64,000 nt of DNA, from assembly GCF_034353875.1 (NCBI RefSeq), contig NZ_CP133784.1:4306501-4370500 (forward strand), written 5' to 3'. The position numbers and the translations under genes are program-made. Of the stretch, positions 1-64,000 are shown one piece after another. The notes beneath the pieces are model-generated. The model was not told the DNA's origin and ran no database searches. It saw only the letters and a list, made by a program, of their open reading frames with translations. The number at the start of each line of letters is the position of its first letter. The first letter of the stretch is position 1. Source of the stretch: Pseudomonas sp. MH9.2. Lineage in GTDB: Bacteria; Pseudomonadota; Gammaproteobacteria; Pseudomonadales; Pseudomonadaceae.

Positions 1-156
1 GTGGGTGACGCGTTACCGGAAAACACCAAAGCATTCTTTGCATTGCTGGGTATCAACATCCAGGGCTGGCCAGACCCGGGTCAATGGCAACCCCGGCCCC
101 GTGCGTCAGCAGATCGGGTCGATGGATGGATTAATGACGGCCCGCAATTGGCCTGA
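1..156 (+). CDS. 3' end of an upstream gene, possibly a truncated acyl-CoA synthetase
   Basis: Frame 1 is open from the window edge to a TGA at 154-156, giving at least 51 residues. The piece ALPENTKAFFALLGINI resembles the segment of long-chain acyl-CoA synthetases that precedes the YGxTE motif (pattern AL.P....FF..LGIN). Such a synthetase gene often heads this type of ABC cluster. However, no YGxTE follows and the frame closes about 30 residues later, whereas an intact synthetase would run on for some 250 residues. It is either a decayed or deleted synthetase or an unrelated protein whose C-terminus looks similar. The missing upstream sequence decides this. It ends 14 bases before the livG-type start. 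Confidence 0.35.
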   Translation: MGDALPENTKAFFALLGINIQGWPDPGQWQPRPRASADRVDGWINDGPQLA

Positions 157-170
157 TCAGGAGCACGACG

Positions 171-962
171 ATGTCTCAGGCTACTCGCGCAGTACTGCGG
201 CCTTTGCTGGAACTGGAACATATTTCCCTGTCGTTCAAGGGTGTTAAAGCCATCACCGATATCAGCTTCGCCGTCGCCCCCGGTGAAATCTGTGCCTTGA
301 TCGGCCCCAATGGTGCCGGCAAGAGTTCGCTGCTCAATGTCATCAATGGTGTTTATCAGGCACAGGAGGGGCGAATCAGTTTCAACGGTGAAGTTCACCG
401 CCGCATGCACCCGCACGCCGCCGCGCAACGAGGCATTGCCCGGACATTTCAGAACATTGCGCTGTTCAAGGGGATGAGTGTTCTCGACAACGTGCTGAGC
501 GGTCGCAATCTCAAACGCCGCAGCACTTGGGTGGAACAAGCACTGCGCTTAGGGCGTGCTGCGGCTGAAGACGACCGCCAGCGTGAAGCCGCCGAGCAAG
601 TGATCGAGTTTCTGCGGATACACGCCTGGCGTGACGCGATCGTTGGCAAGTTGCCTTACGGCTTGCAAAAGCGTGTCGAGCTGGGTCGTGCATTGGCCGC
701 TGAACCCACGCTCCTGCTGTTGGACGAGCCCATGGCCGGGATGAACGCCGAAGAGAAGCAGGAAATGAGTCGCTTCATCGTCGACATCAACCGGGAGTTT
801 GGCACCACCGTGGTTCTGATTGAGCACGATATCGGCGTCGTGATGGGCATCTCGGACCATGTGGTGGTGCTCGACTACGGCAGCAAGATCGGCGATGGCA
901 CCCCTGAGGTGGTACGCCGTGACCCCAAGGTAATCGCCGCGTATCTCGGCACTCGACACTGA
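171..962 (+). CDS. ABC transporter ATP-binding protein, LivG type
   Basis: Cytoplasmic ATPase of a branched-chain-amino-acid-type (HAAT) importer, 263 residues, normal for LivG. Walker A is GPNGAGKSS at residues 45-53, the Q-loop lies in ARTFQNIALF (about 90-99), the signature region reads LPYGLQKRVE (161-170, the usual LivG variant of LSGGQ), Walker B is LLLLDEP (181-187) and the H-loop is in LIEHD. A GGAG precedes the ATG. It starts a five-gene operon with two permeases, a binding protein and a second ATPase. The substrate cannot be read from sequence; an acyl-CoA synthetase neighbour would point to a carboxylic acid rather than an amino acid. Confidence 0.93.
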   Translation: MSQATRAVLRPLLELEHISLSFKGVKAITDISFAVAPGEICALIGPNGAGKSSLLNVINGVYQAQEGRISFNGEVHRRMHPHAAAQRGIARTFQNIALFKGMSVLDNVLSGRNLKRRSTWVEQALRLGRAAAEDDRQREAAEQVIEFLRIHAWRDAIVGKLPYGLQKRVELGRALAAEPTLLLLDEPMAGMNAEEKQEMSRFIVDINREFGTTVVLIEHDIGVVMGISDHVVVLDYGSKIGDGTPEVVRRDPKVIAAYLGTRH

Positions 963-1038
963 CATCCAGGCAAGAGTCGGCCCCTCGAATGACCAGGGGA
1001 GCAGGGCAACGTATGCACCGAACAACAGGTGATTGAGC

Positions 1039-1920
1039 ATGGAATTTTTCTTCGAAGTACTGATCGGGGGGCTGCTGGCAGGGGTGATGTACTCGCTGGT
1101 GGCCATTGGTTTCGTCCTGATCTACAAAGCCTCCGGCGTATTCAATTTCGCCCAGGGAGCCATGGTGCTGTTTGCTGCGCTGACGTTTGTCAGCCTGGTC
1201 GAGCGCGGCATTCCGTTTTGGCTGGCGTTTGTTATCTGCCTGGCGGTGATGGTGGTGCTGGCGCTGTTGGTCGAGCGGATCGTGTTACGGCCTTTGGTCA
1301 ATCGACCGCCGATCATTCTGTTCATGGCCACGCTAGGCCTGTCTTACGTCATTGAGGGTTTCGCCCAGTCGCTCTGGGGCTCTCAAGTGCATGGCCTGGA
1401 GCTGGGCATCAGCGACGAGCCTCTGGAAATCAAAGGCATGCTCCTCTCGCAGTTCGATCTTTTCGCCTCCGCTACCGCCGCCCTTTTGGTGGTGGTGCTC
1501 TCGGTCATGTTCAACAAAACGCGAGTCGGTTTATCGCTGCGTGCAGTCGCTGACGATCCGCTGGCAGCCCTGGCGGTAGGGGTGAAGCTGCCACGTATCT
1601 GGGCATTGGTCTGGTCGGTGGCCGGTTTTGTCGGGCTGGTTGCCGGACTGCTGTGGGGCGCGCGCCTGGGGGTCCAGTTCTCGCTCTCCCTGATCGTTCT
1701 CAAAGCGTTGCCGGTGTTGATCATCGGCGGCTTTTCCTCCATCAGCGGCGCGATCATCGGCGGCCTGATCATTGGTGCGTCGGAGAAGTTGGCAGAAGTG
1801 TATCTGGGCCCCGTTATCGGGGGTGGTCTCGAGAACTGGTTTCCCTATGTGCTGGCCTTGCTGTTCTTGCTGGTGCGCCCAGCCGGACTGTTTGGCGAAC
1901 GTGCCATCGAGCGGGTTTAA
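1039..1920 (+). CDS. ABC transporter permease, LivH type
   Basis: Inner-membrane permease of the HAAT family, 293 residues, with about eight hydrophobic segments. The N-terminus (MEFFFEVLIGGLLAGVMYSL) and the stretch FNFAQGAMVL are typical of LivH. I take ATG 1039 as the start because AGGTGAT lies just upstream; an in-frame TTG six bases earlier is less likely. The gene ends 11 bases before the next permease gene, consistent with one transcript. It pairs with the LivM-type permease to form the translocation channel. Confidence 0.92.
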   Translation: MEFFFEVLIGGLLAGVMYSLVAIGFVLIYKASGVFNFAQGAMVLFAALTFVSLVERGIPFWLAFVICLAVMVVLALLVERIVLRPLVNRPPIILFMATLGLSYVIEGFAQSLWGSQVHGLELGISDEPLEIKGMLLSQFDLFASATAALLVVVLSVMFNKTRVGLSLRAVADDPLAALAVGVKLPRIWALVWSVAGFVGLVAGLLWGARLGVQFSLSLIVLKALPVLIIGGFSSISGAIIGGLIIGASEKLAEVYLGPVIGGGLENWFPYVLALLFLLVRPAGLFGERAIERV

Positions 1921-1931
1921 GGAGAACACAT

Positions 1932-2999
1932 ATGTTCTATAAAGAAGCCGGCCAGTTCAGCACGACCTATGCGGCGGACCGTCGTGTGTTTCGTCTCAGG
2001 CAGGACCGTTATGGGCTGGTCCTGCTATTGGCCTTTGCGTTTATCGGTGTGCCCTTCATCGGCAACGACTATTGGTTCAGTGCCATTCTCATTCCATTTC
2101 TGGTGCTGTCCCTGGCCGGACTGGGTCTCAACCTGTTGACGGGCTATGCCGGCCAATTGTCGCTGGGGTCAGCGGCCTTCATGGCCGTCGGTGCGTTCGC
2201 CACTTACAATTTTGAACTGCGCGTATCGGGTCTGCCGCTGCTGGTCAGCATCGCGCTGGGCGGTGTAGCCGCCGCACTGGTCGCGGTCGTGTTTGGATTG
2301 CCCAGTTTGCGGATCAAAGGTTTTTACCTGCTGGTGTCGACCCTGGCCGCACAGTTTTTTGTGGAATGGGTGCTGACCAAGTTCGATTGGCTCTCCAATA
2401 ACAACGCGTCCGGGGTCATCACTGCGCCGCCGCTGAACCTCCTGGGTATCGATTTCAGTACGCCGGTCGGCCGTTATCTGCTGACTCTGGGCATCGTGGT
2501 CGCGATGTTCTGGCTGGGTAAAAACCTGGCGCGCAGTGAGCTGGGGCGCAACTGGATGGCGGTGCGGGACATGGACACTGCCGCAGCAGTGATCGGTATT
2601 CCCATCCTCAAGAGCAAATTGCTGGCCTTTGCCATCAGCGGGTTTTTCCTCGGCATCGCCGGTTCGCTGTGGGCGTTTACGTACCTGGGAACGGTCGAGC
2701 CCCACGGCTTTGATCTGAACCGGTCGTTCCAGATTTTGTTCATCATCATTATCGGCGGACTGGGCAGCATTCTCGGAAACCTGCTGGGTGCTGCTTTTAT
2801 CGTCTTGTTCCCGGTGCTGCTCTCCAACCTTGTCAGCTTGCTCCCGGTAGGCCTGATCGATTCCGGGCAGCTGGAAAATGCTCAGAAAATGATTTTTGGC
2901 GCATTGATTATCGTCTTTCTGATCAAAGAACCCGAGGGCCTGGCGCGCCTCTGGCAACGATTTCGCGAGCGCGCACGGCTCTGGCCGCTGCGCTACTGA
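1932..2999 (+). CDS. ABC transporter permease, LivM type
   Basis: Second membrane subunit of the importer, 355 residues with about nine to ten transmembrane segments. The conserved LivM stretch GLGLNLLTGYAGQLSLGSAA lies near residue 65, and the EAA-like loop near the C-terminus contains GGLGSILGN. The start at ATG 1932 follows GGAGAACACAT. The reading frame stays open upstream through the end of the LivH gene, but that extension has no support. The C-terminal tail is basic and cytoplasmic. It is followed by an 80-base gap and the binding-protein gene. Confidence 0.92.
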   Translation: MFYKEAGQFSTTYAADRRVFRLRQDRYGLVLLLAFAFIGVPFIGNDYWFSAILIPFLVLSLAGLGLNLLTGYAGQLSLGSAAFMAVGAFATYNFELRVSGLPLLVSIALGGVAAALVAVVFGLPSLRIKGFYLLVSTLAAQFFVEWVLTKFDWLSNNNASGVITAPPLNLLGIDFSTPVGRYLLTLGIVVAMFWLGKNLARSELGRNWMAVRDMDTAAAVIGIPILKSKLLAFAISGFFLGIAGSLWAFTYLGTVEPHGFDLNRSFQILFIIIIGGLGSILGNLLGAAFIVLFPVLLSNLVSLLPVGLIDSGQLENAQKMIFGALIIVFLIKEPEGLARLWQRFRERARLWPLRY

Positions 3000-3079
3000 G
3001 TGAACCCCCGCGTGACCGGACGCTCGTCCATTCCAACCCTTTAAACACTGATCGCCCTGATTCGATAAGGATAATTCCG

Positions 3080-4405
3080 ATGCTAAAACGCACCTTTGTC
3101 AGAAGCCTCGCTTTGGCGCTGAGCCTGACCGCTACAGCCTTGACTGCGCATGCCGACAACGAGCAGTACTTCCCCCTGCAGAGCTATCGGGTTGGTCCCT
3201 ACGCAGCCGGCGGTACCGGCTTTTTTGGTGGGTTTATCGACTACATGCAGTACGTCAATGCCAACGGTGGCGTGAACGGGGTCAAGCTGACCTGGAGCGA
3301 GTGCGAGACCGAGTACGTGGTAGAGAAGGGCGTTGAGTGCTACGAGCGTCTGAAAAAAGGACTTAACGGCGCGCCTGCTGCTGCCACCAACCCACTGTCG
3401 GTGGGGATCGCCTATGCGACGCTGGAGCGCTCGACCGCAGACAAGTTGCCGTTGATTACCATCAACCACGGCCGGACCGACTCCACTGACGGCAGTGTCT
3501 TCCCCTACGTATTTCCGCTGCAACTGAACCCCTATTCAGAAGTGTCAGCCATCATCAACTACATCGGCCAGCAAGCCGGCGGGCTGGACAAACTCAAGGG
3601 CAAGAAGATTGTCACCCTCTACCATGGCTCGCCGTACGGTAAGGAAACCAATGAGGTGTTGCAGACCCTGGCCGATAAATATGGCTTCGAGCTGACCCTG
3701 GCTGAAGTCCCGCACCCAGGCAACGAGCAGCAGTCACAGTGGCTGAACATTCGTCGGGCCAAGCCTGACTGGGTGATCCTGCGTGGCTGGGGGGTGATGA
3801 ACCCGGTCGCATTGAAAACCGCACAGAAGGTCGGTTACCCGGCAGACCACATCATCGGCAACATCTGGAGTAACTCTGAAGAGGATGCCGCCCCGGCAGG
3901 CGCTGCAGCCAAAGGCTTTATTTCCATCACCACTCACCCTTCAGGCACCGACTTTCCTGTGCTGCAAGGCATCAAGAAGTCAGTACTGGATGCGGGTAAG
4001 GGCAACCTGGAAGATCCAAAACGGTTTGGCACGGTGTACTACAACCTCGGTGTGGTAAACGGCATTCTCAACGTTGAAGCGGTGCGGATCGCTCAGGAGA
4101 AATTTGGCAAAAAACCACTGACGGGTGAACAGGTCCGCTGGGGTTTCGAGCACCTGAACATCGACGAAGCACGACTCAAGGCGCTGGGTGCCGAGGGCCT
4201 GGTACAGCCGTTGAAACTGTCCTGCTCGGATCATGAGGGCGGCGGTGCCGTGCGCTTTCAGCAATGGGACGGTCAGAAATGGAACCTGATCAGTGATTGG
4301 GTGCAGGCCGACCGTGCGTTGTTGCGGCCGATCATCGAAGCCTCTTCGCATAAGTACGCGCAAGAAAAAGGCATTGCGCCACGCGATTGCAGCAAGGAGT
4401 CTTAA
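3080..4405 (+). CDS. ABC transporter substrate-binding protein, branched-chain amino acid type
   Basis: Periplasmic binding protein of 441 residues. The N-terminus (MLKRTFVRSLALALSLTATA) is a signal peptide with probable cleavage after AHA at residue 25. The mature part is a type 1 periplasmic binding fold of the LivK class: YAAGGTGFFGGFIDYMQYVN near the start, then a ligand region with ITINHGRTDSTDGSVFPY. At about 415 mature residues it is longer than classical LivK and fits the subgroup usually linked to acyl-CoA synthetase genes. It lies between the permease and second ATPase genes. The ligand is unknown; small organic acids are as plausible as amino acids. Confidence 0.9.
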   Translation: MLKRTFVRSLALALSLTATALTAHADNEQYFPLQSYRVGPYAAGGTGFFGGFIDYMQYVNANGGVNGVKLTWSECETEYVVEKGVECYERLKKGLNGAPAAATNPLSVGIAYATLERSTADKLPLITINHGRTDSTDGSVFPYVFPLQLNPYSEVSAIINYIGQQAGGLDKLKGKKIVTLYHGSPYGKETNEVLQTLADKYGFELTLAEVPHPGNEQQSQWLNIRRAKPDWVILRGWGVMNPVALKTAQKVGYPADHIIGNIWSNSEEDAAPAGAAAKGFISITTHPSGTDFPVLQGIKKSVLDAGKGNLEDPKRFGTVYYNLGVVNGILNVEAVRIAQEKFGKKPLTGEQVRWGFEHLNIDEARLKALGAEGLVQPLKLSCSDHEGGGAVRFQQWDGQKWNLISDWVQADRALLRPIIEASSHKYAQEKGIAPRDCSKES

Positions 4406-4464
4406 GCCGTCTATGGCCGAAGAGGGCTGCATGCGCTTCGGCCTCGTCACCTCTGGAGAGCGTC

Positions 4465-5229
4465 ATGGCTGATACACCTATCCTGCAAATCGACAACATT
4501 GAAGTCCTGTACGAAAAAGCGATTCTTGCCGTTCGGGGCGTATCGCTGAAGGTGCCCGAAGGTGCCGTCGTGGTCTTGCTCGGTGCCAATGGCGCGGGCA
4601 AGAGCACAACCCTCAAAGCTGCTTCCAACTTGATCAGTGCCGAGCGTGGGGAGGTGGTTAAAGGGCAGATTCTCTATCGCGGACAGAACATCACCCGCAG
4701 CTCGACCAGCCATTTGGTGGCCAATGGTCTGGCGCAAGTGCTTGAAGGCAGGCACTGCTTCGCGCACCTGACCGTGGAAGAGAATCTACTGATTGGGGCG
4801 TTTGTGCGCAAACCGTCGCGGCAGGCATTGAAGGCCAGTCTTGAGCGCATTTACGCCTACTTCCCACGGCTCAAGGAACGGCGCAAAAGTCTGACGGGCT
4901 ACACCTCAGGTGGTGAGCAGCAAATGGTCGCCATCGGTCGTGCGCTGATGGCTGAGCCACGCCTAGTGTTACTGGATGAGCCTTCGATGGGGCTGGCGCC
5001 ACAGATTGTCGAAGAGATTTTCGAGATCGTCGATCAGCTCAATCGTCACGACGGCGTGAGCTTTCTGATCGCCGAACAGAATATCAACGTCGCTTTACGT
5101 TATGCCCAATACGCCTACGTACTGGAAAGTGGCCACGTGGTGAGTGAGGGACCGGCGCACCTCCTGGCCCAGCGTGAAGATATTCATGATTTTTATCTGG
5201 GCGGAAGGGGCGCTGCCGTTAATGGCTAG
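4465..5229 (+). CDS. ABC transporter ATP-binding protein, LivF type
   Basis: Second ATPase of the importer, 254 residues. Walker A is GANGAGKST (residues 40-48), the signature is YTSGGEQQM and Walker B is LVLLDEPSMGLAP, all in the expected order and the typical LivF form. The start at ATG 4465 is preceded by CTGGAGAG. An in-frame ATG 78 bases upstream lies inside the spacer after the binding-protein gene and gives an arginine- and alanine-rich extension not seen in LivF. It completes the five-gene transporter operon that begins at 171. Confidence 0.92.
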   Translation: MADTPILQIDNIEVLYEKAILAVRGVSLKVPEGAVVVLLGANGAGKSTTLKAASNLISAERGEVVKGQILYRGQNITRSSTSHLVANGLAQVLEGRHCFAHLTVEENLLIGAFVRKPSRQALKASLERIYAYFPRLKERRKSLTGYTSGGEQQMVAIGRALMAEPRLVLLDEPSMGLAPQIVEEIFEIVDQLNRHDGVSFLIAEQNINVALRYAQYAYVLESGHVVSEGPAHLLAQREDIHDFYLGGRGAAVNG

Positions 5230-5388
5230 AGATGCCTGACCGTGGGCGGCGAACACCTGAACGCCACGGCGCAAAGGATTGTGCGGGTACTCGATCACCC
5301 AACTGTACCTTTTGCACGGTTGGACGAAGGCGTAATGTGGCCAGCACTCAATAGTGCTCATTGCTCACATGCTCGATACGGAGGCCCC

Positions 5389-6018
5389 ATGTACTGGACG
5401 GAATTTCTGACTGTTGCCCTGATACACCTGCTCGCTGTCGCCAGTCCCGGCCCGGACTTCGCCGTGGTCGTGCGCGAAAGCGTGACCCACGGCCGCAAGG
5501 CAGGCACCTGGACCGCCATGGGCGTCGGCACCGCGATCTTCGTGCATGTGGGTTATTCGTTACTGGGCATCGGTCTGATCGTGTCGCAGTCGATCGTATT
5601 GTTCAACGCCCTCAAATGGGCGGCGGCCGCGTATTTGCTGTACATCGGCATCAAGGCCCTGCGCGCCAAACCGGCCAGCGCCACCGATGCACCCGTCAAT
5701 CTGCCCGTGGGCGAACGTACCGCACGCGGTGCCTTTACCAGCGGTTTCGTTACCAATGGACTCAACCCCAAGGCGACATTGTTTTTCCTGTCGTTGTTCA
5801 CCGTGGTCATCAACCCGCACACCCCGATGATGGTCCAAGCCGGTTATGGCGTGTACCTGGCCGTCGCGACGGGCGTCTGGTTCTGTCTGGTGGCGCGGTT
5901 GTTCAGCCAGGAGCGCGTACGTGCAGGGTTTGCACGGATGGGGCACTGGTTCGATCGGGCAATGGGCGCGGTGTTGGTTGCGCTGGGTGTGAAACTGGCC
6001 TTTACCTCGATTAATTGA
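5389..6018 (+). CDS. LysE family amino-acid exporter
   Basis: RhtB/LysE-type inner-membrane exporter, 209 residues with about six hydrophobic segments. The hallmark early stretch ASPGPDFAVVVRESVTHGRK follows the first membrane segment (about residues 16-35), and GFVTNGLNPKATLFFLSLF is the second family signature. The start is ATG 5389 after GATACGGAGGCCCC. Members export amino acids or related metabolites by proton exchange; the substrate is not predictable. It stands alone between the ABC operon and the acyl-CoA ligase gene. Confidence 0.9.
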   Translation: MYWTEFLTVALIHLLAVASPGPDFAVVVRESVTHGRKAGTWTAMGVGTAIFVHVGYSLLGIGLIVSQSIVLFNALKWAAAAYLLYIGIKALRAKPASATDAPVNLPVGERTARGAFTSGFVTNGLNPKATLFFLSLFTVVINPHTPMMVQAGYGVYLAVATGVWFCLVARLFSQERVRAGFARMGHWFDRAMGAVLVALGVKLAFTSIN

Positions 6019-6201
6019 ATTTAGCGTTGTTTGCGCCTGGGTACCCCCTGAAAATCCCTCGATACGGATCGCTGCTTGATGGCGCAACGCCTGCATTCCC
6101 GCCCGCCCGCAAATCATCCCTTTGGCTGATTTGGCTGGCTGGCAAGGTCTCTAAAGTGCATATTTTTAAGCCAAGAATGTGCATTCAGAAAAGGGACTCC
6201 T

Positions 6202-7884
6202 ATGTTGCAGACTCGCATCATTCCGCCAGCTGATGGCGCCTACCAGTACCCTCTTTTGATCAAGCGGCTATTGATGTCGGGTAGCCGTTACGAAAAAACT
6301 CGCGAGATCGTCTACCGGGACAAACTGCGTTACAGCTATCCGACCCTCAATGAGCGCATTGCCCGTCTGGCTAACGTCTTGACCGCTGCGGGGGTCAAGG
6401 CCGGGGATACCGTGGCGGTGATGGACTGGGACAGCCATCGTTATCTGGAGTGCATGTTCGCGGTGCCGATGATTGGCGCAGTGATCCACACCATCAATGT
6501 GCGCCTGTCACCGGACCAGATTCTCTACACCATGAACCACGCCGAAGATAAGTTCGTGCTGGTCAACAGCGAGTTCGTGGGGCTCTATCAGGCCATTGCC
6601 GGGCAACTGACCACGGTCGAGAACACTATTCTGCTGACCGATGCCCCGGAAAAGACCGCCGATCTGCCCAATCTGATCGGCGAGTACGAGGACCTGCTGG
6701 CGGCTGCGAGTACTCAGTATGAGTTCGAGGACTTCGACGAAAACTCGGTCGCCACGACTTTCTACACCACCGGTACCACGGGTAACCCCAAGGGTGTGTA
6801 TTTCACTCACCGGCAATTGGTGCTGCACACCATGGGGGTGGCGACGATCATGGGCTGTATCGACAGCGTGCGGCTGCTCGGCACCAATGACGTGTACATG
6901 CCGATCACCCCGATGTTCCATGTGCATGCCTGGGGCGTACCTTATGCCGCGACCATGCTCGGGCTCAAGCAGGTCTATCCCGGTCGTTACGACCCGGAAT
7001 TGCTGGTTGAGCTATGGCGCAAGGAGAAGGTTACGTTCTCCCATTGTGTACCGACCATCCTGCAGATGGTGCTCAACGCCAAAGCAGCTCAGGGCACGGA
7101 CTTCTCCGGTTGGAAGATCATCATCGGCGGCAGTTCACTCAACCGTACGACCTATGACGCGGCCAAGGCCAAGGGTATTCAGTTGACGGCTGCTTACGGT
7201 ATGTCTGAAACCTGCCCGCTGATCTCCGTCGCACATTTGAATGACGAAATGCTGGCCGGCAGTGACGACGAACGCATCACCTATCGGATCAAAGCCGGCG
7301 TGCCCGGGGTGCTGGTGGATGCGGCGATCATCGACCTGGACGGAAACTTCCTGCCGGCGGATGGCGAGTCTCAGGGCGAACTGGTGCTGCGTGCGCCCTG
7401 GCTGACGGAGGGCTATTACCGCGAGCCGGAAAAAGGCGCCGAGCTGTGGGCGGGCGGCTGGCTGCACACTGGGGATGTCGCGACGCTGGACAGCATGGGC
7501 GTGATCGATATTCGGGACCGGATCAAGGACGTGATCAAGACGGGCGGCGAATGGGTGTCCTCGCTGGCACTCGAAGATTTGATCAGCCGTCATCCAGCGG
7601 TACGTGAAGTAGCAGTCGTCGGTATCGTAGATCCGCAATGGGGTGAACGGCCTTTCGCGTTATTGGTGATACGCGAAGAGCACAACATCGGCGCCAAAGA
7701 GCTGAAGGAACATTTGAAGCCGTTTGTCGAACTTGGGCACATTAATAAGTGGGCGATTCCAAGCCAGATTGCCCTTGTTACTGAAATTCCCAAGACCAGT
7801 GTCGGCAAGCTCGACAAGAAACGTATCCGCCTGGATATCATCGAGTGGCAGAAGACCAACAGCACCTTCCTCTCGACACTCTGA
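6202..7884 (+). CDS. Medium-/long-chain fatty acid--CoA ligase (AlkK-like)
   Basis: ANL-superfamily adenylate-forming enzyme of 560 residues. It activates fatty acids to acyl-CoA with ATP. The P-loop is FYTTGTTGNPKGVYF (about residues 187-201), the A5-type motif is YGMSETCP, then LHTGD, and the C-terminal catalytic lysine lies in PKTSVGKLDKK. The AMP-binding domain spans about 20-430 and the mobile C-terminal domain 440-545. The start has a clear AAGGGA. It is close to the P. putida ligase that sits beside DUF1302 and DUF1329 genes, and the same order is found here, which suggests a shared role in using fatty acids or their esters. Confidence 0.93.
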   Translation: MLQTRIIPPADGAYQYPLLIKRLLMSGSRYEKTREIVYRDKLRYSYPTLNERIARLANVLTAAGVKAGDTVAVMDWDSHRYLECMFAVPMIGAVIHTINVRLSPDQILYTMNHAEDKFVLVNSEFVGLYQAIAGQLTTVENTILLTDAPEKTADLPNLIGEYEDLLAAASTQYEFEDFDENSVATTFYTTGTTGNPKGVYFTHRQLVLHTMGVATIMGCIDSVRLLGTNDVYMPITPMFHVHAWGVPYAATMLGLKQVYPGRYDPELLVELWRKEKVTFSHCVPTILQMVLNAKAAQGTDFSGWKIIIGGSSLNRTTYDAAKAKGIQLTAAYGMSETCPLISVAHLNDEMLAGSDDERITYRIKAGVPGVLVDAAIIDLDGNFLPADGESQGELVLRAPWLTEGYYREPEKGAELWAGGWLHTGDVATLDSMGVIDIRDRIKDVIKTGGEWVSSLALEDLISRHPAVREVAVVGIVDPQWGERPFALLVIREEHNIGAKELKEHLKPFVELGHINKWAIPSQIALVTEIPKTSVGKLDKKRIRLDIIEWQKTNSTFLSTL

Positions 7885-8217
7885 GTGCCTTTTGCCGTGC
7901 TCGCTGAGCGCGGCAAGCCCCCAAGCAAGCGCTTGTCTTGCCAAATCCTGAAATTACGCCATTCTCCCGGTGCCAGCTGTGACTGGTCGGTCGAAATAGC
8001 CGTGCCAGAGGGTTTGCCGCTGTAAATCACACTTTAGAGGGATCAAGTGCCCGTACCTGCTGGCTATAGTCGGTACAGGGTCTTAGTAAGAGCGGCTATA
8101 ACGCCCCCTCGTATCGCAGCCTTCCAGGCTGCCCGATGGCGTTAACACTCAAGAGCACTTGAGCCGGTCCCGGAAAAGCCCACTGCCATAACAATAAAAG
8201 CACATGGAGTAGCGTCG
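7885..8217 (+). other. Intergenic region upstream of the first DUF1302 gene
   Basis: No credible gene in 333 bases. It begins with a GC-rich hairpin just after the ligase stop (7892-7916). Near 8050-8076 there is an interrupted inverted repeat, GTACC (8053-8057) and GGTAC (8072-8076), surrounding a TATAGT (8065-8070) that could be a -10 box. The placement fits an operator at the promoter of the DUF1302-DUF1329 operon, perhaps for the LuxR-type regulator encoded after it. No convincing -35 box was seen. The last 30 bases hold a TGGAGT ribosome-binding site. Confidence 0.4.
7892..7916 (+). terminator. Hairpin after the acyl-CoA ligase gene
   Basis: Arms TTGCCGTGCTC (7892-7902) and GAGCGCGGCAA (7906-7916) form an 11-bp stem with one wobble pair and a three-base loop, 7 bases past the ligase stop codon. 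There is no T-run after it, so termination efficiency is uncertain. Confidence 0.45.
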
Positions 8218-10140
8218 ATGACATCAGTTAACCAGTTCTGGCGCCGGGCGAAATTGCCTCTGGCCGTCAGCCTCGCCTCTACGCTCGCCGGTCCGGCATT
8301 TGGCGTAAGTTTCAACATCGGTGAAATCGAAGGTCAGTTCGACTCGTCGCTTTCGATAGGCGCCAGTTGGTCTACGCAGAATCCCAACAAGAATCTCATC
8401 GGTTCCAATAACGGCGGCCACGGCCTGTCGCAGACCTCCGATGATGGCCATTTGAATTTCAAGAGCGGGGAAACGTTCTCGAAGATCTTCAAGGGCATTC
8501 ACGATCTTGAGTTGAAATACGGCGACACCGGTGTGTTTCTCCGGGGCAAGTACTGGTATGACTTTAAGCTTAAGGACGATGATCTCAATTTCAAGAACAT
8601 CAGCGACAGCGGCCGCAAGGAAGCCGCGAAATCGTCGGGCGCCGAGCTGCTCGATGCGTTCGTCTACCACAACTACTCCATTGGGGATGAACCAGGTTCC
8701 GTGCGGTTGGGTAAGCAAGTCGTCAGTTGGGGTGAAAGTACCTTCATCCAGGGCGGTATCAACAGCATCAACCCGGTCGACGTGTCAGCCTTCCGCCGTC
8801 CCGGCGCGGAAATCAAGGAAGGCTTGATTCCGGTCAACATGTTCTACCTCTCGCAAAACATCACCGAGAACCTCTCGGCCGAGGGCTTTTATCAAATTGG
8901 ATGGGACCAGACGGTTGTCGATAACTGCGGCACCTTCTTCTCGCAACCGGACGTGATCGCCGACGGCTGCAACAACAACCTGGCCGTGTTGAAAACCAAA
9001 AATGGTCTAAATAGCGCGTTGCCAGCCAGTTTGCGTTCACCTGTGTCAAATAGCTTGGCGGCCCAGGGCGTTACCTTCGGCAACCCGGATGAAGGCGTAA
9101 TCGTGCGTCGTGGTCCTGACCGTGACGCCCGCGACAGCGGCCAGTTCGGCCTGGCCACGCACTACATGTTCGATCCACTGGACACCGAGTTCGGTGCCTA
9201 TTTCATGAATTACCACAGCCGCAACCCGATCTTCAGTGGCCAAGGCGCCCCGGCCAGCGCTTATAGCCCAGCCAACCTGGTTGGTTCGCTGGCTCGCAAT
9301 GGCGTACCGCTACGGACTGCTGCGGCTTTGGCGCCGACCCTGCTGCCGTTGGTCGTGGCCGGCAACTCCAGCTATTACGTTGAATACCCGGAAGACATTC
9401 GTCTGTACGGCCTGAGCTTCTCTACCACCCTGCCTACCGGTACGGCGTGGAGTGGTGAGGTCAGCTACCGTCCGAACGCGCCGGTGCAACTCAACACCAC
9501 CGATATCCTGTACTCCGGTCTTACGCCGTTGAACCCGAACGTATCGATGCTGCAAGGCAAGCCGGGTACTGACCAGTCGGGTTATCGCCGCAAGGAAGTT
9601 ACCCAGTTCCAGACCACCTTCACCCAGTTCTTCGATCAGGTGATGGGCGCCGAGCGACTGACTGTCGTGGGCGAAGTCGGCTGGACTCACGTCGGTGGGC
9701 TGGAAAGTACCTCGAAAATCCGTTACGGCCGCGACCCGAGCTACGGCCCAGGTCCCCTGCCTAATGGTCAGTGCGCCACGCTCAACGCCAGCACCCTGGC
9801 CGGCGCAGCCCAGAACAACGTCTCGCGTTATTGCGAAAACGATGGCTTCACCACGGCTGACTCCTGGGGCTATCGTGCTCGTGCGATCTGGGATTACAAC
9901 AGTGTGTTTGCAGGTATCAACCTCAAGCCAAGCATTGCCTGGTCGCATGACGTCTCTGGCTACTCGCCGGGTCCTGGTGGCAACTTCGAAGAAGGGCGCA
10001 AGGCTATCAGCCTGGGCCTGGATGCCGAATACCAGAACACCTACACCGCGAACCTTTCGTACACCAACTTCTTCGACGGCAAGTACACCACTGTGGATGA
10101 CCGCGATTTTGTTGCGCTCAGCGTTGGCATGAACTTCTAA
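8218..10140 (+). CDS. DUF1302 family protein, predicted outer-membrane barrel (copy 1)
   Basis: 640-residue exported protein. A signal peptide ends at about residue 29 (cut before VSFNIGEIEGQF). The rest alternates polar and aromatic residues and ends in a C-terminal phenylalanine (SVGMNF), typical of an outer-membrane beta-barrel. The best conserved block is VSWGESTFIQGGINSINPVD. It contains an extra loop with Cys pairs around residues 520-540 (GQCATLN and SRYCEND) that copy 2 at 43724 lacks. It is followed closely by a DUF1329 gene. In P. putida the homologous pair has, to my recollection, been linked genetically to growth on fatty esters; the biochemical role is not settled. Confidence 0.92.
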   Translation: MTSVNQFWRRAKLPLAVSLASTLAGPAFGVSFNIGEIEGQFDSSLSIGASWSTQNPNKNLIGSNNGGHGLSQTSDDGHLNFKSGETFSKIFKGIHDLELKYGDTGVFLRGKYWYDFKLKDDDLNFKNISDSGRKEAAKSSGAELLDAFVYHNYSIGDEPGSVRLGKQVVSWGESTFIQGGINSINPVDVSAFRRPGAEIKEGLIPVNMFYLSQNITENLSAEGFYQIGWDQTVVDNCGTFFSQPDVIADGCNNNLAVLKTKNGLNSALPASLRSPVSNSLAAQGVTFGNPDEGVIVRRGPDRDARDSGQFGLATHYMFDPLDTEFGAYFMNYHSRNPIFSGQGAPASAYSPANLVGSLARNGVPLRTAAALAPTLLPLVVAGNSSYYVEYPEDIRLYGLSFSTTLPTGTAWSGEVSYRPNAPVQLNTTDILYSGLTPLNPNVSMLQGKPGTDQSGYRRKEVTQFQTTFTQFFDQVMGAERLTVVGEVGWTHVGGLESTSKIRYGRDPSYGPGPLPNGQCATLNASTLAGAAQNNVSRYCENDGFTTADSWGYRARAIWDYNSVFAGINLKPSIAWSHDVSGYSPGPGGNFEEGRKAISLGLDAEYQNTYTANLSYTNFFDGKYTTVDDRDFVALSVGMNF

Positions 10141-10166
10141 GAATACGGTTTTTTTTCAGGACGACT

Positions 10167-11579
10167 ATGAACATGAAAATGACAAAGGGTCTGTTACAAG
10201 TCGGTGTACTGGGTCTGTCATTGCTGGCGACCGGGGTGATGGCTGCTGTGTCGGAATCCGAGGCCGCCAAACTGGGTACAACCTTGACGCCGATGGGCGC
10301 CGAAAAGGCCGGTAACGCCGCAGGGACGATCCCTGCATGGAGCCCGCTGCCAAAAAATGCTGGCGCTGTGGACAGCAAGGGTTTCCTTGCTGACCCCTAT
10401 GCTCAGGAACAACCGCTGTTTGTGATCACCGCGCAAAACGTCGATCAGTACAAAGACAAGCTGGCGCCAGGGCAAATAGCGATGTTCAAGCGCTATCCGG
10501 AGACTTTCAAAATGAAGGTCTTCCCGTCCCATCGTGGCGCGACGGTGCCTGATGACGTGTTCGCAGCGATCAAAGGCAACGCGACCAAGACAAAACTGGT
10601 CGCGGGTGGTAACGGCCTTGAGAACTTCAAGACGGCGATTCCATTCCCGATCCCGCAAAACGGTTCTGAGGTGATCTGGAACCATATCACCCGTTATCGC
10701 GGTGGCAGCGTTCAGCGTCTGGTGACCCAGGCCACGCCGCAGGCCAATGGCTCCTACAACCTGGTTTACTTCAAGGATCAGTTCGTTTTTCGCGATAACG
10801 TGAAAAAATCCGGTGCAGACGATGCGAAAGCCAAGTCTGGCGATGAAGATGAGAAAACCGGTGACACCAGCAACATCCTTTTCTACTTCAAGCAGGAAGT
10901 AACCGCGCCCGCACGTCTGGCCGGTGGGGTACTGCTGGTGCACGAAACCCTCGATCAGGTAAAAGAACCGCGTATGGCCTGGGTGTACAACGCCGGTCAA
11001 CGTCGCGTACGTCGCGCGCCACAAGTGTCTTATGACGGGCCGGGTACCGCAGCAGATGGTCTGCGCACCTCGGACAACCTGGACATGTACAACGGCGCAC
11101 CTGATCGTTACGACTGGAAACTGATCAGCAAGCAGGAAATGTACATCGCCTCTGACAGCTATAAGCTCGATGATCCGACCCTTAAATATGCCGACATCAT
11201 CAAGGCCGGTCATATCAACCAGGATCTGGCGCGCTATGAACTGCGTCGTGTCTGGCACGTGACCGCTACCTTGAAGGAAGGCCAGCGCCACATCTATGCC
11301 AAACGTGACTTCTTCATCGATGAAGACACCTGGCAGGCAGCGGTGATCGATCACTACGACGGTCGTGGTCAACTGTGGCGTGTGGCTGAAGCTCACTCCC
11401 AGAACTACTACAACGTACAAGTGCCGTGGTACACCCTGGAAACCCTCTACGATCTGCAATCGGGCCGTTACCTGGCGCTCGGTATGAAGAACGAAGAGAA
11501 AGCAGCTTATAACTTCAAGTTCGAGGCGAGCGTCAGCGATTTCTCTCCTTCGGCCTTGCGCCAGTCTGGCGTACGGTAA
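10167..11579 (+). CDS. DUF1329 family periplasmic protein (copy 1)
   Basis: 470 residues with a signal peptide (MNMKMTKGLLQVGVLGLSLL, cut near residue 27 after VMA). DUF1329 proteins are predicted to have a LolA/LolB-like half-barrel fold and are nearly always encoded next to a DUF1302 barrel, as here with a 26-base gap. Conserved blocks include GSEVIWNHITRYRG, GGVLLVHETLDQVKEPR, YNAGQRRVRRAPQVSYDGPG and DHYDGRGQLWRVAEAH. Compared with copy 2 it has a lysine- and aspartate-rich insert near residues 212-232 (KKSGADDAKAKSGDEDEKTG). It likely works with the barrel in moving or processing a hydrophobic substrate in the envelope. A strong terminator follows. Confidence 0.92.
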   Translation: MNMKMTKGLLQVGVLGLSLLATGVMAAVSESEAAKLGTTLTPMGAEKAGNAAGTIPAWSPLPKNAGAVDSKGFLADPYAQEQPLFVITAQNVDQYKDKLAPGQIAMFKRYPETFKMKVFPSHRGATVPDDVFAAIKGNATKTKLVAGGNGLENFKTAIPFPIPQNGSEVIWNHITRYRGGSVQRLVTQATPQANGSYNLVYFKDQFVFRDNVKKSGADDAKAKSGDEDEKTGDTSNILFYFKQEVTAPARLAGGVLLVHETLDQVKEPRMAWVYNAGQRRVRRAPQVSYDGPGTAADGLRTSDNLDMYNGAPDRYDWKLISKQEMYIASDSYKLDDPTLKYADIIKAGHINQDLARYELRRVWHVTATLKEGQRHIYAKRDFFIDEDTWQAAVIDHYDGRGQLWRVAEAHSQNYYNVQVPWYTLETLYDLQSGRYLALGMKNEEKAAYNFKFEASVSDFSPSALRQSGVR

Positions 11580-11603
11580 CGATTCATCGCTAAACGCACA
11601 CTG

Positions 11604-11632
11604 AAAACGCCCCGACTGTTCGGGGCGTTTTC
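11604..11632 (+). terminator. Rho-independent terminator of the DUF1302-DUF1329 operon (copy 1)
   Basis: Perfect 12-bp stem AAAACGCCCCGA / TCGGGGCGTTTT with loop CTGT, ending in TTTTC, 24 bases past the DUF1329 stop. It separates the structural genes from the regulator gene at 11781. Confidence 0.88.
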
Positions 11633-11780
11633 TATTGAGAGCCCCTATGTTCACGGGGAGCGATGCAGGTTGTTGTAATCTTTTTCTAAAAATGCGCCAA
11701 ATTCCTTCAAAAGGACCGACGTACCCGCTAGTCTGCGGACATCTGCAATGCCGATAACAGCACTTTAATAAGAGCCGGCT

Positions 11781-14522
11781 ATGACTGATTTGTCCCGTCT
11801 GCAAGGGTTTGACAGCCACGCGGTTACCGCGCTGGAAGGCCGTTTCTTTCGACCACCGTTGCCCGAAGGTTATGTACTGCGTCCACGTTTATGTGAGCGC
11901 TTGAGTGCAGGCCTGGCGGGGCGGCTGTTGTTGGTCTGCGCCCCGGCAGGTTTTGGCAAGAGTTCGCTGGCGGTAGAGTTTTGTCAGAGCCTGCCGGCTC
12001 AGTGGCAAAGCCTGTGGCTGGGGCTGAGTCATCGCGACAGTGATCCGGGGCGCTTTCTTGAGCGTCTGCTTGCCGGTCTGCAACAATTTTTCCCACAGCT
12101 GGGTACCCAGGCGCTGGGTTTGTTGAAGATGCGCCAACGCCATCAACCCTTTGCATTCGAAGAGTGGCTTGATGGCCTGCTTGACGAGCTGACCACGCAC
12201 CTGATGCTGAGCAAGCCACTGCTGCTGGTGCTGGACGATTACCATCTCGCTCAGGGGCCGGTGCTCGACCGCTGCCTGCAGTTTTTCCTCAATCACTTAC
12301 CCGCCGGGCTGATCGTGATGGTCACCAGCCGTCAGCGTCCGAACTGGCACCTGGCACGGCTGCGACTGTCGCGCCAACTGCTTGAGCTCAATGAGCAGGA
12401 TTTGCGCCTGACCAACGCCGAGTCGGTGGCGGTGCTTGAACAGCACTCGAATTCGCTGGACAGTGAAGCGCTGCAAAGTCTGATTCTGCGCAGCGAGGGT
12501 TGGGTAGCCGGGTTGCGCTTCTGGCTGCTGGCCGCGTCTGAAGCGGGCAGTGACAATGCGCTGCCACAAGCGCTGCATGGCGGGGAAGGGCTGATTCGCG
12601 ATTACCTGCTCGAAGAGGTGATCGACTTTCTACCGACCGATGTTCAGGCGTTTTTGTACGATACCGCCTGCCTGGAGCGTTTTTGCAGCGAGCTGTGCGA
12701 TGCCGCTCGCGAAACGTATGACAGCGCCGAAATGCTGCGTTATCTGCAAGCGCATCAGGTCTTCCTGGTGCCGCTGGATGAGCATGGCCGCTGGTTTCGT
12801 TATCACCATTTGTTTTCCGACTTGTTGCGCACCCGGCCCGGCGCCGAGACCGGCCCGCAGCAAACCCGCCTGCACCTGAATGCCTGTCGATGGTTCAGCG
12901 ACCAGGGTCTGCTCGACGAGGCCGTCGAACAAGCCTTGCGTGCGGGGCATCTGGATGTCGCTGCCAATCTGGTGCAGAACCTGTCCGAAGAGCAACTGCT
13001 GGCCGAGCAGAATGTCGGGATGCTGCTGCGTTGGAAAATGGACTTGCCTGACAGTCTGCTGATCAGCACGCCACGCTTGATCGTGCTCTATAGCTGGGCG
13101 CTGGGCCTGGCGTGCCAGCTGGATGCCGCTGAAGAGTTGGCCAGCCACTTGAGTCGCTTTCTGCCCGCGCCCTCGGCGACAGCGCAAAAATCCATGCTCG
13201 CCCAGTGGCTGGCGCTCAGCGGGATTATTGCCCGAGGGCGTGGCGACAGTGCCAAGGCCCGGCTCTATTGCAACGAAGCGCTGCTCAGCCTGCCGCATAA
13301 ACGTTACGGTCAACGGCTGACGTGCCTGTCGACGCTGGCTAATCTGGCCATTGCCGAGGGTGACCCCTTGCGCGCCCGGGTACTCAATCGCGAGGCGCTT
13401 GAGCTGGCGCAACGGGTCGCCAATCCGTTATTTGAAGCCCTTGCCCATTATGATCGGGCGCGGGTGTTGCAGGCGCGTGGCGAGGTATTGCGTGCGCTGG
13501 ACGAAGTCCACCAGGGCCAGGAGCGGCTCAAGGGTTTGCCAGCCCAACGGCTCTATGCTGTTCGTGCGCGGCTGACACTGTATGAAGGCTATCTGCTGAC
13601 GATGCGCATGCAGCCTGAACCGGGGCGTGCGCGGCTGTTGGCCGGGTTGTCTGAAGCGCGAGCCTGTCGTGATATCAGCGTATTGATCGGCCACTGTGTG
13701 ATCGCAGGGCTAGACGGGCGCGACGGCCGTTTTGCCGAGGCCTTTGCCGAGTTGGGCGAGGCCGAGCGCTTGATGCACATCTGGGACGTGCCGCCAATCT
13801 ACTACCTGGCCATGATCACTCTGGTCAAATGTGAGCTGTGGTTGTTGCAAGGCCGCATCGACCTCGCCGACGCCTGGTTGGTGCGGTTGGCGCAAACCTA
13901 TGGCGGTGATCAGGCCGCTGCCGCACCGGAGTGTCACCCGCAACTGCCGCAACACATCGAATTACAGCGCGCAGTGCTCGAACGCATCCAAGGGCTGCGG
14001 CCCGAATCCGAGCAACGCCTGCTCGCCCTCGAACAACAGGCACACAATGCCGGTGCCCACTCTATTTATGTCGCCGCACTGACCCAGCAAATCCTACCGC
14101 TGTTGGGCACTGCGCGCGAAGCACAGGCGCGAACACTGTTCACCCGTAGCTTGCAAGCAGCCACCGGTGGCGCACTTCTGCCTTTCCACTGGCTGGTGAG
14201 CGGGCATCCCGATTGGTTGCGAGAACAACTGCTGCAAAGCGCACCGGGTGCGGTTCGCGATTCGCTACTGGAACTGTTGCCGCCCGCGGTTGCTTTGCGC
14301 GAACCCAGCGAACCTCTGCACTGCGCAGAACAACTCAGCGCCCGCGAACTCGCCGTGCTCCAACTCATCGCTCAGGGCTGCTCCAACCAGCAAATCAGCG
14401 AACAACTGTTCATCTCCCTGCACACCGTAAAAACCCACGCCAGCCACATCAACAGCAAATTAGGGGTCGAACGGCGAACGCAAGCGGTGGCACGGGCGCA
14501 GGAGATGGGGTTGTTGGGGTGA
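11781..14522 (+). CDS. MalT-like LuxR family ATP-dependent transcriptional regulator (copy 1)
   Basis: 913-residue STAND-type activator. Residues 54-62 are a Walker A (APAGFGKSS) and LLLVLDDYH near 150 is Walker B. A winged-helix part follows, then TPR-like helices (about 400-800), and a C-terminal LuxR helix-turn-helix (about 850-910) with LSARELAVLQLIAQGCSNQQ and [19 protein letters not shown]. Members bind ATP and an inducer, oligomerise and activate promoters. Its place after the DUF1302-DUF1329 operon, repeated at the second cassette, suggests it controls that operon. The inducer is unknown. A purine-rich AAGAGCCGG precedes the ATG. Confidence 0.92.
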   Translation: MTDLSRLQGFDSHAVTALEGRFFRPPLPEGYVLRPRLCERLSAGLAGRLLLVCAPAGFGKSSLAVEFCQSLPAQWQSLWLGLSHRDSDPGRFLERLLAGLQQFFPQLGTQALGLLKMRQRHQPFAFEEWLDGLLDELTTHLMLSKPLLLVLDDYHLAQGPVLDRCLQFFLNHLPAGLIVMVTSRQRPNWHLARLRLSRQLLELNEQDLRLTNAESVAVLEQHSNSLDSEALQSLILRSEGWVAGLRFWLLAASEAGSDNALPQALHGGEGLIRDYLLEEVIDFLPTDVQAFLYDTACLERFCSELCDAARETYDSAEMLRYLQAHQVFLVPLDEHGRWFRYHHLFSDLLRTRPGAETGPQQTRLHLNACRWFSDQGLLDEAVEQALRAGHLDVAANLVQNLSEEQLLAEQNVGMLLRWKMDLPDSLLISTPRLIVLYSWALGLACQLDAAEELASHLSRFLPAPSATAQKSMLAQWLALSGIIARGRGDSAKARLYCNEALLSLPHKRYGQRLTCLSTLANLAIAEGDPLRARVLNREALELAQRVANPLFEALAHYDRARVLQARGEVLRALDEVHQGQERLKGLPAQRLYAVRARLTLYEGYLLTMRMQPEPGRARLLAGLSEARACRDISVLIGHCVIAGLDGRDGRFAEAFAELGEAERLMHIWDVPPIYYLAMITLVKCELWLLQGRIDLADAWLVRLAQTYGGDQAAAAPECHPQLPQHIELQRAVLERIQGLRPESEQRLLALEQQAHNAGAHSIYVAALTQQILPLLGTAREAQARTLFTRSLQAATGGALLPFHWLVSGHPDWLREQLLQSAPGAVRDSLLELLPPAVALREPSEPLHCAEQLSARELAVLQLIAQGCSNQQISEQLFISLHTVKTHASHINSKLGVERRTQAVARAQEMGLLG

Positions 14523-14624
14523 GGGCAACTTGGCGTTGCAAGCACTTAAGGGCGTGTTCCACCCCTTTGGAGTGCGCGCCGGAGTCGTACCATTGCGCAG
14601 GCGTTAATTAACCCGTTGAAGAAT

Positions 14625-15854
14625 ATGCTTCGAGCCCTACCCCGAGTCGTGCAACTCCAGCTTTTGGCGACCCTGTGCAATAGCGCAGGCGGTATCGTCA
14701 AGCTCTTCATGCCTTTGTTTTTTTACGAGGCGTATGCGTTTGACTTCACTGTGATTGCCTTACTCATGGCGGCCTACGGTGCTGGGTGAATCGTCGGTGC
14801 TTACTCAGGCGGGGTTTTATCTGAATACGTTGATTGCCAGTGGGTGGCGGGTTTTTCGTTGCTGTTCAGCGGCCTGTTTGCCGCTGCGCTTGCCCTGCAT
14901 TTGCCTTTGGCCTTGCTGTTTTTGGTAGTGCCTTTGGTGGGGCTTTTCGATGGCGCGTTCCGCCCTGCCAATTTACGGTTGATCATGGACGCCAGCCCGA
15001 AGCAGTTGCAGGTCCGTGTGCAGGGTTTACATCGGGTTGTGTTCAATCTAGGTGTTGCCCTGGCGGGCGTCATGGCAGGTGCACTGGTCAGTCTAGGGTA
15101 TGGCTACGTATTTCTTTTCCAGGGGGCGGTGAATGTGCTCGGCAGCGTGTGTCTGGTGGGCTACGCCTTGAAACATGCAGGGCGAATTCGGTTGCATGTT
15201 GGGGTGGCGGCCAATGGCCCTCAACGGGAGGTGTTGGCATTAAAAGGCTCGCCCTGGAAAGATCGACTATTTCTGGTATTCATCGTGGGGCAACTGTTGG
15301 CGCTGGGTGTGTTCGATCAAATGTACGGCACGTTTGGACTTTTTTTACGCGAGCACGCTGCCGCTGGCCCAGAATGGATTGCTTATCTTTTTTCCATGAA
15401 TGCATTGCTGGTGGTCTTGCTGCAGATGCCGGTAACGCGGTGGATTGAGCGTCACGGGGTGGTCATTGCCTCTCGGCTTGGCGCTGGTCTGCTCAGTTGT
15501 GCTTTTTTGTTTCTTAATGCGGGCAGTCATATCGGCTGGGCCATCGTGACTATGCTGACAATCACGGCGGCAGAGCTGCTTTTGACTCCCGCGTGGACGT
15601 TGGCGGTGTTAGAGCGCTCTCAGCATCGTCAACGAGGTAAGTACCTGGGGATATTCAGTGCCGGCTGGCTGGGGCACTCGCTTTATGGTCCCAGCGTCGG
15701 TGCCTGGTTATACGGAGCCTATGGTGGACCGACACTGTGGTGGATCTGCGCGTTGGTGGGCGGGACGGTATTCCTGCTTCACTATTCGACAATCGTTCGC
15801 CTGCACGCCCCGCCAAATACCGTGAACCTGCCGGAGCGCGTCGGAGTTCCTTAG
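14625..15854 (+). pseudogene. MFS transporter gene interrupted by an in-frame TGA
   Basis: Reading from ATG 14625 gives a normal MFS N-terminus (MLRALPRVVQLQLLATLCNS) but codon 55 is TGA (14787-14789), in AAYGAG*IVGAYSGG, the end of the second membrane segment and conserved loop. After it the same frame stays open to the stop at 15854. Without the TGA the protein would be 409 residues, a normal 12-segment transporter. A TGG or TGC changed to TGA is the simplest explanation. Restart at GTG 14844 would give 336 residues lacking two to three segments, probably inactive. The substrate is unknown. It is a true recent pseudogene or a sequencing error. Confidence 0.82.
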
Positions 15855-15865
15855 CGTTCAGGACG

Positions 15866-17110
15866 TCAGCCGAACAGGTTGCCTTCGGCTAGTGAGAGGC
15901 CAGACCAGAGCTCTTCAGCGTTGGTGATGCCCCAGTCCTCAGCCAACTCGATTTGCACAATTTTGTCTGGTTCCTCGAGGCAGGCAAGATCAATGATCTT
16001 ATGGGGAATCGCCATTTTGCTTCGCGTTGACAGGAATACTTTAACTTTGGGGGTCAGAAGGGACTGTTCATTCTGCTCAATGACTACGCCCATGCGACCG
16101 CTTTGCAGGCTGACTAAAGCGCCAATGGGGTAAATGCCGATGGTTTTAACAAAACTCTGGAAAACTATTTCATCGAAATGCCCTTTCCAGGAGGCCATTT
16201 CGCGAATGGAGTGTGCAGGACCCCAGCCCTTTTTATACGAGCGCTCGGACGTCACTGCGTCATACACGTCGCACACCGCGCCCATTCGGGCAAACAGACT
16301 GATCTGGTCCCCAGCCAGGCCATGTGGGTAACCCAAACCGTTGATTTTTTCGTGGTGATGCAAGCATACGTCAAGCACGTGAGTGCTGACGTCCTCGCTC
16401 CTCTCCAGAATTTTCAGCCCCTCTTCCGGGTGGCTCTGGACGAGTTTGAACTCCTCGGGTGTCAGCTTTCCGGCCTTATCGAGGATGGCGCTTGAGATCA
16501 TCATCTTGCCGACATCGTGCATGAGGCCGGCCATCCCTGCTTCACGGACTTGCTCCTCGTTCATCTGCAGTTGTCGGGCCAGCGCAATCATCAATATACA
16601 CACGGCCACGGAGTGCATGTAGGTGTAGTCGTCAGACGTTTTCAAGCGCGCCAGACTGATAAGCGCATGGGGATGGCGAAGTATGGAGTTGGTTATTTCA
16701 TCCACCAAAAAAGCGCCATCCTCCACTTTTATAGCCTGGCCCAGTCTTGCGTCACTGAACATTTTTACGACGGCTTCTTTGGCTCGCACACAGATCTTTA
16801 AGGCCTGGGACAGCTCTTCATCCAGACTGACCCTGGAGGGGATGGTCGCGGGCTGTACGAAGGGAATGGGTGGAGAGGGCGGAAGGAAAGGCGCCTCGAA
16901 CTGTTGAGGATTATCGTCAGTGACAGGAGGATGACCCTTGCCGGTATCCACCCACACTTCTGTAATAGCCGACTGCTGGATCCGTACAATATCCAGAGCA
17001 TCTTTGAGTTCAAAGCTGCCTTTCCAAAAGGGATGCGCAACCCATGCACCACAGAATTTATGGATGTACATGCCAAGGGCAAGTTCAGAGGTGGGGATTT
17101 TTTTCAGCAT
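15866..17110 (-). CDS. HD-GYP domain cyclic-di-GMP phosphodiesterase
   Basis: 414 residues. An N-terminal DUF3391 domain (about 1-125) starts MLKKIPTSELALGMYIHKFC. The HD-GYP domain (about 135-320) has the metal ligands H198-D199 in GLMHDVGKM, HHHEKINGLGYP at 251-262 with the GYP triad, and ARMGAVCDVYDAVTSER. It is expected to hydrolyse c-di-GMP to pGpG or GMP and favour motility. HHHEK replaces the more usual HHER but keeps the needed histidines. It converges with the MFS pseudogene (12 bases between ends) and has a long AT-rich upstream region. No flagellar or biofilm genes are adjacent. Confidence 0.93.
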   Translation of the reverse strand: MLKKIPTSELALGMYIHKFCGAWVAHPFWKGSFELKDALDIVRIQQSAITEVWVDTGKGHPPVTDDNPQQFEAPFLPPSPPIPFVQPATIPSRVSLDEELSQALKICVRAKEAVVKMFSDARLGQAIKVEDGAFLVDEITNSILRHPHALISLARLKTSDDYTYMHSVAVCILMIALARQLQMNEEQVREAGMAGLMHDVGKMMISSAILDKAGKLTPEEFKLVQSHPEEGLKILERSEDVSTHVLDVCLHHHEKINGLGYPHGLAGDQISLFARMGAVCDVYDAVTSERSYKKGWGPAHSIREMASWKGHFDEIVFQSFVKTIGIYPIGALVSLQSGRMGVVIEQNEQSLLTPKVKVFLSTRSKMAIPHKIIDLACLEEPDKIVQIELAEDWGITNAEELWSGLSLAEGNLFG

Positions 17111-17623
17111 CGCCAGTTTCTCAGTACAGCCAAGCCTTCCTGCAAGTAAGCTGGCTTTATTCTTGTGACCGCGAAAACAAAACCCGTCACGACGCCTGAT
17201 ACTTCCAGGTGAACAGTCGACATTACTTCACCCTTTAGAGCGCGCTTGATGGCGTGATTGACTCGCAGTGATCGCATAGTGCTATTATAGCCTGGCCCTT
17301 CCTGAAAAAGCGTACAAAGCTAAACAGTGGTCGTGCTTTATTTTTTTGTCTTTAAATTTATACGATATAAATCAACAGGTTGCTGTGATTATTTTTTGAT
17401 TTTCAATTGTAACCACTGCGCGGGTCAGGTGTGCCGTGGAAAATAATCAGCAAGCTTTCCTGCTGTTTTTTCCTTGGTCCCGCCCGTGCTGGCGTCTTGG
17501 ACAATCGGATGCAAACCTCGGGCCTGTAGGCGAGGAACTCGGTATGGAGAGGGCGAAAACCGACGCTCGACGGCATGGCCTCTACAATTCAAACTTACGT
17601 CTATCCATCTCCCGGGAGGCCCC
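17111..17623 (-). other. AT-rich intergenic region between HD-GYP and metallo-hydrolase genes
   Basis: About 510 bases without a supported gene. The centre (17330-17410) is strongly AT-rich, with runs such as TTTATTTTTTTGTC, probably a promoter region for one or both divergent genes. The last part (17436-17620) has open frames but no features of a real protein. A GGGAGG ribosome-binding site for the gene at 17624 closes it. Confidence 0.5.
17283..17311 (-). promoter_or_regulatory. Candidate promoter for the HD-GYP gene
   Basis: On the minus strand, positions 17288-17283 read TATAAT, a perfect -10 box. The -35 position about 17 bases upstream is poor (GCTTTT, 17311-17306). It lies some 170 bases before the start codon at 17110. 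Confidence 0.35.
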
Positions 17624-18268
17624 ATGCAAGTCGCCAAACCGTCACTCATCCGCGAAACTTTTCCCGTCGGTCCTTTGCAGTGCAACTGCACGATCATCGG
17701 CGACCCCATCACCAAGCAAGCAATCGTGGTCGACCCGGGTGGCGATCATGAGTTGATTCTGGCTCGGCTGGAGGCATTGGGGCTGAGGGTGGTCAGTATT
17801 ATTCATACCCATGCGCATCTGGATCATTTTCTGGCGTCCGGATTGATGAAGGAGAAGACTGGGGCGACGTTGCATTTGCATCGGGAGGACAAGTTCCTCT
17901 GGGACAATCTGGAGATGCAGTGCCAGATGTTCGGTGTGCCTTATACGCCGGTACCGCCGCCGGATCGTTGGCTGGCCGATGATGAGGCGTTGCCGTGTGG
18001 TTGCGGCGTGGCGTTGCACACCCCCGGGCATACACCCGGTTCGATGAGCTTCTGGTTTGCCGACGACAAGCTGTTGATTGCCGGTGACACGCTGTTCAAG
18101 CGCGGGATTGGGCGTACGGATTTGTGGGGTGGCGATCAGGCGACCATCGTTCGTTCGATCAAACAGCGCTTGTACTGCCTGGACGAAGAGGCAACGGTGA
18201 TCACCGGTCATGGCCCCGAGACACGCTTGGGCGACGAGATGCGCCAGAATCCTTACGTTCGGGCGTGA
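17624..18268 (+). CDS. MBL-fold metallo-hydrolase (YcbL / glyoxalase II-like)
   Basis: 214-residue metallo-beta-lactamase-fold hydrolase. Metal ligands are in THAHLDH (the HxHxDH motif, about residues 62-68), LHTPGHTPGSMSFW, AGDTLFKRGIGRTD (Asp ligand) and the C-terminal ITGHGPET. The spacing matches glyoxalase II-related proteins such as YcbL, which hydrolyse thioesters like S-lactoylglutathione in the cytoplasm. No signal peptide. ATG 17624 follows GGGAGGCCCC; a longer frame upstream lacks support. It has no functional link to its neighbours that I can see. Confidence 0.9.
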   Translation: MQVAKPSLIRETFPVGPLQCNCTIIGDPITKQAIVVDPGGDHELILARLEALGLRVVSIIHTHAHLDHFLASGLMKEKTGATLHLHREDKFLWDNLEMQCQMFGVPYTPVPPPDRWLADDEALPCGCGVALHTPGHTPGSMSFWFADDKLLIAGDTLFKRGIGRTDLWGGDQATIVRSIKQRLYCLDEEATVITGHGPETRLGDEMRQNPYVRA

Positions 18269-18404
18269 AATTTGTTACATCGAGATTATGGAATTTTTTC
18301 CTGAAGTGAGGCTCTAATCGCCGCACGGTCTGCGTCTGACGTTCGTTGCGTTATCGAAAGCGGCCATAAAAAGTAGCCCTAGGAAGTTAAACAGGAGTTC
18401 CTCA

Positions 18405-19112
18405 ATGTTCACCTCGCGTCGTTTGATTCTTGTCGCTACTGCTGTTGCCTTGTTGTCCGGGTGCGCGTCACCTAATCCTTATGACAATCAAGGACAGGCT
18501 GATAATTCGGGTGGTGTCAGCAAGACCGCCAAATACGGTGGCCTGGGTGCGCTGGCCGGGGCCCTGGCCGGTGCGGCGATCAGTCACGATAACCGCGGCA
18601 AGGGCGCGCTGATTGGCGCAGCAGTTGTTGGTGCCAGTGCTGCCGGTTACGGTTATTACGCTGACAAGCAAGAAGCCGAGTTGCGCAAAAGCATGGCCAA
18701 TACCGGGGTCGAGGTGCAGCGTCAGGGTGATCAGATCAAGCTGATCATGCCGGGCAACATCACCTTCGCCACGGACTCTTCAGCCATTGCCAGCAGCTTC
18801 TATTCGCCGCTGAATAATCTGGCGGGCTCCTTGAAGCAGTTCAACCAGAACATGATTGAAATCGTGGGCTACACCGACAGTACCGGTAGTCGTCAGCACA
18901 ACATGGACCTGTCCCAGCAGCGTGCGCAAAGCGTAAGTACTTACCTGACTTCGCAAGGCGTCGACCCTTCTCACCTGTCCGTACGTGGCGCAGGTCCGGA
19001 TCAGCCGATTGCCAGCAACGCCGACGTGAATGGCCGGGCGCAGAACCGTCGGGTTGAAGTTAACCTGAAGCCTATTCCGGGTCAGCAATACCAGCAGCCG
19101 CCGCAGCAGTAA
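18405..19112 (+). CDS. OmpA-family lipoprotein with glycine zipper
   Basis: 235 residues. A lipoprotein signal peptide ends in the lipobox LLSGC with Cys20. A glycine-zipper stretch (about 50-90: GGLGALAGALAGAAIS and GALIGAAVVGASAAGYGYY) follows, then an OmpA-like peptidoglycan-binding domain (about 115-228) with EIVGYTDSTGSR and RGAGPDQPIASN...GRAQNRRVEV, the residues that hold meso-diaminopimelate. It resembles YiaD/PAL-type proteins anchoring a membrane to peptidoglycan. CAGGAG precedes the ATG. The tail is rich in Gln and Pro. Confidence 0.93.
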   Translation: MFTSRRLILVATAVALLSGCASPNPYDNQGQADNSGGVSKTAKYGGLGALAGALAGAAISHDNRGKGALIGAAVVGASAAGYGYYADKQEAELRKSMANTGVEVQRQGDQIKLIMPGNITFATDSSAIASSFYSPLNNLAGSLKQFNQNMIEIVGYTDSTGSRQHNMDLSQQRAQSVSTYLTSQGVDPSHLSVRGAGPDQPIASNADVNGRAQNRRVEVNLKPIPGQQYQQPPQQ

Positions 19113-19141
19113 GACAGCATTTTTGATATCTGCCGCTAACC

Positions 19142-19171
19142 CGGCAGGAGCGAATTCACTCGCTCCTGCCG
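19142..19171. terminator. Hairpin between convergent lipoprotein and acyltransferase genes
   Basis: Perfect 12-bp stem CGGCAGGAGCGA / TCGCTCCTGCCG with loop ATTCAC, between the stop codons of two convergent genes (19112 and 19183). No T-run on either side, so it may act weakly in both directions or be a short repeat element; the GGAGCGA sequence resembles the core of Pseudomonas REP repeats. Confidence 0.55.
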
Positions 19172-19182
19172 TCAGGTTGCGA

Positions 19183-20088
19183 TCAACGCTTTTGTGGGTA
19201 TTCCTGGTGCAGGCGATCCAGGAGTAAATCCTTGTCTTCCCACAATCGGTTGATCCACTGCTGGAATTCCAGGCGGTATTCACCGTCCTGGTCATAATTG
19301 CTGCCGATGAACTGCGGTGGGATTTTGATTTCTTCGAAATGCGCGACCACTTCCCTGACGTTACCGCACAGCAGATCCCAGTAACCTGGGCGCCCACCTG
19401 GGTAGTGAATGGTCACGTTGACGATGGCCTCCAACTGATCGCCCATGGCGTCGAGTACAAACGCGATGCCGCCCGCTTTGGGTTTGAGCAGGTGGCGAAA
19501 GGGCGAGTTCTGCTCGGCGTGTTTGCTCTCGGTGAATCGCGTGCCTTCCACGAAGTTGAAGATACCCACCGGGTTATTGCGGAACTTGTCGCAAGTACGC
19601 TGCGTGGTTTCCAGGTCTTTGCCCTTCTTCTCCGGGTGTTTGGCCAGGTACGCCTTGGAGTAACGCTTCATGAACGGAAAACCTAGCGCCCACCAGGCCA
19701 GGCCAATAACCGGTACCCAGATCAACTCCTGCTTGAGAAAGAACTTCAGCGGACGGATGCGCCGATTGAGTACGTATTGCAGGACCATGATGTCGACCCA
19801 GCTTTGATGGTTGCTGGTAATCAGGTACGAGTGTTGATAGTCCAGGCCTTCGAGCCCGCTCAGGTGCCAGCGGGTGTTGCGCACCAGCTTCATCCAGGCT
19901 TTGTTGCTGCTGATCCAGGCTTCGTGGATGTGGCTCATCAGCCAGTCGGTCAAGCGTTGGGCGGCAGGGAAGGGCAGGCACAGCTTGAAGATGGCGACCA
20001 CGAACAACGGTGTGCAGCAAACGATTGTGTTAAGCGCCAAAAGCAACGAGGCAATCACGCCTCGCAATGGGGCAGGCAAAAAGTCCAT
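19183..20088 (-). CDS. PlsC-like lysophospholipid acyltransferase (YihG type)
   Basis: 301-residue membrane-associated acyltransferase. The N-terminal hydrophobic segment (about residues 8-32) is followed by the catalytic NHQSWVD (HX4D, near residue 92), FLKQELIWVPVIGLAWW and the acceptor-binding FVEGTRFT (about 180-187). Length and motifs match YihG/1-acylglycerol-3-phosphate acyltransferase family proteins, which acylate lysophosphatidic acid or related lipids with acyl-CoA or acyl-ACP. It is encoded convergent to the lipoprotein gene and co-directional with pta, 62 bases downstream of pta. Confidence 0.88.
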   Translation of the reverse strand: MDFLPAPLRGVIASLLLALNTIVCCTPLFVVAIFKLCLPFPAAQRLTDWLMSHIHEAWISSNKAWMKLVRNTRWHLSGLEGLDYQHSYLITSNHQSWVDIMVLQYVLNRRIRPLKFFLKQELIWVPVIGLAWWALGFPFMKRYSKAYLAKHPEKKGKDLETTQRTCDKFRNNPVGIFNFVEGTRFTESKHAEQNSPFRHLLKPKAGGIAFVLDAMGDQLEAIVNVTIHYPGGRPGYWDLLCGNVREVVAHFEEIKIPPQFIGSNYDQDGEYRLEFQQWINRLWEDKDLLLDRLHQEYPQKR

Positions 20089-20150
20089 GCGGGGCAGGGC
20101 TCCAAAAATAGTTCAAGTGCCGCCGGACTTCCCGGCGGTTGTTATTGGGG

Positions 20151-22241
20151 TCAGGAAAGGTTGTCAGCCTGAATCGCCGTAAGGGCGATGGTGTAGACGA
20201 TGTCATCGACCTGAGCGCCGCGCGGCAGGTCGTTAACCGGTTTGCGCAGGCCTTGCAGCATCGGGCCGAGGCTGACGCAATCTGCGCTGCGCTGCACGGC
20301 TTTGTAAGTGGTGTTGCCGGTATTCAGGTCCGGGAACACAAACACCGTGGCACGTCCGGCGACCGGGCTGTTGGGCGCCAGTTGGCGAGCGACGGTTTCG
20401 TTGGCGGCGGCATCGTACTGCAGCGGACCGTCGATCAAAAGATCGCTTTGGGCCCGATGCGCCAGTTGCGTGGCTTCACGGACTTTTTCCACTTCTTCGC
20501 CGCTGGCCGAATCACCGCTGGAGTAACTGATCATCGCCACCCTCGGCGCAATGCCGAAAGCCACTGCCGAATCGGCGCTTTGCAGGGCGATTTCAGCCAA
20601 CTCGTTGGCGCTGGGGTGCGGGTTCATGATGCAGTCGCCGTAGACCAGTACCTGCTCCGGGAACAGCATGAAAAATACGGACGACACCAAGGTGCAGCCC
20701 GGCGCGGTCTTGATCAATTGTAACGCCGGACGGATGGTATTGGCGGTGGAGTGGATGACCCCGGAAACCAGGCCGTCGACCTCATCGAGCGCCAGCATCA
20801 TGGTGCCGATCACTACGGTGTCTTCCAATTGCTGTTCGGCCATCGGCGCGTTGAGGCTCTTGCTTTTGCGCAGCTCGACCATGGGTACGATATAGCGTCC
20901 CCGGATCAGGTCCGGGTCGAGAATTTCCAGCCCTGCTGGCAACTCGATGCCCTGGGCCTGGGCCACGGCATAGACTTCTTCTGGCTTGGCCAGCAGCACG
21001 CAACGGGCGATGCCGCGTGCCTGGCAGATGGCCGCCGCCTGGATGGTCAACGGCTCGCTGCCTTCCGGGAGGACGATACGCTTGTTGGCGGCTTGTGCGC
21101 GCTGGATCAATTGATAGCGAAAGACCGCCGGGGACAGGCGCATTTCCCGAGGTGTGCCGCAACGCTGGTGCAACCACTTCGCGTCCAGATGCCCGGCGAC
21201 AAAATCGGTAATTATTTCCGCGCGCTCGCGGTCATCGATAGGGATCTCTTTGTTCAGTTGGTTCAGCTGGTTCGCCGTGTCATACGAGCCGGTGCTCACG
21301 GACAATACGGGCAAGCCCGCTTGTAGCGCGCCGCGGCACAGCTCCATGATCCGTGGATCAGGCACGGTGTCGCTGGTCAGCAGCAGGCCAGCCAACGGGA
21401 CGCCGTTCATCGCTGCAAGGCTGACGGCGAGGATGATGTCATCGCGATCGCCAGGCGTTACCACGAGTACGCCCGGTTTAAGCAGCGATACGGTGTTGAG
21501 CACGGTGCGCGCGCAGAGGATGACTTTAGACATGCGTCGCTGCTCGTAATCGCCGGCATTGAGTACCTGTGCGCCAAGCAGATCGGCCACGTCGCGGGTA
21601 CGCGGTGCGTTCAGGTCAGCCTGAAACGGAATACAGCCCAGTAGGCGGAAATCACCGTTACGCAACAAAGGCGAGTGTTCTTTGAGGCGCGCGGCGAAGG
21701 CTTCCATGCTTTCGTCGGTGCGCACTTTATTCAAAATTACGCCGAGGACTTTCGGGTCTTTTGGCCCACCGAACAGTTGCGCCTGCAATTCGACCCGCCC
21801 GGACAGCTCGGTCAGCACTTCATTTTCCGGCGCGGAGACCAGAATCACTTCTGCATCCAGGCTTTTCGCCAAATGCAGATTGACCCGCGCGGCGTAGCTG
21901 GCATGGCGGGTAGGTACCATGCCTTCGACGATCAGCACGTCCTTGCCTACCGCAGCCTCTTGATACAACTGGATGATTTCTTCCAGCAATTCGTCTAGCT
22001 GGCCATCGCCGAGCATCCGTTCGACATGGGCCAGCCCCAGCGGTTTAGGAGGCTTGAGCCCGTGGGTGCGAGCGACCAGTTCGGTAGATCGCTCTGGCCC
22101 CAGATCGCCCGGATGAGGTTGGGCGATGGGTTTGAAAAAGCCGACCTTGAGCCCTGCACGTTCAAGCGTGCGCACCAGGCCCAGGCTGATGGAAGTCAGA
22201 CCCACACCGAAGTCAGTGGGGGCGATAAAAAAAGTTTGCAT
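20151..22241 (-). CDS. pta: Phosphate acetyltransferase
   Basis: 696 residues, the long proteobacterial Pta. Reaction: acetyl-CoA plus phosphate to acetyl phosphate plus CoA. The N-terminal P-loop-like domain (about 1-210, MQTFFIAPTDFGVGLTSISL) is followed by a DRTGG regulatory domain (about 215-330) and the C-terminal catalytic PTA domain (about 370-690) with RIVLPEGSEPLTIQAA and SYSSGDSASGEE. In most pseudomonads ackA is adjacent, but here no acetate kinase gene lies on either side, so it must be encoded elsewhere or outside the window. Confidence 0.96.
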   Translation of the reverse strand: MQTFFIAPTDFGVGLTSISLGLVRTLERAGLKVGFFKPIAQPHPGDLGPERSTELVARTHGLKPPKPLGLAHVERMLGDGQLDELLEEIIQLYQEAAVGKDVLIVEGMVPTRHASYAARVNLHLAKSLDAEVILVSAPENEVLTELSGRVELQAQLFGGPKDPKVLGVILNKVRTDESMEAFAARLKEHSPLLRNGDFRLLGCIPFQADLNAPRTRDVADLLGAQVLNAGDYEQRRMSKVILCARTVLNTVSLLKPGVLVVTPGDRDDIILAVSLAAMNGVPLAGLLLTSDTVPDPRIMELCRGALQAGLPVLSVSTGSYDTANQLNQLNKEIPIDDRERAEIITDFVAGHLDAKWLHQRCGTPREMRLSPAVFRYQLIQRAQAANKRIVLPEGSEPLTIQAAAICQARGIARCVLLAKPEEVYAVAQAQGIELPAGLEILDPDLIRGRYIVPMVELRKSKSLNAPMAEQQLEDTVVIGTMMLALDEVDGLVSGVIHSTANTIRPALQLIKTAPGCTLVSSVFFMLFPEQVLVYGDCIMNPHPSANELAEIALQSADSAVAFGIAPRVAMISYSSGDSASGEEVEKVREATQLAHRAQSDLLIDGPLQYDAAANETVARQLAPNSPVAGRATVFVFPDLNTGNTTYKAVQRSADCVSLGPMLQGLRKPVNDLPRGAQVDDIVYTIALTAIQADNLS

Positions 22242-22336
22242 GCGGGCTTCTCAATTGAGCAGTGCAAGGGCGGCGCGGATCAGCCAGCCAAAATACCGGT
22301 TTACGTCACTGATTCTTTTCGCACATTACAGGCACG

Positions 22337-22666
22337 CTATCGATTCTCGGTGCCTTGGTTGGGCATAAGACTATCGCTATCCAGGCTCTGCGCACACCAG
22401 CCACAGCTAAAGCTTTTACCTATTCGTTGTTGCCGTTGCGCTGGATCAAGCACCCAAGGCCGCGATTGCCATGGCGGTTGATGGCGTAGATGCTGGGTGT
22501 GGCCGCAGGAAAGCACGGCAATCCAGTGCCCTTCCTCGTCCTGGCGAAACTCAAGAAGTGTCGGGTTTTCCAATCTGGGCCGTCCGTCAGAGTTGCGTTC
22601 GCTTTCGGGCGATTGCTTGGTTAAACTTGATCGTTCTCCAATCTTAAGCAAAAGGTCTTGCCCCAT
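22337..22666 (-). CDS. DUF3565 domain-containing protein
   Basis: Small protein of about 109 residues. The conserved block GHWIAVLSCGHTQHLRHQPP and the later FSCGWCAQS contain Cys and His in a pattern (CGH...H...CGWC) that suggests a small zinc-binding domain. Function unknown. The start is uncertain: ATG 22666 shares bases with the start codon of the divergent SlyD-type gene, an upstream ATG (22696) would lie inside that gene, and a TTG start slightly inside is possible. The N-terminal 30 residues are polar and probably disordered. Confidence 0.68.
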   Translation of the reverse strand: MGQDLLLKIGERSSLTKQSPESERNSDGRPRLENPTLLEFRQDEEGHWIAVLSCGHTQHLRHQPPWQSRPWVLDPAQRQQRIGKSFSCGWCAQSLDSDSLMPNQGTENR

Positions 22667-23150
22667 GCCGATCGCCGCCAACAAGGCTGTCTCCATTGAC
22701 TATACCCTGACCAACGACGCTGGTGAGGTCATCGATAGTTCCGCCGGCGGCGCGCCGCTGGTCTACCTGCAAGGTGCAGGCAACATCATTCCGGGCCTGG
22801 AGAAGGCTCTGGATGGCAAGAGCGTCGGTGACGAACTGAAAGTGTCCATCGAGCCGGAAGACGCTTATGGCGAATACCTGGCCGAACTGGTCAGCACCCT
22901 GAGCCGCAGCATGTTCGAAGGTGTCGACGAACTGGAAGTGGGTATGCAGTTCCACGCGTCGGGCCCGGACGGCAGCATGCAGATCGTGACCATCCGCGAT
23001 CTGGATGGCGATGATGTGACCGTTGACGGCAACCATCCTTTGGCGGGTCAGCGTTTGAATTTCGAGGTCAAGATCATTGAAATTCGTGACGCCAGCCAGG
23101 AAGAAGTCGCTCATGGTCACGTGCATGGCGAAGGCGGCCATCACCATTGA
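22665..23150 (+). CDS. FKBP-type peptidyl-prolyl cis-trans isomerase, SlyD-like
   Basis: 161 residues. An FKBP domain with inserted flap: VSIDYTLTNDAGEVIDSS at the start, then the active-site edge YLQGAGNIIPGLEKALDGKS (about 35-54) and EPEDAYGEY. The C-terminus is histidine-rich (HGHVHGEGGHHH), as in SlyD metal-binding tails. SlyD proteins catalyse proline isomerisation, act as chaperones and carry nickel to hydrogenase or other enzymes. The start MPIAANKAV at 22665 is chosen because family members begin there; AAGGTC lies 9 bases upstream. Confidence 0.92.
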   Translation: MPIAANKAVSIDYTLTNDAGEVIDSSAGGAPLVYLQGAGNIIPGLEKALDGKSVGDELKVSIEPEDAYGEYLAELVSTLSRSMFEGVDELEVGMQFHASGPDGSMQIVTIRDLDGDDVTVDGNHPLAGQRLNFEVKIIEIRDASQEEVAHGHVHGEGGHHH

Positions 23151-23178
23151 TTTGTGCTGCTAAGCTCTGTTAGCTGGC

Positions 23179-23245
23179 AAGGCGCCCAGGCAGGTATGTG
23201 AAGACGACTGGTTCGTTTCCACGGCCTGATACGGGCGCCTTTTTA
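23179..23245 (+). terminator. Possible terminator with long loop between slyD-like and gpx genes
   Basis: Arms AAGGCGCCC (23179-23187) and GGGCGCCTT (23233-23241) pair perfectly and are followed by TTT. The 45-base loop is unusually long for an intrinsic terminator, so a second inner structure or a small leader RNA is possible. Confidence 0.45.
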
Positions 23246-23271
23246 GTTCGCTAGTTATTTGGGAGTTCGTC

Positions 23272-23754
23272 ATGAGTGTTTTTCACGACACGACATTAAA
23301 AGCTCTGGATGGCCAGGAATTGCCTCTCGCGCCCTTCAAGGGCAAAGTCGTGCTGGTGGTCAACGTCGCCTCCAAGTGTGGTCTGACACCGCAATACGCG
23401 GAGTTGGAAAAACTTTATCAAAAGTACAAGGATCAAGGCTTCAGCGTGCTGGGTCTGCCGTGCAATCAATTTGCTGGCCAGGAACCTGGGTCCGAAGCGG
23501 AGATTCAAGAGTTCTGCACCCTGAATTACGGAGTGACATTTCCGTTGGGCAGCAAGCTTGAAGTGAACGGCGCTCATCGTCATTCGCTGTACCGTCTGTT
23601 GGTCGGTGAAGGTGCCGAATTTCCCGGAGACATTACCTGGAACTTCGAGAAGTTCCTGGTGGGTAAAGACGGCCGCGTCCTCGCGCGGTTCTCGCCAAGT
23701 ACGTCTCCAGAAGATCACGCGGTGGTTCAGGCTATTGAAAAAGCCCTGAGCTGA
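23272..23754 (+). CDS. Glutathione/thioredoxin-dependent peroxidase (GPx family)
   Basis: 160-residue thiol peroxidase. The catalytic tetrad is visible: Cys36 in NVASKCGLTP, Gln70 in CNQFAGQEPG, and Trp123-Asn124 in ITWNFEKFLV. It uses Cys rather than selenocysteine. Bacterial members of this class (BtuE-like) reduce H2O2 and lipid hydroperoxides with thioredoxin more readily than glutathione. No signal peptide, so cytoplasmic. GGGAG precedes the ATG. It is monocistronic by spacing. Confidence 0.93.
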   Translation: MSVFHDTTLKALDGQELPLAPFKGKVVLVVNVASKCGLTPQYAELEKLYQKYKDQGFSVLGLPCNQFAGQEPGSEAEIQEFCTLNYGVTFPLGSKLEVNGAHRHSLYRLLVGEGAEFPGDITWNFEKFLVGKDGRVLARFSPSTSPEDHAVVQAIEKALS

Positions 23755-23909
23755 TCCACCGGCTTCGCCCGCCGGGTTGCCATTCGAGCACGCCCGGCAA
23801 GCTGTTCTCCTCCCGGTTTTGTCCATTGAATCCTCGCTATTTGCCTTTATTCTCCCCCCGACTTTTACGGCTAAATCACCCAAATCAATAGTGCTGGCAG
23901 AAGCGAGAC

Positions 23910-23917
23910 GACCGGTC
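23910..23917. promoter_or_regulatory. Candidate TetR/NemR-type operator
   Basis: Palindrome GACCGGTC directly before the start of the TetR gene, within GCGAGACGACCGGTCAT. E. coli NemR and related TetR proteins recognise sites built from GACC and GGTC half-sites, so autoregulation is plausible. Eight bases alone is weak evidence. Confidence 0.3.
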
Positions 23918-23931
23918 ATATGCTTCGCACC

Positions 23932-24543
23932 ATGAGCACATCCATTCGACTCGACAAGCGTGATCTGATCCTCGCCAAAGGCGCCCACCTGATGACCCGT
24001 CGCGGTTATCACGGCACGGGCGTGCTGGAGATTGTCCAGGCCGCAGGTATTCCCAAGGGTTCGTTTTATCACTACTTCGCCAGCAAAGAAGACTTTGCCG
24101 TGCAAGCGCTGGAGTATTTGTACGCGCCGCGATTGCAGCGTTACGCCGCTGTGCTGGCAGACCCGACGCAGAGCCCGCGTGAGCGGGTCCTGAGTTACTA
24201 CCGCGACCTGCTCGAGCATTTTTCCCGACAAGAGAAACCTGAGTATCACTGCTTTATCGGCAGCTTGAGTTTCGAAATGGCGGATGGCTGCCAACCCATC
24301 GCCAGCCAGGTGGAACAGATCCTTGAGCGTTCGGTGGCGATTCTTGCCGAGTGCCTGACGGCCGCCCGTCAGGCCGGTGAGTTGCCTCGCAATACGGACT
24401 GTGCCGCGCTCGCCGAATTTATCGCCAATGCCTGGGAAGGGGCGTTGATGCGCATGAAAGTGGGAGGCAGTGTCGCCTCCCTCGACGTTTTTCTGAACCA
24501 GCTTGAGCGTCTGTTGGCGCCCGGCCCCACTGATACCGATTGA
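23932..24543 (+). CDS. TetR family transcriptional regulator, NemR-like
   Basis: 203 residues (207 if ATG 23920 is used; neither start has a strong Shine-Dalgarno). The N-terminal helix-turn-helix contains GVLEIVQAAGIPKGSFYHYF followed by ASKEDF, as in NemR/AcuR-type repressors. The C-terminal ligand domain includes C89-type cysteines in EYHCFIGSL and ILAECLTAAR; NemR in E. coli senses electrophiles through cysteines. It ends 17 bases before an old-yellow-enzyme gene, the same pairing as nemR-nemA, which makes control of that gene by electrophiles or quinones likely. Confidence 0.88.
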   Translation: MSTSIRLDKRDLILAKGAHLMTRRGYHGTGVLEIVQAAGIPKGSFYHYFASKEDFAVQALEYLYAPRLQRYAAVLADPTQSPRERVLSYYRDLLEHFSRQEKPEYHCFIGSLSFEMADGCQPIASQVEQILERSVAILAECLTAARQAGELPRNTDCAALAEFIANAWEGALMRMKVGGSVASLDVFLNQLERLLAPGPTDTD

Positions 24544-24560
24544 TTCCCGAGGAGCGTCAC

Positions 24561-25664
24561 ATGCCAGTCAACGCCTTGTTCAAACCCTTTCATCTGGGCC
24601 ATTTGCAATTGCCGTCACGCGTGGTCATGGCACCCATGACCCGCTCGTTTTCCCCTGGTGGCGTACCTAACTCCAAAGTCATCGAATATTACCGCCGGCG
24701 TGCTGCCGCAGGCGTAGGTCTGATCATCACCGAAGGTACGACGGTTAATCACAAAGCCTCTAACGGTTACCCGAACGTCCCGCAGTTCTTTGGTGAAGCG
24801 CCGTTGGCCGGCTGGAAAAAAGTCGTGGATGCTGTGCATGCCGAAGGCGGCAAAATCGTCCCGCAACTGTGGCATGTGGGCAGCGTTCGCCGCGTCGGCA
24901 CGGAGCCTGACGCCAGCGTGCCGGGTTACGGGCCAACGGAAAAACTCAAAGACGGTCAGGTCGTGGTGCACGGCATGTCCAAACAAGACATTCAGGACGT
25001 GATTAGCGCCTTCGCTCAGGCAGCCAGGGACGCCAAGGCGATTGGCATGGACGGCGTTGAAATCCACGGTGCTCACGGTTATCTCGTCGATCAGTTTTTC
25101 TGGGAAGGCACCAATCAGCGCACGGATGAATATGGCGGCGATCTGGCCGGCCGTTCGCGTTTTGCCATCGAGTTGATCCAGGCAGTGCGTGCTGCGGTCG
25201 GCCCTGATTTTCCGATCATCTTCCGTTTCTCGCAGTGGAAGCAGCAGGACTACAGCGCACGTCTGGTGCAGACGCCGGAAGCGCTGGGCGAATTCCTCAA
25301 GCCGCTGTCAGACGCTGGCGTAGATATCTTTCATTGTTCGACACGTCGCTTCTGGGAACCTGAGTTTGAAGGCTCTGATCTGAACCTGGCCGGCTGGACC
25401 CGCAAGCTGACCGGCAAACCGACCATCACCGTGGGCAGTGTCGGGCTTGATGGCGAGTTCCTGCAATTCATGGTTAATACCGACAAGATCGCGCAACCGG
25501 CGAGCCTGGACAACCTGCTGCAGCGTTTGAACAACGACGAGTTCGACTTGGTCGCGGTAGGCCGTGCATTACTGGTGGACCCTGACTGGGCGGTGAAGGT
25601 GCGTGATGGCCGCGAGCAGGACATCCTGCCGTTCAGCCGTGACGCCTTAATGACGTTGGTCTAA
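24561..25664 (+). CDS. Old yellow enzyme family alkene/xenobiotic reductase (NemA-like)
   Basis: 367-residue FMN-dependent TIM-barrel reductase. Typical motifs are VMAPMTRSFSPGGVPN (FMN phosphate side), PQLWHVGS, and GVEIHGAHGYLVDQFFWEG with NQRTDEYGG. It reduces activated alkenes, N-ethylmaleimide, nitro-esters or quinones with NAD(P)H. The usual HxxN/HxxH substrate-binding pair is present as IHGAH. It is co-transcribed with the upstream TetR gene, with GAGGAGCG as ribosome-binding site. The physiological role is probably detoxification of reactive electrophiles. Confidence 0.93.
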   Translation: MPVNALFKPFHLGHLQLPSRVVMAPMTRSFSPGGVPNSKVIEYYRRRAAAGVGLIITEGTTVNHKASNGYPNVPQFFGEAPLAGWKKVVDAVHAEGGKIVPQLWHVGSVRRVGTEPDASVPGYGPTEKLKDGQVVVHGMSKQDIQDVISAFAQAARDAKAIGMDGVEIHGAHGYLVDQFFWEGTNQRTDEYGGDLAGRSRFAIELIQAVRAAVGPDFPIIFRFSQWKQQDYSARLVQTPEALGEFLKPLSDAGVDIFHCSTRRFWEPEFEGSDLNLAGWTRKLTGKPTITVGSVGLDGEFLQFMVNTDKIAQPASLDNLLQRLNNDEFDLVAVGRALLVDPDWAVKVRDGREQDILPFSRDALMTLV

Positions 25665-25670
25665 AACCTG

Positions 25671-25730
25671 TAGGCGCTTGCCCGCGATGGCATCATGCCT
25701 GACACACCGTCAAGCTGATCGCGGGCAAGG
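25671..25730. repeat. REP-like inverted repeat (REPIN-type) between convergent genes
   Basis: The arms CTTGCCCGCGAT (25677-25688) and ATCGCGGGCAAG (25718-25729) are perfect inverted copies separated by 29 bases. CTGTAGGCGCTTGCCCGCGAT resembles the head of the well-known Pseudomonas REP family (CTGTAGG...GCTTGC.CGCGA). Two inverted REPs with a short spacer define a REPIN. It sits between the convergent reductase and glycosyltransferase genes. Confidence 0.7.
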
Positions 25731-25750
25731 ACTGGGCGGTCCCCACGCGC

Positions 25751-26926
25751 TTACAATAATTGCCCCATGGGCAACGCCTTGTTGCTCATCGCGCACGCGC
25801 TGCGTAATTGTCTTTCGAACAGGTCGATAATCGCCGCCCATCCCTGACGACTGGCGTGTTGCCGCGCGTTCAAGCGGACTCTGCGCAGCGTTTCGCTTTC
25901 TTCGAGCAACCAACGTGCGGCATCGATAAACGCTTCCTCATCCCCCGGCATCGCTAGTGCACCATTGTGGCCGTGACGAATATGCTGAGCCGCAGCGGCT
26001 TGGTCATAGGCAATCACGCCCAGCCCGGACGCCAAGGCCTCAAGCACCACATTGCCAAAGGTTTCGGTCAGGCTCGGGAATACAAACAAATCCCCTGATG
26101 CATAGTGCGTCGCCAGTATGTCCCCCCGTTGCGTGCCGCAGAAAATCGCGTTCGGCAGTTGCTGTTCCAGCGTCGTTCGTTGCGGGCCGTCGCCGACGAT
26201 AATCAACTTCAGCGTTTGTCGAGGGTGTGCCGCTTGCAGGGCGTCAAAGCTGGTTTTAAGCAGGCCCAGATTTTTCTCGGGAGCGAGCCTGCCCACATGC
26301 AGCACGGCAATATCGTCCACGCTCAGCCCCCAGCTTTCACGCAGCGCCGCCGAGCGCTTCGATGGATGAAACAACTGACTGTCGACGCCCCGCGACAGCA
26401 GTTCAACCCGCTCAAAACCACGACGCTCCAGCTCCATTTTCTGGCTCAGGCTGGGCACGACGGTGATCTGTGAGCGATTGTGAAACCAGCGCAAGTAATG
26501 CGTCAGCAGGCGGGTGACAAACCCGAACCCGTATTCGTGAGTGTACTGCTGGAAGTTGGTGTGAAAACCACTGACCACGGCAATTCCCAAGCGCCTTGCC
26601 GCGCGCAATGCGGACAATCCCAGCGGCCCTTCGGTGGCGATGTACAGCACATCCGGGCGTTGCCGCGTCCAGCGCCGCAACAGCTTGTGCATTGATGATT
26701 GCCCCCATTGCAACCCGGGATATCCCGGAATCGGCCAGCCACGGCACAGCATCAGATCGTCTGCGGCGACAAGCCCTGCATCTTCACTCTGGCGCGGACG
26801 TATCAACTCGACACGGTGACCGCGCAGACGCAGGCCGTCGCACAACCGACCAAGGGTATTGGCCACGCCATTGATCTCTGGCGGGAAGGTTTCGGTAATC
26901 AGGGTGACATGCAAGATCGTGCTCAT
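25751..26926 (-). CDS. GT4 family glycosyltransferase
   Basis: 391 residues, GT-B fold. N-terminal half: MSTILHVTLITETFPPEING, the classic GT4 start, with the acceptor loop GVANTLGRL. C-terminal half: VLHVGRLAPEKNLGLL (donor phosphate binding), IIVGDGPQRTTLE, and FPSLTETFGNVVLEALASGL, the EX7E catalytic signature. Related proteins are mannosyl- or glucosyltransferases acting on lipids (for example mannosyl-diacylglycerol type). An in-frame ATG 24 bases upstream is possible. The region upstream is AT-rich accessory DNA. The sugar donor and acceptor are unknown. Confidence 0.9.
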   Translation of the reverse strand: MSTILHVTLITETFPPEINGVANTLGRLCDGLRLRGHRVELIRPRQSEDAGLVAADDLMLCRGWPIPGYPGLQWGQSSMHKLLRRWTRQRPDVLYIATEGPLGLSALRAARRLGIAVVSGFHTNFQQYTHEYGFGFVTRLLTHYLRWFHNRSQITVVPSLSQKMELERRGFERVELLSRGVDSQLFHPSKRSAALRESWGLSVDDIAVLHVGRLAPEKNLGLLKTSFDALQAAHPRQTLKLIIVGDGPQRTTLEQQLPNAIFCGTQRGDILATHYASGDLFVFPSLTETFGNVVLEALASGLGVIAYDQAAAAQHIRHGHNGALAMPGDEEAFIDAARWLLEESETLRRVRLNARQHASRQGWAAIIDLFERQLRSACAMSNKALPMGQLL

Positions 26927-27333
26927 GACGTCAGTCTCGGCTGAGGGCATGTCGCTTATGTGGTGATTTGATGATGGATTTGTGACGGTGATGGGCGGGC
27001 AGTTGCTGCTCGCGCGTTTTATCAGTTTAATTTGATTAAATATTATTGAACGGGGCGTGCCGGGTTCAGGTGGTTAATATCAGATTGGAGGCGGGGCATA
27101 GTAGTTATTTGCCAACGGGTCTTTTATTTAAGTGTCGGTCTTATAGTTATGTAGGACGTTTCTTTAAGTCACTATTTCAGTGGGTTTCATGTTGCCGCTG
27201 AATGCTTTCTAAGTAACGTGAGGTTTGTCGAGTTTCAATGCTCTTGTTGCAGTGTTGGGTCTCGGTACACAGGGCTATTAACTTCAGGCTTTTGAGGTTT
27301 TGCCGCCCATCAATACTTTTCAGAAAGTATCAC
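26927..27333 (+). other. AT-rich intergenic region
   Basis: About 400 bases with no gene I can support. An open frame leading into the FlhE-like pseudogene starts at 27238, but the part before ATG 27334 has no coding character. Base composition drops here (for example TTTAATTTGATTAAATATTATTG near 27030), marking the left edge of an accessory patch that runs to about 29.3 kb. Confidence 0.5.
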
Positions 27334-27720
27334 ATGAAATTTAACTCTAAAAAGTTGAACGGGACTCTTGCGGCCCTAGGAATGGTTACGGCACTTTTAA
27401 CGTGCTCACAGATGGCAGTGGCTAGCAGTTATCAGCCATCAACTGTGTTGCCAACTGTTCACTCTGAAGGTTATCTGTACACGGCTAATGTGCCTGTTTC
27501 TGGCTCGCCGGCGGCGAACGGAAAAATATAAAATGTCACTTGGAATTGTGGCGTTGTAGGTTGGCCGAGAGGACTCTCTGTGTATCTGTGTCATGGTGCT
27601 GATCACTGCAAAGATATTTCTCGGCAGAGGACGGGTTCCACTGACGACTTTAATAACAGGAGCGCCGGTCAGCTATTGTGTTATGCTGTTCGCGTGATAA
27701 ACCCTGGGCGCAGAGTTTGC
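27334..27720 (+). pseudogene. FlhE-like secreted protein, broken by a stop codon and 3' truncated
   Basis: ATG 27334 opens a signal peptide (MKFNSKKLNGTLAALGMVTA, cut after AVA near residue 30) and a mature part ending ANGKI at TAA 27529-27531. The same frame continues straight after the stop with NVTWNCGVVGWPRGLSVYLC and then DISRQRTGSTDDFNNRSAGQ and LLCYAVRV. This pattern matches the FlhE family (RLC/YLC, SRQRTGST). CAA to TAA (Q to stop) is the likely lesion. Homology fades after YAVRVINPG, where the expected C-terminal strand is missing and the DNA runs into the end of a gene on the other strand. FlhE is a periplasmic flagellar protein in enterics; here no flagellar genes are near. Confidence 0.62.
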
Positions 27721-28336
27721 CAGTTTGCCATTTCACGAAACTTTTGTGGCAATCCATTATTGAAATTCAGTATTTTCTCCAGGATTGTTACTGGAGGTGT
27801 GCCCTTTGCTTGTTCTGTTTCATACAGTTCAACCCGCTCTTTTCTCATTGAGAGCATTGTTCTCTCAAAATATGAGGTTGTGGTATCAGTCACAATTTCG
27901 CCGGTCGAGCTATATCGAATAATAGGGTAGTCAGTAAGATCATGCATTTCTCCGTTGAGAGAATTGTAGGCATAGCTATGAGCCAGCCGTGCAGCCTCTT
28001 GTGGGTCGTTGTTGGCTCTGTCCAACAGAAAACCTCTGAACGATACGCTTTTAGCACTTTTAGTGTGTTCTTTGTGCGTTTCGGACGCTGTGACTGCCTC
28101 GTTAAAATTCTGCATGAATGACTTGCCTGCGCTATCGAGGGTCCGTAACGACGTTGCGTCCTTAGCTTCTGGTCGAGTTGTTTCAATCGGGCGGGTGTAT
28201 AGCTTTTATCTTGATTCGGGGATTTGTCGCGTACATCATTCTGCATGAGCACCGTCGAGCGGGGCAGTACGAGCATTGTAAGTGCCGCTGGGCCCGGTTG
28301 ATATGTTCTATCTTGAGTCGCGTTATATTCGCTCAT
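27681..28336 (-). pseudogene. Orphan protein of unknown function with an internal frameshift
   Basis: Two minus-strand frames join into one protein. The first starts MSEYNATQDRTYQPG at 28336 and runs to NQDKSYT near 28196. The second continues in the next frame with RPIETTRPEAKDATSLRTLD, MQNFNEAV (28115) and the conserved-looking MHDLTDYPIIRYSSTGEIVT and LPQKFREMANW, ending at 27681. One extra or missing base near 28193-28206 explains the break; the second frame has a stop (28206-28208) just upstream of it. Restored length is about 218 residues. The last dozen residues (QTLRPGFITRTA) overlap the FlhE-like pseudogene and may not be original. I do not recognise the family. Confidence 0.6.
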
Positions 28337-28351
28337 GGCACTGTCTAACAT

Positions 28352-28813
28352 GTGTACGAATCTTGAGCGAGGCTCGACTAATCTCTCGATAGCTGCGGGT
28401 ACGGAACCAAAGATGGTTTTCTGAATATTTGAAACAGTTTGAATTTAGTTCATGCTGGGTTCAATGGGCATAATGCCTCCTGGTTTTTTAGTGTTAGGAG
28501 AGCAATAAAGATGCCAGTTTTTATTTGAGGACGAGCGGCGCGGAGGATGAGTCAACTGTTGCAGCTATTCTGAGCGCTGGAATAGTTGTCCTACAGAAAG
28601 TTCCTACAAATAGTTATTTATAGGACGTGGGCAAAGGGTTGCCCCCCTATCGGCAAGGGGTTGCCTTCCGGTTAATCGCCCCTGTTCTGATGCCAAATAG
28701 TGCCTTGGTTGTTTTCATTTTTTTACGGGGTAAACATGTTCATCCTTTTTACAGGATGAACATGCTCTGGTTAATGCCGCAATGACTTCCCATCAAGGAA
28801 ATGCGTGGTGCTA
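28352..28813. other. Intergenic region in the AT-rich patch
   Basis: About 460 bases with no gene. It contains a GC-rich interval near 28625-28680 (GGGTTGCC repeated at 28637 and 28661) and a perfect inverted repeat at 28735-28764. Nothing else recognisable; it may be decayed accessory DNA. Confidence 0.45.
28735..28764. terminator. 12-bp inverted repeat, possible terminator for the minus-strand gene
   Basis: Arms CATGTTCATCCT (28735-28746) and AGGATGAACATG (28753-28764) with a six-base loop. Read on the minus strand it is followed by TTTACCCC. It lies 50 bases past the end of the gene at 28814 and could terminate it, or be a protein-binding site. Confidence 0.45.
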
Positions 28814-29125
28814 TTAAGCCAGGGTATGAACGATTTCAGTAATGATGCGGCTCAGGGTTTCAGCGTCAGGCCCCTCCACGCGGTGTTCATCGGCGAACGA
28901 GTAAGCTACCGAAAACAGACCTCCGTTTACATAGGAGTACGTAGGCAGATCTTTTTCGAGGGTTTTATCTACGGCTTCTTCGGTCAGTGAAATGGAAGCA
29001 ATGACCAGGCGTTCGGTCATGTTGTTGACGCCGTTGAAATAGACGGCGTCCGGGTTCAGGTTCCAGTTTTCCAACGCAGCATTCAGCAGGTTGCGCGCTT
29101 TTTCACGAATGATTTCAGTGCTCAT
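28814..29125 (-). CDS. Hypothetical protein, 103 residues
   Basis: Compact acidic protein without signal peptide or membrane segment. It starts MSTEIIREKARNLLNAALEN, has a central NNMTERLVIASISLTEEAVD and a conserved-looking YSYVNGGLFSVAYSFADEHR, and ends in a helix (LSRIITEIVHTLA). The alternation of two helices around short strands suggests a small alpha/beta domain. AAGGAAGA precedes the ATG at good spacing, supporting a real gene. I do not recognise the family. It stands alone in AT-rich DNA between the frameshifted gene and cysZ. Confidence 0.72.
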   Translation of the reverse strand: MSTEIIREKARNLLNAALENWNLNPDAVYFNGVNNMTERLVIASISLTEEAVDKTLEKDLPTYSYVNGGLFSVAYSFADEHRVEGPDAETLSRIITEIVHTLA

Positions 29126-29340
29126 GGTGATCTTCCTTTATCTAGCGTCCCCGCCGTTGAACATCATGCTCATCGTGGTATGCAGAGGGACAGGTTGTTT
29201 GGAAGAGCCATTAGAAAGGATCAAGCGGGGTGACAGCACATACATAGTTATGGCAGTGAAATTCATCGGGCGTTAGTGCGTGCTTTAGATAACAGCCGGT
29301 GCGTCACTGGAACAAAACAACCGGCTGCTATCGGCGAGCT

Positions 29341-30096
29341 TTAAAGCGTGTTACGGGGCGCTGCCTCTGCTCCGCGTTCGCGTACCCAGAATAAGGTCGC
29401 ACCTGCTACGGCGGCGGGCATCATCAAGATGTTGACCACCGGAATCAGCAACGCCAGATAGACGATGCCGCCGAAGCTTAGGCTCTGCCAGCGTTTAGCA
29501 CGCAGCCAGGCGAGCATTTCGTTCCAGCCCATTTTATGGTTGTCCGCCGGGTAGTCGATGTACTGGATAGCCATCATCCAGACGCCGAACAACAGCCACA
29601 GTGGCGCAGCGACCAGATTGACCACCGGGATGAAGGACAGGATCAGCAGGCCGATCGCGCGGGGCAGGAAGTAGCCAAGTTTGCGCATCTCCCGGCTGAA
29701 GGTGCGCGGGACCATGGCGACCAGTTCGCCCCAACTGAAGGTCGGGAAGTCATCGGTGCCACGTAGCACCACTTCGACCTTTTCCGCGAGAAAACCGTTG
29801 AACGGCGCGGCAATGATATTGGCGATCATGGTGAAGGTGAAGAACACCATCAGCAGCACCAGCACCACGAACAATGGCCAGAGGATGTAATTGAGAAAGC
29901 TCAACCAGACCGGCAGGGTTGGCATGAAGGTGTCGACCCACATGCCGAACTGATGCATGGCCAGGTAAATCAGGCCGCCGAATAGCACCAGGTTGATGGC
30001 CAGCGGCAGCAGAACGAACAGGCGCAAGCCGGGGCTTAGGACCAGTTTCAGGCCTTCACGCAGGTATTGCGGGCCAGAAAGAACAGGGGCAGGCAT
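29341..30096 (-). CDS. cysZ: Sulfate transporter CysZ
   Basis: 251 residues with four long hydrophobic stretches (about 20-50, 65-100, 140-185, 205-235), matching the CysZ/EI24 family. It starts [20 protein letters not shown], as other Pseudomonas CysZ proteins do. CysZ is an inner-membrane sulfate channel that feeds cysteine synthesis. It is encoded convergent with the accessory patch and divergent from the peroxiredoxin gene 250 bases away. No other cys gene lies in the window. Confidence 0.93.
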
Positions 30097-30227
30097 GGCA
30101 GGCTCCGGGTGGTGGTAAACGCGCCGACCTTACCGGCTTTGCAGCCCGTACGAAAGTGCAGACATTCGCGGTAACAAACCCGACGGCGTAAAGTCTATGG
30201 TCAAGCGTTGATACAAAGGTTATCTGG

Positions 30228-30242
30228 ATAGACCCTGCCTAT
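30228..30242. promoter_or_regulatory. Possible OxyR half-site upstream of the peroxiredoxin gene
   Basis: ATAG (30228-30231), seven bases, CTAT (30239-30242): the spacing of one OxyR half-site. A second half-site at the expected distance was not found, so chance is a real possibility. Confidence 0.25.
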
Positions 30243-30345
30243 GAGGTGGATTGTGAAACGATATTTCCTTAATCTTCGCGACCCCGATAAGCTTCTCGAC
30301 AACTTATCAATCTCTTCCTGAAATTTTAATCTCCAAGGAGTCATC

Positions 30346-30945
30346 ATGAGCGTACTGGTAAACAAGCAGGCCCCGGATTTCGACGCAGCAGCGGTATTGG
30401 GTGACGGCTCTATCGTCGACAGCTTCAAGCTGTCCTCCCTGCGTGGCAAATACGTGGTTCTGTTTTTCTGGCCTCTGGATTTCACCTTCGTTTGCCCGTC
30501 TGAAATCATCGCCCACAACAACCGCATCGCGAAATTCCGCGAGCTGGGTGTTGAAGTGGTCGGCGTTTCCATCGACTCGCAATTCACTCACCACGCATGG
30601 CGCAGCACCCCTGTTGAAAAAGGCGGCATCGGTGAAGTTCAATTCACCATGGTGGCCGACGTCAAACACGAAATCACTCGCGCTTACGGCATCGAACACG
30701 AAGCTGGCGTCGCTCTGCGCGCTTCGTTCCTGATCGACAAGGAAGGTGTGGTTCAGCATCAGGTCGTTAACAACCTGCCACTGGGTCGCAATGTCGACGA
30801 AATGGTCCGTTTGGTTGAAGCTCTGCAATTCACCGAAGAGCACGGCGAAGTCTGTCCAGCCGGCTGGCGCCCAGGTCAAAAAGGCATGAAGGCTGACGCC
30901 AAGGGCGTTGCCGATTACTTGGCCGAAAACGCCAAGAACCTGTAA
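30346..30945 (+). CDS. Typical 2-Cys peroxiredoxin (AhpC/Prx1 type)
   Basis: 199 residues. The peroxidatic Cys50 is in DFTFVCPSE, with Thr47 and a downstream Arg completing the active site, and the resolving Cys170 is in GEVCPAGW. It reduces H2O2 and organic peroxides using thioredoxin or AhpF. The C-terminal extension after Cys170 is normal for the Prx1 class. AAGGAG precedes the ATG. trxB lies 150 bases downstream on the same strand after a hairpin, which makes a functional link through thioredoxin sensible. Confidence 0.94.
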   Translation: MSVLVNKQAPDFDAAAVLGDGSIVDSFKLSSLRGKYVVLFFWPLDFTFVCPSEIIAHNNRIAKFRELGVEVVGVSIDSQFTHHAWRSTPVEKGGIGEVQFTMVADVKHEITRAYGIEHEAGVALRASFLIDKEGVVQHQVVNNLPLGRNVDEMVRLVEALQFTEEHGEVCPAGWRPGQKGMKADAKGVADYLAENAKNL

Positions 30946-30951
30946 TACCCC

Positions 30952-30980
30952 GGCTGCGGCTCCGGCCGCAGCCTCATATT
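30952..30980 (+). terminator. Terminator after the peroxiredoxin gene
   Basis: Stem GGCTGCGGC / GCCGCAGCC (9 bp) with loop TCCG, then TCATATTTTC, 6 bases past the stop codon. Confidence 0.65.
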
Positions 30981-31087
30981 TTCAGGACTGCCGTGTTGTA
31001 AGCCTTCCCCAAGTGCTTGTGCGGTCCTTTTTTATTCCAGCCGGTACACCGGCGTTCCGACCACGCGTAACGATGGCCGGTCAATAG

Positions 31088-32059
<972 letters not shown>

Positions 32060-32079
32060 AAGTCTGCTTGTGGCTGCAA

Positions 32080-32107
32080 AAAAAAACCGGCCTAGGCCGG
32101 TTTTTTT
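32080..32107. terminator. Bidirectional rho-independent terminator
   Basis: AAAAAAACCGGCC TA GGCCGGTTTTTTT: a fully symmetric hairpin with A- and T-runs on both sides, between trxB (+) and the HopJ-family gene (-). It should stop transcription from both directions. Confidence 0.92.
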
Positions 32108-32134
32108 ATGTTCAGTCTTGCTGGCACGGAATAT

Positions 32135-32476
32135 TCAGGCTTTGCGTTTCAGCGGCTCGGCTGCGAAGGTCACCCCGACCAGGCCGTGAGCGATCAGCGC
32201 GCGGATGTTGCCGTGATCGTTGCCTTCAGGGGTCGCTTGCACCGAGCGATAGTGTTCGCCAAATGCGAGCAGGGCTTCTTCATCGCTCAGACCTTCAAGC
32301 ACGGCCAGGCCCAGTGTCTTGCAGGAACCTTCGTTCTGCCCGGCGGCGTTTTCCACGCTGCCGTTGTTGAACGCCTGTGGCTGGTAGTCGTAGCCAGTAG
32401 AGATGAATGCCAGGGTGTCGGCGAAGGCGTGCTGGCCGCTACGAAGGCTGGCGCGCAGGGTGTTCAGATCAGTCAT
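32135..32476 (-). CDS. HopJ family protein
   Basis: 113 residues. It starts MTDLNTLRASLRSGQHAFAD and includes FISTGYDYQPQAFNNG, NAAGQNEGSCKTLGLAVLEG and GNDHGNIRALIAHGL, typical of the HopJ family, found in many gamma-proteobacteria with no type III secretion. Despite the name, no effector role should be assumed; function unknown. The start codon overlaps the end of the DUF1244 gene by 8 bases (ATGACTGA), so the two are translationally coupled. Confidence 0.9.
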   Translation of the reverse strand: MTDLNTLRASLRSGQHAFADTLAFISTGYDYQPQAFNNGSVENAAGQNEGSCKTLGLAVLEGLSDEEALLAFGEHYRSVQATPEGNDHGNIRALIAHGLVGVTFAAEPLKRKA

Positions 32477-32765
32477 GCTTTTTTTCCTTGGCGAACGCGG
32501 CTTTCTGCTCGGCGTTGGCTTCTTGCTGGTAGTGGGTTTTCCACTCGCTGTAAGGCATGCCGTAAACCACTTCGCGGGCCTGGTCGAGGCTGACGTCGAT
32601 CTGTTTCTCATCGGCTGCGGCCTTGTACCACTTGGACAGGCAGTTGCGACAGAAACCGGCAAGGTTCATCAGGTCGATGTTTTGGACGTCTTTGCGGCTG
32701 TCCAGGTGCGCGACCATGCGGCGGAAGGCGGCAGCTTCGAGTTCAAGGCGTTCTTGCTCGGTCAT
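32469..32765 (-). CDS. DUF1244 domain-containing protein
   Basis: 98 residues. Begins MTEQERLELEAAAFRRMVAH, with the conserved cysteine block LAGFCRNCLSKWY (about 41-53), VVYGMPYSEWK and a charged C-terminus. DUF1244 (SMc04008-type) proteins form a small helical fold; function unknown. It overlaps the HopJ gene and is probably in one operon with it. Start at 32765 chosen by family convention; the longer frame upstream has no support. Confidence 0.92.
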   Translation of the reverse strand: MTEQERLELEAAAFRRMVAHLDSRKDVQNIDLMNLAGFCRNCLSKWYKAAADEKQIDVSLDQAREVVYGMPYSEWKTHYQQEANAEQKAAFAKEKKHD

Positions 32766-32881
32766 GATGGGCTCTTTGCAGGCAGTTAATGGTTTGAATG
32801 ATAAGAGGGGAAGGCACCGGGGCCAAGCCATTCGCGAACACATTCGTGAGGGTTCTTGGTCAGCCCCTTATTCACACTGAA

Positions 32882-33253
32882 TCAACGCTGCCCAGCCAGG
32901 GTAATCGACACAGACTCGGCAAATCGCAGGGCGTGAGGTTTATCGACTTCGACTTCGGCGTACAGCACCGCGTCGTGGCGCATCACCAGATCGAGCACTT
33001 CCTGGGTCAGCCGTTCCAGCAGCGCAAAACGATTGCCTTCCACGTGCTGAATGATGGCTTTGGTGATCGTGCGGTAGTTGAGGGCGTGATCGATGTCGTT
33101 GTCCCGCACGGCATCCTGGGCGGCATACAGAATCGTCAGGTTGATCAGCACGTCCTGCTTGTTGAGGATCTCGTCCTCATTGATGCCGATAAAGGTGCGC
33201 AGGCGCAGGTCTTTGACCCGAATGCGGGCCGTTCCTGGTTCGAGTCTTGGCAT
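32882..33253 (-). CDS. folX: Dihydroneopterin triphosphate 2'-epimerase
   Basis: 123 residues, FolB/FolX tunnelling fold. It starts [20 protein letters not shown], then [19 protein letters not shown] and [16 protein letters not shown], the FolX form of the family. It epimerises dihydroneopterin triphosphate to dihydromonapterin triphosphate. It follows folE with a two-base gap and GGAG inside the folE end, so it is coupled to it. With folM two genes upstream, this completes the tetrahydromonapterin branch used in pseudomonads as cofactor of phenylalanine hydroxylase. Confidence 0.92.
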
Positions 33254-33255
33254 GA

Positions 33256-33816
33256 CTATTTGCTCCGTCCAATCAATTGCAGAAACTCCTGACGGGTCGT
33301 ACTCGAGTCACGGAATGCACCGAGCATGACCGAGGTGATCATGGTCGAATTCTGCTTTTCAACGCCACGCATCATCATGCACATGTGTTGAGCTTCAATC
33401 ACCACGGCGACGCCCGCGGCGCTGGTCACTTCGCGGATCGTATCGGCAATCTGCCGGGTGAGGTTTTCCTGAATCTGCAGGCGTCGGGCGAACATGTCGA
33501 CGATGCGCGCAATCTTCGACAGCCCAAGGACTTTGCCGGTCGGGATGTAGGCGACGTGTGCTTTGCCAATGAAGGGCAGGAGGTGATGCTCGCACAGCGA
33601 GTACAACTCGATGTCCTTGACGATGACCATCTCATCGTTGTCTGAGGCAAACAGCGCGCCATTGACGATATCTTCAACGCTTTGCTCGTAGCCATGACAC
33701 AGGTATTGCATTGCTTTGGCGGCACGTTTGGGCGTATCGAGCAGGCCTTCGCGGTCTGGGTTTTCACCCAGGCCCACGAGGATCTCACGGTAATGCTGTG
33801 GCAGCGATAAGGTCAT
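33256..33816 (-). CDS. folE: GTP cyclohydrolase I
   Basis: 186 residues. It converts GTP to dihydroneopterin triphosphate plus formate. Zinc ligands and active site are visible: Cys and His in [38 protein letters not shown], and the second Cys/His region [14 protein letters not shown]. The ATG at 33816 is preceded by GAGGA; a TTG one codon earlier is unlikely. It lies between folM and folX in a minus-strand operon. Pseudomonads often have several folE copies; this is the one tied to monapterin synthesis. Confidence 0.95.
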
Positions 33817-33838
33817 CAAGGAATCCTCGCGGGGCGAC

Positions 33839-34549
33839 TTATTTAAGGTGCCGACCGCCGTTTACAGTCAAGGTTGTGCCGGTAACGTAGGGGTTGTCCA
33901 GCAGATAGCGCAGGCTCTGGTAGATCACCTCGGCACCGGGTTCTATGCCCATAGCGGACTTGGCCAGGGTCTTGGCGCGGTACGCCGCGTCGTCGTCGGG
34001 TTGAAACATCAACAGCGCTGGCGCGATGCTATTGACCTTGATTCGGGGCGCGAACTTGGCCGCAAATGACAAGGTCAGGCTTTCAAGCCCTGCTTTGCTG
34101 GCGCAGTAGGCAATGTGCTTGCTGCTGCCTTTACGGGTCACGTCATCGCTGATGTGAACGATGTCGGCCACTGGCGAGCGGTGCAGCAATGGGGCGCAGT
34201 GCAGGTTGATCAAATAGGGCGCCAACATGTGCACGTTGAACATTTGAGTAAAGGCTGCGGCTTCATTGCCTGGCGTTTCGGCCAGCCACTGGGAGGCATT
34301 ATGGACAATTGCCCGCAGGCTGTCGGTGTGGCTTCCGAGCTCATCGATGAACGCCAGGATGCTCGCTTCAGATGAGAAATCGGCATGGATCGCCAGCGCT
34401 CCCAGGTCACGTAATTGCTGCACGCCCGGGCGGTCGCTGCGGTAGCTGACGATAACCGAATGACCGTCTGCCAACAGGCGTTTTGCGCAATCCAGCCCGA
34501 TACGCTGGCTGGCGCCAGTGATCAGAATAGGGGCAGAGGGAAAAACCAT
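33839..34549 (-). CDS. folM: Dihydromonapterin reductase
   Basis: 236-residue short-chain dehydrogenase. The NADPH-binding [16 protein letters not shown] (about 11-26), NASQW in place of NNAG, and the catalytic YCASKAG are visible, together with the C-terminal [15 protein letters not shown]. FolM reduces dihydromonapterin to tetrahydromonapterin. It is the first gene of folM-folE-folX, 22 bases before folE. The product would serve PhhA, which is not encoded in this window. Confidence 0.93.
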
Positions 34550-34719
34550 GGGGCAACTCGCGCATCACAGTGAGGGTTGAAGCCGGGGCCCTGAGTGATC
34601 GGCATGCGGCTCGAACCAGCGAAACCATTAGCTGGCTATTATTTGCAGCAAAGTTATACCAATGGCCCTCACTGAACAACCCGCACCGCGCAGCGCGAGT
34701 TGTTGAACTTCGCGCCTGG

Positions 34720-35289
34720 CTAGTGGCTGGGTGACGATTCTGATGCGCGGATTGGCGCTTGAGGTGCGCTGTGCAACCAGGGTGACAGCAGGTGGGTGGA
34801 CAGTGGAATGAACAGGAAAACCATCAGCGGTGTGAGGGCCAAGGTACTGACCAGCACCCGGGGCAGCAAACTCAACTCATTGAGCAGGGGCCCCAGCAAG
34901 AAGTTGAACATTAGCGATACCGGGAAGAACGCGAGCCAGATGGCCACGGCTTGTTTTCTGCGCGGTGGACGCTGACCGGCGGCACCAAACCAGCCGTCGA
35001 TGCCTCTGACCCGGTGTTCCGACGGTTGGGCAAACAAGCCACTGCCGCGCACCAGCCAAGTGCTTCGTGACGCGGAATGCTCCCATGCGTGCATTGTGAA
35101 TTCGTCGGCGAAGCGAAAGATGATCTGGAATTCATCGTCACCAGGGGGCGGCGCTAAAACGCCGGAGCCCAGATATCCGGGGAAGTCGGTGGCAAGTTGC
35201 TCACCTTCATGCAGCCAGGCGATGAGTTCGTGGTAGCGGCCATGGGCGACGCGGCGGGCGACCATCAGGGTGACGGGTGAGGTAGACAT
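34720..35289 (-). CDS. Membrane protein with an antibiotic-biosynthesis-monooxygenase (ABM) domain
   Basis: 189 residues. The N-terminal 100 residues form an ABM-type ferredoxin-like domain (VTLMVARRVAHGRYHELIAW, with FPGYLGSGVLAPPPGDDEFQ and FADEFTMHAWEHS). The C-terminal part has two hydrophobic segments (about 116-135 and 142-168). Despite the name, such proteins have no shown role in antibiotic synthesis. Similar genes sit beside MerR/LitR-type light regulators in pseudomonads, and here it faces that regulator divergently, sharing its 190-base promoter region, so control by it is likely. GGAGATG precedes the start. Confidence 0.85.
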   Translation of the reverse strand: MSTSPVTLMVARRVAHGRYHELIAWLHEGEQLATDFPGYLGSGVLAPPPGDDEFQIIFRFADEFTMHAWEHSASRSTWLVRGSGLFAQPSEHRVRGIDGWFGAAGQRPPRRKQAVAIWLAFFPVSLMFNFLLGPLLNELSLLPRVLVSTLALTPLMVFLFIPLSTHLLSPWLHSAPQAPIRASESSPSH

Positions 35290-35480
35290 CGTGCATCTCC
35301 GTAAGGCGAGTGAGTTTCCCGGGTAGGGAATTCACATAACGCAGCGCCGGGGTGGTGGGCTGCGTTTAAAAGGCAGGCAAGGATTATTCCCGATTCCCAC
35401 GAATAAGCCAGAGGCTGTCGTCGCTCGCGTTGTTTGTAGGGGCGGCCTTGAGGGTACAATGCTGCCACAGTTCTCAAGCG

Positions 35481-36440
35481 ATGCCTGTCATGACCGAACC
35501 TGTTATTGGCCCTGCTCTGGGCAGCGGCCTCAAACAAGAAGAGTTGTTCCCCATTCGCGAAGTGTCGCGTATTACCGGGATCAATCCGGTCACGCTGCGC
35601 GCCTGGGAGCGGCGTTACGGGCTGATCCAGCCGACCCGCACCGACAGCGGCCACCGTCTGTATTCCCAAGCCGACATCGACGAGGTACGGAGTATTCTTG
35701 GCTGGATCGAACGCGGTGTGGCGGTCAGCAAAGTCGGAAAGATTCTCGCCAAGGCCAGCATCGTCAGGACTCAGTCCAATCCGCTTCCAGATGATGGCTT
35801 GCTGGGTGAGTGGGGTGAATGGCAGGCACAACTGCGTCGCACCATCAGCGCCTTCGATGAGCGCGGTCTGGAGCAGTTATATGGCCAGATATTTGCCAGT
35901 TACCCGTTGACCGTGGTGTTCCAGGACATTTTGATGCCGTTGTGGCAGGAGTTTCTGCTGCATCAGGATCAATTTGGCCAAGCCAGTGAATGGTTGTTTC
36001 TCGACAGCTTTTTGCGTGCGCGAACGCTGCAACGCTTGCAGATGCTGCGCGGTACGACGGAGTTGAAGGTCGTACTTGCGGCTATCCCTGGTCAATGTCG
36101 CGAGTTGGAGCTATGGGTGGCGGGGTTGATGCTGGGCACGACAGATACGTCGATCAGTGTCTTGGCGCTCGGTCAGCCACTGGAAGAGCTGAGCCTGGTC
36201 TGTGAAAAAATTCAGCCTCAGGCCTTGGTGCTGTTTTCAAATCATCCACCTGCGGCGGATCTGCCTCGGCGCCTGAAGCGCCTCGCGCTGACCCTGGATT
36301 GCCCTGTTTTGTTGGCAGGGGAGGCATCGGATTTGGCGCAAGAAAGCCTCGACGGTTCGCCCATCGCTTGCCTGGGAAGTGACGGACGTTCCATGCAGCG
36401 GCGTTTGCAGCAGTTTTTAGCGGGGCATCTGGACACATAG
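35481..36440 (+). CDS. MerR family regulator, class II LitR-like
   Basis: 319 residues. An N-terminal MerR helix-turn-helix (about 24-90) reads FPIREVSRITGINPVTLRAW followed by ERRYGLIQPTRTDSGHRLYS. The rest resembles the helical and Rossmann-like halves of a B12-binding module, as in LitR/CarH, but the cobalamin-binding histidine motif (DxHxxG) is absent; the matching place reads PGQCRELELWVAG. Loss of B12 binding defines class II LitR, which in P. putida responds to light by pairing with a short LOV protein. A LOV gene lies 700 bases away. ATG 35490 is an alternative start; neither has a clear ribosome site. Confidence 0.85.
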   Translation: MPVMTEPVIGPALGSGLKQEELFPIREVSRITGINPVTLRAWERRYGLIQPTRTDSGHRLYSQADIDEVRSILGWIERGVAVSKVGKILAKASIVRTQSNPLPDDGLLGEWGEWQAQLRRTISAFDERGLEQLYGQIFASYPLTVVFQDILMPLWQEFLLHQDQFGQASEWLFLDSFLRARTLQRLQMLRGTTELKVVLAAIPGQCRELELWVAGLMLGTTDTSISVLALGQPLEELSLVCEKIQPQALVLFSNHPPAADLPRRLKRLALTLDCPVLLAGEASDLAQESLDGSPIACLGSDGRSMQRRLQQFLAGHLDT

Positions 36441-36495
36441 ACGGTGTCGATGCACCGTGAAGTTTCTTGATCAGGGGGGCGCGGTTCACGGTTGC

Positions 36496-37104
36496 TCAGT
36501 CGAGCGGAGCAGGGTGAACCAGTAGATGTTGTTGCAGGATGTACTGGCGCAGGCGCTCAGTGTCTTCTTTGTTGCGCTGGCTCAGACGGTACGCCGCAAG
36601 ACCTTGTTCTGTCAGCCGTTCGAAGGTGCCGCGCAACGCAATGGGCGCGTAGCCCGTCGGAGCAAACCATTGGGCGAAGTATTTTGGCGGTTTGGTCGCT
36701 TTGCGGTTCTCCAGCAAAATCCCCTTGAACGAGATTTCATGCACCCAGAGCGCACTCTGCGAACCTTTTTCGGTTTGCAGCGGTAGCGGTTCAGGCAGGC
36801 TCAGTCGCCACGGACGCACCTGAGGACCTTGTTCTTCATAAATACTCGGCGCGCCCAACTCCAGATGCATGGCATGGAATTCATCTTCCACCAGATGCAA
36901 CGGAAAGGTCATTTGCTGGTTTTCGAACTGTGCCTGAATCGTCACCTGCTCATGGGCAGCCAGACGGGTCAGCAACTCCTGAATCTGCACGCCACCATTG
37001 ACGAGCAGGCCGCGCGACGCATCACGCACGTTCAGCTTCGGGTTGTGCTGCATGTTCTGAATGAAATCCAGCTCATCCTGAGTGAGTAGGGTATCGCGTT
37101 GCAT
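36496..37104 (-). CDS. Hypothetical protein, possibly degenerate PilZ fold
   Basis: 202 residues, no signal peptide. It starts MQRDTLLTQDELDFIQNMQH. The N-terminal part (LLVNGGVQIQELLTRLAAHE, then VTIQAQFENQQMTFPLHLVE) looks like a YcgR-N type barrel, and the second half (ALWVHEISFKGILLENR, then LRGTFERLTEQGLAAYRLSQ) resembles a PilZ barrel. The c-di-GMP-binding RxxxR and (D/N)xSxxG motifs are not intact (EISFKGI is the nearest), so ligand binding is doubtful. It sits between the LitR-like and LOV genes, in the same direction as the LOV gene. Function unknown. Confidence 0.72.
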   Translation of the reverse strand: MQRDTLLTQDELDFIQNMQHNPKLNVRDASRGLLVNGGVQIQELLTRLAAHEQVTIQAQFENQQMTFPLHLVEDEFHAMHLELGAPSIYEEQGPQVRPWRLSLPEPLPLQTEKGSQSALWVHEISFKGILLENRKATKPPKYFAQWFAPTGYAPIALRGTFERLTEQGLAAYRLSQRNKEDTERLRQYILQQHLLVHPAPLD

Positions 37105-37172
37105 GCTAAAGCCCGAAATATGCGGTTATTAGAGAACAGACAGCTCATTCAGTGGTTTGTTAGCCCCACTTG

Positions 37173-37619
37173 TCATTTTTTTAGTGATTCTATCTCTGCC
37201 CGTGCGAGCGCCAGCTGGGCTTCCAGCTCGACGACGCGCTGTTGCGCTTCGATCTGTGCGCTGACATTTTTTTGAATGCCGATGAAATAGGTTAGCTGAT
37301 CGGCCTCATTGAATACCGGCGTGATCGATAACTCGTTCCAGAAGGCGCTGCCGTCCTTGCGATAGTTGCGCAGCACCTGCCGGCAAGGCTGGCCGCTGGC
37401 AATTGCCTGGCGAATCACCTCCAGCCCTGGTTGCTGCCGGTCATCGGCCTGCAGGAAACGGCAATCGCGATACAAAATATCTTCCACCGCGTAGCCTGTC
37501 AGCGATTCGAATGCCTTGTTCGCATAGATCAGGATGTTGTCATCACCTTCCTGCTCAGCGACCACAATGCCATCATTCGAGGCGTTGATTACCAGCTGCA
37601 ACAGTTTTGCATTGATCAT
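37173..37619 (-). CDS. Short LOV-domain blue-light photoreceptor (PpSB-LOV type)
   Basis: 148 residues: one LOV/PAS core (about 16-120) with short N- and C-terminal helices and no effector domain. The photoactive Cys53 is in RDCRFLQADDR, which in characterised P. putida short LOV proteins forms the FMN adduct. FMN contacts follow: NYRKDGSAFWNELSITPV and TYFIGIQKNVS. From memory, slow-recovery PpSB1-LOV has Arg61 and Arg66, fast PpSB2-LOV has His61 and Ile66; here they are Arg61 and Leu66. The C-terminal helix (EAQQRVVELEAQLALARAEI) is a likely coiled-coil dimer. GGAAGC precedes the ATG. The LitR-like gene nearby is its expected partner. Confidence 0.93.
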   Translation of the reverse strand: MINAKLLQLVINASNDGIVVAEQEGDDNILIYANKAFESLTGYAVEDILYRDCRFLQADDRQQPGLEVIRQAIASGQPCRQVLRNYRKDGSAFWNELSITPVFNEADQLTYFIGIQKNVSAQIEAQQRVVELEAQLALARAEIESLKK

Positions 37620-37718
37620 GGGAAGCTTCCGTTGCGAATTGCCAAGCCAGCATTCTAAGACATCGCGCTGCGTTGGGGCATAATGCCCGACGTTTTTACT
37701 GTGTTACAGGGTCTATTT

Positions 37719-38174
37719 ATGAAAGTGGTCATCCTTTCCGGGTCGGTCTATGGCTCTGCCGAAGAAGTCGCCCGGCATGCCGAAACAATCATTCGTGCCG
37801 CTGGCCACGAGGTTAGACACAACCCGCGTGTCACCTTGGCAGAGTTGCAAGCGTTCGCGCCCGAGGCGTTTCTGGTCGTGACCTCGACCACCGGGCTGGG
37901 TGAATTGCCTGATAACTTCCAGGCGCTCTATTCGCAGATTCGCGATCTGTTGCCTGCGGCCTGGCGTGGCTTGCCCGGCGGAGTGATTGGCCTGGGCGAC
38001 GCCAGCTATGGCGATACGTTCTGCGGCGGTGGCGAGCAGGTGCGCGAGCTATTTGCCGAGCTGGGGATTCGTGAAGTGCAACCCATGTTGCGCCTGGATG
38101 CCAGCGAGACCGTTACCCCTGAATCCGATGCAGAACCGTGGCTGGCGGAGTTTATTCGTCATCTAAACGCCTGA
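37719..38174 (+). CDS. Flavodoxin (MioC-like)
   Basis: 151 residues. The FMN phosphate loop is near the start (ILSGSVYGSAEEVARHAETI), with STTGLGELPDNFQ and GLGDASYGDTFCGGGEQVRE forming the isoalloxazine-binding loops. It is a short-chain flavodoxin of the MioC/YqcA kind, an electron carrier in the cytoplasm. It is divergent from the LOV gene with 100 bases between starts. A similar LOV-flavodoxin neighbourhood is familiar from other pseudomonads, but an electron-transfer link to the photoreceptor is only a suggestion. Confidence 0.92.
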   Translation: MKVVILSGSVYGSAEEVARHAETIIRAAGHEVRHNPRVTLAELQAFAPEAFLVVTSTTGLGELPDNFQALYSQIRDLLPAAWRGLPGGVIGLGDASYGDTFCGGGEQVRELFAELGIREVQPMLRLDASETVTPESDAEPWLAEFIRHLNA

Positions 38175-38343
38175 GTCGGTCGATCGCGCGCGCACCGCGT
38201 GAGCAGGCTGGGCAGCAGCAATACCTGCCAAGCCTGTTCCGCTCTTACCCGTGCGCCCTGATATGACTCGCTCGGTCAGTAAGCTGGCTGCCAATGCAAC
38301 TACCGGGATACTCAGGCCTGACTAGACTGATCGAGATGGGAAT

Positions 38344-38357
38344 CTAATCGCGATTAG
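38344..38357. promoter_or_regulatory. Perfect 14-bp palindrome, candidate operator
   Basis: CTAATCGCGATTAG lies 24 bases before the start of the aldolase gene and directly upstream of TATAAAAAG (38358-38366), which may be a -10 element. A symmetric site overlapping the promoter fits a dimeric repressor. No regulator gene is adjacent, so the protein is unknown. Confidence 0.5.
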
Positions 38358-38380
38358 TATAAAAAGCCGAGGTGAGCACC

Positions 38381-39163
38381 GTGAATGTTGCCCAAGTTTT
38401 GCCCTCCCGAAGCGTGAAAGATCAAGTCAGCGCCGCCGAATGGCAGGCGCGGGTTGATCTCGCGGCCTGCTATCGGTTGGTTGCGATGCACGGTTGGGAC
38501 GATCTGATTTTTACCCACATATCGGCCAAGGTTCCTGGTACCGAAGATTTCCTGATCAACCCGTTCGGCCTGATGTTTCACGAAATCACGGCATCGAGTC
38601 TGGTCAAAATCGATCAGGCCGGTAACAAATTGATGGACAGCCCCTACGAGATCAACCCGGCCGGCTACACCATTCACAGTGCGGTGCATGAAGTTCGGCA
38701 TGATGTGGCTTGCGTGCTGCATACCCATACGGCGGCGGGGGTTGCGGTGTCTGCGCAAAAACAGGGGATCTTGCCGATCAGTCAGCAATCGATTTTCGTT
38801 CTGTCGAGCCTGGCTTATCACCCCTATGAAGGCGTCGCCCTTAATTATGAAGAAAAAGCGCGGCTGCAAGCTGATCTGGGTGATAACAGCTTCTTGATGC
38901 TCAACAATCATGGGCTGTTGACATGCGCCAGCAGCATTGCCGATGCCTTCCTGATGATGTTCACCTTCCAGCGTGCCTGTGAAATCCAGGTGCTGGCGCA
39001 AACCGGTGGCGCGGAGCTGATTCCTGTCGACGGGCAGATCCTGGCTGGCGCGAAAGCGATGATTGCCGGGGTGACTAAAAGCACCCAGGGCATGGGCGGG
39101 GCGTTGGCCTGGCCGGCGTTGCTGCGCACACTCGATAAACAAGACCCGAGCTACAAAGAATAA
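38381..39163 (+). CDS. Class II aldolase/adducin family protein
   Basis: About 260 residues. Zinc ligands are visible: HTHTAAGV (His pair) and NNHGLLTCASSIADAF, plus the early TFxH-like stretch FTHISAKVPGTEDFLINPFG. This adducin-like subgroup is common in pseudomonads and its reaction is not assigned; sugar-phosphate aldolases are relatives. GTG 38381 is chosen because GAGGTG lies six bases upstream; GTG 38372 in the same frame has no ribosome site. Its stop codon overlaps the next start by one base (TAATG), so it is coupled to the hydrolase gene. Confidence 0.9.
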   Translation: MNVAQVLPSRSVKDQVSAAEWQARVDLAACYRLVAMHGWDDLIFTHISAKVPGTEDFLINPFGLMFHEITASSLVKIDQAGNKLMDSPYEINPAGYTIHSAVHEVRHDVACVLHTHTAAGVAVSAQKQGILPISQQSIFVLSSLAYHPYEGVALNYEEKARLQADLGDNSFLMLNNHGLLTCASSIADAFLMMFTFQRACEIQVLAQTGGAELIPVDGQILAGAKAMIAGVTKSTQGMGGALAWPALLRTLDKQDPSYKE

Positions 39164-40065
39164 TGCCGCTGGCAGAGATCCCTTTGTCCGTCTGGCGTAC
39201 CCGTGGACAAAATTTTTTGTTCCGGGGCCAGACCATTCGCTACTGGGTAGCGGGGCAGGGCGAGCCATTGTTGTTGATTCATGGCTTCCCCACCGCCAGT
39301 TGGGATTGGCATTACCTGTGGCAACCCTTGACTCAGCGTTATCGGGTGATTGCCTGCGACATGCTGGGTTTCGGCGATTCGTCCAAGCCGCAGGACCATG
39401 ATTACCGCCTGCTGGAACAGGCCGACCTGCAGCAGGCGCTGCTCGAGCACCTGCGGGTTGAACAGGCGGTGCATGTGTTGGCACATGATTACGGCGACAG
39501 CGTCGCCCAGGAATTGCTGGCCCGGCATTATGAAGGGACGTTCGCCATGGCCAGTTGCGTGTTCCTCAATGGCGGGCTGTTCCCGGAGACCCATCGCAAA
39601 CTGCTGGTCCAGAAACTGCTGCTCAGCCCACTGGGCTGGCTGGTGGGCCGGATGTTCAGCCGGGAACGTCTGGTTAAAAGTTTTACCCAGATATTTGGCC
39701 CTGACACGCGACCCAGTGAAAGTGAGCTGGATGACTTCTGGAGCCTGATCGAAACCAACCAGGGACCGCGGATCATCCACCGTTTGATCAACTACATTCC
39801 CGAGCGAATTGTGCAGCGTGATCGCTGGTTGGCCGCCATGCGACGCGGGGATGTTCCTATGCGTGTGATCGACGGTGCGGTCGATCCGATCTCCGGTGCG
39901 CACATGGTCGAGCGCTACCGCGAATTGATCCCCAATGCCGACACTGTGCTGTTACAGGGTATCGGTCATTACCCGCAAACCGAGGCGCCAGTACTGGTTC
40001 TGCAGCATTACCTCAGTTTCCGGGCCGCATTAGATGCCCCGAGCCGGGTATTGGCGTGTTCCTGA
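39163..40065 (+). CDS. Alpha/beta hydrolase (haloalkane dehalogenase-like / epoxide hydrolase-like)
   Basis: 300 residues. Oxyanion region LLLIHGFPTASWDWHYLW, then DMLGFGDSSKP and the nucleophile elbow AHDYGDSVAQE, where an Asp is nucleophile, as in haloalkane dehalogenases and epoxide hydrolases. The catalytic His is in GIGHYPQTEAP. A helical cap (about 140-220) lies between. The ATG overlaps the upstream aldolase stop. Asp nucleophiles suggest hydrolysis of epoxides, halides or lactone-like bonds rather than ordinary esters; the real substrate is unknown. Confidence 0.9.
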   Translation: MPLAEIPLSVWRTRGQNFLFRGQTIRYWVAGQGEPLLLIHGFPTASWDWHYLWQPLTQRYRVIACDMLGFGDSSKPQDHDYRLLEQADLQQALLEHLRVEQAVHVLAHDYGDSVAQELLARHYEGTFAMASCVFLNGGLFPETHRKLLVQKLLLSPLGWLVGRMFSRERLVKSFTQIFGPDTRPSESELDDFWSLIETNQGPRIIHRLINYIPERIVQRDRWLAAMRRGDVPMRVIDGAVDPISGAHMVERYRELIPNADTVLLQGIGHYPQTEAPVLVLQHYLSFRAALDAPSRVLACS

Positions 40066-40191
40066 ACGTCGCTAATCAGGCCCCCCATCCTGCTACCTTA
40101 TTGCGCACTATTCAGCACTGAGCGTATTGATTGTGACTGAGGGGCGAGTGTTCGACACTCAAGCCATTGTCCACCTTTGCTGGAGCTGTCC

Positions 40192-41103
40192 ATGAGTGAG
40201 CCTGTGCGTTTTGAAGATAAGGTCGTCATCGTTACGGGGGCCGGCGGTGGTTTGGGTCGCGCCCATGCGTTGCTGTTTGCCAAACATGGCGCACGCGTAG
40301 TGGTCAACGATCTGGGGGGCTCGGCGCATGGTGAGGGTGCCAACGCGTCGGCGGCAGATCGTGTAGTTGCAGAGATTCGCGAGGCGGGCGGCACCGCGGT
40401 TGCCAACCATGACTCGGTCACTGACGGCGCCAAAATCGTACAAAACGCACTGGATGCATTCGGTCGTATCGATGTCGTGGTCAATAACGCCGGTATCCTG
40501 CGGGACAAGACCTTTGCCAAAATGGAAGACCCCGATTGGGACCTGGTGTATCGCGTGCACGTCGAAGGCGCCTACAAGGTGACCCATGCTGCTTGGCCGC
40601 ACATGCGTGAGCAGAACTACGGGCGCGTGATTTTCACCTCATCGACCTCCGGCATCTACGGCAACTTCGGTCAGTCCAACTACGGCATGGCCAAGCTTGG
40701 CCTTTACGGCCTGACCCGCACCTTGGCCCTTGAAGGGCGCAAGAACAACATCCTGGTCAATGCCATCGCCCCAACCGGCGGTACACGCATGACAGAAGGG
40801 TTGATTCCGGCCGGTGTGTTCGAATTGCTTAAGCCTGAACTGATCAGTCCGCTAGTGGTGTTTCTCGGCAGCGAACAGTGCCAGGAGAGTTCAGGCCTGT
40901 TCGAAGTCGGCGGCGGCTGGATAGGCAAGACCCGCTGGGAGCGCAGCGTCGGTGCCGGCTTCGACCCTCGTACCGGTTTTAGCCCGGAAGATGTCGCCGC
41001 TAGCTGGCAGAACATCTGCGACTTCGAAGGTGCAGCACACCCAAAAGACACCATCGAAGCCCTGCAAGAGATGATGAAAAACCTGCAAAAGTATAGCGCT
41101 TGA
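40192..41103 (+). CDS. SDR family dehydrogenase (multifunctional-enzyme type)
   Basis: 303 residues. NAD-binding TGAGGGLGRAHAL (about 16-28), VNDLGGSAHGEGA, NNAGILRD and the catalytic SNYGMAKLGLYGLTRTLALE. The sequence closely resembles the dehydrogenase part of peroxisomal multifunctional enzyme 2 (17beta-HSD4), which oxidises 3-hydroxyacyl-CoA. Bacterial stand-alone forms are usually linked to fatty-acid or sterol side-chain oxidation. GGAG precedes the start. It may follow the aldolase-hydrolase pair functionally, but a 126-base gap separates them. A clear terminator follows. Confidence 0.92.
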   Translation: MSEPVRFEDKVVIVTGAGGGLGRAHALLFAKHGARVVVNDLGGSAHGEGANASAADRVVAEIREAGGTAVANHDSVTDGAKIVQNALDAFGRIDVVVNNAGILRDKTFAKMEDPDWDLVYRVHVEGAYKVTHAAWPHMREQNYGRVIFTSSTSGIYGNFGQSNYGMAKLGLYGLTRTLALEGRKNNILVNAIAPTGGTRMTEGLIPAGVFELLKPELISPLVVFLGSEQCQESSGLFEVGGGWIGKTRWERSVGAGFDPRTGFSPEDVAASWQNICDFEGAAHPKDTIEALQEMMKNLQKYSA

Positions 41104-41125
41104 TAATAGTGGCTTCATATTTAAC

Positions 41126-41164
41126 TCGGTCGATCAGGGCATACCTGATCGGCCGAATTTTTTT
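41126..41164 (+). terminator. Terminator after the SDR gene
   Basis: Stem TCGGTCGATCAGG / CCTGATCGGCCGA (13 bp with one wobble), loop GCATA, then AATTTTTTT, starting 23 bases past the stop codon. Confidence 0.9.
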
Positions 41165-41300
41165 GTAGGCTTATTCTTACTTTGTATGTAGGAATGATCT
41201 CTAAATCTATTTTTGATGCTGTTTTAGGTCGGACGCATATCAAGATTTTCTAACGACTCCCGATACGACGTTAATAGCTATGTCGATTTTGGAGGCCTGC

Positions 41301-41705
41301 ATGATTGAAAATTTTGGTCTGATCAAAGACCGAATAAGCGCCTACACCTATGTGCCTGACAGGCAGTTCAGAACGTCCTCCGGTCGTTCCGTCGAGGAAG
41401 AAAGTATTGCCCAGAAGTTACGGCAATTCTGGGCGGATGATAGTATTTCGAATTCGTCGAAACTGGAGGGGTTTGAGTTTGATCTATCAGGCTTCGATCC
41501 TGAGAGTACTAGCAGTCGAGAGCTTATAAGCATAAGCGTTATGCTCCAAAAGATGGGCATAATTGATCATATTACGGGGTCTTGGCTTGGCGCGGTCGGG
41601 AGTGAGTTCAATGATCAAGGTAATCAAATAAATATGGACAAAAAAACGAATGCTTTCGAGTATTTTGACAGGAGTCTTGAGTTCCTTAAAGGTCAGTATT
41701 ACTGA
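41301..41705 (+). CDS. Orphan hypothetical protein, paralog of the gene at 42637
   Basis: 134 residues, acidic, no signal peptide. ATG 41301 has an ideal GGAGG upstream; ATG 41280 has none. The block FDLSGFDPESTSSRELISIS with LQKMGIIDHITGSWLG and GSEFNDQGNQINMDKKTNAF matches the gene at 42637 (KGFNPEEITPNELSQLGKQL, KFGLIDNHTAELMDRAG, AEFDRDGVPINPDVNINAL) position by position, so the two are paralogs. I do not recognise the family. Codon use is AT-richer than the neighbours, in line with acquired DNA. Confidence 0.75.
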   Translation: MIENFGLIKDRISAYTYVPDRQFRTSSGRSVEEESIAQKLRQFWADDSISNSSKLEGFEFDLSGFDPESTSSRELISISVMLQKMGIIDHITGSWLGAVGSEFNDQGNQINMDKKTNAFEYFDRSLEFLKGQYY

Positions 41706-41907
41706 AGGGCACGATTTTGCCAAGGAAACAGTGACTACGCTGAAAACTGCCATGACTGTTATCTTGGCCTTGCAGGAACGTGCACAGTTTTCTCGCACGC
41801 CATCGTTGATTGATACCCGGGTCTGAATAGCGCGGGCACGGAAGGCTAAACCAGGCCTGAGCCGTGACCCATGGTCATGCGGCTCAGGCAACCTTATGAG
41901 TAAACCG

Positions 41908-42312
41908 TTAAAGTGGGACCGAGAATATTCCTTTGTAGCGGACAGGCGTTTGGCCTTGCTGATTATCCAATATTACTCGGAACGTGCCATTACCAAGTTT
42001 TTGATAGGGGTCGAATGCACCGTTCACAACCCTTGTCCAGTCTCCCCCAGATAGCTGCTCTACCACCACGGGTAATCGCTCGCCTGCAACGCTCCTCAGT
42101 TGAATACTGTGCGCCGTGGTACCGCATTTTGTGGTAAATGGGCCGTGCACAACTTTGTATTCACCCGCGTTCGCAATGCTCTCGTAAATAGTACCGTTAT
42201 TTCTGAAACACATTGGCGCTGCCCCAATACTGGCGACAGGCTCCGCGAAGCTTGACCCCGAAAATTGGCATAGCAGCAATGAAATCAGCAGTGCGTTAAT
42301 CTTGTTGTTCAT
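41908..42312 (-). CDS. Hypothetical secreted protein, 134 residues
   Basis: A clear signal peptide (MNNKINALLISLLLCQFSGS, cut after SFA at about residue 23). The mature part has two cysteines (PMCFRNN and TTKCGTT), a likely disulfide, and strand-rich sequence ending in VRYKGIFSVPL. AAGGATCTTC precedes the ATG. It lies between the two paralogous orphan genes but on the opposite strand. I do not recognise the family; a small beta-sandwich in the periplasm is the best guess. Confidence 0.75.
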   Translation of the reverse strand: MNNKINALLISLLLCQFSGSSFAEPVASIGAAPMCFRNNGTIYESIANAGEYKVVHGPFTTKCGTTAHSIQLRSVAGERLPVVVEQLSGGDWTRVVNGAFDPYQKLGNGTFRVILDNQQGQTPVRYKGIFSVPL

Positions 42313-42636
42313 GATGAAGATCCTTGAGTCTGTCAGGTTGTTTTATGAGTGATGTCTGGTTTTTGGATGTCGATGGTTAACGCTAATACCGTTCAAGTAA
42401 CACTCGAATTCCGACTTGGCGACTTAAGGTTAATCATGCTTTCTTGTCAGTCTGCATCTGAAATAAGTGTAGGGCTTTTCCGGGTCGATGAAGTTTCTCT
42501 ATTTTTTGTACGACATTTCTTGTTATTACGTAGGCGTTGGATGGAATTCAAACACGCCTTGTTTGAACTATAAAGTTGTCGAGCCGTTTCCCGATATGCC
42601 CAATGAGTTGTCTATTTATTGAGTCGGGAGAACACC

Positions 42637-43161
42637 ATGTCAACATTTAGCATCTGGGGCGACCTGCCTGCCGTTTTTATTCGGCAGCCGCCAGAAAGTA
42701 CATTGCCCAAAGCATCCGCCACCGCGCTGACCCATAGCATCCTGCTGGAAATCGGCGAAAATCCAATTGCGCTTGATGCAGAATATATGGACACACTGAA
42801 GTTGAAGCCGCAGCTCAAGGGCTTCAATCCTGAAGAGATCACACCCAATGAGCTCAGTCAGTTAGGCAAGCAGCTTTACAAGTTTGGCCTTATCGATAAT
42901 CACACAGCCGAGCTCATGGACAGAGCCGGTGCCGAGTTTGATAGAGACGGAGTGCCAATCAACCCGGATGTGAATATCAACGCGCTGGATTTTTTCGCGG
43001 GCAGGATATCGTCCATGAAGGACAACTCATTGCGCGGTGATCCCTATGCCACGATGTTGCTCCCCGACTATATCCGGGCGGTTCATGTCATGCAGAACCT
43101 GCACACGTACGCGACGACGGGCGATAGCTACGCCAGCCAGCGTGCGAAAGAGCGGGAGTAA
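42637..43161 (+). CDS. Orphan hypothetical protein, paralog of the gene at 41301
   Basis: 174 residues, no signal peptide. It begins MSTFSIWGDLPAVFIRQPPE. The core (about 60-125: LKPQLKGFNPEEITPNELSQ and so on) aligns with the protein at 41301. The C-terminal 45 residues, with PYATMLLPDYIRAVHVMQNL, are absent there. GGGAG precedes ATG 42637. The motif of an acidic loop, then D/N-x-x-G-x-P/Q-I-N, then a helix with two aromatic residues recurs in both. Function unknown. The pair may be effectors, immunity or secretion-linked proteins, but nothing nearby proves it. Confidence 0.78.
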   Translation: MSTFSIWGDLPAVFIRQPPESTLPKASATALTHSILLEIGENPIALDAEYMDTLKLKPQLKGFNPEEITPNELSQLGKQLYKFGLIDNHTAELMDRAGAEFDRDGVPINPDVNINALDFFAGRISSMKDNSLRGDPYATMLLPDYIRAVHVMQNLHTYATTGDSYASQRAKERE

Positions 43162-43220
43162 AGTGCGGGTGGGAATTTGGTGCGGTGATGGCTTATAGCT
43201 ATTATCGCTGAATGACAGGC

Positions 43221-43249
43221 AAAAAAAAGCCGCTGTTTAAACAGCGGCT
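43221..43249 (-). terminator. Rho-independent terminator facing left
   Basis: Perfect palindrome AGCCGCTGTTTAAACAGCGG plus CT (43228-43249) preceded on the plus strand by eight A. Read on the minus strand this is an 11-bp stem followed by eight T. It fits termination of a minus-strand transcript arriving from the right, where the only candidate gene is the 21-residue ORF ending at 43260. Confidence 0.85.
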
Positions 43250-43259
43250 AAACAAGACG

Positions 43260-43325
43260 TTAGATCCAGGAGCTTTCAAACCAACGTCGATAAACCTGGG
43301 GGCGAATCAGTCCGTAGAAGCTCAT
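43260..43325 (-). CDS. Candidate microprotein, 21 residues
   Basis: Minus-strand ORF starting MSFYGLIRP and ending RRWFESSWI, with TAA 11 bases before a strong minus-strand terminator. It is basic and aromatic (two Trp, two Tyr, two Phe, four Arg), like a membrane-associated or toxin-like peptide. No clear Shine-Dalgarno is seen before the ATG, and the frame continues upstream for 12 codons to a TGA. It might be chance, the tail of a decayed gene, or a true small gene; the terminator is the main support. Confidence 0.35.
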   Translation of the reverse strand: MSFYGLIRPQVYRRWFESSWI

Positions 43326-43667
43326 GTTTGAGCCACTGCCGGTACACAGTAAGTAATCAAGTCACTTGAATGAATCACCGGCGTTTTAAGGGTTCTGGCC
43401 GGTTGCTGTGAAAGCCCGGCAAGAATAAAGAATTCAGGCTCAATGAAACAGAGCAGTTTGCGACATTGACTGTTACATACCCGGCAATAGTGGGGTGGTT
43501 CCGGTTGTTGTCCGCAAAATCTCGCCAGGATTTGCAGCGCCCGGAAGCTCAATCCATGTCCCTCATCATGGATCATCCATGCCATCGATGATGGCGAGCA
43601 AAGCCGTGCCAGACGGGGGATTCATTCTTTAGAGGTACATCGAGAATACCTCCTTGGTGCGCTTATC

Positions 43668-43716
43668 CCTCCTGGTGGCTGTGAGTAGGGTGATTTCTTC
43701 TGCAACCACCAGGGGG
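43668..43716 (+). promoter_or_regulatory. mRNA hairpin covering the DUF1302 ribosome-binding site
   Basis: CCTCCTGGTGG (43668-43678) pairs with CCACCAGGGGG (43706-43716): 11 bp with one wobble, loop of 27 bases. The right arm contains most of the Shine-Dalgarno AGGGGGA (43711-43717) of the gene starting at 43724. Closed, it would hide the ribosome site, so translation could be controlled by RNA structure, a protein or an sRNA. Confidence 0.4.
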
Positions 43717-43723
43717 AAGACGC

Positions 43724-45517
43724 ATGACAACAACAATAATGCGCGCCATCTTCAAGCCACAGACGCTGGCCATCGCCGTGGCGCTGGGCTGCACGGCTCA
43801 GGCGCACGCCGTTTCATTCAATATTGGAGAAATCGAAGGGCAATTCGACTCCTCGCTGTCGCTCGGCGCAAGCTGGGGTTTGCGTAACGCAGACCCCAGT
43901 CTGGTCAGCACTGTGAACGGCGGCAAAGGGCAGGCGGCCACGGGCGATGACAACCGTTTGAACTTCAAGAAAGGTGACGCCTTCTCGGAGATTTTCAAAG
44001 GGGTCCACGACCTGCAACTGAAGTACGGCGACAGTGGCGTGTTCCTGCGGGGCAAATATTGGTATGACTTCGTCCTTGAAAACCAAACTCAAGACTTCAA
44101 GAACGTCAGCGATAACGGGCGCAAAGAAGCGGCCAAATCGTCGGGCTATCAACTGCTCGACGCCTTCGTCTATCACAGCTACAGCATCGCGGATCTGCCG
44201 GGCACTGTGCGCGCAGGCAAGCAGGTGGTCAGTTGGGGCGAAAGTACCTTCATCGGTAACTCGATCAACTCGATCAATCCCATCGACGTGTCGGCGTTCC
44301 GCCGCCCAGGCGCCGAGATCAAGGAAGGGTTGATTCCGGTCAACATGCTCTTCGGTTCCCAAGGGTTGACCGACAAGCTCAGCGTCGAGGGTTTTTACCA
44401 GTTGCAATGGCAAGAGACGGTTGTCGACAACTGCGGCACCTTCTTCGGTAACGACGTGGTCGCCGAAGGGTGTAACAACAACTACGACGTGGGCAACCCG
44501 GCCATCAAACCGTTGCAACCGATTGCTGCTGCCTTTGGCCAGGGATTCCAGGTCACGCCTGAAGGCGTGGTCGTCCCCCGTGGCAGCAGCCGTGATCCAA
44601 AAAACACCGGCCAGTTCGGTGCAGCGCTACGCTGGTTGGGTGACGACACCGAGTACGGCCTGTACTTCGAGAACTTACACAGCCGTCTGCCAGTCCTGAG
44701 CACCAAGACGGCGGGTCTGGCGACATTGAGTGCCATTCCACGTATCGCCGCTGCGGCCAACGCCGTTGCCCCAGGCAGCGGTTCGGGTCTTGCGCAGAGC
44801 ACCATGCTCGGTAATGGCCAGTACTATCTTGAATACCCGGAGAATGTTCGGTTGTTCGGCGCCAGCTTCGCCACCACCCTGCCAGAGGGTACCGCCTGGA
44901 ATGGCGAAATCAGCTACCGGCCCAATGCCCCGGTCCAGCTCAATACGACTGATCTGACCCTGGCGCTGCTTAACCCGATTGCTCGCGGGACTGCGTCACC
45001 GATTGCATCGAGCCCTGGCGCGGATAACAAAGGTTACCGGCGCAAAGAAATCACCCAGATCCAGTCCACATTGACCCACTTCTTCGACCAAGTGCTGGGG
45101 GCTGAACGGCTGACTGTGGTTGGCGAAGCGGCAATCGTCCATGTGGGAGGGCTGGAACCCACCAGCGAGCTGCGTTATGGCCGTGACTCGGTCTACGGTG
45201 CCTATGGCTTTGGTGGCGATACCAGCGGTTTTGTCACGTCGACATCATGGGGTTATCGCGCCCGGGCGATTCTCGATTACGCCAACGTTTTCGCCGGGAT
45301 CAACCTCAAGCCCAACCTGTCGTGGTCCCATGACGTGCATGGTTACGGCCCTAACGGCTTGTTTAACCAGGGTGCAAAAGCGGTCAGCTTCGGGGTCGAT
45401 GCCGACTACCGCAACACCTACACCGCGAACCTTAGTTATACCGATTTCTTCGGTGGTAATTACAACACGTTGACCGATCGTGACTTCGTTTCATTGAGCG
45501 TCGGCGTGAACTTCTGA
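43724..45517 (+). CDS. DUF1302 family protein, predicted outer-membrane barrel (copy 2)
   Basis: 597 residues. A signal peptide ends at AHA (residue 29) before VSFNIGEIEGQFDSSLSLGA, the same mature start as copy 1. Shared blocks include KYGDSGVFLRGKYWYDF, VSWGESTFIGNSINSINPID and FRRPGAEIKEGLIPVNM, and it also ends in a C-terminal Phe (SVGVNF). It lacks the cysteine-bearing loop of copy 1, which accounts for much of the 43-residue difference. A DUF1329 gene follows after 22 bases. Unlike copy 1, no acyl-CoA ligase gene lies upstream. Confidence 0.92.
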   Translation: MTTTIMRAIFKPQTLAIAVALGCTAQAHAVSFNIGEIEGQFDSSLSLGASWGLRNADPSLVSTVNGGKGQAATGDDNRLNFKKGDAFSEIFKGVHDLQLKYGDSGVFLRGKYWYDFVLENQTQDFKNVSDNGRKEAAKSSGYQLLDAFVYHSYSIADLPGTVRAGKQVVSWGESTFIGNSINSINPIDVSAFRRPGAEIKEGLIPVNMLFGSQGLTDKLSVEGFYQLQWQETVVDNCGTFFGNDVVAEGCNNNYDVGNPAIKPLQPIAAAFGQGFQVTPEGVVVPRGSSRDPKNTGQFGAALRWLGDDTEYGLYFENLHSRLPVLSTKTAGLATLSAIPRIAAAANAVAPGSGSGLAQSTMLGNGQYYLEYPENVRLFGASFATTLPEGTAWNGEISYRPNAPVQLNTTDLTLALLNPIARGTASPIASSPGADNKGYRRKEITQIQSTLTHFFDQVLGAERLTVVGEAAIVHVGGLEPTSELRYGRDSVYGAYGFGGDTSGFVTSTSWGYRARAILDYANVFAGINLKPNLSWSHDVHGYGPNGLFNQGAKAVSFGVDADYRNTYTANLSYTDFFGGNYNTLTDRDFVSLSVGVNF

Positions 45518-45539
45518 TCGGCTTGAAAAGGACATGACT

Positions 45540-46907
45540 ATGCGCAAGATGATCCTGCAATGTGGCGTCCTGGCGCTGAGCCTGTTGGCAGCCAACGTAA
45601 TGGCTGCGGTGTCGGCAGACGAAGTCGCGAAACTGGGCAAAAGCCTGACACCATTGGGGGCAGAAATGGCAGGGAATGCCGACGGTTCGATCCCTGCTTA
45701 CACCGGCGGTCTCCCGGTCAATGCGGGGGCGGTGGACAGTAAGGGTTTCCTCGCGGATCCGTTCGCCAACGAGAAACCACTGTTTATCATCACCGCCAGC
45801 AACATGACACAGTACAAAGACAAACTGTCCGATGGGCAGCAGGCGATGTTCCAGCGTTATCCCACGACCTATCGGATTCCGGTTTATCCGAGTCATCGCA
45901 CCGTAGCCTTGCCGCAAAAGGTCTATGACGCGGCGAAGAAAAGCGCGGCCACGGTGACGACCATCAATGATGGCAACGGCTTGGCCCATTTTGCCGAAAG
46001 CCGCTACTACGCGTTCCCGATCCCTAAAACCGCGAATGAAGTGCTGTGGAACCACATCACCCGTTACCACGGGGGCAACCTGCACCGCACCATCACCCAG
46101 GTAACTCCCCAAGTGAACGGTGCGTTCGACTCGGTCACGTTCGAAGAGGACGTCGGTGCCCCGGAGGACATACCGGACCTGAAACCAGAAGAAGGCGCGA
46201 ATATCCTGACCTTCTTCAAGCAGGAAGTGACGAAGCCTGCGCGCCTGGCCGGTAATGTGTTGCTGGTGCACGAAACCCTCGATCAAGTGAAAGAACCGCG
46301 TCTAGCCTGGATCTACAATGCGGGTCAGCGGCGTGTCCGGCGTGCGCCGCAAGTGGCGTATGACGGTCCGGGTACTGCGGCGGATGGCCTGCGCACGTCG
46401 GACAACTTCGACATGTTCTCGGGTGCCCCGGATCGCTACGACTGGAAGTTGATCGGCAAGAAAGAAATGTACATCCCGTACAACAGCTACAAACTTGACT
46501 CGCCGAGCCTCAAGTACAGCGACGTAATCAAGGCTGGGCATATCAATCAGGACCTGGCCCGTTATGAGCTGCACCGGGTGTGGGAATTGGTCGGCACACT
46601 CAAAGCCGGTGAGCGGCATATCTATGCCAAGCGCCATATGTACATCGACGAGGATACCTGGCAGATCGCGCTGGTCGACCATTACGACGGTCGCGGCCAG
46701 CTCTGGCGGGTGGCCGAGGGTCATGCGCAGTTTTATTACGACCACCAAGTGCCGGCTTACACCCTTGAAGCCCTGTACGATTTGAACGCCGGCCGCTACA
46801 TCGCACTGGGCATGAAGAACGAGGAGAAACGCAGCTTCCAGTTCGGCCTGAAGCTCCACGTGTCTGACTTCACCCCCAACGCCCTGCGCAACGCGGGCAT
46901 CCGCTAA
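45540..46907 (+). CDS. DUF1329 family periplasmic protein (copy 2)
   Basis: 455 residues with signal peptide (MRKMILQCGVLALSLLAANV, cut after VMA). It matches copy 1 along its whole length: NEVLWNHITRYHGGNLHRTI, LLVHETLDQVKEPRLAWIYN and QRRVRRAPQVAYDGPGTAAD. The Lys/Asp-rich insert of copy 1 is replaced by an acidic stretch without lysines (EEDVGAPEDIPDLKPEEG). ATG 45540 is preferred to ATG 45534 because AAAAGGA lies 7 bases from it. A terminator follows. Confidence 0.92.
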   Translation: MRKMILQCGVLALSLLAANVMAAVSADEVAKLGKSLTPLGAEMAGNADGSIPAYTGGLPVNAGAVDSKGFLADPFANEKPLFIITASNMTQYKDKLSDGQQAMFQRYPTTYRIPVYPSHRTVALPQKVYDAAKKSAATVTTINDGNGLAHFAESRYYAFPIPKTANEVLWNHITRYHGGNLHRTITQVTPQVNGAFDSVTFEEDVGAPEDIPDLKPEEGANILTFFKQEVTKPARLAGNVLLVHETLDQVKEPRLAWIYNAGQRRVRRAPQVAYDGPGTAADGLRTSDNFDMFSGAPDRYDWKLIGKKEMYIPYNSYKLDSPSLKYSDVIKAGHINQDLARYELHRVWELVGTLKAGERHIYAKRHMYIDEDTWQIALVDHYDGRGQLWRVAEGHAQFYYDHQVPAYTLEALYDLNAGRYIALGMKNEEKRSFQFGLKLHVSDFTPNALRNAGIR

Positions 46908-46937
46908 TCGGTTGCAACTTACGTCTCAATCCGCTTG

Positions 46938-46973
46938 AAAAGCCATTCACGGTTACTGTGAGTGGCTTTTTTT
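46938..46973 (+). terminator. Terminator of the second DUF1302-DUF1329 operon
   Basis: Stem AAAAGCCATTCAC / GTGAGTGGCTTTT (13 bp, one wobble), loop GGTTACT, followed by TTT, 31 bases past the stop codon. As in copy 1, it separates the structural genes from the LuxR gene. Confidence 0.88.
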
Positions 46974-47067
46974 ATGGGGGATGATAAGCGCGCCAAATAC
47001 TCCTACAGCAAGGTGTGACGAACGGCTTAGTGTGAGTGCGCAGGCAAGAATAACAAGGGACCATCCC

Positions 47068-49626
47068 ATGACTGCCTTTACCGTTCATGCGGGGCGTGCG
47101 GACCACTGGCCGCGATTGTCTCCTCAGCACCTGACACGCAGCCGGTTGACCGCGCCTTTGCTGGCCTCGAGTGCACGGGTCAAGCTACTGTGCGCGCCAG
47201 CGGGCAGTGGTAAAAGTGCATTGCTCGGCGAGTGTCTCCGCCAGGCGCCTCAGGACTGTCTTGTCGGCTGGCTGCCGCTGGCTGGAGAAGCGCAAACGCC
47301 GGCCGGCTTCTGTGCGTTGCTGGCCACTGTTTTGGGCCTTGATGAGGCTGACGAGACCGGTGTTCTGAGTCAGTTGGCCCACCGGCAAACACCGTGCTGG
47401 ATCGTGCTCGACGACTATTGTCGTGTCCCTGCGCCCGCGCTGGATCATTGTCTTGATCGCTTGCTGGCTGTCAGCAGCCCAGCGGTGACCTGGTGGATTA
47501 GCGGGCGCAGACGTCCTCTGTGTAACTGGCCACGTCTGCTGCTCAGCGGCGAATTGCTCGAACGCTATGGCCCGGCGCTGGCGTTCAATCAGGCAGAAAT
47601 CGAACAGCTGTTGGCCCATGAGCCTGTCGTCTGGCCGCCCGAAGCCGCCGCTGCGATCTTTATCCAAAGTGCCGGTTGGTGCGTTGGCGTACGCGTTGCG
47701 TTGCTCAGCCCGAGCGACTGGTGCGTTTCCGAAGACTTCAGTGCTCTGCACCTCAACCGGCAACACCGTTCGACAACCTTGATCGATTACCTTGAGCACG
47801 AACTGTTCGCCGGGCTCGCCCCCGAATTGGCTGAGGCCTGGCGTGTGCTGGCGCATTTGCCGCGCTTCAATCCAGGTCTGTGCGAGCACCTGTTTGGGGC
47901 TGGCGAGGGTGGGCAATGGCTCAAGGCATTGCAGGACATGGGCAGCTTTATCGAACCTTGCGAGCACGACACCGATTGGTTGCAGGTATTTCCGCCGTTG
48001 GCCCAATGCCTGCACGATGAAGCATGGCCCGCGAGGCGCTCCTGGCATCGTCGTGCCTGCCAATGGTTCAGCGTAGAAAGGGATTGGCAATCGGCGATCG
48101 AACACGCCTTGCAGGCTGAACAGTACGAAATCGCTGTCAGTCTGCTGCAAAACGTTGACTTCTCCTACCTGTTGCAAGGGCAGAATGTGGCGTTGCTGCT
48201 GGACCTGCACGAACGCTTCGCCGACTTGATGCTGGGCACGCCGCACCTGATCAGCCTGACCAGTTCGGCGTTGGTGTACGCTGGCCGTTTTGACCAGGCC
48301 TGTGCGTGCCTGGAGCATCTGGCTCGTTTTTCGCCGCAACCCTCGGCCACTCAACAGCGTGAATTGATCGCCCTGTGGCAGGCACAGCAAGGCTGGCTTC
48401 AGCATCTTTGGGGCAAGGCGGACCTCGCTGTCGGGCATCTGCAGGACGCCTGTCGGGAGCTGTCGCAAAGCATGTGGCAAGTTCGGGTGATGTGCCTGTC
48501 CGGGCTGACGCAACAGGCGCTGCTCAATGGCCAGTTCGATCAAGCGCTGGCGCATAATCGTACCGCGCTGTGTCTGGCCCGGGGCGAGGGTTCTCTGCTG
48601 TTGGAAGCCTTGCTCGAACTCGATCATGCGCAATTGCTGGAACAGCGCGGGGCATTGCAGCGCAGTGAGAGCACGCTGGAGAAAATGCACGATTTGCTGT
48701 TGATTCAGCACGCTCCCGCAGGCCCGTTGCTGGGCCGGATTGCGTTGCGCCGGGGGCGTCTGGCCCTGCGCCAAGGTCAGGATCAGCAAGCGAAGCTGCA
48801 TTACCGGAGCGGCCTAGAGCAATGTTTGCGCAGCAAAGACAAACTGGCGTTGTTCGGTTTTTTGGGATTGGCGACGTTGGACGCCAATCAGGGCGACTAC
48901 GCACGGGCATTCGTCTGGCTGCGCGATGCCGAGCGTGTGATGCAACAAAACCATATCCCGGAATATTTTTGGCGAGGCGTGCTGCTGCAAGTCAGCAGTC
49001 ACTTCTGGCTGCAACAAGGTCGTGCGGGCCTGGTACAAGAGGCTCTGGCCAGGGTTCTGCGTCACCTCCGGCGTCATCCGGCAAAACATGCGCCGCCAGC
49101 CACGCTGGAATTGATTCCGAGTATCGAATACCTGCTGGTGCTGGCCGAAGTCTATCTGCATCAGGCCGAACAGCCGTTGCAACGCCTGCACATCCTGCAG
49201 CGGAAGGCCCATCAAGAAGGCATGCACAGCCTTGAGACCGAGCTTTATCTGGCCATGGCAGAGGTGGCGTTTTTGCAAGCCGATGTGCAAACCGCGCATG
49301 CCTGTCTGGCTGAGGGCCTGGCACTGATAGGTCGCTTCAATTTGCAGCAACCGTTACGCGAACTGAGGCTGCGTCAGCCGACACTGTTGCGCGAGTTGGG
49401 GGTGGAAGACGACCTGATTGCCGCCGCCGACAATCCCCTCAGCCAGCGTGAACTCGAAGTACTCAAGCTGATCGCCCACGGCAGCTCTAATCTGCAAATC
49501 GCCGAGCAGTTGTTCATTTCTCTGCACACGGTGAAAACCCATGCCCGGCGCATCCATAGCAAACTGGGGGTCGAACGCCGCACACAGGCGGTGGCGAAGG
49601 CCAAAGCGTTGGGGTTGATGGCCTGA
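47068..49626 (+). CDS. MalT-like LuxR family ATP-dependent regulator (copy 2)
   Basis: 852 residues. Walker A APAGSGKS at 43-50; Walker B-like [11 protein letters not shown] near 110; helical repeats from about 350 to 780; C-terminal LuxR helix-turn-helix with [20 protein letters not shown] and [20 protein letters not shown], almost identical in its recognition helix to copy 1. That suggests both regulators bind similar DNA, while the divergent sensor regions suggest different inducers. ATG 47068 follows AAGGGA at seven bases; an earlier ATG at 46981 overlaps the terminator and is rejected. Confidence 0.92.
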
Positions 49627-49635
49627 GTTGGGCGG

Positions 49636-50439
49636 CTAGTGAAACGCGCTGTTGGGTGGCAAATGGCTCAACCGTTCAGTCAGACGCAAGCGCTGAATCG
49701 GATCGTCGCTGAGTAACAACGCATGTTCGAGGTCGAAGCGCTCAGCCTGCGGGCATTCGAGTGACTGGTACAGGCTGGCACGGGCGAGGTGATCGCTGGT
49801 GGTCGCCTGGCCCAGTTCCACGACCCGGTCAGCGTCCTTGAGCGACGCCAGGAAATCATCATTTAGTTGATGCAGGTGCCGCAGGTTGCGAGACAAGCGT
49901 TGCACCATGGCCATGTCGGTCGCGCGAACCATGTGCCCGGACTGGAGCTGCATGTCCGGGCCGAATTGGCGGGCCAGCAGTTCGCGGCAATCCTTAGGGT
50001 AAAGCCTGCGTCCTCCGCAGGGATCGAGGAGGTGATCTGCACCCGGCATACGCAGCAGAAAATGCCCCGGAAAGTTGACACCCTCCAGCGGGATTTCCAG
50101 ACGCCTGGCCAGCTCCAGCGCAATGATCGCCAGCCCCAAAGGTTGTCCACGGCGGCGCTGCAAAATTTTGTGCAGCAACGCCGACTGGGGTTTTGGATGA
50201 CTCCAGTCGTCCTGCTGAAACCCCAGCGTGTTCAGCTGACGCAACAAGGGTTGCGCCAATTCCCCCGCCGGTAACAATGGCAGGGCCGCACTGATCTGGC
50301 GCTTCAGGTCCTCGATATTCTGAAGCGCTTGTTCTGGCAAAAACTCCGGATCGTGTTCGGCCGACACCCACAAAGCCGCTTCAAAAACTGAAGGCGGCGT
50401 GCGTTGCAGGCAGGCAATGCAAGCTTGACGTGGGGTCAT
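49636..50439 (-). CDS. SirB1 family protein (transglutaminase-like with TPR)
   Basis: 267 residues. The N-terminal transglutaminase-like (SirB1) domain has ALLHKILQRRRGQPLGLAII and GVNFPGHFLLRMPGADHLLD, with a His in the usual active-site place but Leu-Gly-Leu instead of the catalytic Cys region, so it is probably not an enzyme. A TPR-like tail (about 185-260) follows. Function unknown in pseudomonads. It converges with the LuxR gene (9 bases between ends). GAGAGG precedes the ATG. Confidence 0.9.
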   Translation of the reverse strand: MTPRQACIACLQRTPPSVFEAALWVSAEHDPEFLPEQALQNIEDLKRQISAALPLLPAGELAQPLLRQLNTLGFQQDDWSHPKPQSALLHKILQRRRGQPLGLAIIALELARRLEIPLEGVNFPGHFLLRMPGADHLLDPCGGRRLYPKDCRELLARQFGPDMQLQSGHMVRATDMAMVQRLSRNLRHLHQLNDDFLASLKDADRVVELGQATTSDHLARASLYQSLECPQAERFDLEHALLLSDDPIQRLRLTERLSHLPPNSAFH

Positions 50440-50678
50440 CGACCTCTCCGGTGGATCAGGCGTGTGGAGTCATACGTCGGACTGTTCATCTGACTTCACA
50501 TGCCTTGTTTTAGCCCCAGCAGTCGATTTCGTCCAGTACCGTCGCTGCCGCCGAGTCAGGGGCTCGAGTGTTATGCCCTGGAGCCGATCCGTGCGGGTTT
50601 ACTTATGCTTGAGCGATCAGTCGATTTTTTTTTCAGCGCCTATACTCGCAGTAGAAAAAAGAACCGGGAGCAATACCG

Positions 50679-51701
50679 ATGTTCGCTCTCATGCAAAGCT
50701 CAAACGTTGAAACGTTACACTTCATCGTGGATCCAGATACCGGGCTCAAAGCGGTGATCGCGATTCACAGCAGCAAAAAAGGCCCAGCCCTCGGCGGGTG
50801 TCGTTACCTTGCCTATGTGGATGAGGAAAGCGCCATTGAGGATGCTATTCGTCTGGCGCAAAACATGAGTTACAAAGCAGTGCTGGCCGGGTTACCTTTT
50901 GGCGGCGGTAAAGCAGTGATCATGCGTCCGGCGCATGTTCCCAATCGTGCCGCGCTGTTCGAATCCTTCGGCCGCTTTATCGAAACCCTGGACGGTCGGT
51001 ACATTACTGCTGTCGACAGCGGCACCTCCAGCGCCGACATGGATTGCATCGCCCAGTGCACCCAACATGTCACCAGCACCACCGAAGCGGGTGATCCTTC
51101 GCCACACACGGCCATGGGCGTGTTCGCTGGTATTCGTACCACGGCGCTGGCGCGACTGGGCAGCGACAATCTTGAAGGCCTGCGGGTGGCGATTCAGGGG
51201 CTCGGGCATGTCGGTTATGCCTTGGCCGAACAGTTGCATGCGGCAGGCGCTGAACTGCTGGTCAGCGATTTGGACAGCGGCAAGGTGCAATTGGCCATGG
51301 AGCAACTGGGCGCACATCCCATTGCGTGCGAAGCGTTGCTCAGCACACCGTGCGACATCCTTGCGCCTTGTGGGCTGGGCGCCATTCTCAATAGTCATAG
51401 CGTCGCTCAACTGCGTTGCGCAGCGGTGGCCGGCGCGGCCAATACTCAGCTGAGTAGCTTGCAGGTTGCGGATAATCTGGAAAATCGGGGCATTCTTTAT
51501 GCGCCGGATTACGTGATCAACTCCGGCGGCCTGATCTATGTCGCCCTGCAGCATCAGGGGGAATCACTGGGTACCATCACCGCGCATCTGTCGCGAATCG
51601 GACTAAGATTAACTGAGGTTTTTGCCCACGCCCAAGCGGAGAAGCGCTCCCCTGCGCGCGTCGCCGATATGTTGGCAGAACGCCTGCTGAACGTCGGCTA
51701 G
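50679..51701 (+). CDS. Leucine dehydrogenase (Glu/Leu/Phe/Val dehydrogenase family)
   Basis: 340 residues. The catalytic lysine region reads MSYKAVLAGLPFGGGKAVIM (about 67-86), with GPALGGCRYLAYVDEESA before it, and the NAD fold has VAIQGLGHVGYALAEQLHAA. It deaminates Leu, Val and Ile to 2-oxoacids with NAD. It is the first gene of a set with E1alpha, E1beta and E2 subunits, so the oxoacids can be passed straight to oxidative decarboxylation. The order is that of PA3418-PA3415. CGGGAG precedes the ATG. Confidence 0.92.
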   Translation: MFALMQSSNVETLHFIVDPDTGLKAVIAIHSSKKGPALGGCRYLAYVDEESAIEDAIRLAQNMSYKAVLAGLPFGGGKAVIMRPAHVPNRAALFESFGRFIETLDGRYITAVDSGTSSADMDCIAQCTQHVTSTTEAGDPSPHTAMGVFAGIRTTALARLGSDNLEGLRVAIQGLGHVGYALAEQLHAAGAELLVSDLDSGKVQLAMEQLGAHPIACEALLSTPCDILAPCGLGAILNSHSVAQLRCAAVAGAANTQLSSLQVADNLENRGILYAPDYVINSGGLIYVALQHQGESLGTITAHLSRIGLRLTEVFAHAQAEKRSPARVADMLAERLLNVG

Positions 51702-51789
51702 CACCTACCCGGTGTCACCCGACAAGACCTTGCCGTCACACGCGGCGAGACGGGTCGCCACGCGTACTGTCGCGTGTTGGGAGGGTGCC

Positions 51790-52890
51790 GTGTCCTATAA
51801 CAAAATCAATGTTGCATACACTCGCTATCTCACCCCTGAAGGTGGCCTGGTCGGCGAACTTCCGCGCTGGGCGGATGACTTCAACCTGCTGACCCAGCTC
51901 TATAAGCAAATGGTATTGACCCGCCTGTTCGACCAGAAAGTCGTCGCGCTGCAACGCACCGGGCGCATTGGCACCTACGCGCCGACTCTTGGTCAGGAAG
52001 CCATCGGGGTCGCCATTGGTAGCCTGATGCAACCTGACGATGTATTGGTCCCCTACTACCGCGACACAGCCGTGCAACTATTGCGCGGCGTGCGTATGGA
52101 AGAAATTCTCCTGTATTGGGGCGGAGATGAACGTGGCAGTCACTATGCCGAACCGGCCGTAGCCCAGGACTTTCCGGTGAACATCCCGATTGCAACCCAG
52201 GCCTTGCATGCCTGCGGTGTCGCCACGGCGTTCAAAATTCGTGGCGAGCATAGGGTGGTGGTGACCACCTGCGGCGACGGTGCAACCAGCAAGGGTGATT
52301 TCCTCGAAGCGCTCAACGTCGCGGGCACCTGGCAACTGCCTGTGGTGTTCGTGATCAATAACAATCAGTGGGCGATTTCTGTGCCCCGACGCATCCAGTG
52401 CGGCGCGCCGACGCTGGCGCAAAAAGCCATCGGCGCCGGTTTTCAGGGTGAGCAGGTCGATGGCAACGACATGCTGGCGGTCTACGACAGGGTGCAGAAC
52501 GCTCTGGCGCGCGCCCGCAAAGGCAAAGGTCCGGTGCTGCTGGAGTGCCTGAGTTATCGCCTCGGCGACCACACCACTGCGGATGACGCGACTCGTTACC
52601 GCTCGGCTGAAGAGGTCAAGCACGCCTGGCTGGAAGAGCCGGTCAAACGCCTGCAATCGTTCATGGTGAGCCAGAATGTCTGGGATGAAGGCCGTGAGCG
52701 GGCACTGATCAGTGAATGCCAGGCGTTGGTGCAGAAGGCGGTGGATGCCTTCGACCACGCTGGCACTCAAGCGCCTGAGTCGGTAATTGATCACGTCTAC
52801 GCCAAATGGCCGGAGGCCCTGGCTGAGCAGCGCGAATGGTTCCTTGAACGGGCGATGCGTCGTGCCGGGAGTGACGCTCATGGCGAATGA
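51790..52890 (+). CDS. 2-oxoacid dehydrogenase E1 component, alpha subunit
   Basis: 366 residues. The thiamine diphosphate motif starts GDGATSKGDFLEALNVAG and ends in INNN, the classical GDG-X26-NN. RDTAVQLLRGVRMEEILLYW and the phosphorylation-loop-like YRLGDHTTADDATRYRS are typical of PdhA/BkdA1. GTG 51790 with GGGAGGG just upstream is the start; the longer frame is unsupported. With the beta subunit it decarboxylates a branched 2-oxoacid or pyruvate and transfers the acyl group to E2. The leucine dehydrogenase neighbour favours branched-chain 2-oxoacids. Confidence 0.92.
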   Translation: MSYNKINVAYTRYLTPEGGLVGELPRWADDFNLLTQLYKQMVLTRLFDQKVVALQRTGRIGTYAPTLGQEAIGVAIGSLMQPDDVLVPYYRDTAVQLLRGVRMEEILLYWGGDERGSHYAEPAVAQDFPVNIPIATQALHACGVATAFKIRGEHRVVVTTCGDGATSKGDFLEALNVAGTWQLPVVFVINNNQWAISVPRRIQCGAPTLAQKAIGAGFQGEQVDGNDMLAVYDRVQNALARARKGKGPVLLECLSYRLGDHTTADDATRYRSAEEVKHAWLEEPVKRLQSFMVSQNVWDEGRERALISECQALVQKAVDAFDHAGTQAPESVIDHVYAKWPEALAEQREWFLERAMRRAGSDAHGE

Positions 52891-53866
52891 AAAAGTCACG
52901 CTGCTGGAAGCGGTCAATCTGGCGCTGCATCGGGCCATGGTCGAGGACGAAAATGTGGTGATCCTGGGTGAAGACGTTGGTGTTAACGGTGGGGTGTTCC
53001 GCGCCACTCAAGGTTTACGCGACAGCTTCGGTTTCAAGCGGGTCATCGATTCGCCGCTGGCTGAAACCATGCTGGGTGGCCTGGTGATCGGCATGGCGGC
53101 GCAGGGGTTGAAACCGGTGGTGGAAATCCAGTTCATGGGTTTCATCTATGCCGCCATGGAGCAACTGGTGTCCCACGCCAGCCGCCTGCGCAATCGCACG
53201 CGGGGTCGCTTGAGTTGCCCGATGGTAATGCGCACTCCAATGGGTGCCGGGATTCGCGCACCCGAGCATCACAGCGAAAGCACCGAAGCGTTGTTCGCGC
53301 ATATTCCCGGCTTGCGCGTGATCATCCCTTCTTCGCCAGCACGGGCCTATGGTTTGCTGCTGGCGGCCATTGATGACCCTGATCCGGTGATCTTCCTCGA
53401 GCCGACGCGACTCTACCGGATGAACCCGCAAACGTTGGTGGACGACGGCAAACGACTGCCGCTGGACACCTGTTTCACCCTGCGTGAAGGCGGCGACATC
53501 ACCCTGGTCAGCTGGGGTGCCAGTGTGCTCGAGACCCTGCAAGCAGCCAGCGCGCTGGCGGAGCGAGGTGTGTCGGCCGAAGTGATCGATGTCGCCTGCG
53601 TCAAGCCACTGGACCTCGACACGCTGGAAGCTTCGGTGCGTAAAACAGGACGTTGTGTGATCGTCCACGAAGCGCCGCGTTCGTGTGGCGTTGGGGCGGA
53701 AATCGCGGCCAGCCTCTATGAACGGGTATTCCTCGATTTGCAGGCGCCGATCCAGCGGGTCACCGCGCCAGACATCCCGCCGCCGCTGTATCGGCTGGAG
53801 CATCTGTACATCCCCGGCGTTGCGGACATCCTTCACGCGTGTGACAACGCCTTGAATTTCGCCTGA
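52880..53866 (+). CDS. 2-oxoacid dehydrogenase E1 component, beta subunit
   Basis: 328 residues, transketolase-type pyrimidine-binding domain (EDENVVILGEDVGVNGGVFR with the catalytic Glu, about 20-35) and C-terminal domain with CVKPLDLDTLEASVRKTGRC. It forms an alpha2-beta2 E1 with the upstream subunit. The ATG overlaps the end of the alpha gene by 11 bases, so the two are translationally coupled and made in equal amounts. The loop RAPEHHSESTEALFAHIPGL is the standard active-site His loop. Confidence 0.93.
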   Translation: MANEKVTLLEAVNLALHRAMVEDENVVILGEDVGVNGGVFRATQGLRDSFGFKRVIDSPLAETMLGGLVIGMAAQGLKPVVEIQFMGFIYAAMEQLVSHASRLRNRTRGRLSCPMVMRTPMGAGIRAPEHHSESTEALFAHIPGLRVIIPSSPARAYGLLLAAIDDPDPVIFLEPTRLYRMNPQTLVDDGKRLPLDTCFTLREGGDITLVSWGASVLETLQAASALAERGVSAEVIDVACVKPLDLDTLEASVRKTGRCVIVHEAPRSCGVGAEIAASLYERVFLDLQAPIQRVTAPDIPPPLYRLEHLYIPGVADILHACDNALNFA

Positions 53867-53877
53867 GGAGACCCGCC

Positions 53878-54987
53878 ATGAAGTATTTCAAACTACCGGA
53901 CCTGGGCGAAGGTTTACAGGAAGCCGAGATTGTCCGATGGCACGTCGCGGCCGGTGAAACGGTCAAGACCGATCAGTTGCTCGTGTCGGTGGAAACCGCC
54001 AAAGCTATTGTTGATATTCCTGCGCCGTACGATGGCATCGTGGCGAAAACCTATGGCGGTGAGGGTGACATCCTGCACGTGGGTGAGCCGCTGATGGCGT
54101 ATGAAGGGGAGGGTGATGCCGGCACGGTGGTTGGGCGTCTTGAAGGCGGTGGCAACAGTCAGGACGATCAGTTTTTTATTGGTGCGGCGCCGTCGACTCG
54201 CGAACACATGGCCTCCCGCGCCACGCCTGTGGTGCGCCAGTTGGCCCGACAGCTTGGCGTTGATCTCAGTGCCGTGAGTGGCTCTGGCCGCGATGGCTTG
54301 ATCACCCGCGCCGATGTCGAAGGTGCGGCACAGGTGGAACGCGATAAATTTGGCGGGGAAAAACTGCACGGTGTGCGTCGCAGCATGGCGCTGAACATGG
54401 CCCGCTCCCACGCTGAAGTGGTGCCGGTGACGATTTTTGCTGACGCTGATTTGCACCGCTGGGGGCACGCCCGCGACCCCTTGATTCGTTTGGGCCAAGC
54501 TTTGGTGGCTGCGTGCAAGGTAGAGCCTGTACTCAACAGTGGGTTCGAGGGTAAATCCTTATCGATCAAGCAGCATGAAACGCTCGACCTGGGAATCGCC
54601 ATTGATACGCCTGACGGCTTGTTCGTGCCGGTGTTGCGCAATGTTGGCAACCGTACAGCCGAGGATTTGAAAAAGGGCATGGACCGACTGCGGGCTGACG
54701 TCAAAGCGCGCTCGATTCCGCCCAAAGAAATGATGGGCGCCACCCTGACCCTGTCCAATTTCGGCACCTTGTTCGGGCGTTACGCCAATCCGGTGGTCAT
54801 CCCGCCACAAGTGGCTATCCTCGGTGCTGGCGGCATTCGTGACGAGCCGGTTGCGGTAAACGGCAATGTGGTGGTGCATCCAATATTGCCGCTGTCATTG
54901 ACCTTCGACCATCGCGCCGTGACCGGCGGCGAAGCGGCGCGGTTCTTCAAAGCGTTGGTGATAGCGCTGGAAAAACCGGAGGGGTGA
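53878..54987 (+). CDS. Dihydrolipoamide acyltransferase, E2 component
   Basis: 369 residues. One lipoyl domain (about 1-76) with the lipoylated lysine in VETAKAIVD (Lys43) in place of the common ETDKA. A peripheral-subunit-binding domain (about 110-145) reads TPVVRQLARQLGVDLSAVSG. The catalytic domain (about 155-369) ends with FDHRAVTGGEAARF: the His-Arg is kept but the usual Asp-Gly (HRxxDG) is Thr-Gly, a variant I know from other E2s of this small class. GGAG precedes the ATG. No E3 gene follows, so the complex must borrow lipoamide dehydrogenase. Confidence 0.92.
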   Translation: MKYFKLPDLGEGLQEAEIVRWHVAAGETVKTDQLLVSVETAKAIVDIPAPYDGIVAKTYGGEGDILHVGEPLMAYEGEGDAGTVVGRLEGGGNSQDDQFFIGAAPSTREHMASRATPVVRQLARQLGVDLSAVSGSGRDGLITRADVEGAAQVERDKFGGEKLHGVRRSMALNMARSHAEVVPVTIFADADLHRWGHARDPLIRLGQALVAACKVEPVLNSGFEGKSLSIKQHETLDLGIAIDTPDGLFVPVLRNVGNRTAEDLKKGMDRLRADVKARSIPPKEMMGATLTLSNFGTLFGRYANPVVIPPQVAILGAGGIRDEPVAVNGNVVVHPILPLSLTFDHRAVTGGEAARFFKALVIALEKPEG

Positions 54988-55021
54988 TTGACCGCGGCGT
55001 GCCGAACACACCGCATCAACG

Positions 55022-55285
55022 TCATTCTTCCAACGGCGCACTGAGCAGTTCGGACAGTGCGTCCGGCTGGTTCTTGAAGGCCTTGGCGAAAATATCACGA
55101 TTTTTCGCCATGTAAATCCCGGCTTCTTCCACTTGTGACTCCGTCAACGACGGCACTGCTCTTTGCAATACTTCGGCGAGCAACTCGGCCAGCTCAAGCA
55201 TTTTGTCATGACGATCAGCTTCGGCTTTATCCATGAACAAACGCTCCAGATCTCGGCTGCTGCGGTATACCACTTCGACGGCCAT
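55022..55285 (-). CDS. YebG family protein (SOS-regulated)
   Basis: 87 residues. It begins MAVEVVYRSSRDLERLFMDK, then AEADRHDKMLELAELLAEVL, matching E. coli YebG (MAVEVKY...KEADAYDKMLDTADLL). YebG is induced by DNA damage; its role is unknown. A perfect LexA box lies 45 bases upstream of the start codon (55330-55345), strong support for SOS control. The coding region converges with the E2 gene. Confidence 0.9.
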   Translation of the reverse strand: MAVEVVYRSSRDLERLFMDKAEADRHDKMLELAELLAEVLQRAVPSLTESQVEEAGIYMAKNRDIFAKAFKNQPDALSELLSAPLEE

Positions 55286-55649
55286 TCACCACCTCACATG
55301 CCTTTACGATAATGTGTCTTTAGCGACTACTGTATTTTTATACAGCTAAAAGCATAAGCGAACCGATTCGATTTGGATAGTGGCTTTTTTACCTCCCTGC
55401 GCATCGGGGGAGCGTTGAGATGTGTCTTGTGACAAAGAACCACGCTCTCAACCATAGACTTTGGCCCCGATTCTGCTTGGAAAGCTGCTACAAAATGCAG
55501 CACAACGGAAAATAGTCACGTAGGTACTGCATCATCCGATCGAGTTGCCCACAGCGGGTGTCGGGATCTGTTTCAAGAGCAGGCCCACCGATGATTCATA
55601 CGGACAGGGTTAGTCGTTTTTTAACATTGAAAGGTCAGGGGTAAGAATC
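55286..55649. other. Intergenic region between yebG-like gene and psiE
   Basis: About 360 bases holding the LexA box at 55330 and the leader of psiE. No further gene is supported. A PhoB box (CTGTCAT-type direct repeat) before psiE was looked for and not found with confidence. Confidence 0.5.
55330..55345. promoter_or_regulatory. LexA box
   Basis: CTGTATTTTTATACAG matches the gamma-proteobacterial LexA consensus CTGT-N8-ACAG with the AT-rich centre. It is placed before the YebG-type gene on the minus strand. Confidence 0.9.
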
Positions 55650-56138
55650 ATGGAAACCAAATGGGCGGAAAAGCTCCGCGAAAACCTGCATTCCCGAGCG
55701 GAGTCATTCGGCAATCTCTGCGTCGAAGGCTTCCATTTCATGGCGCTGTTCGCGATTGGCGGGATCACTGCCTGGGCTTCTGTGGTTGCTTTTTTGGGGA
55801 TGGTCGAGAAGGGAAACGTCACGGTCGATGACATCTTGTTGCTGTTCATTTACCTGGAATTAGGGGCGATGACAGGGATTTATTTCAAGACCAATCACAT
55901 GCCCGTGCGGTTTCTGATTTACGTCGCCATCACGGCACTCACCCGATTGTTGATTTCGGATGTGTCGCACCATGCGCCACCGGATCTGGGTGTGGTTTAT
56001 CTCTCGGGCGCCATTCTCTTGCTCGCCTTTTCGATTCTGGTCGTGCGATATGCTTCGTCGCAGTTCCCGTCAGCAAAAATCCCTGATCCGCACAGCACTG
56101 TAAAAGGTGCCGTGATTGAAGAGAAAGGGGAGATTTGA
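55650..56138 (+). CDS. psiE: Phosphate-starvation-inducible protein PsiE
   Basis: 162 residues with four hydrophobic segments (about 27-48, 60-80, 88-107, 118-140), matching PsiE. It contains LLFIYLELGAMTGIYFKTNH and MPVRFLIYVAITALTRLLIS, the family signature. It is an inner-membrane protein of unknown function, induced by phosphate limitation in E. coli. CAGGGGTAAG precedes the ATG. Confidence 0.92.
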   Translation: METKWAEKLRENLHSRAESFGNLCVEGFHFMALFAIGGITAWASVVAFLGMVEKGNVTVDDILLLFIYLELGAMTGIYFKTNHMPVRFLIYVAITALTRLLISDVSHHAPPDLGVVYLSGAILLLAFSILVVRYASSQFPSAKIPDPHSTVKGAVIEEKGEI

Positions 56139-56201
56139 CCGGTAAGTTGGCCTGTACGGGGCTGGGTTCAGTCCGGGCACATGACCCAGGCCCGCTCGCG
56201 T

Positions 56202-56531
56202 CTACACGCTGATCCTCAAATGGGGTTGATTGCTCAGCCAGTCTTTGCGCGGCACGTGCAGTTGATTGAGGTTATCGCCGTCGGTCATTGCGGTGAGAAT
56301 CTTCATGGCGCTGTGGCCTTGCTCGATGGCAATGCCGAATTGCACGCTTTCAATCAGGCGGCGCATACGTTTGGGTTCATTGCGCTGTGCGGCACTGATG
56401 AGGCGTTTGGCGACGACACCCGTTTCATTGGACAAGGTCAGCATGATGCTGCCCTCAAGGCTCTGAATGCTCAGGTTGACCCGGTATTGGGGCTGAAAGG
56501 CGTCAGTGATGAGTTGAAAAGGGTTGTCCAT
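56202..56531 (-). CDS. DUF3509 domain-containing protein
   Basis: 109 residues. It starts MDNPFQLITDAFQPQYRVNL and has LTLSNETGVVAKRLISAAQR, typical of DUF3509, a small Pseudomonas-specific family with a beta-hairpin core. Some relatives respond to iron or metal limitation, but no function is set. No signal peptide. It converges with psiE and lies downstream of the HPF-type gene, separated by a strong terminator. Confidence 0.88.
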   Translation of the reverse strand: MDNPFQLITDAFQPQYRVNLSIQSLEGSIMLTLSNETGVVAKRLISAAQRNEPKRMRRLIESVQFGIAIEQGHSAMKILTAMTDGDNLNQLHVPRKDWLSNQPHLRISV

Positions 56532-56620
56532 GGCCTGTTACCTAGTCAAGAAGTCTCCCTAAGTTGACCTGCGGTGGATGGATTAAGTTCGCGAAGCCAG
56601 ATCAATCCGACGCCTTGACG

Positions 56621-56658
56621 AAGAAGGGCGGGCCTGTTTGCACAGGCCCGCCCTTCTT
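56621..56658. terminator. Strong hairpin terminator after the HPF-type gene
   Basis: A 17-bp perfect stem, AAGAAGGGCGGGCCTGT (56621-56637) and its complement (56642-56658), loop TTGC. It lies downstream of the minus-strand gene ending at 56709 and upstream of the DUF3509 gene, so it should isolate the two. Confidence 0.82.
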
Positions 56659-56708
56659 TAAGTGATTGCTCCAATAGCTAGGGTATTGAAATCAATCATG
56701 CTGCCGGA

Positions 56709-57140
56709 TTAGCCGTGCAACACCTCATCCTTTTCGAGTTCTTTTTCCAAAAACTCTTCCTGAAGCAGGGCGTCCGGGTTTTCTGCTCCCTCTTCCAGAT
56801 CACCTTCTGCTACTGGCGCACCGGCACGTTTGTCGCGCAATTTACCGAACAAATGCTCAAGGGCATGCTCGAGTTTTTCCGCCGCGCCTTCCACAGCCCG
56901 ATCCAGCGTATCGGCTTTGTGGGTAACTGAAATCGGTTGGTGTCCTTTTGGACGAGCTTCCATCTGGCAGCGTTTGTCATGCGGGCCTGGCTTCTCGCCA
57001 TTTTCGTCGCGGAGATGGACTTCGACGCGAGTCAGGTCTTCTTCGTAGCGTTCGAGCGTGCTCTCAACGGTGGTACGTACCCACTCCTCCAGTCGGATGC
57101 TGTTTTCGATGTGGTTATCGCAATTGACCTGGATTTGCAT
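56709..57140 (-). CDS. HPF/RaiA family ribosome-associated protein
   Basis: 143 residues. The N-terminal 105 residues have the HPF/RaiA beta-alpha-beta fold: VEVHLRDENGEKPGPHDKRC, then QMEARPKGHQPISVTHKADT and LDRAVEGAAEKLEHALEHLF. The C-terminal tail is very acidic (EGDLEEGAENPD...EKDEVLHG), unlike the short HPF tails, and may be disordered. Members bind the 30S subunit and silence ribosomes in stress. AAGGGA precedes the start. Canonical hpf is usually next to rpoN in pseudomonads, so this is a paralog. Confidence 0.88.
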   Translation of the reverse strand: MQIQVNCDNHIENSIRLEEWVRTTVESTLERYEEDLTRVEVHLRDENGEKPGPHDKRCQMEARPKGHQPISVTHKADTLDRAVEGAAEKLEHALEHLFGKLRDKRAGAPVAEGDLEEGAENPDALLQEEFLEKELEKDEVLHG

Positions 57141-57383
57141 AGATTTTCCCTTACTTAGGCTTGCTCGTATGAGAACTGACGGTTTCGCTCGGGGAGTTCA
57201 AACCATTTGCCTCTCACCTCCAGTGTTGGCGCCGATGAGGAAACAATTCAAGCCCTTTGTGCACAGAAATATTTTGATGTGGGAAAAACCAGGGGTGGCA
57301 GGCCGGGACTCGAGCGTCAGCGACGGGCTTTGGCGCAAGGTCCGTACTGATTTTATGTAGGCGCTGCCGAAAGCGTTGATCCG

Positions 57384-58259
57384 TTACCGGGCAAACGCCA
57401 ACCGATATTCCCCCGGCGTCGCGCCCATTGCCTGGCGAAATCGATTATTGAAGTGACTCGCGCTGGCAAAGCCGCACGCCATGGCAATATCGCCGAACGC
57501 TTGGTTGCCGGTACGCAGCAGGTGCCGGGCATGGGTCAGGCGGCGGGCGAGCAGGTATTGATGGGGCGGCAGACCGAAGCTTTCGCGGAACATGCGGGCG
57601 AAGTGGTATTCGGACAGCGCGCATTGCCCCGCCAGTAGCCCAAGGCTGATGGGGGCTGACAGGTGGTTCTCGATGTAGTCCACCAACTGCCGCCGCAGGT
57701 GCGGAGCCAGGCCGCCTTTGAGGCGCAGACCTTCGCGCTGGCCAACCTGGCTGAGCAGGGCATGGCTGAGCATGTCGTGGGCCAGGCTGCTGGTCAGCAG
57801 GCGCTCGCCGGGTTCGCTCCAGTTGAGCTGGATCAACCGGCGAAAACGCTGCACTTGTTCGGGGTCGTCGATGAAGGTGCTTTCGCGCAGTTGCAGCTCG
57901 CGGGGCTCACGGTCCAGCAGGGTGATGCAGCCCAGCGCGAATTGCTCGGGGCTGATGTACAGGTGTGCAAGACGGATCTCGCCATTGATCACCCACGCGG
58001 ACTCATGTCCGGCGGGCAACACACATAACTTGCCCGGTCCGCCCTTGTCGTTGGGTCGCTCGCGGCGAAAGGTCCCGGTGCCACCCGCGATATAGCAGGA
58101 CAGCGTGTGGTGGCTCGGCGCCTGGTACTCCTGCGCATCATGCCGGTTGTTCCAGAGGGCCGCGACCATGCCGTCACCCAGCCCCGCGCTTTGTTCCAGA
58201 CGAGCGTTGGGCGAGCTGTTCAGGGCTTGAAAGACTTGGATGGTTTCCAGTGGTGGCAT
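57384..58259 (-). CDS. AraC family transcriptional regulator
   Basis: 291 residues. An N-terminal cupin-like sensor (about 1-130; FRRERPNDKGGPGKLCVLPA) and a C-terminal double helix-turn-helix (about 185-290) with LGLLAGQCALSEYHFARMFR, FGLPPHQYLLARRLTHARHL and ACGFASASHFNNRFRQAMGA. It faces the DMT transporter gene across about 130 bases, so control of that gene is likely. The first residues of the frame (MPPLETIQVF) fit related regulators. The inducer is not predictable. Confidence 0.9.
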   Translation of the reverse strand: MPPLETIQVFQALNSSPNARLEQSAGLGDGMVAALWNNRHDAQEYQAPSHHTLSCYIAGGTGTFRRERPNDKGGPGKLCVLPAGHESAWVINGEIRLAHLYISPEQFALGCITLLDREPRELQLRESTFIDDPEQVQRFRRLIQLNWSEPGERLLTSSLAHDMLSHALLSQVGQREGLRLKGGLAPHLRRQLVDYIENHLSAPISLGLLAGQCALSEYHFARMFRESFGLPPHQYLLARRLTHARHLLRTGNQAFGDIAMACGFASASHFNNRFRQAMGATPGEYRLAFAR

Positions 58260-58393
58260 AACTGATTCTCTCCGATTCGCATCCTACTCCGTAGCGCCCG
58301 CGCTGCCAGCCTCCACTCGATTAAATGCGCAAGATTGTGCAAGTCGGCGCTAATGCAAAGCGCCAGACTGAGGCTTCAATCAGGAGCCCGACG

Positions 58394-59308
58394 ATGAACC
58401 TCTCGCTTTATCTACTCACCGTTTTGATCTGGGGCACGACCTGGATCGCTCTGAAACTACAGCTCGGCGTCGTGGCAATTCCGGTGTCGATTGTCTATCG
58501 CTTCGGCTTCGCTGCCCTGGTGTTGTTCGTGATGCTGCTGTTGAGCGGGCGTCTGCAAAAGGTCAATCGGCGCGGGCAATTCATTTGTCTTGCGCAGGGC
58601 CTGTGCCTGTTCTGCGTCAACTTCATGTGCTTCTACACGGCCAGTCAGTGGATCCCAAGCGGCTTGATCGCCGTGGTGTTCTCCACCTCGACGCTGTGGA
58701 ACGCACTGAATGCCCGGATTTTTTTCCGCCAGAAAGTCGCGCGCAATGTGCTCGCCGGGGGGGCGTTGGGACTGATCGGTCTGGCGTGTCTGTTCTGGCC
58801 TGAACTGTCCGGGCGTACGGCCAGTCACGAAACCTTGCTCGGTCTGGGCCTGGCCCTGCTCGGTACGCTGTGCTTCTCCGCCGGTAATCTGTTGTCCAGC
58901 CTGCAACAAAAAGCCGGCTTGCGCCCCCTGACCACCAATGCCTGGGGGATGTTCTACGGTGCGGCGATGCTCAGTGTGTATTGTCTACTCAGCGGTACGC
59001 CCTTCAGCTTCGAATGGAACACGCGCTACATCGGCTCGCTGGTGTATCTGGTGATTGCCGGCTCGGTCATCGGCTTTACCGCTTACTTGACCCTGGTCGG
59101 ACGCATGGGACCGGAACGCGCGGCGTATTGCACCGTGCTATTCCCGGTGGTCGCGCTGAATATCTCGGCGTTCGTCGAAGGCTACCAATGGACACTGCCC
59201 GCGTTGATGGGGCTGGTGTTGGTGATGCTGGGGAATGTGCTGGTGTTTCGTAAGCCAAAGCAGCCTGCCGTTAACCCTGCCAAGAGCGGCAACGGCAAGC
59301 TGGTTTAA
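58394..59308 (+). CDS. EamA/DMT family transporter
   Basis: 304 residues with ten hydrophobic segments in two EamA repeats (about 1-130 and 150-285). It starts MNLSLYLLTVLIWGTTWIAL and has the repeat signature FFRQKVARNVLAGGALGLIG. Family members export amino acids, nucleosides or drugs. ATG 58394 is used because CAGGAG lies nine bases upstream. Divergent from the AraC regulator. Its end lies 4 bases from the convergent dehydrogenase gene. Confidence 0.92.
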   Translation: MNLSLYLLTVLIWGTTWIALKLQLGVVAIPVSIVYRFGFAALVLFVMLLLSGRLQKVNRRGQFICLAQGLCLFCVNFMCFYTASQWIPSGLIAVVFSTSTLWNALNARIFFRQKVARNVLAGGALGLIGLACLFWPELSGRTASHETLLGLGLALLGTLCFSAGNLLSSLQQKAGLRPLTTNAWGMFYGAAMLSVYCLLSGTPFSFEWNTRYIGSLVYLVIAGSVIGFTAYLTLVGRMGPERAAYCTVLFPVVALNISAFVEGYQWTLPALMGLVLVMLGNVLVFRKPKQPAVNPAKSGNGKLV

Positions 59309-59312
59309 AGAT

Positions 59313-60287
59313 TTAGCCCTTCCACACCTGCGGATTGACCAGATCCTGCGGTCGCTCACCCAGCAACGCACTGCGCAAATTGGCGTAGGCGCGATCGGCC
59401 ATGGCCTGGCGCGTCTCGTGGGTGGCGGAACCGATGTGCGGCAGGGTGACTGCGTTGCTCAACTGGAACAGCGGTGATTCGGCCAGCGGTTCTTTTTCGT
59501 ACACATCCAGACCCGCGCCACGAATAGTGCCCTGCTGCAGGGCTTCGATCAGCGCGGGTTCGTCGACCACCGGGCCGCGAGAGATATTGATCAGGATCGC
59601 ACTGGGCTTCATCAGCGCCAGTTCGCGGGTGCTGATCAGGTGTTTGGTCTTTTCGCTCAATGGCACCACGAGGCAAACGAAGTCGGACTCGGCCAGCAGT
59701 TGATCGAGGCTGCGGTACTGCGCGCCCATTTCCTGTTCCAGCGAGGTCTTGCGACTATTGCCGCTGTACAGGATTGGCATGTTGAAACCGAAATGACCAC
59801 GACGGGCAATGGCAGCGCCGATGTTGCCCATGCCGACGATACCCAGGGTCTTGCCATGCACGTCGGTGCCGAAATGCGAGGCTTCGACCGTGCGTTTCCA
59901 TTGGCCAGCCTTGGTCCAGGCGTCCAGTTCGGTAACGCGTCGGGCGCTGCTCATGAGCAGGGCGAAGGCTAGGTCAGCGGTGCTTTCGGTCAACACATCC
60001 GGGGTGTTGGTGAGCATGATGCCGCGCTCGTTGAAATAGCCCAGCTCGTAATTGTCGTAGCCCACCGAAATGCTCGACACCACTTCCAGCCTGGTGGCAC
60101 TTTGCAGTTGTTCGCGGCCCAGCGTGCGGCCCGCGCCGATCAGGCCGTGGGCGTGCGGCAGCGCGTCGTTGAACTGCGCGTTCATATCGCCAAGCTTGGG
60201 GTTGGGTACGATCACGTTGAAATCTTGCTGCAGGCGCTCGGCCATTTCAGGGGACACGCGGCTGAAGGCAAGTACGGTCTTTTTCAT
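59313..60287 (-). CDS. 2-hydroxyacid dehydrogenase (2-ketogluconate / hydroxypyruvate reductase, GhrB-TkrA type)
   Basis: 324 residues. NAD-binding GIVGMGNIGAAIARRG (about 149-164), substrate-binding SVGYDNYELGYFNERG, the catalytic Arg in NISRGPVVDEPALIEALQ, Glu in GLDVYEKEP and His in LPHIGSATHETR are all present. It reduces 2-ketogluconate, glyoxylate or hydroxypyruvate with NADPH. The sequence is nearest to the TkrA type of pseudomonads. Start at MKKTVLAFSRVS (60287); an upstream extension to 60338 seems non-coding. The rest of the ketogluconate operon is not here. Confidence 0.92.
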   Translation of the reverse strand: MKKTVLAFSRVSPEMAERLQQDFNVIVPNPKLGDMNAQFNDALPHAHGLIGAGRTLGREQLQSATRLEVVSSISVGYDNYELGYFNERGIMLTNTPDVLTESTADLAFALLMSSARRVTELDAWTKAGQWKRTVEASHFGTDVHGKTLGIVGMGNIGAAIARRGHFGFNMPILYSGNSRKTSLEQEMGAQYRSLDQLLAESDFVCLVVPLSEKTKHLISTRELALMKPSAILINISRGPVVDEPALIEALQQGTIRGAGLDVYEKEPLAESPLFQLSNAVTLPHIGSATHETRQAMADRAYANLRSALLGERPQDLVNPQVWKG

Positions 60288-60398
60288 CAGGCAGATACTC
60301 TCGGACGTTCGAATGGTCAGTGCGTAGCACGCTAACATTCTTGCCCGTCCCTGGGCATCTGGTTCTTTCGAGGGGATTCTTCTGCCGAGCGGAACAGG

Positions 60399-61346
60399 TC
60401 AGACGATGTTCATCAAGTCGTGGGTTTTCAAGTCGGCTTCATGTGCGGCCAGAATCTCTGGCAGTGAGCCGCGCAGGTATTCGACCCACGTCCTGATCTT
60501 CGCATCCAGGTACTGACGCGACGGGTAGATGGCGTACAGGTTCAGTTCCTGCGAGCGGTAGTTGGGCAGGACCCGTACCAGCGTGCCGTTGCGCAAACCT
60601 TCGATGGCGGAGTAAATCGGCAGAATCCCCACCCCCATGCCACTGCAGATCGCGGTTTTCATGGCGTCGGCCGAATTGACCAGGAAGGGCGAGGTGACGA
60701 TGGTGACCATCTCCTGACCTTCAGGACCATCAAACAACCACTTCTCCAGCGGAATCACCGGGCTGACCAGGCGCAAGCAGGCGTGGTTGAGCAGGTCTTG
60801 GGGCTTTTGCGCAGCACCGAAGGCTTTGACGTAGGCCGGCGAGGCACAAACGATGCTGTAGGTGATCCCCAGGCGTTGGGAAACGAAACCCGAATCCGGC
60901 AGCTCGCTGGCCAGGACGATGGAGACGTCGTAACCCTCGTTGAGCAGGTCAGGCGCGCGGTTGGCCATGGTCAGGTCGAAGGTCACGTCCGGGTGATGCT
61001 TGCGATAACGGGCGATGGCATCGATAACGTAATGCTGGCCGACGCCGGTCATCGAATGGACTTTCAGCTGTCCGGCCGGGCGAGCGTGAGCGTCACTGGC
61101 TTCAGCTTCGGCTTCTTCGACATACCCGAGGATTTGTTCACAGCGCAGCAGGTAGCGTTTGCCTGCTTCGGTGAGGGCAATCCGTCGAGTGGTGCGATTG
61201 AGCAGTCGGGTTTGCAGGTGCGCTTCAAGATTTGAGACTGCACGCGATACGTTGGCGGTGGTGGTATCGAGCTGTACTGCTGCTGCAGTAAAGCTTCCCG
61301 CTTGCGCCACGCAACTGAAAGCGCGCATGTTTTGCAGGGTATCCAT
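60399..61346 (-). CDS. LysR family transcriptional regulator
   Basis: 315 residues. The helix-turn-helix (about 6-64) reads MRAFSCVAQAGSFTAAAVQL and LEAHLQTRLLNRTTRRIALT. The ligand domain (about 95-295) includes GYDVSIVLASELPDSGFVSQ. It is the CrgA/PA-type LysR subgroup. It faces the outer-membrane efflux gene across 180 bases, the usual layout for a regulator of an efflux operon. AGAGAAC precedes ATG 61346; an in-frame ATG at 61382 is possible but less supported. Confidence 0.9.
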   Translation of the reverse strand: MDTLQNMRAFSCVAQAGSFTAAAVQLDTTTANVSRAVSNLEAHLQTRLLNRTTRRIALTEAGKRYLLRCEQILGYVEEAEAEASDAHARPAGQLKVHSMTGVGQHYVIDAIARYRKHHPDVTFDLTMANRAPDLLNEGYDVSIVLASELPDSGFVSQRLGITYSIVCASPAYVKAFGAAQKPQDLLNHACLRLVSPVIPLEKWLFDGPEGQEMVTIVTSPFLVNSADAMKTAICSGMGVGILPIYSAIEGLRNGTLVRVLPNYRSQELNLYAIYPSRQYLDAKIRTWVEYLRGSLPEILAAHEADLKTHDLMNIV

Positions 61347-61529
61347 TGGCAGTTCTCTGGTGAGATTGGCAAAGTGTGACATGAAGTAACAGTTGCGTGT
61401 GAGTCAGACCAATGGATTATCGCGCGTTTGGTAACAAAGAATCACACTTCCCTCGGCTTATCGCCGCCCGGACTGCCGCCTAGAATCGTTGTCTTCACGC
61501 TATTTCACCTAAGTCGGGAATTCGCAGCT

Positions 61530-63056
61530 GTGCCGCGTCGCATGATCAGAGGGCTTAAGCTCCTCAGTGTTTTGTCTTTATCCCTGGCAATAGGCGGCTG
61601 CATCGGGACTTGGGGGATTGCCCCTCAAGACCACTCCTTGCCGGCCAACACCCTGGCCACGGACGAAGCTATCCAAAATGCTGCCAAAGATGCTCATTGG
61701 CCCGCTGCCCAGTGGTGGCGAGCCTACAGTGATGAGCAACTTGACCGCTGGATCGAGCTTGCCGCCCAAGGCAGCCCGAGCCTTGCGATGGCCGCCGCCC
61801 GCGTACGTCAGGCCAAGGCCATGGCCGGTATCGCCGAGTCCGCCGAGTCGGTGCATGTCAATGGCGACTCTACCCTCAAACGTCATAACTGGCCTACCGA
61901 CCAGTTCTACGGTCCAGGCGCGTTGGCCAATACCAGCACGTGGGACAACAATGCCTCGCTGGGCCTGAGTTACTCCCTCGACCTGTGGGGCCGGGAAAGT
62001 AATACCACCGAACAGGCGCTTGATCTGGCGCACATGACTGCCGCCGAATCACGCCTGGCGCAACTCGAACTGCAGAACAACATCGTCCGTGCCTATATTC
62101 AGCTGTCGTTGAATTACGCGCAGCGCGACATTGTTGAAGCGACGCTGGCCCAACAGCAGCAGATCCTCGATCTGGCGCAACGACGCCTGAGCGGTGGGAT
62201 CGGCACTCATTTCGAAGTCAGCCAGGCCGAAACACCGCTGCCGGAAACCCATCGGCAAATCGATGCGCTGGACGAGGCTATCGACCTGAGTCGCAATCAG
62301 CTCGCGGCGTTGGCAGGTAAGGGCCCAGGGGAGGGCGCGAAGTTACAGCGGCCAACCCTGTCATTGCAGGCCGCATTGAAACTGCCATCGGCATTGCCCG
62401 CTGAACTGCTCGGGCAGCGCCCGGACGTGGTCGCCAGCCGCTGGAGAGTCGCGGCCCAGGCGCGCGGCATCGATGTCGCGCATGCCGGCTTTTACCCTAA
62501 CGTCGATCTGGTCGGCAGCCTCGGCTTCATGGCTACTGGCGGCGGCATGCTGTCGTTCCTCTCCGGCAATAAATTCAACTACAGCGTCGGCCCGGCGATT
62601 ACGTTGCCGATCTTCGACGGCGGGCGTTTGCGTGCAGAGTTGGGTGAAGCGTCGGCCGGGTATGATGTGGCCGTTGCGCAGTACAACCAGACACTGATCA
62701 ATGCGCTCAAAGATATCTCCGACCAATTGATCCGCCGCGCCTCGATGGACAAGCAACAAGTGTTCACCGCTGAGTCGGTGGCGTCGGCGCAGAAGACGTA
62801 TGACATCGCGTTGGTTGCCTATAAGCGCGGTCTGACCGATTATCTGAATGTGCTTAACGCCCAGACCTTATTGTTTCACCAGCAGGAAATTCAGCAGCAG
62901 GTTCAGGCTGCCCGCCTGACCGCTCACGCCGCGTTGGTGGTTGCGCTGGGTGGTGGCTTGTCGGCAGGTGCCGATTCGCCCGACGAGAAGAAAACCGCGC
63001 CCAGCAAACCTCCGGCGGCCCTTGAAGCGCTGGATCACATGATGAGTCGACCATGA
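61530..63056 (+). CDS. Efflux outer-membrane lipoprotein (NodT/OprM family)
   Basis: 508 residues. A lipoprotein signal ends at IGGC (Cys24). Two TolC-like repeats follow: WWRAYSDEQLDRWIELAAQG...SPSLAMAAARVRQAKAMAGI in the first and SLDLWGRESNTTEQALDLAH, then LLGQRPDVVASRWRVAAQAR in the second, typical of trimeric OprM-type channels. GTG 61530 gives the PRRMIRG start seen in relatives; ATG 61542 is an alternative. It overlaps the FUSC gene by 4 bases (ATGA). Together with that permease and probably an HlyD protein outside the window it forms an efflux system. Confidence 0.92.
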   Translation: MPRRMIRGLKLLSVLSLSLAIGGCIGTWGIAPQDHSLPANTLATDEAIQNAAKDAHWPAAQWWRAYSDEQLDRWIELAAQGSPSLAMAAARVRQAKAMAGIAESAESVHVNGDSTLKRHNWPTDQFYGPGALANTSTWDNNASLGLSYSLDLWGRESNTTEQALDLAHMTAAESRLAQLELQNNIVRAYIQLSLNYAQRDIVEATLAQQQQILDLAQRRLSGGIGTHFEVSQAETPLPETHRQIDALDEAIDLSRNQLAALAGKGPGEGAKLQRPTLSLQAALKLPSALPAELLGQRPDVVASRWRVAAQARGIDVAHAGFYPNVDLVGSLGFMATGGGMLSFLSGNKFNYSVGPAITLPIFDGGRLRAELGEASAGYDVAVAQYNQTLINALKDISDQLIRRASMDKQQVFTAESVASAQKTYDIALVAYKRGLTDYLNVLNAQTLLFHQQEIQQQVQAARLTAHAALVVALGGGLSAGADSPDEKKTAPSKPPAALEALDHMMSRP

Positions 63057-64000
63057 CCCCTCTGTATGCTCCCGTGCGTTGGCTGGGCTCGTTGGAATGG
63101 CGTCGCGGTTTTTTTGAGTGGGCGCGCAGCGATGGCGTGACCTGGGTCTATATCTTCAAGGTGCTGTTCGCCGCGTTCTTGACCTTGTGGCTGGCCATGC
63201 GTCTGGAGTTGCCGCAGCCCCGTACCGCGATGATCACTGTGTTCATTGTGATGCAGCGGCAGAACGGGCAAGTCCTGGCCAAAAGTTTTTACCGCTTCCT
63301 GGGGACGTTGACCGGTTCGGCGGTGATGGTCGCCCTGATCGCCTTGTTCGCTCAGGACACTGAGTTGTTTCTAGTCAGCCTGGCGATCTGGGTGGGCATT
63401 TGTTCGGCCGGCGCCGCGCGTAACCGAAACTTCCGGGCCTATGGGTTTGTTCTGGCCGGTTATACCGCTGCCATGGTCGGCCTGCCTGCCCTGGCACACC
63501 CGGATGGCGCGTTCATGGCGGCCATGTGGCGGGTGTTGGAAATTTCCCTGGGCATCCTGTGCTCGACCCTGGTCAGTGTCGCGATCTTGCCGCAAACCGC
63601 CAGTGCTGCGATGCGTAACGCGCTGTACCTGCGTTTTGGCGTGTTTGCCGGGTTCGTGGCTCATGGTTTGCGGGTGGGTAATGAATCGGGCGCATTCGAG
63701 GCCGGTAACGTGCGTTTTATCGCCGAAGCGATTGGTCTGGAAGGGTTGCGCAGTGTCACCGTGTTCGAAGACCCGCATATGCGCCGACGCAACGGCCGGC
63801 TCAATCGCCTGAACAGTGAGTTCATGGCCATCACCACGCGCTTCAATGCCTTGCACCAACTGCTTGAGCGCTTGCGCAGTCGAGAAGCGGTTCAGGTGAT
63901 CAGCGCCATTGAACCGGGGTTGATGGCACTCGCCGATTTGCTTGAAGCTTTCTCCGGGCGGCCTTTGACCGATGCCGACGCGGCGCGATTGGCCGAGCGA
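63053..64000 (+). CDS. FUSC family inner-membrane efflux protein (AaeB-like), partial
   Basis: The first 316 residues of a longer protein that runs off the window. An N-terminal block of hydrophobic segments (about 30-185) with LELPQPRTAMITVFIVMQRQ and FYRFLGTLTGSAVMVALIAL is typical of the FUSC/AaeB family, and a cytoplasmic helical region follows. Members export aromatic acids or other toxic organic anions. ATGA overlap couples it to the outer-membrane lipoprotein gene. The C-terminal half and any membrane-fusion gene are outside the window. Confidence 0.9.
   Translation, partial: MTPLYAPVRWLGSLEWRRGFFEWARSDGVTWVYIFKVLFAAFLTLWLAMRLELPQPRTAMITVFIVMQRQNGQVLAKSFYRFLGTLTGSAVMVALIALFAQDTELFLVSLAIWVGICSAGAARNRNFRAYGFVLAGYTAAMVGLPALAHPDGAFMAAMWRVLEISLGILCSTLVSVAILPQTASAAMRNALYLRFGVFAGFVAHGLRVGNESGAFEAGNVRFIAEAIGLEGLRSVTVFEDPHMRRRNGRLNRLNSEFMAITTRFNALHQLLERLRSREAVQVISAIEPGLMALADLLEAFSGRPLTDADAARLAER

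Follow-up and report, generated by a model that had tools for sequence, protein, structure and literature searches.

Members of DUF1302 and DUF1329, by name families of unknown function, are encoded side by side twice within one stretch of the Pseudomonas sp. MH9.2 genome, and each pair is followed by a gene for a predicted MalT-type LuxR regulator. How are these two cassettes related, what do they handle, and do their regulators serve separate circuits or a common one? The stretch analyzed here, called the window, comprises 64,000 nucleotides (NZ_CP133784.1, positions 4,306,501 to 4,370,500, forward strand). From gene content, phylogenetic trees and promoter conservation, we consider it probable that a predicted route for lipid or ester uptake is under MalT-type activators that have a single DNA code in common but differ increasingly in their sensors.

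Gene organization of the two cassettes

The first-pass annotation had described the order DUF1302, DUF1329, terminator, LuxR as occurring twice in the window, and Pfam matches and hairpin predictions bear this out.

6202..7884, + strand: acyl-CoA ligase (AMP-binding domains)
8218..10140, + strand: DUF1302 outer-membrane barrel 1 (PF06980, E 2.8e-178)
10167..11579, + strand: DUF1329 periplasmic LolA-like protein 1 (PF07044, E 5.6e-157)
11603..11632, + strand: terminator hairpin, DUF1329-1/LuxR1 gap (-23.6 kcal/mol, z -6.4)
11781..14522, + strand: LuxR1, putative MalT-type ATPase activator (GerE HTH, E 5.8e-19; TPR_MalT and AAA_16 below cut-off)
41126..41156, + strand: terminator 5' of cassette 2 (-25.2 kcal/mol, z -7.6)
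43724..45517, + strand: DUF1302 outer-membrane barrel 2 (PF06980, E 2.2e-169)
45534..46907, + strand: DUF1329 periplasmic LolA-like protein 2 (PF07044, E 1.3e-154)
46937..46971, + strand: terminator hairpin, DUF1329-2/LuxR2 gap (-20.2 kcal/mol, z -5.7)
47068..49626 (start revised from 46981), + strand: LuxR2, putative MalT-type ATPase activator (GerE HTH, E 1e-18, and TPR_MalT below cut-off, both from 47068)

The matches to PF06980 (594.8 and 565.4 bits; curated cut-off, 23.2) and PF07044 (523.2 and 515.4 bits; curated cut-off, 23.1) are full length. The barrels are identical at 363 of 640 positions (57%) and the DUF1329 proteins at 301 of 471 (64%). Among solved structures, DUF1329 resembles two LolA-like chains, 9tp6 and 3bk5, and the same search with DUF1302 gave no match. 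A T tract accompanies the DUF1329/LuxR hairpin in both cassettes. The whole genome harbors six DUF1302 and six DUF1329 genes, the cassettes being two of the six pairs, and a search of it returned LuxR1 and LuxR2 as the only full-length LuxRs of the cassette kind.

As noted from the sequence earlier, no RND/MMPL or YCF48 gene is found among the window neighbors scanned, and RND plus YCF48 in the same cluster, as in AmeABCD, is seen beside neither cassette. Such genes adjoin other DUF1302/DUF1329 pairs of the same genome (both genes at L025 and L026, RND alone at L027). Aldolase, hydrolase and SDR genes (38372-41103) were considered as members of cassette 2 but are treated as neighbors, because the SDR gene occurs in 51 of 59 congeners, many of them without cassette 2, and because the terminator at 41126-41156 lies between.

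Both barrel promoters appear to share one predicted operator

Beyond the earlier description, one conserved predicted operator, about AAATCAYNCYTTNGRNNGAT, appears to be common to both barrel promoters.

6111..6132, + strand: operator copy, ligase promoter, AAATCATCCCTTTGGCTGATTT (-10 TAAAGT at 6152-6157; matrix score 20.7)
8024..8045, + strand: operator, cassette 1 barrel, AAATCACACTTTAGAGGGATCA (-10 TATAGT at 8065-8070; matrix score 30.5)
43619..43640, + strand: distal operator copy, cassette 2, GATTCATTCTTTAGAGGTACAT (mean matrix score 8.9 over 21 promoters)
43644..43665, + strand: proximal operator copy, cassette 2, GAATACCTCCTTGGTGCGCTTA (25 bp past distal; mean matrix score 9.3 over 21 promoters)

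The operator with TATAGT at 33 bp is present in 36 of 36 evaluable own-genus cassette-1 promoters (L093, on a cut contig, is outside the promoter counts), 4 of which were found by the operator pattern itself. The ligase-promoter operator was found in 32 promoters, 28 without mismatch to the pattern and 4 with one. Such pattern counts are not independent tests, because the patterns were composed after viewing the own-genus promoters and, for the scan of the order described below, also that of L162 (genome G054). The matrix, which holds all but one of the 32 ligase sites, scores the ligase site of the window at 20.7, whereas 50 shuffled windows, which preserve single-base content only, reach no more than 17.2. 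The acyl-CoA ligase had been assigned to cassette 1 only, and it does lie 5' of that cassette alone; since its promoter carries an operator copy of its own, the ligase appears to belong to the regulon.

The tandem copies of cassette 2 are weaker than the site of cassette 1 and are visible by conservation only; their window-only scores (11.0 distal, 8.4 proximal) are both within noise. The promoter profiles of the two cassettes match at 19.0; none of 300 column shuffles exceeds 15.3, and a reversed control gives 9.5. A matrix built without the cassette-2 sites gives peaks of 9.3 and 8.9, 25 bp apart, in 21 cassette-2 promoters, the next being -3.2 and the null maximum 3.2. Each shuffle averages 7 of the 21 promoters and the observed peaks all 21, which makes this null wider. 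The probable cassette-2 -10 is TAGGGT at 43686-43691, 34 bp after CCTT, read by eye from a conserved GTAGGGT; scanning for sigma-70 promoters gave none at either barrel. We also considered an inverted repeat in this promoter (GAGGTA-N10-TACCTC in the window) but gave it up: its left arm differs between species, and the conserved block is accounted for by two direct copies.

The operator accompanies lipase-like genes in other families

A blind scan across 244 genomes of the order gave 32 sites, of which 25 precede a cassette-type barrel, the ligase or a VolA-like gene and 7 are without visible link. In other families, the operator lies 5' of DUF1302 genes and of VolA/Pla-1-like phospholipase genes, once within one operon (locus L121: operator, VolA-like gene, DUF1302, DUF1329, LuxR). 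We use the label VolA-like because the five proteins, all encoded outside the window, score below the VolA/Pla-1 cut-off of TIGR03502 (142-248 bits against 383.9; E 1.7e-41 to 1.5e-73), though a lipobox and GHS[LF]G are present. The window itself yielded no VolA-like gene.

Function and direction of transport

The ligase matches NCBIfam NF004837, a long-chain-fatty-acid--CoA ligase subfamily, at 691 bits (cut-off, 476). By gene families and order, we take PP_0763 (ligase), PP_0765 (DUF1302) and PP_0766 (DUF1329) of Pseudomonas putida, and PA3921-PA3924 of Pseudomonas aeruginosa, to be the counterparts of cassette 1; to our knowledge, cassette 2 has no named counterpart. PP_0765 and PP_0766 are reported to be needed on Tween 20 and to correlate with PP_2018 and PP_2019 (PMC10866462), PP_0763 mutants to fail on C5-C10 fatty acids (PMC9744835), and PA3924 to have FadD6 activity. 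In the literature found on these counterparts, no operator or LuxR role is described.

The cassettes might instead export hydrophobic compounds or help the cell to tolerate them, as would be suggested by AmeABCD of Castellaniella defragrans, described as a terpene efflux system (PMC6394551), and by DUF1302/DUF1329/RND/YCF48 operons of Betaproteobacteria, which are under aromatic-responsive regulators and for which a role against toxic aromatics has been proposed (PMC6449761). We regard this as unlikely: an insertion in ameB itself is reported to reduce growth on terpenes (PMC6394551), the Tween 20 requirement for PP_0765 and PP_0766 argues for use of the substrate, a ligase and VolA-like genes would be co-regulated, and the cassettes are without an RND gene. 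Inward transport is the direction that we infer, on the indirect grounds of the P. putida Tween 20 phenotype and the content of the regulon.

The cassette-1 operator follows LuxR1 in congeners

LuxR1 is present in 53 of 59 congeners, and the cassette-1 operator is found in the same 53 and in none of the other 6 (Fisher's p 2e-8, a statistic that ignores kinship, for which five separate losses serve as a check). In these losses, independent on the barrel tree and with the barrel kept, there is no barrel promoter in which site and -10 are both intact. LuxR2, at 54% or more, is present in 31 of 59 congeners, and the cassette-2 operator occurs in those 31 and in G013. The 14-base core, at up to 2 mismatches, is absent from 10 of 12 diverged LuxR2-type or mixed loci.

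The conserved element could also be the site of another lipid-metabolism regulator or a core promoter feature, with the LuxRs acting elsewhere or only jointly. Consistent with this, the ligase site is kept in two of three regulator-less loci that retain the ligase: L145 has it intact and L147 with one mismatch, and LuxR1 is missing from both. A score of 21.3 at the damaged barrel site of L143 likewise counts against our own reading. The congener distribution and the five losses argue against such an alternative, as do the extension of the site well past the -10/-35 hexamers and its presence with triplets in other families, and we hold this explanation to be quite unlikely.

Common DNA-reading part and diverging sensors

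LuxR1 and LuxR2 are identical at 286 of 906 positions (32%) overall and at 46 of their last 62 residues. These values and a recognition helix common to both agree with the earlier view of a near-identical DNA-reading part joined to diverged sensors. Two stretches of 11 and 12 residues occur in both proteins alike. Of 120 species pairs compared, all 120 show lower conservation for LuxR2 than for LuxR1. GerE matches (67.9 and 67.1 bits; cut-off, 23.5) place a LuxR HTH at both C termini, the MalT-like TPR region scores just under its Pfam cut-off (34.9 and 44.2 bits against 45), and AAA_16 matches LuxR1 below cut-off and LuxR2 not at all; a P-loop-like CAPAGFGKSS and another 10-residue stretch were read by eye. 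At 302.1 and 161.7 bits, both proteins are below the cut-off of 537 for the MalT equivalog NF003420. For LuxR2, a start at 47068 is likelier than 46981, because most orthologues align with the longer frame only from residues 22-29 onward (two from 2-3) and the domains are intact when translated from 47068.

In L121, SLNT replaces SLHT in the recognition helix, yet the operator site is present. Of the 22 MalT-like LuxRs that fall outside the linked clade, two (L171, L174) are close to DUF1302 clusters of the RND type. Autoregulation of LuxR2 was considered and rejected: GATAAGCGCGCCAA, before LuxR2, resembles an inverted proximal operator but occurs only in the window and UMAB-08 among the 26 loci listed.

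A probable old duplication

The cassettes had been read as an old duplication, and the trees support this; we looked for origins in independent lineages and found none. The LuxR tree joins LuxR1 and LuxR2 as sisters (100, quick tree) and places the triplets of other families outside them. On the DUF1329 tree, groups 1 and 2 stand together against other families (100/99), group 2 being firm (100/99) and group 1 weak (58/43). Both trees are as expected from a single old duplication of the triplet. The barrel tree can be reconciled with it, though less cleanly: barrels 1 and 2 fall together (100/99), the two groups are not cleanly resolved, and constraining each to be together is not rejected (AU 0.35 and 0.28). 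These trees were built on chosen representatives (62, 32 and 31 rows). Earlier trees left out L079 (broken frames) and frames below 480 (barrel), 380 (DUF1329) and 700 (LuxR) residues, and part of them L026 and L114; L026 is also outside one more computation.

The 35-kb distance, noted earlier, is incidental and uninformative on duplication, because the cassettes are 0.89-2.36 Mb apart in seven one-contig relatives, a spacing on which a recent local duplication is also rejected. Separate acquisition, without duplication in this lineage, would be in keeping with the unclean barrel tree and with loci that combine group-1-like barrels with group-2 carriers and LuxRs, but it is highly improbable given the sister LuxRs, the joined DUF1329 groups and the many congeners that hold both cassettes with conserved neighbors.

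Lastly, we take PA3923 to be the P. aeruginosa counterpart of the barrel. That the barrels are mainly adhesins, as its reported laminin binding and the smaller biofilms of mutants on laminin (PMC8547006) might suggest, is hardly credible beside the linked fatty acyl-CoA ligase, the LolA-like periplasmic protein, the phospholipase-like genes and the P. putida Tween 20 phenotype (PMC10866462).

Proposed mechanism and comparison with known systems

In the mechanism that we propose, both cassettes would descend from an old duplication of a barrel, a LolA-like carrier and a terminator-separated MalT-type ATPase activator. When an inducer is present, perhaps a fatty acid, an acyl-CoA or a lysolipid-like compound released by ester hydrolysis, the activator would take it up, bind the 22-bp operator, with CYTT 33-34 bp before the -10, and recruit RNA polymerase. 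As the recognition helix is the same in both, either regulator can probably recognize the promoters of both cassettes; outside that helix, LuxR2 changes fast. Inward passage of hydrophobic or ester molecules would probably be the task of barrel and carrier, helped in trans by an RND/YCF48 pair from another locus, and the acyl-CoA ligase would activate the acids. With the DNA target in common as well, two insulated circuits seem less likely than signals that act on the same or overlapping promoters.

This raises the possibility, put forward tentatively, of a widespread and so far undescribed ester-lipid regulon in the Pseudomonas order, in which activators with a fixed DNA code and fast-changing sensors would control DUF1302/DUF1329 import, a ligase and, in some families, a secreted VolA-like phospholipase, with a shared RND/YCF48 engine put to use, and in which two activators would read the same operator in this genome. 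If so, two lipid signals would converge on two transporters. A conserved operator tied to a dedicated regulator predicts the grouping of ligase, barrel, carrier and VolA-like phospholipase genes, indicates the substrate class and makes the inducer testable. The operator-sharing pair would offer an example from nature in which sensors diverge and the DNA code is retained.

MalT of enterobacteria is an activator with operators upstream of the -10, and its layout of P-loop ATPase, TPR and LuxR HTH resembles the one predicted for LuxR1 and LuxR2, whereas its operator and gene context differ and the cassette LuxRs score below its equivalog cut-off. AmeABCD and the Aph-regulated operons of Betaproteobacteria, as far as the reports describe them, likewise keep DUF1302 and DUF1329 genes together, but they include RND and YCF48-type genes, have other regulators and concern terpenes or aromatics. 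In the VolA/FadL system of Vibrio cholerae, a surface lipase/lysophospholipase is reported to free fatty acids, which a barrel imports and ligases activate (PMC12208996, PMC9496633). Here, the barrel is DUF1302 and the window is without a VolA-like gene, but VolA-like genes share the cassette operator. PP_0763, PP_0765 and PP_0766 of P. putida and PA3921-PA3924 of P. aeruginosa, as their reports present them, comprise the same kinds of ligase, DUF1302 and DUF1329 genes.

Two cassettes with a conserved putative operator

The window belongs to a 5.58-Mb Pseudomonas chromosome (genome G000), and the two complete cassettes proposed in the first-pass annotation, each with a DUF1302 barrel gene, a DUF1329 carrier gene, a terminator and a gene for a MalT-type LuxR, were both confirmed.

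Features of the window
6202 to 7884, acyl-CoA ligase gene
8218 to 14522, cassette 1, with LuxR1
41301 to 41705 and 42637 to 43161, two small predicted proteins
43724 to 49626, cassette 2, with LuxR2

The cassettes share 57% identity in the barrel, 64% in the carrier and 32% in the regulator, with 46 of the regulators' final 62 residues in common; LuxR2 is 96% identical to a LuxR of Pseudomonas sp. UMAB-08. The genome harbors six DUF1302 and six DUF1329 genes, with only two full-length LuxRs of the cassette kind. A third DUF1302/DUF1329 pair (L024, 9958 to 14329) is without RND gene, LuxR or operator and is followed by an epimerase-type gene; further pairs adjoin RND/MMPL and YCF48 genes (L025 and L026) or an RND gene (L027). 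The two small predicted proteins, located between the SDR gene and cassette 2, are similar by eye, and a Pfam search with the second gave no match. The ligase gene lies upstream of cassette 1 in 31/31 evaluable congeneric loci, and hydrolase and SDR genes lie upstream of cassette 2 in all 15 loci with a close LuxR2 and sufficient upstream sequence.

A conserved block, which we regard as a putative LuxR-binding operator of 22 bp, is present in the barrel promoters of both cassettes. When profiles of 32 cassette-1 and 21 cassette-2 promoters (L093 left out) were compared at every offset and on both strands, the best match was TCACACTTTaGAGGGA (cassette 1) with TcAtcCtTTcGAG..A (cassette 2), scoring 19.0 versus at most 15.3 across 300 column shuffles and 9.5 for the reversed control. 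TATAGT comes after the cassette-1 site, at 33 bp, in all 36 evaluable own-genus promoters, 4 of which were picked up via the operator pattern itself. A variant, AAATCATtCcTTtGGcTGATT, is present with no more than one mismatch in the ligase promoters of 32/32 congeneric loci; 22 of these satisfy the -10 pattern at 33 bp, and near forms occur at that position in some others.

A matrix built from 82 sites, none from cassette 2, found two positions 25 bp apart in the 21 cassette-2 promoters (means, 9.3 and 8.9; next best position, -3.2; maximum of 300 column shuffles, 3.2). Within the window, the same kind of scan ranked the cassette-1 sites as the top two (30.5 and 20.7, compared with 17.2 at best in 50 shuffled windows) and the cassette-2 copies 7th (11.0) and 14th (8.4), within noise, and the case for these candidate copies rests on conservation. 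By matrix scores alone, weak pairs 25 to 26 bp apart occur in the diverged loci L080, L082, L116 and L150. Strong operator-like sites were also seen in L081 of G028 (455 to 476, score 19.3) and L082 of G013 (670 to 691, score 22.2), more than 6 kb ahead of cassette-2-type barrels and near a predicted small protein.

Co-occurrence of the putative operator and the regulator

A DUF1302 gene is found in all 59 congeners, LuxR1 in 53, and the cassette-1 operator pattern in those same 53. LuxR2, at 54% or above, is found in 31 (30 plus the broken copy of G034), and the cassette-2 pattern in those 31 plus G013, which is among the seven genomes that have diverged relatives only. LuxR1 is missing from six genomes; five of these retain the cassette-1 barrel, and four of the five also DUF1329. 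A tblastn search over the stretches of these five found no LuxR1 remnants, and site and -10 occur together in none of their barrel promoters. The barrel tree requires five separate losses of LuxR1.

Barrel promoters of the five genomes that retain the barrel and lack LuxR1
L143, site damaged (score still 21.3), no -10
L145, site damaged, -10 present
L144 and L146, nothing close to the operator
L147, a core with two mismatches on the opposite strand and nothing else

As a contrary point, L145 keeps an intact ligase site and L147 one that is a single mismatch off, with altered -10s in both. In eleven DUF1302 loci that lack a LuxR of this kind (L024, L025, L026, L148, L149 and L153 to L158), even the best site has at least three mismatches in 14, but the core at two mismatches is also missing in 10/12 diverged LuxR2-type or mixed loci. 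Three loci without the core (L118, L119 and L122) have the recognition helix SLNT or SVNT, not SLHT; L121, from a third family, combines SLNT with a site elsewhere, so the tie between helix and operator is not strict.

Beyond the genus, we scanned 244 genomes of the order with AAATCAYNCTTTNGANNGATCA (at most one mismatch), which turned up 32 sites distributed over 25 of them; the backward control pattern gave 2. Nine sites, one of which was the source of the scan pattern, precede DUF1302 in 9/9 genomes of family f20; eight of them lead into a full triplet of barrel, carrier and LuxR, and a contig end truncates the ninth. Six precede the cassette-1 barrel in our genus (6/6 genomes), and in genus g24 three precede the barrel and three the ligase (3/3 genomes); 7/32 have no visible link. 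The remaining four, in four f20 genomes, precede genes for VolA/Pla-1-like lipoproteins that carry a lipobox and GHSLG and match TIGR03502 at E values of 6e-50 to 2e-73, below its cut-off. In L121, the site (score 22.1) is followed by TATATT 34 bp on and then by a VolA-like gene, a 24-bp gap, DUF1302, DUF1329 and LuxR.

History and divergence of the cassettes

In the first trees, DUF1329 and LuxR split into cassette-1 and cassette-2 types (groups 1 and 2), and the barrel tree was less clean. A quick tree placed LuxR1 and LuxR2 as sisters when triplets from two other families were included (support, 100) and separated 40 triplet-type LuxRs from 22 other MalT-like LuxRs by one branch (100). Careful trees united groups 1 and 2 versus outside triplets for both DUF1329 and DUF1302 (100/99 each). 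Group 2 is firm in the DUF1329 tree (100/99) and group 1 is not (58/43); in the barrel tree, L118, L119 and L122 of group 2 branch outside and the L110 barrel strays from group 1, yet enforcing either group as a unit was not rejected (AU, 0.35 and 0.28). The old duplication suspected initially, as a single event involving the whole triplet, fits best. The cassettes are 0.89 to 2.36 Mb apart in seven one-contig relatives, and therefore their 35-kb spacing in the window is incidental. In L110 (G008; barrel, 7632 to 9617), DUF1329 and LuxR sit firmly in group 1, and the stray barrel could reflect barrel exchange. G027 (L115 to L120) has 19 DUF1302 matches and six or more LuxR-bearing cassettes, and its locus L116 shows a tandem X2-D2-X2-D2-B2 layout flanked by SDR and LeuDH genes.

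Across 16 species having both cassettes (120 species pairs), median pairwise identity was 0.81 for LuxR1 and 0.64 for LuxR2, which was lower in 120/120 pairs; no gap of this kind separates the barrels (0.82 and 0.85 for cassettes 1 and 2) or the carriers (0.89 and 0.88). By domain, identity was 0.88 (ATPase), 0.79 (TPR) and 0.88 (helix-turn-helix) in LuxR1 and 0.63, 0.63 and 0.79 in LuxR2. In-frame stops lie within the LuxR2 matches of G021, G060, G065, G073 and G079, and LuxR2 is split in G034, which may reflect recurrent decay.

Proposed mechanism and relation to known systems

A secreted esterase or phospholipase (VolA-like in other families) would free acyl products, the DUF1302 barrel together with DUF1329, a LolA-like protein, would carry hydrophobic molecules inward, and the ligase would activate the acids. 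A MalT-type activator would sense a product and bind its operator immediately upstream of the -10 region. Support from sequence extends to the parts, to the putative operator and to the association of this operator with the regulator; inducer, transport direction and the RND/YCF48 partner are inferred. P. putida fitness data (PMC10866462), in which PP_0765 and PP_0766 are required on Tween 20 and show correlation with PP_2018 and PP_2019, point to an RND/YCF48 pair encoded at another locus as the probable helper of barrel and carrier.

In the open-licence literature on these genes, we recognised no description of the regulator, operator or regulon of these cassettes. Neither the gene families nor the Tween 20 phenotype is new; this analysis adds the putative operator, the presence of two copies of it at cassette 2, the losses of the regulator and the connection with VolA-like genes.
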